A stretch of DNA of 23,307 nt from a virus: positions 1 through 23,307 of IMG/VR virus record IMGVR_UViG_3300048587_000807. One strand, given 5' to 3'. Within the stretch, counting starts at the first letter, position 1. Each line of letters starts with the position of its first letter. Of the stretch, positions 1 to 23,307 are shown piece by piece. A program made the position numbers and the translations under genes. The notes beneath the pieces were generated by a model, which was not told the DNA's origin, made no database searches, and was given only the letters and a program-made list of their open reading frames with translations.

Positions 1-40
1 CTCGCGAAGGCGTTCACCGGTCTCCGGACAGACGCCCAGC

Positions 41-113
<73 letters not shown>

Positions 114-139
114 TTTCTATGCGCATGCAGTATCATGAC

Positions 140-1468
140 TTAGGACACCCTCCTTCCTGAAGCGGTGTCCTTGTCGGCCACTCCTTCCACCCCGGAACCG
201 CTTGAGAACGGAGCGCCGCCTAGCCCTGGCCTAGCCACCCTCGCGCCGAGTCGCGAGATGGCTTCACGCTGTGGATCAAGCGTGATCTTGGTGTAGTGGC
301 GCATCGTGAGCTTCGGATCGGAATGGCGCATGATGCGCTGCGCTACCTGGATGTCGACGCCGGCTGCAGCGAGCGCTGTTCCGAGTGTTGTGCGTAGGCA
401 CTTCCTCTCGAATGACTCGCCGAGCTCGTTCGTGTACCCGTCTTCACCAATCCAAGAGCCTTCCGGATCCTGAGGATTCGGAGTCCCGATGATGCGCGCT
501 GCGCGCAGGTCTTTCTTCCAGGTCCGCTGCGCGACAGGAGCGCCGAAGATCAGGTCGCCCTCATCGTTGCCGACGCCTTCTGGCTTCTTGAACGGCTCCG
601 TCCAGGGCTCCAGGCGCCAGCGTTGCAGGGCCTCAACGGCTCGAGCGTGCAAATGCACTTCCGCCGGACGTCCGTTCTTCGTGTGTGATCCTCGAAGCGT
701 GAGCGTTGGCCGTGAATGGTCGAAGTCGACGTCGCCCCAGCGAATGCGGAGCATCTCGCTCCAGCGAATGCCCGCGTATCCGCCGAGCGCATACATCGCG
801 GCCCTTCGAGGAGGAGCCGCCTCGATCAGCCGATCGAGTTGATCCAGCGTCATTGCGCGCGGAGGGCGCTGTTGATCAGCGTCTTCGTTTGCGCGCTCAA
901 TGAGCGCCGACTGGATCGGGTTGCTCAATGTCAGCCCGTGGGCGGTCGCCCAGCGACAGAAGGCGAGAATCGCGGCGCGGTACGCGTTGAGCGTCCGAGC
1001 CGCCACGCCCCTTGAACGCTCCGATGCCAGCCAGGTGCTGAATGCCGCGGCGTCGGCGTCTCTTAGGGAGTCAACCCTACACGCGCGCGCCCAGGCGTAG
1101 AGGTATCGCCTTGTGTAGTCGCGGTGGCGCTTCGATCGTCCCCTTCCCTCAAGCGTCGCGCTGTATTCCTCGATCAGCTTCGCGATCGGACGCGACTCCT
1201 CCCTCCGAACTTTCAATACGCGCTCATCGACCTCGCCGCGAAAGATCTGGTCCTGCTCACGCTGGCGGTCTGCCAGGAAGAGGGATGCGTCTCGCGCAGT
1301 CGCGCCGGCGCGCTTGTTTCCGAAGGTGATCCACTTCTCCTTACGCCGCCCCCTCGCGTCGGTATGTGCCAGGCGCACCACGACGACGAGCGAATCCCCG
1401 CGCGCGTAGACGTTCTTGTACGCGGTGCGCTGAGTCGAACGCTCGGATCTCGGTTTCTTGCTGCTCAT
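140..1468 (-). CDS. int: Phage integrase, tyrosine recombinase
   Basis: This 442-aa protein catalyses site-specific integration and excision. The N-terminal part (about residues 90-190) is a SAM-like core-binding domain. The catalytic domain shows the first arginine in GIRWSE, a lysine in the beta-hairpin TKNGR, the second arginine in KCLRTT, and the histidine plus tyrosine nucleophile in MRHSDPKLTMRHY. The box that usually reads HxxR here reads KxxR, so one normally conserved histidine seems replaced. The ATG at 1468 lies 2 bases after the stop of the zinc-ribbon frame at 1471, which suggests coupled translation. The gene ends beside the tRNA-Lys, the usual arrangement for a tRNA-targeting prophage. 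The family call is firm; activity is not shown. Confidence 0.95.
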   Translation of the reverse strand: MSSKKPRSERSTQRTAYKNVYARGDSLVVVVRLAHTDARGRRKEKWITFGNKRAGATARDASLFLADRQREQDQIFRGEVDERVLKVRREESRPIAKLIEEYSATLEGRGRSKRHRDYTRRYLYAWARACRVDSLRDADAAAFSTWLASERSRGVAARTLNAYRAAILAFCRWATAHGLTLSNPIQSALIERANEDADQQRPPRAMTLDQLDRLIEAAPPRRAAMYALGGYAGIRWSEMLRIRWGDVDFDHSRPTLTLRGSHTKNGRPAEVHLHARAVEALQRWRLEPWTEPFKKPEGVGNDEGDLIFGAPVAQRTWKKDLRAARIIGTPNPQDPEGSWIGEDGYTNELGESFERKCLRTTLGTALAAAGVDIQVAQRIMRHSDPKLTMRHYTKITLDPQREAISRLGARVARPGLGGAPFSSGSGVEGVADKDTASGRRVS

Positions 1469-1470
1469 CG

Positions 1471-1630
1471 TCAGTCGCCTTCAGCGAATTCCCGGGTCGA
1501 CTTGCTAAATCTGCGCCCACAGTGCTCGCAAATGCCTATTTGGTGGCGCCTTCGCCACTTCCCTGCCCCTGAGATCCACTCCTTGATCAGCTTGAAGAGC
1601 CTGCAACCACATGCCGGGCATCCCGGCTCG
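1471..1630 (-). pseudogene. Zinc-ribbon segment with no visible start (possible second half of the upstream gene)
   Basis: The - strand frame ending at the TGA at 1471 encodes a convincing zinc ribbon: CPACG, about 30 basic residues, then CEHCGRRF. No ATG, GTG or TTG lies in this frame between the ribbon and the region covered by the preceding zinc-ribbon gene. That preceding gene stops at 1631, just where this ribbon begins. The two frames differ by +1, and joined they would give one protein with two tandem zinc ribbons. Explanations are a +1 recoding event at the GGG-TGA junction, a real or sequencing frameshift, or initiation at a non-standard codon. The end placed at 1630 marks only where the upstream gene stops. 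Confidence 0.5.
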
Positions 1631-1816
1631 TCACCCGGACGGCTTGCCTTCCTTTGAGGACTTCTCGACCGTCCAGAATTTGCGTCCGCATCGGTGGCAC
1701 GTTCGCTCCCGCGCGATCGAATTCGGCTGCCGCGCGGTTCGCGTGACTCCGTTGTCGATTTTGCCGCATTTCGGGCAAATGAGCCCGAGTTGGTCTTTGG
1801 CCATGAGTGAGTACAT
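1631..1816 (-). CDS. Small zinc-ribbon protein
   Basis: This is a 61-aa protein, or 57 aa if the ATG at 1804 is used. It carries CPKCG (C14, C17) and CHRCGRKF (C40, C43), the four cysteines of a zinc ribbon, with arginine-rich sequence between them. Phage proteins of this shape (Ogr/Delta-like or NrdR-like ribbons) often bind DNA or RNA polymerase and act in regulation, but no specific target can be named. Neither start has a Shine-Dalgarno sequence, so it may be translated from a leaderless mRNA. Its C-terminal half resembles the zinc-ribbon protein at 21120-21413 (both contain RCGRKF-x-T). It lies upstream of the integrase and may control it. Confidence 0.7.
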   Translation of the reverse strand: MYSLMAKDQLGLICPKCGKIDNGVTRTARQPNSIARERTCHRCGRKFWTVEKSSKEGKPSG

Positions 1817-1842
1817 GATGCAGATTTAGCAGGCATTGTCAA
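1815..1842 (-). promoter_or_regulatory. Candidate sigma-70-like promoter
   Basis: On the - strand a perfect -35 box TTGACA (1842-1837) is followed, after 16 bases, by CATCAT (1820-1815), a 4/6 match to the -10 consensus with the key A2 and T6 present. It sits in a rare AT-richer stretch directly upstream of the zinc-ribbon/integrase genes. A start site near 1808 would give a leaderless or nearly leaderless mRNA beginning at the ATG at 1804. Promoter rules in planctomycetes are less well known, so this is tentative. Confidence 0.35.
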
Positions 1843-2059
1843 GTGGTCTCCGTGCTGTGCGCTAAACAAACTCTGTCTGTCATTGCTACTGATCCCTGTG
1901 GGGTAACGAATCAGTCGCTGGGCGGAGGACCCGCCGCTCGCCCCGCCACCTGCCTCGTTAGGTCATTGTCAGGTATACCGGAATCGGGGGGTAAGCCGGT
2001 GCTTCCCCGGGTCCGGACTCCAGCCGCCCCCGCGCCCCGCGGTCGATGACGATCGTTGT
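1843..2059. other. Intergenic region, no gene seen
   Basis: About 215 bases separate the AlpA-like gene from the zinc-ribbon gene. No frame on either strand looks like a real protein. It holds an 8-base palindrome GGTATACC (1972-1979). The word CATTGTCA occurs at 1964-1971 and again just outside at 1834-1841. Together these could be operator sites for the AlpA-like or zinc-ribbon regulators, but nothing proves it. Confidence 0.4.
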
Positions 2060-2284
2060 TCATTGAGGGCCTATACGCCTTCGCTGTTCGTCCAGCCGGC
2101 GCTTAAAGAGCTCGACGTCGCCCTCGGTCCACATCGGTCTGCGACCGATCCTGATGGGCTTTGGGAACTGGTTTCGGTCGACGAGACGATCGAGAGTGTC
2201 GGTGCTGATGCCGCCGAGAGCTTCGCAAACGGTGCGCTTCGAAATGATGCGTCCTTCCGCCGATGGGTACGCGATCGGCCTCAA
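2060..2284 (-). CDS. AlpA-like helix-turn-helix regulator / excisionase
   Basis: This small MerR/AlpA-type winged-helix protein is expected to bind DNA near the integrase gene and act as excisionase or as activator of integrase expression. The signature runs from IISKRTVCEALG through STDTLDRLV and FPKPIRIGRRPMWTEGDV to a basic end. The proline-lysine-proline wing and the closing W-x-E-x-DV are typical of AlpA proteins. I prefer the TTG at 2284 (74 aa), which overlaps the preceding stop as TTGA and follows a GGGGGTGG stretch; the portal gene here uses the same TTGA arrangement. A GTG at 2323 would give 87 aa and overlap the neighbour by 43 bases. Confidence 0.8.
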   Translation of the reverse strand: MRPIAYPSAEGRIISKRTVCEALGGISTDTLDRLVDRNQFPKPIRIGRRPMWTEGDVELFKRRLDEQRRRIGPQ

Positions 2285-2784
2285 GATGCCACCCCCATCG
2301 TGTTCTGACGGAGTCGAGAGCACTCATCGAGAATGACCACGGCGCGCATTCCCCACGGATGCATCATCGCGCCACGCGCGTCTGCTCCCCGTAGAGTCCC
2401 ATCTCGAACCAACCGCTGCGCCCGCTCCCGCAACGCCTGAGGCGTCATCCGATCGACGACGGCCTCCGCCCTCTCGAGAATCGGATCTTTCGGCGGGAGC
2501 GGCGAAGCACGATGACGCGTGCTGCCCGCGGCGTGATCGAGCGCGTGTTGGCGGCGCCGCCCTGCAATCTCACGGATCTTGACCGGATTGGGTGCCCAGG
2601 GATCTTCTTGCCAAGCCTCTCGAAGGGTCGCGACGACGACCTGATACGAGAAACCCGAGAGCATCTCGAGAAGCGCGTCGAAATGCTCTTCGTTCAACGT
2701 CGCTCGATTCCAGAGTCGTGCGATGCGCTCCGAGACGTCGGCAAGTTGCCGGTTTGTGAGCCCGCGATTACCGTGCTGGTTCAT
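2281..2784 (-). CDS. Helicase-loader-like replication protein
   Basis: This 167-aa protein begins MNQHGNRGLTNRQLADV. The N-terminal half is helical and has the pattern of phage helicase loader/inhibitor proteins (G39P-like): short helices, then a Y-x-x-V-V-x-A-L motif, then a P-x-P-x-x-I motif (NPVKIREIAG). The second half (RAEAVVDRMTPQALRERAQ) is basic and less diagnostic. It lies directly after the O-like replication gene and overlaps it by 17 bases, matching the O-then-loader order in lambdoid phages. The ATG at 2784 has GGAG nine bases upstream; a GTG at 2817 is the alternative. The exact function is inferred mostly from position. Confidence 0.6.
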   Translation of the reverse strand: MNQHGNRGLTNRQLADVSERIARLWNRATLNEEHFDALLEMLSGFSYQVVVATLREAWQEDPWAPNPVKIREIAGRRRQHALDHAAGSTRHRASPLPPKDPILERAEAVVDRMTPQALRERAQRLVRDGTLRGADARGAMMHPWGMRAVVILDECSRLRQNTMGVAS

Positions 2785-3682
2785 GTGCGTTTTCTCCGTT
2801 CTCCAACGTCGCGCCACGACGCTGGAGGACTTTCAGGCGTTCCTGTTCGTTGTGTGCATCTCGCTCTCGCTGACGGCTCGGGAACGGGATCGGCCCATCG
2901 CGCGGCAGTGGTCTTCGTTCTGGCCCGACGTCTCCACCTGCGTCCTGCCTTCGCGTTAGCCAGTTGGTGACGAACTTTCGCCAGTTGCTCTTGTGGGCCT
3001 TCGCCGGATTCGCGAGGAGCCACTCCGTCATCGCGGCAAGTTGTCGATCGACGTCGACGGCGGGATACGCCTTTGCCCAGCGCGCACGGTCTTCGTCCAC
3101 GATCCCCGACCATCCCGCGTCTCGATCCCATCGCATCGCATCGGAAGACTTCGTCCGCTTCGAACGACCACGCGCCGAGACCGAACGCGTCGACGCGCCA
3201 GCGTCGTCGCTTCGAGTCGCGGCTGAAGGTGCGCTAGCACCTTCAGGTTTTCTCGGAGTGGTGTGGGTAAGTGAGGAGGGGAGAGGAGGGGATAAGGATT
3301 TTCCCGGAATGTCCGGGACCGTCCCGGACGCCGTGTCTGCGCTGGCCTTGCTGCGCGCGCGTTCGGCGCGCTTGCGGAGTCTGTCCTGGACCCAGGGGGG
3401 CATGAAGTCCGCCCAGTTGACAAATCGGAGAGTGTTGCCGTCTCGATCGAGATACTCGGCGTCAATGAGGGCAGTGATGAGTTCTTCAGGGTCTCCGGCC
3501 CACTCGACACCGGCGGCGATGTGCCGGGCGAGCTTCCCCTGCAAGGCGCCATCCTCTTCGCCGTGGTCGGCGACAAAGAGCACCAGGAGCGAGACGATCC
3601 CGATAGCGCACGGGCGATCGATCCCCAGCGCCTTCTGGAGCATCGTGACCTTGTAGTCGCGGATGTGTTCAACCCTGAGCAT
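2768..3682 (-). CDS. Replication initiation protein, O/DnaD-like
   Basis: This 304-aa protein has two domains joined by a linker. Residues 1-110 form a winged-helix domain with the common phage replication-initiator pattern: LQKALGIDRPCAIGIVSLLVLF, then GALQGKLARHIA, then ALIDAEYLDRDGNTLRFVNW. Residues about 115-200 are a low-complexity Pro/Ser/Ala linker. The C-terminal part has YPAVDVDRQLAAMTEWLLANP, then KSNWRKFVTNWLTRRQ, typical of DnaD/primosomal C-termini. It should bind the phage origin and recruit the loader encoded next. The ATG at 3682 has GAGGAA upstream. The DNA encoding the linker is rich in palindromes, as in lambda O where the origin lies inside the gene. An in-frame GTG at 3826 would add 48 residues of unremarkable sequence. 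Confidence 0.75.
   Translation of the reverse strand: MLRVEHIRDYKVTMLQKALGIDRPCAIGIVSLLVLFVADHGEEDGALQGKLARHIAAGVEWAGDPEELITALIDAEYLDRDGNTLRFVNWADFMPPWVQDRLRKRAERARSKASADTASGTVPDIPGKSLSPPLPSSLTHTTPRKPEGASAPSAATRSDDAGASTRSVSARGRSKRTKSSDAMRWDRDAGWSGIVDEDRARWAKAYPAVDVDRQLAAMTEWLLANPAKAHKSNWRKFVTNWLTRRQDAGGDVGPERRPLPRDGPIPFPSRQRERDAHNEQERLKVLQRRGATLENGENAHEPAR
3223..3329. repeat. Palindrome-rich candidate replication origin inside the O-like gene
   Basis: Within about 110 bases there are three elements. First is a 10-bp perfect stem CTGAAGGTGC / GCACCTTCAG (3223-3232, 3237-3246) with a GCTA loop. Second is a 20-base pure-purine tract (3273-3292) followed by TAAGGA. Third is a run of alternating 7-mers TCCCGGA, TCCGGGA, TCCCGGA (3302-3308, 3312-3318, 3322-3328) containing the 19-base interrupted palindrome 3311-3329 (GTCCGGGAC-C-GTCCCGGAC). 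All lie in the linker-coding part of the initiator gene, the place where lambda keeps its iterons and its asymmetric purine-rich stretch. The origin role is inferred. Confidence 0.45.
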
Positions 3683-3985
3683 CGAGGGTTCCTCGGTATG
3701 CAAAGCAACCGCGCAGCGCCACTGCGGCGCGTTCGGCGTGCCTTGCTCGGGCTCGTCGTCTGTGAAACCGAATCGCGCCCGCTCGAACGCGATCCGTGAT
3801 TGGCGCGCACCGAGCGCGCCGTGCACTTCTCGAATAGGCCCGCCCCCGCCGGGAGACGGAAGCGGACCCGTTTTGTCGCTCCCCCGCCCGGTTTCACAGA
3901 CGACGCGGGGGGCTTACTCGGATCGGAGATCCCCTTCGATCCGAGAATCGACGTGAGGGCATCCCTGCCCTTCACGCCGCGTGAG
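3683..3985. other. Leader region between capsid-2 and replication genes
   Basis: About 300 bases without a convincing gene. A - strand frame opens with GTG at 3975, ten bases after the capsid-2 stop, but its sequence is basic, proline/serine-rich and runs out of frame through the replication gene, so I do not call it. The region carries a long-range 17-bp inverted repeat. It is a plausible place for a promoter or operator driving the replication genes; no good promoter boxes were recognised. Confidence 0.4.
3754..3905. repeat. 17-bp perfect inverted repeat with 118-base spacer
   Basis: CGTCGTCTGTGAAACCG (3754-3770) is the exact reverse complement of CGGTTTCACAGACGACG (3889-3905). The arms lie upstream of the replication gene start at 3682. 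A 17-base perfect match is unlikely by chance in so short a region. It could be a pair of protein-binding sites that loop DNA, a long-range RNA stem in the leader, or a relic of a local inversion. Confidence 0.7.
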
Positions 3986-6088
3986 TCACTCGCCTGCGGA
4001 TTTCACCGCGCCGCGGTAGTCGTTCTGGGCGACTCCGAAGTCGATGCGCGCGCGCCACTTGTGGGCGAACGTGTTGAGAGACTTATCGCGCTCCTCTTCG
4101 GTGCGAGGCGCGGGGAAGGAGCCGCCTTCAGCGCCGAGCACGAACGGAGGGACCGATTCGGGCTTCGCGATCAGATACCACGCCCTCGCCGAGTTGTTTG
4201 GGTACTTCGGAGACGAAAGCCGCGGCTCAACAACGACCTCCGCGGTGCCTCGCCACGGGTTGCTCGAGCCATTCTGTCCGACGTCAGCGGTCAGCTCGAT
4301 CGACTCCATGAGCTGCCTCGCGTACTGCTCGAGCTCCGGCGGAACGACGAGGAAGCCAGGAACCGCGCCCACGGGCTCGCCAGCCTTGTCGACCTGCGCG
4401 CGCATCATCGCGACGGCTTTGCTGAACGAGTCGATTCCGAGAACGCTCTCGCCTCCCGTCATGAGGTTCTTGTTGCCGGCGCTGAAGAATGCCCCGGTGT
4501 TCTTCATGATGAGAGTGAACCACTCGCGAAGCACGGTCTGCGCTGCGCGGTAGCGCATGTTCATGGCCGCTTCGCCGATGACCTGTCCGGCGTTGCCGCG
4601 GATCATGCGCTCGTCGATCGAGAACAGTTCCGCCCATGTGCGCATCGAGATCTTGCGGCCGCCGATGTCGAGCACGCGGTGCTTGACCTCGCCGCCGAGC
4701 GGGACTTCTTCGAAGCCCTTGTTGTCCTCGGTGTCGAGCATGTTGTGCTCGAAGTAGTCAGAGAGAGACACGATTCTTCCGCGCGTCATCGCGACGACCG
4801 GAGCGACCATCGGCTCCCAACCTTGACGCATGACGATGACGGTCGCCCGGTGGAGGGCTTCACTGAAGCCGCTCAGTGTCGAGAAGCCGGATGCCTCAAT
4901 GCGCCGGGGATCCTGGCCGTTGGACTCGGCGAAGTACCTCGCGGCGTCGTAGATGCTCGGCGTGATTGACGCCACCTGGCGAGAAGCCTGGACGGCTCGG
5001 TTTCCGTACCGCTCGACCGCGGCGGTCTCGGCGCCCATCGCGCGAAGCAGGAGCGACCCGATGATCGGATCTTCGCCTTCTTCGAGATTCGCGCTCGCCG
5101 CAACCCGACGAGGCAAGTCGCCCTCATCGCGATCCTGCGCCGACGCGGAGAGACGAAAGGGTTGCGTTCGTCCGTTCCGAGTCTCGTCAAGCAGGCGCTG
5201 ACGCTCGCTCCGACCGGCGATGTCCGAGACGATCTCGAGAATACTGTCCGTCGCATCGTCGAGAGACGTATCCCCGCGGATGACGCTCGCTCGAATCGTT
5301 CGGATTTGCTGCGATGTACGGTCGTCCGGGTTGAGATGATGGAGCCGAGATGCCTCGATCATGCGATCGAATCGCTCGGTCCGCTCGATGACCGCCTGGG
5401 CCGTGTCGACGTCGCCGACGTCGATGGCGTCGTTGCCTACCGCGATGCCACCGGTCGAGCGCGAAGAATCGTTGATCCTCTTGGGGAATGGCACGGTCGA
5501 ACTTCCTTGTCGTTGTGCCGAGCTCTTTCGCTGAGCAACGGCGATGCGTGTGGTGTGGTCAGCGCCGTTCGCGACGAAAGACGCTTCGTTGAGGACGGAT
5601 TCCTCGGCGATGTACACGGGTCCGGTGAATTCCCGACCGTTCACCGTCGCGCGCTGGCCTTGAGGGAGACGAGTTGCCCGTTTCACTTCGAGACCGACGC
5701 TCGCATTCCACTCGAAGCCGTCGAGTGAAGAATCGACGACCTCGCGCGCATGCTCGTTCGCGCCGCTCACGACCCCGCTTATCTTCAGGCTCCGTCCGTC
5801 ATTCTCGATCAGTGTCGCGTGACCGATGACGCGGTTGAAGTCGTGTTCCCGAAGAACAGGGATCTTCTCTCTGAGCGGTTTGACGCCTCTCAGGTCGACA
5901 ACGACAGGAAGATCCCAGCCGATGATTCGCATCGGCCCGCCGTTGTAGGCGACCATGTGAAACTTCCGACGTCGACGCTCGCTTTCGCGGCTCGCCGCGA
6001 TCATCGAGACAGGCTCGCTCTCGCCGATTCGGAGCGACGAGCGATGCGCGTTCGCGTTGATGGGTTGCGAGATGTTCGGAAGTATCAT
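3986..6088 (-). CDS. Prohead protease / major capsid protein fusion (second copy)
   Basis: This 700-aa protein has two joined parts. Residues about 40-200 are a prohead protease of the herpesvirus-assemblin/S78-like kind: FHMVAYNGGPMR, the probable catalytic histidine in LREHDFNRVIGH (H82), and the probable catalytic serine in WNASVGL (S130). The middle is a helical delta/scaffold-like region. Residues about 400-700 are the capsid fold, with SGFSTLSGF, NKNLMTGGESVLGID, QVDKAGEP and a final RIDFGV. All blocks are matched in the fusion at 16912-19221. The ATG at 6088 has TGAGGAA upstream, overlapping the tape-measure stop, so it is coupled to the late operon. A capsid gene after the tape measure is out of place. 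It may be a second shell subunit, a leftover from recombination, or part of a satellite-like module. Its DNA is less GC-rich than the late genes. Confidence 0.85.
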   Translation of the reverse strand: MILPNISQPINANAHRSSLRIGESEPVSMIAASRESERRRRKFHMVAYNGGPMRIIGWDLPVVVDLRGVKPLREKIPVLREHDFNRVIGHATLIENDGRSLKISGVVSGANEHAREVVDSSLDGFEWNASVGLEVKRATRLPQGQRATVNGREFTGPVYIAEESVLNEASFVANGADHTTRIAVAQRKSSAQRQGSSTVPFPKRINDSSRSTGGIAVGNDAIDVGDVDTAQAVIERTERFDRMIEASRLHHLNPDDRTSQQIRTIRASVIRGDTSLDDATDSILEIVSDIAGRSERQRLLDETRNGRTQPFRLSASAQDRDEGDLPRRVAASANLEEGEDPIIGSLLLRAMGAETAAVERYGNRAVQASRQVASITPSIYDAARYFAESNGQDPRRIEASGFSTLSGFSEALHRATVIVMRQGWEPMVAPVVAMTRGRIVSLSDYFEHNMLDTEDNKGFEEVPLGGEVKHRVLDIGGRKISMRTWAELFSIDERMIRGNAGQVIGEAAMNMRYRAAQTVLREWFTLIMKNTGAFFSAGNKNLMTGGESVLGIDSFSKAVAMMRAQVDKAGEPVGAVPGFLVVPPELEQYARQLMESIELTADVGQNGSSNPWRGTAEVVVEPRLSSPKYPNNSARAWYLIAKPESVPPFVLGAEGGSFPAPRTEEERDKSLNTFAHKWRARIDFGVAQNDYRGAVKSAGE

Positions 6089-6097
6089 GAGTGTTCC

Positions 6098-8155
6098 TCA
6101 GACAAAAATGAGCCCGCCGCTTTGCTCGATCATCCGGTTCAGCTTCTCGATCCCGTCCGCCGTGCGCTTCGTGTTGTCGCGCGTTTCGCGCGCATCCCGC
6201 GAGAATTCACGCCCGCCCTGTAGCTCGCGCGAGGAGCCGAATGTGCCCATCGCGCGCAAGCCGCCTGACGCAAATGAGTCAAGTCGATCGAAGAGCGCAT
6301 TCAGTTCAAGCCCGGTGGACATCGAGCCGTTGCTTGAGTTACCGGAGACCAAACCACTGGTCGACCCCGAACGATTCTCCGATTGCTCGAGGAGGCGCTC
6401 GAGCTCCTTCCTCGCTTCGGCCAGCGCGCCTCCCGGCGACTGCTCGTCGGCGGCGTTGGGGTCGTTTGGTCGGTCGAGGATGTCGGCGATGCGCTCGTTG
6501 GCCTTCTCGTCGGCGAGCGCCGACGCCGACGACGAGCGAACCTGCGCGATGCGCTCCACGGCCCGCATGAGACGCTCCTGCGCCTTCTCCAGTTCGGCGC
6601 TGATCTCGGTGGCGGGACGCACGGCCGAGCCGCGGGCGCGCAGCGCATCGCCCATCAGCAGCGCGCTGGTGAGCATGTTCACCTGCTCCTGCGCCGCCTC
6701 GCGCTCGCGCATCGCCTCGCCGAGCTCGATCTGCCGTCGCCGTTCCCCGAGCGGTCCGATGCTGGATTCGGCCCGCGCCTGCGCGTCTGCGGCGACGAGG
6801 CCGACGCCGTCAGCGATCGCGCCGCGCGCCGCGTTGCTCATGCGCACGCCGGGGATCGCCTGCGCGAGCGAACCCGCGTCGAAATCGACGATCGCCTTCT
6901 TGAGCGCTTCCCACTTGTCGCCGAGCGAATCGATCCAGTCGTTCCAGAGTTTCGAGATCGAGTCCTGACCCTCGAGCCACGCCACGCGGAACGTCGCCCA
7001 GAAGATCTCGACGGCGAGCTTCGCGTCGCCCGCCGACAGCGCGTCCATCATCGCCGAGATCGACGCCTGGAAGACCGGGCCGAGGGTCGACCATTCCTCG
7101 CGCAGCACGCGCACCGCCGATGCGCCGGCGCCGCTCCAGGTGACGAACGCCGCCGCGCCGGCGATGGTCAGCGCGCTGACCGCGCCCACCGGCGTGAGGA
7201 GCAGACCGGCCGCGGACGCGATCGCGCCGAACCCCGATCCCACGCCGAAGGCCGCGATCCCGAGCAGCGTGAGCGCCGCGCCGGCGGCGAGCGCGAGTCC
7301 CGACGCGGCGGCGAGTCCGACGACCAGGCCGGGGAACCGCTGCACGACGTCGCCGATGACCTCGACGCCTTCGGCGGCGACGGCGACGACCGGCTCGAGG
7401 ACAGGCAGGAGCGAGCGACCGATCGCGGCGCCGGTGTCGCGGATCTCGCCCTTCAGGCGCTTCCAGAGGTTGGCGAACTGCCCGGCGGTCCGGACGGCGT
7501 CGCCGACCAGCCCCTGGTCGGTCATGGTGCGCAGCAGCACGCCGACGCGCAGGAGCGACTTGGTCATCTCGTCGGCGGTGTGGATGTTGACGTCCATCCC
7601 GCGTCGCATGGCTTCCTGCTCAAGCGCCGCCTCACGGATGTTCACGCCGAACTTGTCGAGGACTTCGGGGCTCCCGGCGAGCGCGCTGATGAAGCGGCGG
7701 AGGGCTTCGTCGTCGCCGATGTTGAAGAACGAGCCGAAGTCGATGGCGAGCGCGGTGAGCGTCTGCGAGAGTTCCTGCGACTCGTCGCGCGTGAAGCCGA
7801 GCCCCACGAAGAACGCCTGGAGCGTCGAGAGCGCGTCGCGCATCTGCGTCTTCGATCGTCCGACCGTCTTGGCCAGTTCGTCGACCCACGCCTCGGCGCG
7901 CTGCGCGTTCTCGCCGAAGACCTGGACGAACTTGTTGTACGTCTCCTGCTCGTCGCTCGCGGCCTTGACCGCCAGGGCGAGCGGACCGCCGATGGACGCG
8001 CCGCCCGCGAACAGACCGGCCCCGACGCGCGTGAGGTTCTGGCCCCACGTCTGGAAACGGCGCTGCGCGGCGCTCAGGTCTTTCTGAAGCCGCGAGCCGT
8101 CGGCGTAGAGCTCGACGAACGCGGCGCCGGCGCGAATCGCTCCCGCGCGAGCCAT
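6098..8155 (-). CDS. Tail tape measure protein
   Basis: This 685-aa protein sets tail length and helps DNA entry. The start is typical of the family: a FVELYADGSRLQKDLSAAQ segment, then VGAGLFAGGASIGGPLALAVKAAS. The middle has a long Ala/Gly/Val-rich hydrophobic region (about residues 265-345). The C-terminal third is helical and charged (about residues 460-600). It ends RDNTKRTADGIEKLNRMIEQSGGLIFV, split here as RDNTKRTADG and IEKLNRMIEQSGG, a common tape-measure ending. It is short for a siphovirus tape measure, implying a short tail. The ATG at 8155 overlaps the preceding stop by one base (TGATG). The 5' part is very GC-rich and the last ~300 bases are not, so a recombination joint probably lies near 6.4 kb. 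Confidence 0.85.
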   Translation of the reverse strand: MARAGAIRAGAAFVELYADGSRLQKDLSAAQRRFQTWGQNLTRVGAGLFAGGASIGGPLALAVKAASDEQETYNKFVQVFGENAQRAEAWVDELAKTVGRSKTQMRDALSTLQAFFVGLGFTRDESQELSQTLTALAIDFGSFFNIGDDEALRRFISALAGSPEVLDKFGVNIREAALEQEAMRRGMDVNIHTADEMTKSLLRVGVLLRTMTDQGLVGDAVRTAGQFANLWKRLKGEIRDTGAAIGRSLLPVLEPVVAVAAEGVEVIGDVVQRFPGLVVGLAAASGLALAAGAALTLLGIAAFGVGSGFGAIASAAGLLLTPVGAVSALTIAGAAAFVTWSGAGASAVRVLREEWSTLGPVFQASISAMMDALSAGDAKLAVEIFWATFRVAWLEGQDSISKLWNDWIDSLGDKWEALKKAIVDFDAGSLAQAIPGVRMSNAARGAIADGVGLVAADAQARAESSIGPLGERRRQIELGEAMREREAAQEQVNMLTSALLMGDALRARGSAVRPATEISAELEKAQERLMRAVERIAQVRSSSASALADEKANERIADILDRPNDPNAADEQSPGGALAEARKELERLLEQSENRSGSTSGLVSGNSSNGSMSTGLELNALFDRLDSFASGGLRAMGTFGSSRELQGGREFSRDARETRDNTKRTADGIEKLNRMIEQSGGLIFV

Positions 8156-8868
8156 CAGGCGACCCTCCGCATGGCGTTGCGATAGAAACCTGGCACGACG
8201 CCGGCAGCGATCGCCTTCGCGAGCGCCGGGGCCATGTACGGGCGGGGTTGGATGCGCACGGTGCGGCGCGACTTCCTCCAGCGGCGCTGCTTGGGATCGA
8301 ACACCGGCGACTCGCTGACCGTCGTCCCGCCGAACTCCATGAGTTCGGGCACGCGGCTCTTGCCCAGGGCGCTGGGGCCGACGACGACGGAGCGCGAGCC
8401 GGGATCGAACGCGTAGAACAGCAGCCGATGCAGCAGCGGGTTGGAGTGGCGGTGGGGCGGGCTTCCCGGCGCGGAGGGCTTGGGGTACCGGATCAGCCCG
8501 CCCTCAACTTTGCGCCAGACGAACTGCCGGTCGTAGACCACCTTGCCGTCGGCGTCGCGGACGTAGCGTCGGCCGTCGGGCTGACGGCGCGGCGCCATGC
8601 TCGGGCGCATGCTGTTGCGCGCCGTCTTGCGGACGTAGCCGCCGCCCTTCGAGAGCGCCTTGCGCGAGGCGTCGTCCATCGAGCGGATCACGAGTTCACG
8701 GTCGAAGAAGAGCCGCTTCGGGATCACGCCGACGCCGAGCGCTCGGTTGACGCCGAACGTGGTGCGCGCCTGCGCGAAGCCCCCGGGGGCGAGGCCGCCC
8801 ACGCGGCGCGGGATCGCGCCGACCCCGAGGGAGCGTCCGATCCTGGATGGCGAGGCGAAACGGGTCAT
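8155..8868 (-). CDS. Tail completion / minor tail protein
   Basis: A 237-aa protein with the pattern of phage tail-completion proteins (HK97 gp10 or lambda gpZ-like, virion morphogenesis). A helix with KALSKGGGYVRKTARNSM is followed by a beta-rich part with RSVVVGP, VPELMEFGG and a C-terminal RIQPRPYMAPALAKAI, the Arg-Pro-[YF]-[ML]-x-PAL motif of this family. It should cap the tail at the head-proximal end. Position between the chaperone and the tape measure is slightly unusual. The N-terminus repeats a short motif twice: SLGVGAIPRR and ALGVGVIPKR, 28 residues apart. The ATG at 8868 is 23 bases after the chaperone stop. The same frame stays open upstream to 9492, but that part is antisense-like arginine/serine repeat and is not protein. 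Confidence 0.7.
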   Translation of the reverse strand: MTRFASPSRIGRSLGVGAIPRRVGGLAPGGFAQARTTFGVNRALGVGVIPKRLFFDRELVIRSMDDASRKALSKGGGYVRKTARNSMRPSMAPRRQPDGRRYVRDADGKVVYDRQFVWRKVEGGLIRYPKPSAPGSPPHRHSNPLLHRLLFYAFDPGSRSVVVGPSALGKSRVPELMEFGGTTVSESPVFDPKQRRWRKSRRTVRIQPRPYMAPALAKAIAAGVVPGFYRNAMRRVA

Positions 8869-8891
8869 GTGGCGGGGGTCGTCGGGGGTCG

Positions 8892-9101
8892 TCAGGGCTT
8901 GGGCGGTTTCCGGGGGCCGCAGACCAGGTCGGTGGCGGCGGCGGCGGAGATCGTGCGTGCGGGTTTCTGTCTCACAACGGGCCTGGGGTAGCGGTGGAAG
9001 TCGGAGGGCTTGAAGCGGCGCTTGGACGAGTGCGCGTTGGCGAAGAGCGCGAGCTGCTCGGCGGCGATGTCCCACTGGGCGCGCAGTCGCCCGAGGGTCA
9101 T
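8892..9101 (-). CDS. Tail assembly chaperone, T-like part (-1 frame)
   Basis: The frame ending at the TGA at 8892 encodes a chaperone T-part: REFWSGVYERAGVLGL, then YTLRELEWMTLGRLRAQWD, then LALFANAHSSKRRFKPSDFH. The conserved part begins well before the first usable ATG at 9101, which itself overlaps the upstream stop as ATGA. The residues from REFW onward, covering roughly 9180-9102, can only be made by ribosomes moving -1 from the upstream chaperone frame. In that upstream frame the same DNA encodes Ser/Pro-rich filler. The lambda G/GT arrangement is the known precedent. No classic slippery heptamer was recognised. The coordinates given are those of the independently startable part (69 aa); the frame is open to 9443. 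Confidence 0.6.
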   Translation of the reverse strand: MTLGRLRAQWDIAAEQLALFANAHSSKRRFKPSDFHRYPRPVVRQKPARTISAAAATDLVCGPRKPPKP

Positions 9102-9625
9102 CCACTCGAGTTCGCGCAGGGTGTAGGGGTCGGGGCAGAGTCCGAGGACTCCGGCTCGTTCGTAGACGCCGGACCAGAACTCGCGGGCGGCGACGTCCGG
9201 CTCCTGAGCGCGCTGTCGATCGCCTTGTCGAGCGTGCCGTCCTGCGCCGCCTCGATCGCGCGCTTCGCCGCTTCCTCGATCCGGAGTTCTCCCCGATCCC
9301 GCCACGCGGCGAGGGCCGCGCGCTGGCTCGGGGACGGGCAGAAAGAGATGAGGCACTCCTCGAACGCCTTGATCGCACCCCACAGCGCGTCGCCGTAGAG
9401 CGATTCGCCGAACTGCTCGTCGGTGACGCCGCGCTGTTCGCACTGCTCGCGCACGAGCACATAGAGCACGTTGACGAAGCGCACCGGATCATCGAGCAAC
9501 TGCCCCATGCCCAGGGGCGAGAGCGCCTTCGCCAGGTCGTACTGGAGCGCGTCGCGGACGCGCTTCAGCGCGCCGACCGTGAGCGCGAGCGTGTACTCGT
9601 GCTCGCCTGCCTTGAACGTCGCCAT
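9098..9625 (-). CDS. Tail assembly chaperone, G-like part
   Basis: A 175-aa protein starting MATFKAGEHEYTLALTVGALKRV, a common opening of phage tail chaperones that bind the tape measure before tube assembly. Residues 1-130 look conserved (GMGQLLDDPVRFVNVLYVLV, then ALWGAIKAFEECLISF). The last ~35 residues (SRTSPPASSGPASTNEPE onward) are low-complexity, because the real coding seems to continue in the -1 frame (see the T-like part). The ATG at 9625 has GGAG seven bases upstream. It lies between the tail tube and the tape measure, the canonical place. Confidence 0.75.
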   Translation of the reverse strand: MATFKAGEHEYTLALTVGALKRVRDALQYDLAKALSPLGMGQLLDDPVRFVNVLYVLVREQCEQRGVTDEQFGESLYGDALWGAIKAFEECLISFCPSPSQRAALAAWRDRGELRIEEAAKRAIEAAQDGTLDKAIDSALRSRTSPPASSGPASTNEPESSDSAPTPTPCANSSG

Positions 9626-9676
9626 AGTGTCGCTCCGGTTCGTGGATGGAGGAACGCGCGGGGCGCGCAGCGGTGA

Positions 9677-10300
9677 TCAGCCCTCATTGACGCCGGGAAG
9701 CGCGGCTTCCTGCTCGGCGACCTCCGCCGCTTCGGCGGCCTGCTTCTCGGCGGCGTCCATCGGGTGGACCTCCGCGGCTTCGGCGGGCTCGTTCGTCGGG
9801 GCTTCGGACGCGACGGGGTCTGCGGGGGCGTCGGGGGTGTCGGGGGCGCCGGGGGCCGAGGCGGTGTTCTTGAGCGTCATCGACGCGATCGATCCGCCGG
9901 TGACGCGCTGGGGCGCGGTGGTGGGGCGCAGCACGACGTTGCGCGTGACGGCTTCCTCGAGGGGCTCGTTCTGGGTGACTTCGAAGACGTCGTAGTCGGC
10001 CTCCCAGCCGTTGCCGCTGGCGCTGGGTCCGTCGAGGAAGCGCATCTTGATGGGCGTGCCGGAGTCGAACGCCTCGTCGATGGCGGCGACGTCGGCGTCG
10101 CCCGCTTCGAGCATCTGGGTGAACGAGACCTCCATGTCCTTCAGCGCCGCCCGCCGCGTGCGCCACCCTTCGTTGGATCGGCGGCTGGTGTTGGCCTCGC
10201 TCTTGGTGAGGCCGAGGGTGAGTTCGCTGACGTTGCCCATTTCGACGAACGAGGGGTCGACGAAGCGGAACGCCTTCATTTCGAGACCGAGCAGGATCAT
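9677..10300 (-). CDS. Major tail tube protein
   Basis: A 207-aa protein of the siphovirus tail-tube type. It has the usual pattern: MKAFRFVDPSFVEMGNVSEL, a central MEVSFTQMLEAGDADVAAID followed by FDSGTPIKMRFLDG, then WEADYDVFEVTQNEPLEEAV and NVVLRPT, a beta-sandwich fold. Residues 150-207 form an acidic Pro/Ala/Glu-rich tail (APDTPDAPADPVAS, then EAAEVAEQEAALPG) that probably is not part of the tube core and may be a surface decoration. The ATG at 10300 has GGGAG upstream. A 51-base gap with a small GC hairpin follows, as expected for an abundantly made protein separated from the less abundant chaperone. Confidence 0.75.
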   Translation of the reverse strand: MILLGLEMKAFRFVDPSFVEMGNVSELTLGLTKSEANTSRRSNEGWRTRRAALKDMEVSFTQMLEAGDADVAAIDEAFDSGTPIKMRFLDGPSASGNGWEADYDVFEVTQNEPLEEAVTRNVVLRPTTAPQRVTGGSIASMTLKNTASAPGAPDTPDAPADPVASEAPTNEPAEAAEVHPMDAAEKQAAEAAEVAEQEAALPGVNEG

Positions 10301-10324
10301 GGCGGATCTCCCGTGGGGTGCGCG

Positions 10325-12937
10325 TCAGCGCGTGCGTGATCGGGTGGCGGGCTGGCTTCCGGTGCGCGCGAGGAGCAGGGCCCGGTCGCCCTCGCTCGCG
10401 CGGAGTTCGATGGTCGAGGCGTCGATCGAGCCCAGGTCGATCACGGCGCCGGGGTCGAGGTCGATGGCGTCGTCGGGCGCGCTCGCGACGCGCAGGCCGA
10501 GGGGGTCTGCGTTCGACGGCGCCGCGGCGAGGACGACGCCCGCGCGAAGCGGATCGGGATAGGGCTTCACCCACGCGGTCCCCGGCGCCTCGCCGAGCAC
10601 GGACGCGGGAACAAGCGCGAACGCGCCGCCGATGGACGGTTGGGACGGCGTGTCCGACGTCGGCGTGAACGCGTTGAGCGAGACCGTGCGCAGCAGTGTC
10701 GAGTCCAGGTCGCTCGGCGGGTCGTCGGGATCGAAGTCGGCGTTGAAGAGCTCGAGCGTGAGCGAGCCGTCAACCCCGTACCGCGCGCGTCCGGTGCGCC
10801 GCTGGTGGCGCTGGTCCTGCAACTCGCCGCCGGTCGTGAGTCCAGGTCCTCCGGCGGCGGGTCCAACCCAGCCGGGCCGACCGTCGGCGGTGACGACCGC
10901 CTCGATCGACGCGAGGTTCGGACGCGCAGCCAGCGCGATGAGCATCGTGCTCGACAACGACCCGCCCGCGAACTCGCCGAGCACCTTGGGGTGCGTCGCC
11001 GAAGGGGTCGGATACCACCAGGGCAGGTGCGCGTCGCCTACGTAGACGATCACGCTCTGCACGCTGGCGTTGGCTTCGAGGTCGTCGAGGATCGTGTCGC
11101 GCTCGCCGCGCCACGTCGCGCGATCGTGCCAGTCCTGGAGCGGCTTGTACACCGCGTCGAACATCGGCTGGGGGGAGTACAACACGACGTGCTTCGCCGT
11201 GGTCGTCTGGCAGAGGTTGCGCAGCCAGGCGAGCTGCGTCGCGCCGAGCTTCGTGCCGTTGACGTTGGCGTAGCGGTACGGGTCGAGGGCGACGTGGAGG
11301 ATCGGCCCGGTCTGCTTCGCCGAGTACATCGGCGGGTACGGGTCGGCGCCCTGCGCCGGAGCGCCGATCAGTCCGGGCTGATACACCTTCGCGAGGAAGT
11401 CGTTCCCTCGATTGTGCATCTCGCCGCGCGTCATGGTTCCCCACTCGCCGCCGACCTCAGCGCCGTCACCGGCCCAGCCCGGAACCCACGAGTTGTCCCA
11501 GACGTGATCGCTCACGCCGCTGAGTCTCCACGCGGGGATCCGCGCAAAGAGATCGCTGAACGACGCGCTCTCCCACAGCATGCGCTGGGAGACCGCGACG
11601 CCGAGCCCGCTCCCGGCGGGCATCGCCGAGCCGTAGTCCGGCGGCGCGTTCGCGTCCTGCGGATAGGTCAGCGCGTCGGCCGTGTCGGGCTCGCGATCGT
11701 CGGAGTACAGCTCATCTTCGATCAGCGCGCCGATCGTGTCGCGCGCGGGGTCAATCGCCTGCCCGACGACGCGCCACCAGTCGGGGACGCCGCGCCCGTA
11801 CCCCTTCATGCAGTAGCCGAGGAGGATGTCGATCGGTCGCGCGAGGTTCGCGTCGCCCGGCGCCGAGCCGACCGGCTTCACCTCGTAGATGCCGCTGGTC
11901 CAGCTGTTGGCGGGCGCGCTCTCGGCGTCCTGGATCACGACCTTCGCCATCACCTTGTGCGCCGGATCGGCGGGCGCGCCGAAGGGAATCGCGTGGTGCG
12001 CGAAGTACAGCGATCCGACGGTGTGCTCCAGCGCGGCGGTCGTGTTCGCCGAGCCATCCCCGGGCCAGGTGTCGCCGATCGCCCAGAGCACCCGCGACCA
12101 GGTCTCGGCGTAACCCAGCCGACCGGGGAACTCGGAGACGATCATCTTCGCCTGGTCGTGCACCACGTCCGCCCAGTGCGCGAGGCCCGGGGGCTTGCCG
12201 CCGGGAGACCACGCGGAGAAATCGAACGCGGCGGCGGGGTTCGCGACTCTGCCCGCGCGCACCCAGTGCTTGTAGAGCCACTTCCCGGGCGCCTGCCCCG
12301 CGCTCAGGGCGGCGACCTCGTTGCGCGTCGTGAAGTCGTACGTCGAGATGTTCTCGGTGCGGACGTGGTTCGTGAAGCCGGCGGGGAGCGTGACTTCCTG
12401 CCCGTCGATCCAGACGCGCAGCGCGGGCGTGACGCCGGCGATCCCCGACTTGGCGTAGTACACGCGCAGCGTGTGCACGCCGGTCGAGACGTTGATGCCG
12501 CCGGGGATCGTGACGAGCGCGGCGACCTGGCCGGTCATGAACACGCGGATCTGCGTGGCCGACGAGAACTGGATGTTGACGAAGGTCACGTCGCCAGCGG
12601 CGTAGAGCGCGCAAACCATGTCGCGCACGCCGCCGGTCCAGAGGCCCGCAGTCGACTCGTACTCGAACTCCCAGACGCAATCGACGATGCCGATGTTCTG
12701 GATGCCCGCCGTCGGCGCAGACTCGTCGCCGTCGCGCATGTACTTGATCGTGTGTCGCATCGCCGACCGGCTCTGCACCACGGCGGCGTCGGCGAGTTTG
12801 AGCAGCACGCCCTGGCGCCCGGAGGGCGCTGTGGCGAGCGAGGGCGCAACGCCGTTGTTCGTGATCTGGCGGAAGCCGTAGTGCCGAGCCAGGTCGTTCG
12901 CGTAAACGATCGGCGTGTCGCATCCGACGCTGGGCAT
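10325..12937 (-). CDS. Large structural protein with PhoD-like phosphatase core
   Basis: An 870-aa protein. Residues 1-230 are beta-rich and resemble a concanavalin-type sugar-binding sandwich (GVHTLRVYYAKSG, ALRVWIDGQEV). Residues about 300-665 keep the order of a PhoD-type metallophosphatase: EDELYSDD (407-414), SDHVWDN (476-482), LDPYRY (551-556), LGATQLAWL (564-572), WRGERDTIL (609-617) and VGDAH (633-637). Several metal ligands differ from the usual GDQxYxD and DDHD forms, so activity is uncertain. Residues about 771-862 match the whole 90-aa protein at 15189-15461. The ATG at 12937 has an excellent GGGAGGAG site and overlaps the peptidase stop by one base (TAATG). There is no signal peptide, so it is probably a virion or lysis-stage protein. 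It may act on phosphate esters of the host surface or extracellular matrix; this is inferred. Confidence 0.65.
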   Translation of the reverse strand: MPSVGCDTPIVYANDLARHYGFRQITNNGVAPSLATAPSGRQGVLLKLADAAVVQSRSAMRHTIKYMRDGDESAPTAGIQNIGIVDCVWEFEYESTAGLWTGGVRDMVCALYAAGDVTFVNIQFSSATQIRVFMTGQVAALVTIPGGINVSTGVHTLRVYYAKSGIAGVTPALRVWIDGQEVTLPAGFTNHVRTENISTYDFTTRNEVAALSAGQAPGKWLYKHWVRAGRVANPAAAFDFSAWSPGGKPPGLAHWADVVHDQAKMIVSEFPGRLGYAETWSRVLWAIGDTWPGDGSANTTAALEHTVGSLYFAHHAIPFGAPADPAHKVMAKVVIQDAESAPANSWTSGIYEVKPVGSAPGDANLARPIDILLGYCMKGYGRGVPDWWRVVGQAIDPARDTIGALIEDELYSDDREPDTADALTYPQDANAPPDYGSAMPAGSGLGVAVSQRMLWESASFSDLFARIPAWRLSGVSDHVWDNSWVPGWAGDGAEVGGEWGTMTRGEMHNRGNDFLAKVYQPGLIGAPAQGADPYPPMYSAKQTGPILHVALDPYRYANVNGTKLGATQLAWLRNLCQTTTAKHVVLYSPQPMFDAVYKPLQDWHDRATWRGERDTILDDLEANASVQSVIVYVGDAHLPWWYPTPSATHPKVLGEFAGGSLSSTMLIALAARPNLASIEAVVTADGRPGWVGPAAGGPGLTTGGELQDQRHQRRTGRARYGVDGSLTLELFNADFDPDDPPSDLDSTLLRTVSLNAFTPTSDTPSQPSIGGAFALVPASVLGEAPGTAWVKPYPDPLRAGVVLAAAPSNADPLGLRVASAPDDAIDLDPGAVIDLGSIDASTIELRASEGDRALLLARTGSQPATRSRTR

Positions 12938-13755
12938 TACTCGCTCCTCCCGAAGTTGCTCAGCACGTTGTTGACCTGATCGAACTCGCCCGCGAGCGCG
13001 AGGTTGAGGTCGTGGAAGTCGACGCGCCCGTCGCCGTTGAGGTCGCCTTTCAGGGGCGGGATGAATCGTCCCGCCGCGACGATGATCGCCTCGGCGTTGA
13101 CCGGACCCCACGGCCTGCCGAGTTGACGCATCTTGCTGGTGAGCGTCGGTCGGTAGATGCCGGTTCGTCGTTCGGCGCCTCCCTCAAACACACCGACGAC
13201 GCCGCCCATGCCGTCCGGCTGGCCGATCAGGTGCGACCACTTCACGGTCGCGGGATCGCTCTCGATATCGAGATTGGGAGACGGAGGATTACCGCCCGTG
13301 TACGCTCCCGAGCCGCTGTACTCGTCGCCGAGTCCGCCGATCGCGTGACCGAGAAACTCGTGCTTCAGCAGTTCGGCGAAATGGACATTGCGGGCCGCAG
13401 CGTAGGCGACGTTCACCATCGTGTTGCGCCCACCACCAAAGTGCGATGTGTTGATGAGCACCATAACAGCGTCGTAGTATCCGACGGCATTGGCGGTGTG
13501 CCACGCGATAGTGCGACCGAGGTTCAGGCGGAGATTGTTGTTGGGGTGGATGTAGGCGCCGAACGCCGTGTCGCCGGACGAGCCATTGGGGACCACGTCG
13601 GTGTTCGATGGCGTGAAGATCGTGCGCGTCTGCATCCGCCGAACGACGTGCCCGACCTCGGGATCAGACGCAAGAATGTTCAGAGCGCGGGCCGCGTCGT
13701 CGAGGAACGATGCCTCGTCGGTGTACGCGTCGCCGGTGATGTAGATGGTGTTCAT
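12937..13755 (-). CDS. M64-like metallopeptidase with dockerin-like C-terminus
   Basis: A 272-aa protein. It opens with IYITGDAYT, the usual first strand of M64 peptidases, and has YDAVMVLINTSHFGGG before the metal site KHEFLGHAIGGLGDEY (residues 121-136), with H122, E123, H127 and D134 as likely zinc-site residues. The spacing is HExxxH, one residue longer than the classical HExxH. A later RTGIYRPTLTSKMR matches the family's closing motif. Residues 237-272 are a calcium-binding, dockerin-like repeat (DLNGDGRVDFHDLNLAL), common in planctomycete secreted proteins. No signal peptide is present. The ATG at 13755 overlaps the upstream 32-aa gene as ATGA. The gene is clearly poorer in GC than its neighbours, suggesting separate acquisition. 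It may cut host surface protein during adsorption or release. Confidence 0.8.
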   Translation of the reverse strand: MNTIYITGDAYTDEASFLDDAARALNILASDPEVGHVVRRMQTRTIFTPSNTDVVPNGSSGDTAFGAYIHPNNNLRLNLGRTIAWHTANAVGYYDAVMVLINTSHFGGGRNTMVNVAYAAARNVHFAELLKHEFLGHAIGGLGDEYSGSGAYTGGNPPSPNLDIESDPATVKWSHLIGQPDGMGGVVGVFEGGAERRTGIYRPTLTSKMRQLGRPWGPVNAEAIIVAAGRFIPPLKGDLNGDGRVDFHDLNLALAGEFDQVNNVLSNFGRSE

Positions 13756-13850
13756 CGCAGGGCGCTCCAGACCGCGACCGCGACGACCACGGCGAGCGCG
13801 CCGATGACGAGCAGGTCGGTCGTCGAGATGCGGCGTGAAGTGAGACGCAT
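13752..13850 (-). CDS. Small single-pass membrane peptide (32 aa)
   Basis: This ORF encodes a basic N-terminus (MRLTSRRISTTD) followed by an uninterrupted hydrophobic helix (LLVIGALAVVVAVAVWSAL) and stops at once. The TGA overlaps the M64 start as ATGA, strong evidence that it is translated. The N-in basic segment fits the positive-inside rule. It lies in the lysis-like cassette between the coiled-coil lipoprotein and the peptidase, so it may be an accessory holin, an antiholin or a spanin-like partner. No family is recognised. Confidence 0.65.
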   Translation of the reverse strand: MRLTSRRISTTDLLVIGALAVVVAVAVWSALR

Positions 13851-13866
13851 GGTGTGGCTCGGGAAG

Positions 13867-13917
13867 GCCCGCCGCTTGCGCCCCTTGCGGGGGTGAGCGA
13901 CGTGGCAAGCGGCGGGC
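13867..13917 (-). repeat. Strong hairpin upstream of the membrane peptide/M64 genes
   Basis: GCCCGCCGCTTGC (13867-13879) and GCAAGCGGCGGGC (13905-13917) form a 13-bp perfect stem with a 25-base loop. It is in the untranslated gap between the lipoprotein and the 32-aa gene. No T-tract follows on the - strand, so it is not a textbook terminator. An attenuator, an RNase-processing site or an mRNA-stabilising stem is more likely. Confidence 0.65.
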
Positions 13918-13925
13918 GGAGGAAT

Positions 13926-13947
13926 CCGCGCGCGTCATGGCGCGCGG
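13926..13947 (-). repeat. Second hairpin after the lipoprotein gene
   Basis: CCGCGCGC (13926-13933) and GCGCGCGG (13940-13947) form an 8-bp perfect stem with a 6-base loop, 16 bases after the lipoprotein stop. With the larger stem at 13867-13917 it makes a double hairpin in the only real gap in this part of the operon. Confidence 0.5.
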
Positions 13948-13963
13948 CGACGAGAGCGATCGA

Positions 13964-14866
13964 TCAGGCCGCCGCGTTCGGGGGCGCGACGGTGTGGAGG
14001 GCCGTGTTCGGGACCTTCTTCACGTTCTTGGTGAGCCGCTCGAGTTCAGCGACGGCGGCGGGCGGGAGTTCGGCCTTCGCGGCCTTCTTGCGCGCCGGGT
14101 CGGTGTCGTCGAGCAGGCCGTACTTCTCGGTGGCCTTGATCACCTGCGCCGCGTTTCGAGCGCGCCGTCGCATGAACCACGCGATTGCGCCGGTCGGCGT
14201 GGCGCCGGTGGCGAGCCCGAGTCCGGCGACGATGAGGCCGCGGCCCTGCTCGACCATCGGCGCGGGCACGCCCAGCGTGATCGCGGTGTCGGCGATGGCG
14301 TTGACGGCGCCGGTCAGCCCGCCGAACGCGTCGTCGCGCTGCGCGAGGAGGGCTTCGAACTCGGTCTCGGCGGCGGCGATGGATTCGGACGCCTCGGCGA
14401 GCGACGCGTCGGCCTGCGCGATGGCGGTCTGGTACTGCGCCACGAGTTCGGCCTGCTGGCGCGCGAGGTCGCCGACGTGCTCCATCCGGGCGCGCACGCC
14501 GTCCATGATGTCCATGATCGCGCGGCGGGCCTCGCCGGTCATCGTCACCAGTTGCCCCGCCATCGCGGCGTACTGCGCTTCGAGGGCTTCGCGCTGGGCG
14601 TCGATGGACGCCTGCTTGCGCTCCTCGGCCTCAACCTGGGCGGCGAGGGCGTCGCGCACGCGCTCGGCTTCCTCACGGGCCTTGTCGGCGGCCTCGATCT
14701 TCTCGCGCTGGGCCTCAAACTCCTTGCTGGTCGGCGCGCCGGAGACGTAGGCGACGCCGTCCTGGATCGCTTCGCACCCGGTCATGGGCGCGACGGCGAC
14801 CATCGAGGCGAGGAATATCGCGCCGGCGGCGAGGGCGGCCGACGCGGATCGGATGGACAGATTCAT
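13964..14866 (-). CDS. Coiled-coil lipoprotein, possibly spanin-like
   Basis: A 300-aa protein with a signal sequence (residues 1-30, SAALAAGAIFLASMVAVAP) ending in a lipobox-like MTGC at C31. Residues about 47-185 are a long, nearly proline-free coiled coil (EFEAQREKIEAADKAREEAE and similar). About residues 200-235 are a second hydrophobic segment (GRGLIVAGLGLATG, then IAWFMRRRARNA) followed by a basic helical tail. The gene directly follows the holin-like gene with ATGA overlap, and GGAGGAATC precedes the ATG. A lipoprotein with a coiled coil beside a holin suggests a role in breaking the envelope, but it is far longer than classic spanins. No catalytic domain is seen; function is inferred from context. 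Confidence 0.6.
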   Translation of the reverse strand: MNLSIRSASAALAAGAIFLASMVAVAPMTGCEAIQDGVAYVSGAPTSKEFEAQREKIEAADKAREEAERVRDALAAQVEAEERKQASIDAQREALEAQYAAMAGQLVTMTGEARRAIMDIMDGVRARMEHVGDLARQQAELVAQYQTAIAQADASLAEASESIAAAETEFEALLAQRDDAFGGLTGAVNAIADTAITLGVPAPMVEQGRGLIVAGLGLATGATPTGAIAWFMRRRARNAAQVIKATEKYGLLDDTDPARKKAAKAELPPAAVAELERLTKNVKKVPNTALHTVAPPNAAA

Positions 14867-15192
14867 CGGGATTCCTCCTTGGCGCGGCCGATGAGCCGCT
14901 GCATGTGCGATTCGAACATCGAGAACTGGCGCTCGATCTGCTTGTCGTGGTGCTCGCGCTCGCGATCGAGCTGCTTGGCGAAGAACTGGCGCTCGCGCTC
15001 GAGTTGGTCGGCGAAGAAGACCCGCGCCTCCTTGCCCTCCTGCTCCATGCGGTCGACGGCTTCGCTCAGCCCCTTCGTGAGGTTGGGCCAGCCCGTCGTG
15101 ATGAGCCAGCGCACCAGGTAGACCGCGACGAGCAACAGCGCCACGCCGAGCCCGCCGTCGAGCAACACCTTCGTGAGCGCCTGGTCGGTCAT
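14863..15192 (-). CDS. Holin-like membrane protein with hendecad coiled coil
   Basis: A 109-aa protein with one N-terminal membrane helix (about residues 11-31, GGLGVALLLVAVYLVRWL) and a charged helical tail. The tail has three clear 11-residue repeats, FFADQLERERQ (59-69), FFAKQLDRERE (70-80), HHDKQIERQFS (81-91), and a degenerate fourth. The shape matches BhlA/UviB-type holins: a short N-terminal anchor and a coiled coil. It would form membrane lesions or anchor a lysis complex. The ATG at 15192 overlaps the preceding stop as ATGA, and its own stop overlaps the lipoprotein start the same way. A non-lytic membrane scaffold cannot be excluded. Confidence 0.6.
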   Translation of the reverse strand: MTDQALTKVLLDGGLGVALLLVAVYLVRWLITTGWPNLTKGLSEAVDRMEQEGKEARVFFADQLERERQFFAKQLDREREHHDKQIERQFSMFESHMQRLIGRAKEESR

Positions 15193-15461
15193 CGTCCGAC
15201 CCTCGCGATGAGGTGGATCGAGTCGCCCTCGGCCCCGCTGATCTCGATGCGCGACAGGTCCTGCACGCCGATGTCGGCGCGGACGCCGGCGGGCCAGTCG
15301 ACGCCGACCCCCGGTTCGCCGTCGAAACGGATCTTGATCGGCGACGCGTTGGCGGCGGGCGCGAGCAGCGTCGCGTCGGCGACGACGGACTCCTCGCTGA
15401 GTTTCGCCCAGCCGCTCGCGGCGGGCGCGTCGATCTTGGTGACGACGAGCGCTCCTGGCAT
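15189..15461 (-). CDS. Phage protein homologous to the C-terminal domain of the PhoD-like protein
   Basis: A 90-aa beta-rich protein of no named family. Over its last 52 residues it aligns without gaps to the C-terminus of the 870-aa protein encoded at 10325-12937, with 19 identities by my count, for example SPIKIRFDG versus DPLGLRVAS and AEGDSIHLIARVG versus SEGDRALLLARTG. The first part also matches loosely (ALVV, then W-x-K). It may be a small decoration or neck protein, and the larger protein may use the same domain to dock on the virion. The ATG at 15461 overlaps the neck gene stop (TGATG); a GTG one codon earlier is possible. Confidence 0.65.
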   Translation of the reverse strand: MPGALVVTKIDAPAASGWAKLSEESVVADATLLAPAANASPIKIRFDGEPGVGVDWPAGVRADIGVQDLSRIEISGAEGDSIHLIARVGR

Positions 15462-15895
15462 CACAGACTCCCTCGGCGGTAGGTGATCGTGAACGAGTGC
15501 GCGTACGTCTTGGCCCCCTGCACGGCGTTGGGGTCGAACGGATCGCCCTCGACGACGTCGACCGACGTGAACCCGTCCGGCCGCGCGTCGCGCAATCGCG
15601 ACTCGATCGCCTCGGCGAGTTCGTCGAGGGTGTCGAGGCGCTCCTTGTCGGCGCGGTTCGCGGGCGCGAACACGATCACCGTGATGTCCACCTCCGGCTG
15701 CCAGTCCCGGCGCGAGACGCGCCGCTTGCGCACCTGCGAGCCGATCACGAGCACCACGGGGACGGTCTGCGCGCGGTGGCGCACCCAGTTGGCCGCCTCG
15801 TTCTCGCCGCGCACTTCAGGAGAGAGCGGCAGAGGGTCGCCGGAGGTCAGCGCGGCGACGCACGCGTCGCGGACGGTCTCACGCAGGGCGCTCAT
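15461..15895 (-). CDS. Head-tail connection / tail terminator-like protein
   Basis: A 144-aa protein. It starts MSALRETVRDACVAAL, has a middle strand pair QTVPVVLVIGSQVRKRRVSRR, then PEVDITVIVFAPANRADKE, a helix LDTLDELAEAIESRL, and ends AHSFTITYRRGSL. This alpha/beta order matches phage tail terminators and tail-completion proteins (lambda gpU-like). It lies between the other neck protein and the genes leading to the tail tube. The ATG at 15895 overlaps the upstream stop as ATGA; the longer open frame to 16330 is arginine-rich shadow sequence. The role is assigned by fold pattern and position. Confidence 0.6.
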   Translation of the reverse strand: MSALRETVRDACVAALTSGDPLPLSPEVRGENEAANWVRHRAQTVPVVLVIGSQVRKRRVSRRDWQPEVDITVIVFAPANRADKERLDTLDELAEAIESRLRDARPDGFTSVDVVEGDPFDPNAVQGAKTYAHSFTITYRRGSL

Positions 15896-16374
15896 TCGCC
15901 ACCCCCGAACTCCGCCGGCTCGCCGCCTCCGAGCGGCCCTTCCGCGGGCTCGAGGTTCTCCTCGATCGAGACGCGCACCGTGTGCACGCGCATGCGCGTG
16001 TGCGAGGGGTCGCAGAAGCGCCACGCCGGCTCGCCGTCGCGCGCCGAGACGCGCCAGCGCGTGAGCGCGCCCGCCGCATCGAGCATGTCGATCTCGTGGG
16101 TCTCCTCCGGCTCGAAGCGCTCCGGCGCCCCGGGCCCGAAGGTCAGATCCGCCGGATCGATCAGGAAGTCGCGGGCCTCGACGTGCTGGAAGGTCGCGCC
16201 GCTCATCGACATCGACTCGTCGGGGCGAACCGGCGCGATCGTCGCCTGAATCGCCGCGGAGGCGGGCGGCGGGTCGGCGTCGACGGGCCCGAGCCGGTAG
16301 ACGATCTCCGACGACAGGAACGCCTTGCATTCGTCGCTGAGGGTCGCCAGGGCTTCGGACAGGACGTCGGGCAC
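15892..16374 (-). CDS. Head-tail joining protein (neck)
   Basis: A 160-aa protein. An N-terminal helix (LSEALATLSDECKAF) is followed by a beta-rich body with IQATIAPVRPDESMSMS, VEARDFLIDPADLTFG and THEIDMLDAAGALTRWRVS, a pattern of phage head-closure/adaptor proteins that seal the portal. The C-terminus (EPAEGPLGGGEPAEFGGGE) is acidic, glycine-rich and probably flexible. It lies after the cement gene and before the tail terminator, the normal place. A 94-base gap with a GC hairpin precedes it. The family is not certain. Confidence 0.55.
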   Translation of the reverse strand: MPDVLSEALATLSDECKAFLSSEIVYRLGPVDADPPPASAAIQATIAPVRPDESMSMSGATFQHVEARDFLIDPADLTFGPGAPERFEPEETHEIDMLDAAGALTRWRVSARDGEPAWRFCDPSHTRMRVHTVRVSIEENLEPAEGPLGGGEPAEFGGGE

Positions 16375-16413
16375 GGTTCGCTTCTCGCGCGAGTGGTGTC
16401 GGAGTTCGTGAAT

Positions 16414-16444
16414 GGCGCGCGCCCGCGCGAGGCGGACGCGCGCC
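16414..16444 (-). repeat. GC hairpin between cement and neck genes
   Basis: GGCGCGCG (16414-16421) and CGCGCGCC (16437-16444) can form an 8-bp perfect stem with a 15-base loop. It lies in the untranslated gap after the cement gene. No T-tract follows; it may tune expression between abundant and rare structural proteins. Confidence 0.45.
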
Positions 16445-16468
16445 GGATCGAGAAACGGGGTATGTCGA

Positions 16469-16816
16469 TCACGCCGCGCCGGGCGTGAGCTTCACGCGCA
16501 CCGTCGCGTCGCCGTCGGCGGCGGCGACGGCGGCGTTGCCGATCTTCTTGTTGGCGCCCGAGCCGTCGGTGTTGGTCGCGCGGCTGTTGCCCGCGTCCCA
16601 GAAGACGTCGGCGCCGGCGGCGAACGCGGTGCCGCCCGTGGTCGCCTTCGTGATGTCGAAGACGCCCTCGACGGCGAGCGCGCCGAGTTGGTTGGCGGGA
16701 AGGTCGATCTCCGCGACGCCGAAGAGATCGCCCTGGAGGACGACGGTCCCGGCGGCGACGTCGGCGCCGGGCGTGTAGTCGATCTTGTGGCCTTCGCTGA
16801 CTCGGGTGGCTGGCAT
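16469..16816 (-). CDS. Capsid cement protein (DUF2190-like)
   Basis: A 115-aa beta-rich protein. The order of short motifs matches the DUF2190 decoration family: an opening H-x-I-D-Y-TPGADVAAGTVVLQGDLFGV, here HKIDYTPGADVAAGTVVLQG, then ANQLGALAVEGVFDITKA, an ADVFWDAG segment, and a closing GDATVRVKLTPGA. Members stud the outside of phage heads and stabilise the shell. It lies directly downstream of the major capsid gene, as usual. The ATG at 16816 lies 96 bases after the capsid stop, in its own transcript segment, fitting a protein made in high copy. Confidence 0.8.
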   Translation of the reverse strand: MPATRVSEGHKIDYTPGADVAAGTVVLQGDLFGVAEIDLPANQLGALAVEGVFDITKATTGGTAFAAGADVFWDAGNSRATNTDGSGANKKIGNAAVAAADGDATVRVKLTPGAA

Positions 16817-16869
16817 GGGCTGTCTCCGTGGAGTGGATCGGGGTCCGGCTCTGGTGCGGGAAAGCCGCG

Positions 16870-16889
16870 GCGCGGCGGGTGGGCCGCGC
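16870..16889 (-). repeat. GC hairpin between capsid and cement genes
   Basis: GCGCGGC (16870-16876) and GCCGCGC (16883-16889) form a 7-bp stem with a 6-base loop, about 25 bases after the capsid stop. It is weak taken alone but repeats the pattern of GC stems in the real gaps of the late operon. Confidence 0.4.
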
Positions 16890-16911
16890 GGCGGTGGGTG
16901 TCATGGAGGAA

Positions 16912-19221
16912 TCAGCCGCCGGCGTTCTTCTGCGCGGCGCGGGGCTCTTCGGTGTCGACGCCGAAATCGAAGACGTTGCGCCACTGCATCCCGAGCGTGG
17001 CGAAGTCGGTCTCCGCGCTCTGCAGCACGGGGCGGCGCTGGCCGCGCAGGTACGAGATGCGGATGGCCGGAACGTCCGCGGGATCAGCGAAGAGGTACCA
17101 GGCAGTGTCGCTGCCGCCGGGGATGAAGCCGTTGGCGTCGAGCATCGGGCTCGCGACGGGGCGGAACTTGCCCTTGTGCGGGTTGCTCGCGGGCTTCGGC
17201 GCGTTCTCGCTCGTCGTCTCGTTGACGTAGGTGTCGGTGAAGAGCTGCTCGGCGTAGGTCTCCAGCGCCGCGGGCACGAGCAGGATCGAGGGGCGGAGCA
17301 TGATCGGCTGGCCCGCCTTGTCCGCCTGCTTGCGGAACGCGGCGCGCGCCTTCGTGAGCCCGTCGATGCCGAGCACGGATCCCGCGCCCGAGAGCAGGTT
17401 CTTGTTGCCGACGCTGAAGAAGTTGCTCGGGTTGCTGATGAGCAGGCGGAAGACGGCGTATTCGAGCGCGAGCGCCGCCTGGCGGCCGAGGATCGCGGGG
17501 AGTTGCAGGAACGCCCCGAGGTCGTCGTTGATCATCATCACGCGCGTGAGCGTGACCATCTTGGCGTGGGTCTTCACGCGGCTGGGGAAGCCGTCCTCAT
17601 CCAGCGACGTGTGCTTGATCTCGCCGGTGGGCCCGACCTCTTCGAGCACGCCGACGCCGGTCAGCCGGTAGCGCGTGGTGGTCTTGAAGTCGACGTTGTC
17701 GCCGACGCCGCAGAACTGCGACGAGGCCATGTCGACGGCGAGGAACGACTGGAGCAGCTGCTTGTTGGCGACGTTGCTCAGGACGCCCGAGAGCGAGAGC
17801 GTCGAGAACCCGCTCGAGGCGCGGATGAACGCGCTCTGCGCGGCCAGCTGCGAGTCGGCGTGGAGCGCGGCCCGGATCGTGTCGTCGTCGATGCGTCCGG
17901 GCCGGACGTATCCGCCGGCGGCCTCGATGGTCGCGTAGATGAGTTGTGAGAGCGTCGCGCCGCGATGCTCGCGGCTCATCGCCGCGTTGATCGTGTTCTG
18001 ATCGAAGCCGTCGGGGTTCTGCGCGCTCGCGGCGACGGCCTGCATGCCGATGCCGCCGGCCATGCACAGCGAGGCCGTGAGCACCGCGACCGGGTTGGGA
18101 CGACCGCTCTGCCCCGTCGACGCGGGAAGGCCGGTTCCCGAATCGCCCGTGAAGCCCCCGCCCATCCCTCCGGGTGCCAGGCGGAACGAACGGCTGGCGC
18201 GCACGTTGGCGAGTTCGACGGCGTCGCGCACGCGGTTGAGGTCCCAGCGCTCGCTGACCGCCTGGGCGCGGATCTCCGGGTGGTTCGCGGCCAGCGCGTT
18301 GACCTCGGCGATGTGCTGCGCCTCGGCGAGCACGTTCGCGTTGTTCTGCGCGAGGACCTGCTGCACCGCCTCAAGCGTGAGCGGCGATCCGCCCTGACCG
18401 TTGGATGCCGTGATGGCGCCGGCGATCGCGGCGTCGCTCTGCGCGCCTGTGGCGGCGCCGGTCGCCCCGGTCGCGTTGCTCGCGTTCACCGTTCCCGACG
18501 CCCCCGAGGCGCCGGAACCGGCGCCTCCGGAGTTCGCGGCGGCCTGCTCGGCGTCGAACTTCGCCTGGAGGAACGCGATCGCTTCGGCGGTGAGGTTGTC
18601 GTACTCAAAGCCCTTCGCCTTGAGCCACTTCTTGAACTGTTCCATCGTGGGATCTCCCGTGTGCGCGTGCGCGAGGGCAACGCTGGTGTCGTCGTCCGCG
18701 CCGAGCGCGACGAAACTGGACTCGAAGAGCACGCCCTCGCGGACGACGTACGCGGGGCCGGCGACCTGTTTCCCGTTGACCTCGACCGTGGCGCCCTGGG
18801 CGACCTCGTCGACGCGCAGCGGCTGCACGCCCACGCTCGCCTGCCAGGGAAAGCCGTTGCGCGACGACTCGACGACCTCGCGTGAGAGCGCGCTGGCGCC
18901 GGAGATCACGCCCTCGATGACGAGATTCGCGCCGACGACGGTGATCGAGGTGGTGTGGCCGACGATCTGGTCGCGCCGGTGGTCGCGCAGGATCGGACGC
19001 GGCTTGTCGATGCCGCGCAGGCCCCGAAGATCGAGCACGACCGGACGCGAGAACCCGACGCGCATCGGACCGCCCGTGTACGCGACCATGCGGAAGCGGC
19101 GGAGCGCCGAATCGCTCTCGCCCTGGCGGGCTTCGATCCACTCGACGCTGACGCGCTCGGCGCGCACCTGATCCCCGGGCTTCGGCGCGTTCGCGAGGAT
19201 CATGGGCGGGAGTTCACTCAT
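16912..19221 (-). CDS. Prohead protease / major capsid protein fusion (first copy)
   Basis: A 769-aa fusion in the canonical place after the portal. Residues about 20-170 are the prohead protease: FRMVAYTGGPMR, the probable catalytic histidine in LRDHRRDQIVGH (H81) and the serine in WQASVGV (S129). Residues about 190-330 are a scaffold-like delta region with an Ala/Gly/Ser/Thr-rich stretch (GSGASGASGTVNASNATG) and coiled-coil-like segments. From about residue 400 the capsid fold follows, with SGFSTLSLS, NKNLLSGAGSVLGID and DFATLGMQWRNVFDFGV. Such fusions are known in some phages: one polyprotein supplies protease, scaffold and shell subunit and is cut during maturation. The ATG at 19221 overlaps the portal stop as ATGA and has GGGAGG upstream. 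It is the best candidate for the main shell protein. Confidence 0.9.
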   Translation of the reverse strand: MSELPPMILANAPKPGDQVRAERVSVEWIEARQGESDSALRRFRMVAYTGGPMRVGFSRPVVLDLRGLRGIDKPRPILRDHRRDQIVGHTTSITVVGANLVIEGVISGASALSREVVESSRNGFPWQASVGVQPLRVDEVAQGATVEVNGKQVAGPAYVVREGVLFESSFVALGADDDTSVALAHAHTGDPTMEQFKKWLKAKGFEYDNLTAEAIAFLQAKFDAEQAAANSGGAGSGASGASGTVNASNATGATGAATGAQSDAAIAGAITASNGQGGSPLTLEAVQQVLAQNNANVLAEAQHIAEVNALAANHPEIRAQAVSERWDLNRVRDAVELANVRASRSFRLAPGGMGGGFTGDSGTGLPASTGQSGRPNPVAVLTASLCMAGGIGMQAVAASAQNPDGFDQNTINAAMSREHRGATLSQLIYATIEAAGGYVRPGRIDDDTIRAALHADSQLAAQSAFIRASSGFSTLSLSGVLSNVANKQLLQSFLAVDMASSQFCGVGDNVDFKTTTRYRLTGVGVLEEVGPTGEIKHTSLDEDGFPSRVKTHAKMVTLTRVMMINDDLGAFLQLPAILGRQAALALEYAVFRLLISNPSNFFSVGNKNLLSGAGSVLGIDGLTKARAAFRKQADKAGQPIMLRPSILLVPAALETYAEQLFTDTYVNETTSENAPKPASNPHKGKFRPVASPMLDANGFIPGGSDTAWYLFADPADVPAIRISYLRGQRRPVLQSAETDFATLGMQWRNVFDFGVDTEEPRAAQKNAGG

Positions 19222-20798
19222 CGCGCGGCCTCCCTTCGGCGGCCCCCGGGGGCCGAGGCGCCCGGGCGCGCCGGGGCGCGCGACCGCGCGCCGCGTCCGT
19301 TGCTCGCGGGCGGTTCATCGCGATCTTCCGGCTCGGCGTTGTCGTCGCGCGCGCCCGCGGGCTCGCGCATCACGACGTTGTACTTGCGCTCCATCTCGCC
19401 GATGAACTGGAGCTCCTTGGCGCGCTGCTCGACCTTCTGCTGCCAGTCCTGGCCGGTCTTCGCGTAGAGGTCCGAGAGCGTGGCGCTCCCGTTCTGGAGC
19501 CGGATGTCGTCGGCGTTGGCTTCCTTCACCGGGTCGACGTGCTCGAAACCGTCGAAGAACCAGGCGTGCTTCGGGAGCGCGCCGTCGCGTCCGATCTTGC
19601 TGCGCACTTCAGGGGTGAAGAGCCCCTCGATCAGCACCGCCTCGCGCAGGAACGCGGCGAGGAGCGGATCGAGGATCTGCGCGATGATCCGCTTCTGCTC
19701 GACGCGGATCGACTTGAAATACGTCTGATGGTCGAGACGGCCCGACGCGTAGTTGTACGAACTGCTGTCGGCGGCCGCGACGTTGAACGGCATGCTAAGG
19801 CAGCGCGCGATCTCGTTGATGACCTCGCGCTTGAACTCGGCGTAGGTGCTGACCGGCTGCTCGGCCTTGATGCCCTGGAGTTCGTAGCCGGCAGGGAGCA
19901 GCGGGACGCCGCCGGCTTCGAGGGGCAGGATGTCTCCCGCCGCCTCGTTGTGCTCGTCGGCGTCGCCCATCGCGTTGCTCTTGAGCGCCATCGTCATGTT
20001 CGCCGCGTTCTCGGCGGCGGCGACGGTGGCGAGCGTGTAGCGGCGCAGCGCGGCGCAGAGCGGGATCGCCGGAGCGATCTGCGAGACGCCGCGCCACTGC
20101 CCGGCGCGCTCGGGGCTGAAGTAGTGGAGCACCTGGGCGGCGGGGACGCGCTGCGGCGGCTCGAAGACGGTGGCGCCGATCGAGTTGGGGTGCTCGCGGA
20201 GCACCCAGTACGCGCGCGGGTTGCCGAAGTCGTCGAGCTCGACGCCCTCGGCGTCCATCCCGGAGAAACCCAGCCCGTTCACGCTGATGTGCTCGTCGAC
20301 GACCTGCTCGGGCTCAACGAGCCAGAGGTCGAGTTTGACCTCGTGACGCAGGGCGGGATTGCTCCGCATGACGGCGATGCCCTCGCCGTCGCGCGCCTTC
20401 TGCACGCGCATCAGGTGGATGCGGTCGCCGAGTTTCGCGGCGTCGCACCAGCCCTGGAACGCCTCCTCGACCTGCGCGTCGACCTGGGCGTCGCCGGTGC
20501 GGAGCTGGAGCCGAGGGCCGGTCCCGACCGTGTCGTCGGCGAGCGTCTTGATGATCCCCGCGATGTAGCAGTTGTTCGCGTACTCGTACCGGGCGCGCTC
20601 GCGCAGGATCTTCCGCGCCCAGGGCCCCGCCGCCGCGTTGGGCGCGTAGGACTGCGCGTTCTGCCAGTGGCGCGCGTTGCGGTCGTTCGTCTGCGTCGCG
20701 TCGTAGAGATTCGACGCGCGGACGAACCGGCGCGGCTCATCCGGCGAGGACGCGCGGCCCAGACCCACGAACGAGAGCAGGCGCTGGGCGAAGTTCAA
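19218..20798 (-). CDS. Portal protein, lambda gpB family
   Basis: A 526-aa protein forming the dodecameric ring at the head vertex through which DNA is packaged. It has the lambda-type pattern: NDRNARHWQNAQSYAPN, then WARKILRERARYEYANNCYI, TLADDTVGTGPRLQL, HLMRVQKARDGEGIAVM, LVEPEQVVDE, then VLHYFSPERAGQWRGVSQIAP and FNVAAADSSSYNYASGRLDH. The start is TTG at 20798, overlapping the upstream stop as TTGA with GGGAGG ten bases before, so the non-ATG start is well supported. The C-terminal 60 residues are charged and disordered (DDNAEPEDRDEPPASNGRGA). Confidence 0.92.
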   Translation of the reverse strand: MNFAQRLLSFVGLGRASSPDEPRRFVRASNLYDATQTNDRNARHWQNAQSYAPNAAAGPWARKILRERARYEYANNCYIAGIIKTLADDTVGTGPRLQLRTGDAQVDAQVEEAFQGWCDAAKLGDRIHLMRVQKARDGEGIAVMRSNPALRHEVKLDLWLVEPEQVVDEHISVNGLGFSGMDAEGVELDDFGNPRAYWVLREHPNSIGATVFEPPQRVPAAQVLHYFSPERAGQWRGVSQIAPAIPLCAALRRYTLATVAAAENAANMTMALKSNAMGDADEHNEAAGDILPLEAGGVPLLPAGYELQGIKAEQPVSTYAEFKREVINEIARCLSMPFNVAAADSSSYNYASGRLDHQTYFKSIRVEQKRIIAQILDPLLAAFLREAVLIEGLFTPEVRSKIGRDGALPKHAWFFDGFEHVDPVKEANADDIRLQNGSATLSDLYAKTGQDWQQKVEQRAKELQFIGEMERKYNVVMREPAGARDDNAEPEDRDEPPASNGRGARSRAPARPGASAPGGRRREAAR

Positions 20799-21049
20799 TA
20801 CTCACGCCCTCCCGGAGAAGAGGTTTTGAGCATGCGCGGGAGCGACCGCGCCGACGCCTTCTTGGTCAGCCACTCGTCGGCCTTGACGAGATCGCCGAGC
20901 GGATGCTGCTTCACGCGGCCGGCGTCGCCCTGAATCTCGCTGGGCTTGCTCGCCGCGGTCTTCAGGATGTCCTCGACGCTCTGCTCCGCCACGTCGCGCG
21001 CTCCGTCGCTGAGGCGCGGATGCGCGACCCTGCGCTCCGCTCGCTTCAA
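20795..21049 (-). CDS. gpW-like head-tail joining protein (tentative)
   Basis: An 84-aa protein, using the TTG at 21049. The conserved-looking part is GRVKQHPLGDLVKADEWLTK, then SLPRMLKTSSPGGREY. It resembles lambda gpW in size, in its place between terminase and portal, and in the local pattern of basic residues before an S/PL-x-DL helix and a Pro-Gly end. gpW joins the packaged head to the tail. The N-terminal 25 residues are basic and may be untranslated: a GTG lies about 20 codons in. The stop overlaps the portal start as TTGA. Alternative: an uncharacterised small head protein. Confidence 0.5.
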   Translation of the reverse strand: MKRAERRVAHPRLSDGARDVAEQSVEDILKTAASKPSEIQGDAGRVKQHPLGDLVKADEWLTKKASARSLPRMLKTSSPGGREY

Positions 21050-21087
21050 GCAGAGCGTGCGATCGCGCGTGCGCGAAGGCGACGCGC

Positions 21088-21101
21088 TTCCAGATCTGGA
21101 A
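21088..21101. repeat. 14-bp perfect palindrome in an intergenic gap
   Basis: TTCCAGATCTGGAA is its own reverse complement. It lies in the 70-base gap between the zinc-ribbon gene and the gpW-like gene, in otherwise very GC-rich DNA. It could be an operator, perhaps for one of the phage's own regulators. Confidence 0.6.
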
Positions 21102-21119
21102 AATCTGCGGCGTTTGCGG

Positions 21120-21413
21120 CTATTCGGTGGAATCGGTGGGCGGATCGCCCGTCGTTTCCGTCGTCATGAACTTCCGCCCGCAGCGTTCGCACGAGCGGTA
21201 GCGCACGACCTTGCGAAAGAACCGCGAGGTCCGGTAGACCGAGTGCCAGCACGAGCCGCACGACGGGCACTCGATCCCGGTGGCCTCACTCTTGCCCGGC
21301 TCCTCGGCGCGTCGCTTCATCCGATCGGCGAGCGGTTCGCGCGGCCTCTCGGGCGCAGCAGGCGCACCCGCGTCGATCGTCTCGCTCGTCCGTTTTCGTG
21401 TCGCCTTCGCCAT
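21120..21413 (-). CDS. Zinc-ribbon protein between terminase and portal
   Basis: A 97-aa protein with a basic, disordered N-terminus (MAKATRKRTSETIDAG) and a zinc ribbon CPSCG (C49, C52) ... CERCGRKF (C75, C78) separated by aromatic and basic residues (WHSVYRTSRFFRKVVRYR). Its second half matches the zinc-ribbon protein at 1631-1816 (RCGRKF-x-T-x-E). The ATG at 21413 has GGAGG ten bases upstream, straight after the terminase stop. It may bind DNA ends or the terminase during packaging, or be an Ogr-like activator of late genes; its place in the packaging operon slightly favours the first. Not assignable more closely. Confidence 0.65.
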   Translation of the reverse strand: MAKATRKRTSETIDAGAPAAPERPREPLADRMKRRAEEPGKSEATGIECPSCGSCWHSVYRTSRFFRKVVRYRSCERCGRKFMTTETTGDPPTDSTE

Positions 21414-21432
21414 CGCCTGATTCCTCCATGGC

Positions 21433-23307
21433 TCACGCCGCGCCGATGCGCTGCCGCCGCTTCTCCTCGAACACCTGCGACCAGGACCGACCGCGCCGGG
21501 CCGCCGCGCCGTGCGCCGCTTTCGACTCCTCGAGGGCGGCCATGCGCACGCCCAGGATCGACGCGGCGACGCAGCACCCCACGAACCCGTCGAACCAGTG
21601 CTGATCCGGGTTGTGGGGCGGGTTGCGCCACTCGTCCACCTCGCGCCCGTTGCCGAACGTGCGCGTGCGCCGCTCGGCGCACAGGTGCTCGACCAGGAGC
21701 CGGTGCCGCTCGGGACGGTCGCCGTAGAGCGTGATGGCCGAGGGATCGCCCAGCGGCGTCGCGAGGCGCGCGTGCGCGAACGACTTCCACCAGTTCGTGT
21801 CGTAGAGCACGAGGCGCGTCGCCTTCCCCGCGACCGGCGGCCTGATCATCCAGTTGAGACCGCGCTTCTCGCCCGGCTTCTTCGCCCACTCGCGCATCGG
21901 CTGCTTGCCGGCGGTGATGCCCATGCCTCGCGACGGGCGCACGATGTGCCGCCACCGGCTCTCGCGCACGAACTTCATCACGGTCGGCTCGCTCTGGCCC
22001 CACGCCGAGTCGATGAGCCCGAGCCCGACGGCGTGCTCCACGCCGCCCTGGGTGCGCCAGACCATCGGGAGCAGGCGGTCGCAGAGACGATCGAGACCGC
22101 CGTAGATCTGCGCTTCGAGCGATGCGCCCGGCATCGCGCTCTGGAGCGTGTGCTTGAGCCCGCGGAGCGTGAAGTGCTGCGTGCGCTGCTCCGGTTCGGT
22201 GCCGTAGTGCACGAGCGAGCCGCCGAATCGATCGTTGAAGGCGACGAGCAGGTAGTAGAGCGCCGACTGCTGCACGTCGATGAACGCCGTGAGGTGGACC
22301 GTGTCTTCCGGGAGCACGCCGTGCTTGAGGTTGCTGACGCGCGACGAGATCGCCACCGGATCGGGCTGGTTGACGCCCTCGTCCTCGGGGCTGCGCGGGT
22401 CGTTCTGGAACTCGGCGTAGAAGCCCTCCGGGTCCTGGAAGTAGAGGTTCATCGCGTGCTGGACGGCGCTGATCTCGTCGACGTGCGGCCCGATGCCCGT
22501 GATGAAGCGCTCCGGCCAGGCGGGATCCGCGCCCTTGTCCATCTTGCGCTTCTGGCGCTTGTAGAACTTCGTCGCGCGCGAGATGTCGCCGATCTCGCGG
22601 CCTTCGCGGTAGAGGTCGGCGTACTTGGCCCAGAGCGCCTCGTCCTCGGGCATCGCGTTCATCAGGCGTCCGCGGATGCCGCGCCACTCGGGGAAGATCG
22701 ACGGGGTGAGGAACCGGTCGGCCAGGTCGCCCTTGCGGATGACTGTGCACGCCATGAGCGCAGCCAAGCGTCTGCCCGGCCCGGCCAGGTGCATCACCGC
22801 GCTCTTGATCTTGCGCTCGCGCTTGGCGCACTCGCTCTCGGAGTGCGCCGATTCGTCGCTCTGCGGGTCGTCGATGAGCGCGAGGTCGGGGCGGATGACT
22901 TCGCCCGAGAGCGTCATCGCGCGAAGGCCGCGGATGCTCCCCGTGATCCCCGCGACCCCGACCGTGGCGCCGGAGGCGCGGCTTCCCCGGACCGTCGGCA
23001 GGGTGATCGTGTTCGCGGTGATGTGGATGTTCGTGCGCTCGCCCTCGCACAGCTGCCCGGCGGCGCGCTGGTTGATACCCTCCAGGGCGCGGATGGGGTG
23101 GCAGATCTCCGGGAAGTCTTCGATGAGGAGGTCGTTGTGCTCGAGGTCGAGCCGGAACTCTTCGAGCATGTTCGTCGCCTTCGGCTCGTCGGCGCCGATC
23201 AGCACGACGAAGCGGCGATGCGCGTACACGAGGCCCCACACGCCGCCGGCGATGATGAGGGTGGTCTTGCCGCTGCCGCGCGGCATGGCGATGGCGCGGT
23301 TGCCGCC
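21433..23307 (-). CDS. Terminase large subunit, GpA-like (5' end outside the window)
   Basis: This is the packaging motor and nuclease. The visible 624 residues are open to the window edge, so the N-terminus is missing. The Walker A motif PRGSGKTT sits at the edge. Walker B is LALIDDPQ, with the acidic pair followed by the coupling region. The nuclease domain begins with FIDVQQSALYYLLVAFNDR (an aspartate on a beta strand) and later has MKFVRESRWRHIVRPSRGMG and a closing HNPDQHWFDGFVGCCVAASI. This order fits terminases that pair with lambda-type portals. The ATG at 23286 falls inside Walker A and is not the start. No small terminase gene is in the window; it should lie just to the right. Confidence 0.9.
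   Translation of the reverse strand, partial: GGNRAIAMPRGSGKTTLIIAGGVWGLVYAHRRFVVLIGADEPKATNMLEEFRLDLEHNDLLIEDFPEICHPIRALEGINQRAAGQLCEGERTNIHITANTITLPTVRGSRASGATVGVAGITGSIRGLRAMTLSGEVIRPDLALIDDPQSDESAHSESECAKRERKIKSAVMHLAGPGRRLAALMACTVIRKGDLADRFLTPSIFPEWRGIRGRLMNAMPEDEALWAKYADLYREGREIGDISRATKFYKRQKRKMDKGADPAWPERFITGIGPHVDEISAVQHAMNLYFQDPEGFYAEFQNDPRSPEDEGVNQPDPVAISSRVSNLKHGVLPEDTVHLTAFIDVQQSALYYLLVAFNDRFGGSLVHYGTEPEQRTQHFTLRGLKHTLQSAMPGASLEAQIYGGLDRLCDRLLPMVWRTQGGVEHAVGLGLIDSAWGQSEPTVMKFVRESRWRHIVRPSRGMGITAGKQPMREWAKKPGEKRGLNWMIRPPVAGKATRLVLYDTNWWKSFAHARLATPLGDPSAITLYGDRPERHRLLVEHLCAERRTRTFGNGREVDEWRNPPHNPDQHWFDGFVGCCVAASILGVRMAALEESKAAHGAAARRGRSWSQVFEEKRRQRIGAA

Follow-up and report, generated by a model that had tools for sequence, protein, structure and literature searches.

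Capsid genes of satellites and fusion phages

Phage satellites with a capsid gene of their own are known mainly from Proteobacteria and Firmicutes, and the roles of these genes are mostly unsettled. One group, the cf-PICIs, is defined by the possession of its own head genes and the lack of tail genes. Gram-negative PICIs, such as EcCICFT073 and PmCI172, are small integrated satellites with an integrase, AlpA and replication genes and, often, one major capsid protein (MCP) gene; the latter is found in 21 of 29 reference PICIs and, in the tested case, it is unnecessary for helper-assisted transfer (PMC6092414, PMC10111431). Their gene order starts from an inward-pointing integrase at one end and continues with AlpA, primase and a late zone (PMC10111431). 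In one case the satellite, PICI 11capE, is embedded in its helper, prophage 50icd, and the capsid genes of both are found in one integrated unit (PMC10111431). In SaPIbov5, Ccm is a satellite homologue of the phage phi12 MCP, which takes the pentamers and changes prolate into small isometric shells (PMC8569155).

Capsid proteins fused to a protease are present in phages such as Stenotrophomonas S1, Pseudomonas F10 and Bordetella PBb001 (phrog_4523, phrog_133), where the fusion gene lies between the portal and decoration genes; known members of this broad capsid family carry one copy. The window, i.e. the whole stretch of 23,307 nucleotides analysed here (IMG/VR record IMGVR_UViG_3300048587_000807), contains two copies belonging to the same broad family, MCP1 and MCP2. 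The planctomycete protease profile does not detect the protease half in seven of eight sampled fusion phages, and a weak match is seen in Pd_22F. We consider it probable, at roughly 0.62, that the window is a prophage late operon fused to the capsid, replication and integration half of a satellite, and that MCP2 belongs to a lineage found in elements lacking portal and terminase.

The locus differs from each of the described systems. Compared with Gram-negative PICIs, the planctomycete MCPs are protease fusions and the hosts are Planctomycetota; the window integrase points outward at a tRNA, the capsid gene comes first and the integrase last, an order other than that of PICIs, and a phage late operon is attached. 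As in 11capE/50icd, the satellite-like genes run in the direction of the late genes; differently from 11capE, whose own att sites lie within a late gene of the helper, att sites are found only around the whole element, and the helper distal-tail genes are gone. The presence of tail tube and tape measure genes also sets the element apart from the cf-PICIs. MCP2, as a putative satellite-encoded MCP homologue, is likened to Ccm, which offers a working model by analogy.

Two capsid genes in one prophage

MCP1 (16912-19221, minus strand, 769 aa) and MCP2 (3986-6088, minus strand, 700 aa) are both complete fusion genes, as the first-pass annotation had claimed, with an N-terminal maturation protease and a C-terminal HK97 capsid domain in one frame. 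Phage_capsid_4 is matched with E=2.7e-42 by MCP1 and E=4.8e-29 by MCP2; both also match Mu-like gpT, phrog_4523 'major head and protease protein' and phrog_3244 'head maturation protease', and are thus members of the protease and major capsid fusion family (phrog_4523/Phage_capsid_4). By BLASTP, the two protease halves are 48% identical over 145 aa (E=9e-39) and the capsid halves 34% over 309 aa (E=5e-36), and every motif previously listed as shared by the two proteins was found. The catalytic His and Ser, reported as kept, are indeed invariant in a 54-sequence alignment (His82 and Ser130 in MCP2 numbering) and present in MCP1. An AlphaFold model of MCP2, built with this alignment as input, has a mean pLDDT of 79, mostly above 90 in the protease and capsid halves, and predicts a protease, a helical linker and an HK97 capsid domain. 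Foldseek relates the model to the HK97, D3 and SaPI1 capsids and to encapsulins with probability 1.00, while a PDB sequence search with MCP2 gives no match, the likeness being visible by fold search only; the capsid assignment, for which a structure prediction had been proposed as the check, stands.

In a planctomycete phage family, genes of the MCP1 kind are the ordinary capsid genes, and MCP1 is found among the canonical series of terL, zinc ribbon, small gene, portal, MCP, decoration, tube and tape measure genes, an order kept in dozens of relatives; family matches, synteny and the capsid tree agree in assigning it to the phage-type clade. On the minus strand, the window contains the large terminase gene terL (21433-23286, PF20454 E=1e-14), which runs past the window, and those for the portal protein (19218-20798, PF05136 E=6.7e-57), the head decoration protein (16469-16816, phrog_122 E=1.2e-19), the major tail (tube) protein (9677-10300, phrog_1407 E=5.8e-6 and synteny), a conserved tail protein recognized by synteny, with a homolog in 90 loci (9098-9625), and the tape measure protein (6098-8155, phrog_28 E=7e-16), whose C-terminus is typical of the family by comparison. 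Two further genes, for an M64 (IgA peptidase) family protein with a dockerin-like end (12937-13938, E=1e-17) and for a 928-aa protein whose PhoD-like phosphatase match falls slightly short of the Pfam cut-off (10325-13111, E=4e-6), are placed between the head and tail-tube genes and have no homologs in related loci. In some relatives (L020:11754-13122 and L113:12008-12729) the decoration-protein gene is found in two or three tandem copies after the capsid gene.

Beyond MCP2, and again on the minus strand, the window encodes a replication initiation protein (2768-3826, phrog_9474 E=2.5e-13), a probable helicase loader (2281-2817, a weak phrog_2289 match, E=0.011), an AlpA/excisionase-type HTH protein (2060-2323, phrog_66 E=1.6e-6; PF05930 E=0.007, below the Pfam cut-off), a zinc-ribbon protein (1471-1869) and a tyrosine integrase aimed at the tRNA (140-1468, PF00589 E=2.4e-16; phrog_1 E=5e-45). 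The C-terminal domain of the replication protein shares 40-59% identity with replication genes of 24 viral contigs, in all of which a capsid gene of the MCP family is absent near the homolog. The zinc-ribbon gene near the integrase is one of two in the window, the other (21120-21413) being close to terL; since the former, with a weak Pfam match, resembles the terL-adjacent zinc-ribbon genes of phage-type relatives, it is possibly another head-region gene that was duplicated in the prophage.

Integration occurred at a tRNA-Lys (CTT) gene (41-113, plus strand; ARAGORN, Rfam). The 49-bp att repeat at this tRNA end, next to the integrase (67-115), has an exact copy at the other prophage end, at positions 55-103 of L007, a separate IMG/VR record that is identical to the window at 4236 of 4236 bases, reaches beyond the terminase and contains the complete terL (L007:3267-5576); a 33-base part of the repeat was found in no IMG/VR contig besides L007. 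The same repeat at the integrase side and in L007 indicates that the whole element is a tRNA-Lys prophage of about 26.8 kb from att to att. Both capsid genes lie between the sites of a single att pair, with a single integrase, which counts against a random assembly chimera and is still compatible with a misjoin of tandem elements; the tRNA-Lys repeat is absent between MCP2 and the tape measure gene and is present only at the outer ends. At the left end of the prophage, L007 encodes a fused phage DNA-adenine-methylase-like and GNAT-like protein (532-2058), followed by a ParB-like gene.

A second full copy on the same piece was found in none of about 200 related loci, 24 viral records and 43 genomes at phage-like spacing, nor in any of the 59 matching genomes out of 392 sampled from the phylum. 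Apparent double copies at L043 and L073 proved to be overlapping frames of one gene. An exact-peptide search of IMG/VR detected no close relative of MCP2, and no MCP2 ortholog was found.

Origin of the second capsid protein

Viral contigs, species genomes and a sample of Planctomycetota were scanned, giving about 220 capsid sequences. A one-residue deletion in the capsid half is shared by MCP2 and 25/25 satellite-type MCPs, and it occurs in 0/166 phage-type and 0/8 outgroup sequences. The EPRL motif is present in 22/25 satellite-type and 0/166 phage-type sequences; it is also found in 4/8 outgroup phages, hence it may be ancestral. MCP2 has both the deletion and EPRL, MCP1 neither, and at the positions that separate the two clades MCP2 mostly agrees with the satellite-type one. 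In the capsid tree, MCP2 groups with the portal-less clade (support 98/99 when rooted on known phages, 100/99 without outgroup), and the rooted tree places MCP1 among phage-type sequences. The shared clade-specific deletion and the unconstrained grouping with MCPs of att-bounded elements lacking portal and terminase support the earlier suggestion of a satellite-type capsid module.

The MCP2 branch is by far the longest (1.8-1.97), and its capsid half has at most 36% identity to anything. With the outgroup included, the AU test finds a position of MCP2 beside the outgroup equally good (p=0.52); a grouping of MCP1 with MCP2 is not rejected with the outgroup (p=0.136) and is rejected without it (p=0.015), and a position inside the MCP1 clade is rejected (p=5e-5). 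The tree of the protease half leans to MCP1 plus MCP2 (82/82), not significantly. The capsid tree by itself is not decisive on the origin of MCP2, and the discrete characters help. Judged from these sequence characters, MCP2 is very probably not a duplicate of MCP1.

Portal-less elements in Planctomycetota

Among loci with more than 2.5 kb of upstream sequence, a portal gene is present in 120/120 of the phage type and in 0/8 of the other clade (Fisher p=7e-13), the satellite-type set having been picked partly by capsid similarity and the portal absence noticed afterwards; further retrieved loci agree. Neither portal nor terminase was found in the portal-less elements by profiles built from phage-type loci and by Pfam and PHROGs scans, applied to the genes of the selected elements only. 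Several of these elements are bounded by direct repeats at RNA genes: a tRNA-Thr in L168 (56 bp, 9.9 kb), a tRNA-Gln in L244 (48 bp, 11.0 kb) and ssrA (tmRNA) in L250 (4075-14875) and L249 (29 bp; 10.8 and 11.4 kb). A further ssrA element, L243, has an att repeat of 16 bp; the three ssrA elements are about 10-12 kb, and in all of them a sigma-70-like gene, possibly for a late-specific sigma factor, is directly upstream of the capsid gene.

A frequent layout comprises a small HTH-like gene, a sigma-like gene (Sigma70_r2 E=1.3e-8), the protease-MCP gene, a DUF3987 helicase/primase and an integrase, while other portal-less elements carry Prim-Pol, ParB-like, methylase, topoisomerase or AAA genes. 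Purifying selection acts on the MCPs of these elements, with dN/dS of 0.02-0.16. The first-pass annotation had proposed to regard the second copy as a remnant if relatives never carry it and selection on it is relaxed: phage-type relatives never do carry it, but purifying selection maintains this kind of MCP in the other element family. From their gene content the portal-less elements look like phage satellites and, apparently, they form an undescribed planctomycete family; no paper that combines planctomycete, prophage and phage satellite turned up in the literature searched, and a search that included the major capsid protein yielded only unrelated ones. In L244 (8581-13110) a tape-measure gene (TMP_3 E=4e-16) comes after the protease-MCP gene, and in L259 (9635-13882) a gene without family match is in a like position after the MCP gene; satellites of this type may determine the size of the head as well as the length of the tail. 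In one genome (G231) the same portal-less capsid element is found twice, at two chromosomal sites (L241 and L242), with equal match scores.

The order of capsid, replication, HTH and integrase genes toward the tRNA or ssrA is the same in the window (6088 down to 41) as in L168 and L159. The DUF3987 helicase/primase of L250 and L168 has no counterpart in the window, where the replication protein is of the phrog_9474 type. The portal-less elements have neither portal nor terminase inside their att sites, whereas portal, terL and tail genes are all present in the window element; therefore only MCP2, and not the whole prophage, is assigned to the portal-less family.

The junction at the tape measure gene

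MCP2 does lie after the tape measure gene, as previously noted: it starts 9 nt after the tape-measure stop, and a GAGGA-type ribosome site overlaps that stop. Relatives have at this place distal-tail genes that are 52-78% identical to one another; no match to them was found in the window or in L007. The tape measure gene is instead followed by MCP2, the replication initiator, the probable helicase loader, the AlpA-like HTH gene, the second zinc ribbon, the integrase and the tRNA-Lys. GC3 is 0.84-0.96 in most of the tape measure gene and 0.68-0.83 in its last 85 codons, making that end ambiguous; it is 0.77 in MCP2 and 0.57-0.73 from the replication gene to the integrase. No second contig spanning the junction between tape measure and MCP2 was found, and likewise none for the integrase, the junction being known from one contig. 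The lack of distal-tail genes means that the element is probably unable to make complete tails alone. The idea of a relic of recombination, advanced in the first annotation, finds support for the join, where GC3 drops at MCP2 and conserved distal-tail genes are gone.

Proposed assembly of a composite element

In the reading that we prefer, the terminase side and the middle of the element would be a normal planctomycete phage late operon with MCP1, and the right end, with MCP2, replication protein, helicase loader, AlpA-like HTH, integrase and tRNA, would be a satellite-like half, attached where the tape measure gene stops and replacing the distal-tail genes. If the MCP2 end derives from such a half, MCP2 would come from the MCP lineage of the small elements without portal and terminase, which would have to obtain both from a helper phage. 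Two routes could lead to this order. A satellite and a prophage may have been in tandem at the same tRNA-Lys, and a deletion from the left part of the satellite to the tape-measure stop of the prophage would have kept the outer att sites; otherwise, a satellite may have captured the late genes of its helper, as in elongated PICIs (PMC10111431), with the same resulting order. MCP2 would be produced together with the late proteins, coupled in translation to the tape measure, and would be, now or in its source, a capsid-redirecting subunit that builds the shell or restricts it to satellite size, the helper portal, terminase and tail being used with it. By analogy with SaPIbov5 Ccm, MCP2 probably works, or worked, by changing capsid size. 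The shell of two subunit types and the size-switching capsid, both named in the first annotation, may be functions of this kind, for which Ccm is the precedent. The element itself is perhaps a hybrid that depends on a helper, perhaps a dead fusion.

The latter, a degraded prophage that remained after a deletion between prophage and neighbouring satellite, with MCP2 devoid of current function, is an unlikely but serious alternative. The missing distal-tail genes, the composition step at the join, the occurrence in one contig only and the length of 26.8 kb, against 32-53 kb in several phage-type viral records, all fit such decay, which does not explain why MCP2 keeps an intact frame of 700 codons, the protease residues, the predicted HK97 fold, a good ribosome site and the 9-nt coupling, why the replication, AlpA and integrase genes are intact, or why the join falls exactly between two genes. 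That the element is instead a working phage-satellite hybrid, in which a phage-type and a satellite-type capsid subunit are both made from the late operon of a single genome, the latter sets or switches capsid size, for example by occupying the pentamers, and another phage supplies the distal-tail parts, seems doubtful.

An assembly chimera, in which the contig joins phage and satellite contigs that are not neighbours in nature, is improbable. It would account for the composition step near the join, for the distal-tail genes missing there and for the want of a second contig across it; conversely, the same 49-bp tRNA-Lys repeat occurs at the integrase end and, in the independently assembled L007, at the terminase end, and the tape measure ends normally, with MCP2 starting 9 nt on in the same direction. 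Two elements in tandem at the same tRNA could still have been misjoined. A functional phage with a shell of two subunits or two sizes, built from MCP1 and MCP2 and evolved in the phage lineage itself, appears more improbable still: both genes are intact and in the same direction, MCP2 is coupled to the tape measure gene, and SaPIbov5 and phi12 provide an example of shells in which two capsid homologues are mixed (PMC8569155), but MCP2 has satellite-clade characters, no phage-type relative has a second copy and the distal-tail genes are missing. Finally, an old, fast-diverged duplicate of MCP1 is hardly credible, since the 48% identity of the protease halves, the weak 82/82 grouping and the AU value of 0.136 with outgroup are outweighed by a capsid half that lacks phage-clade characters and has the satellite-type deletion, and by rejection of the grouping without outgroup (p=0.015) and of MCP2 as a member of the MCP1 clade (p=5e-5).

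Biological implications

Satellite MCPs and composites with two capsid genes were already known; new are a planctomycete group with protease-fused MCPs and one fused prophage with both kinds. Att-bounded portal-less elements of Planctomycetota keep a protease-capsid fusion under strong purifying selection, which opens a route to establish whether a satellite capsid protein replaces, caps or shrinks the helper shell. The fused prophage bears on how satellites and phages interconvert; if it were a working hybrid, it would be a natural intermediate between the two.
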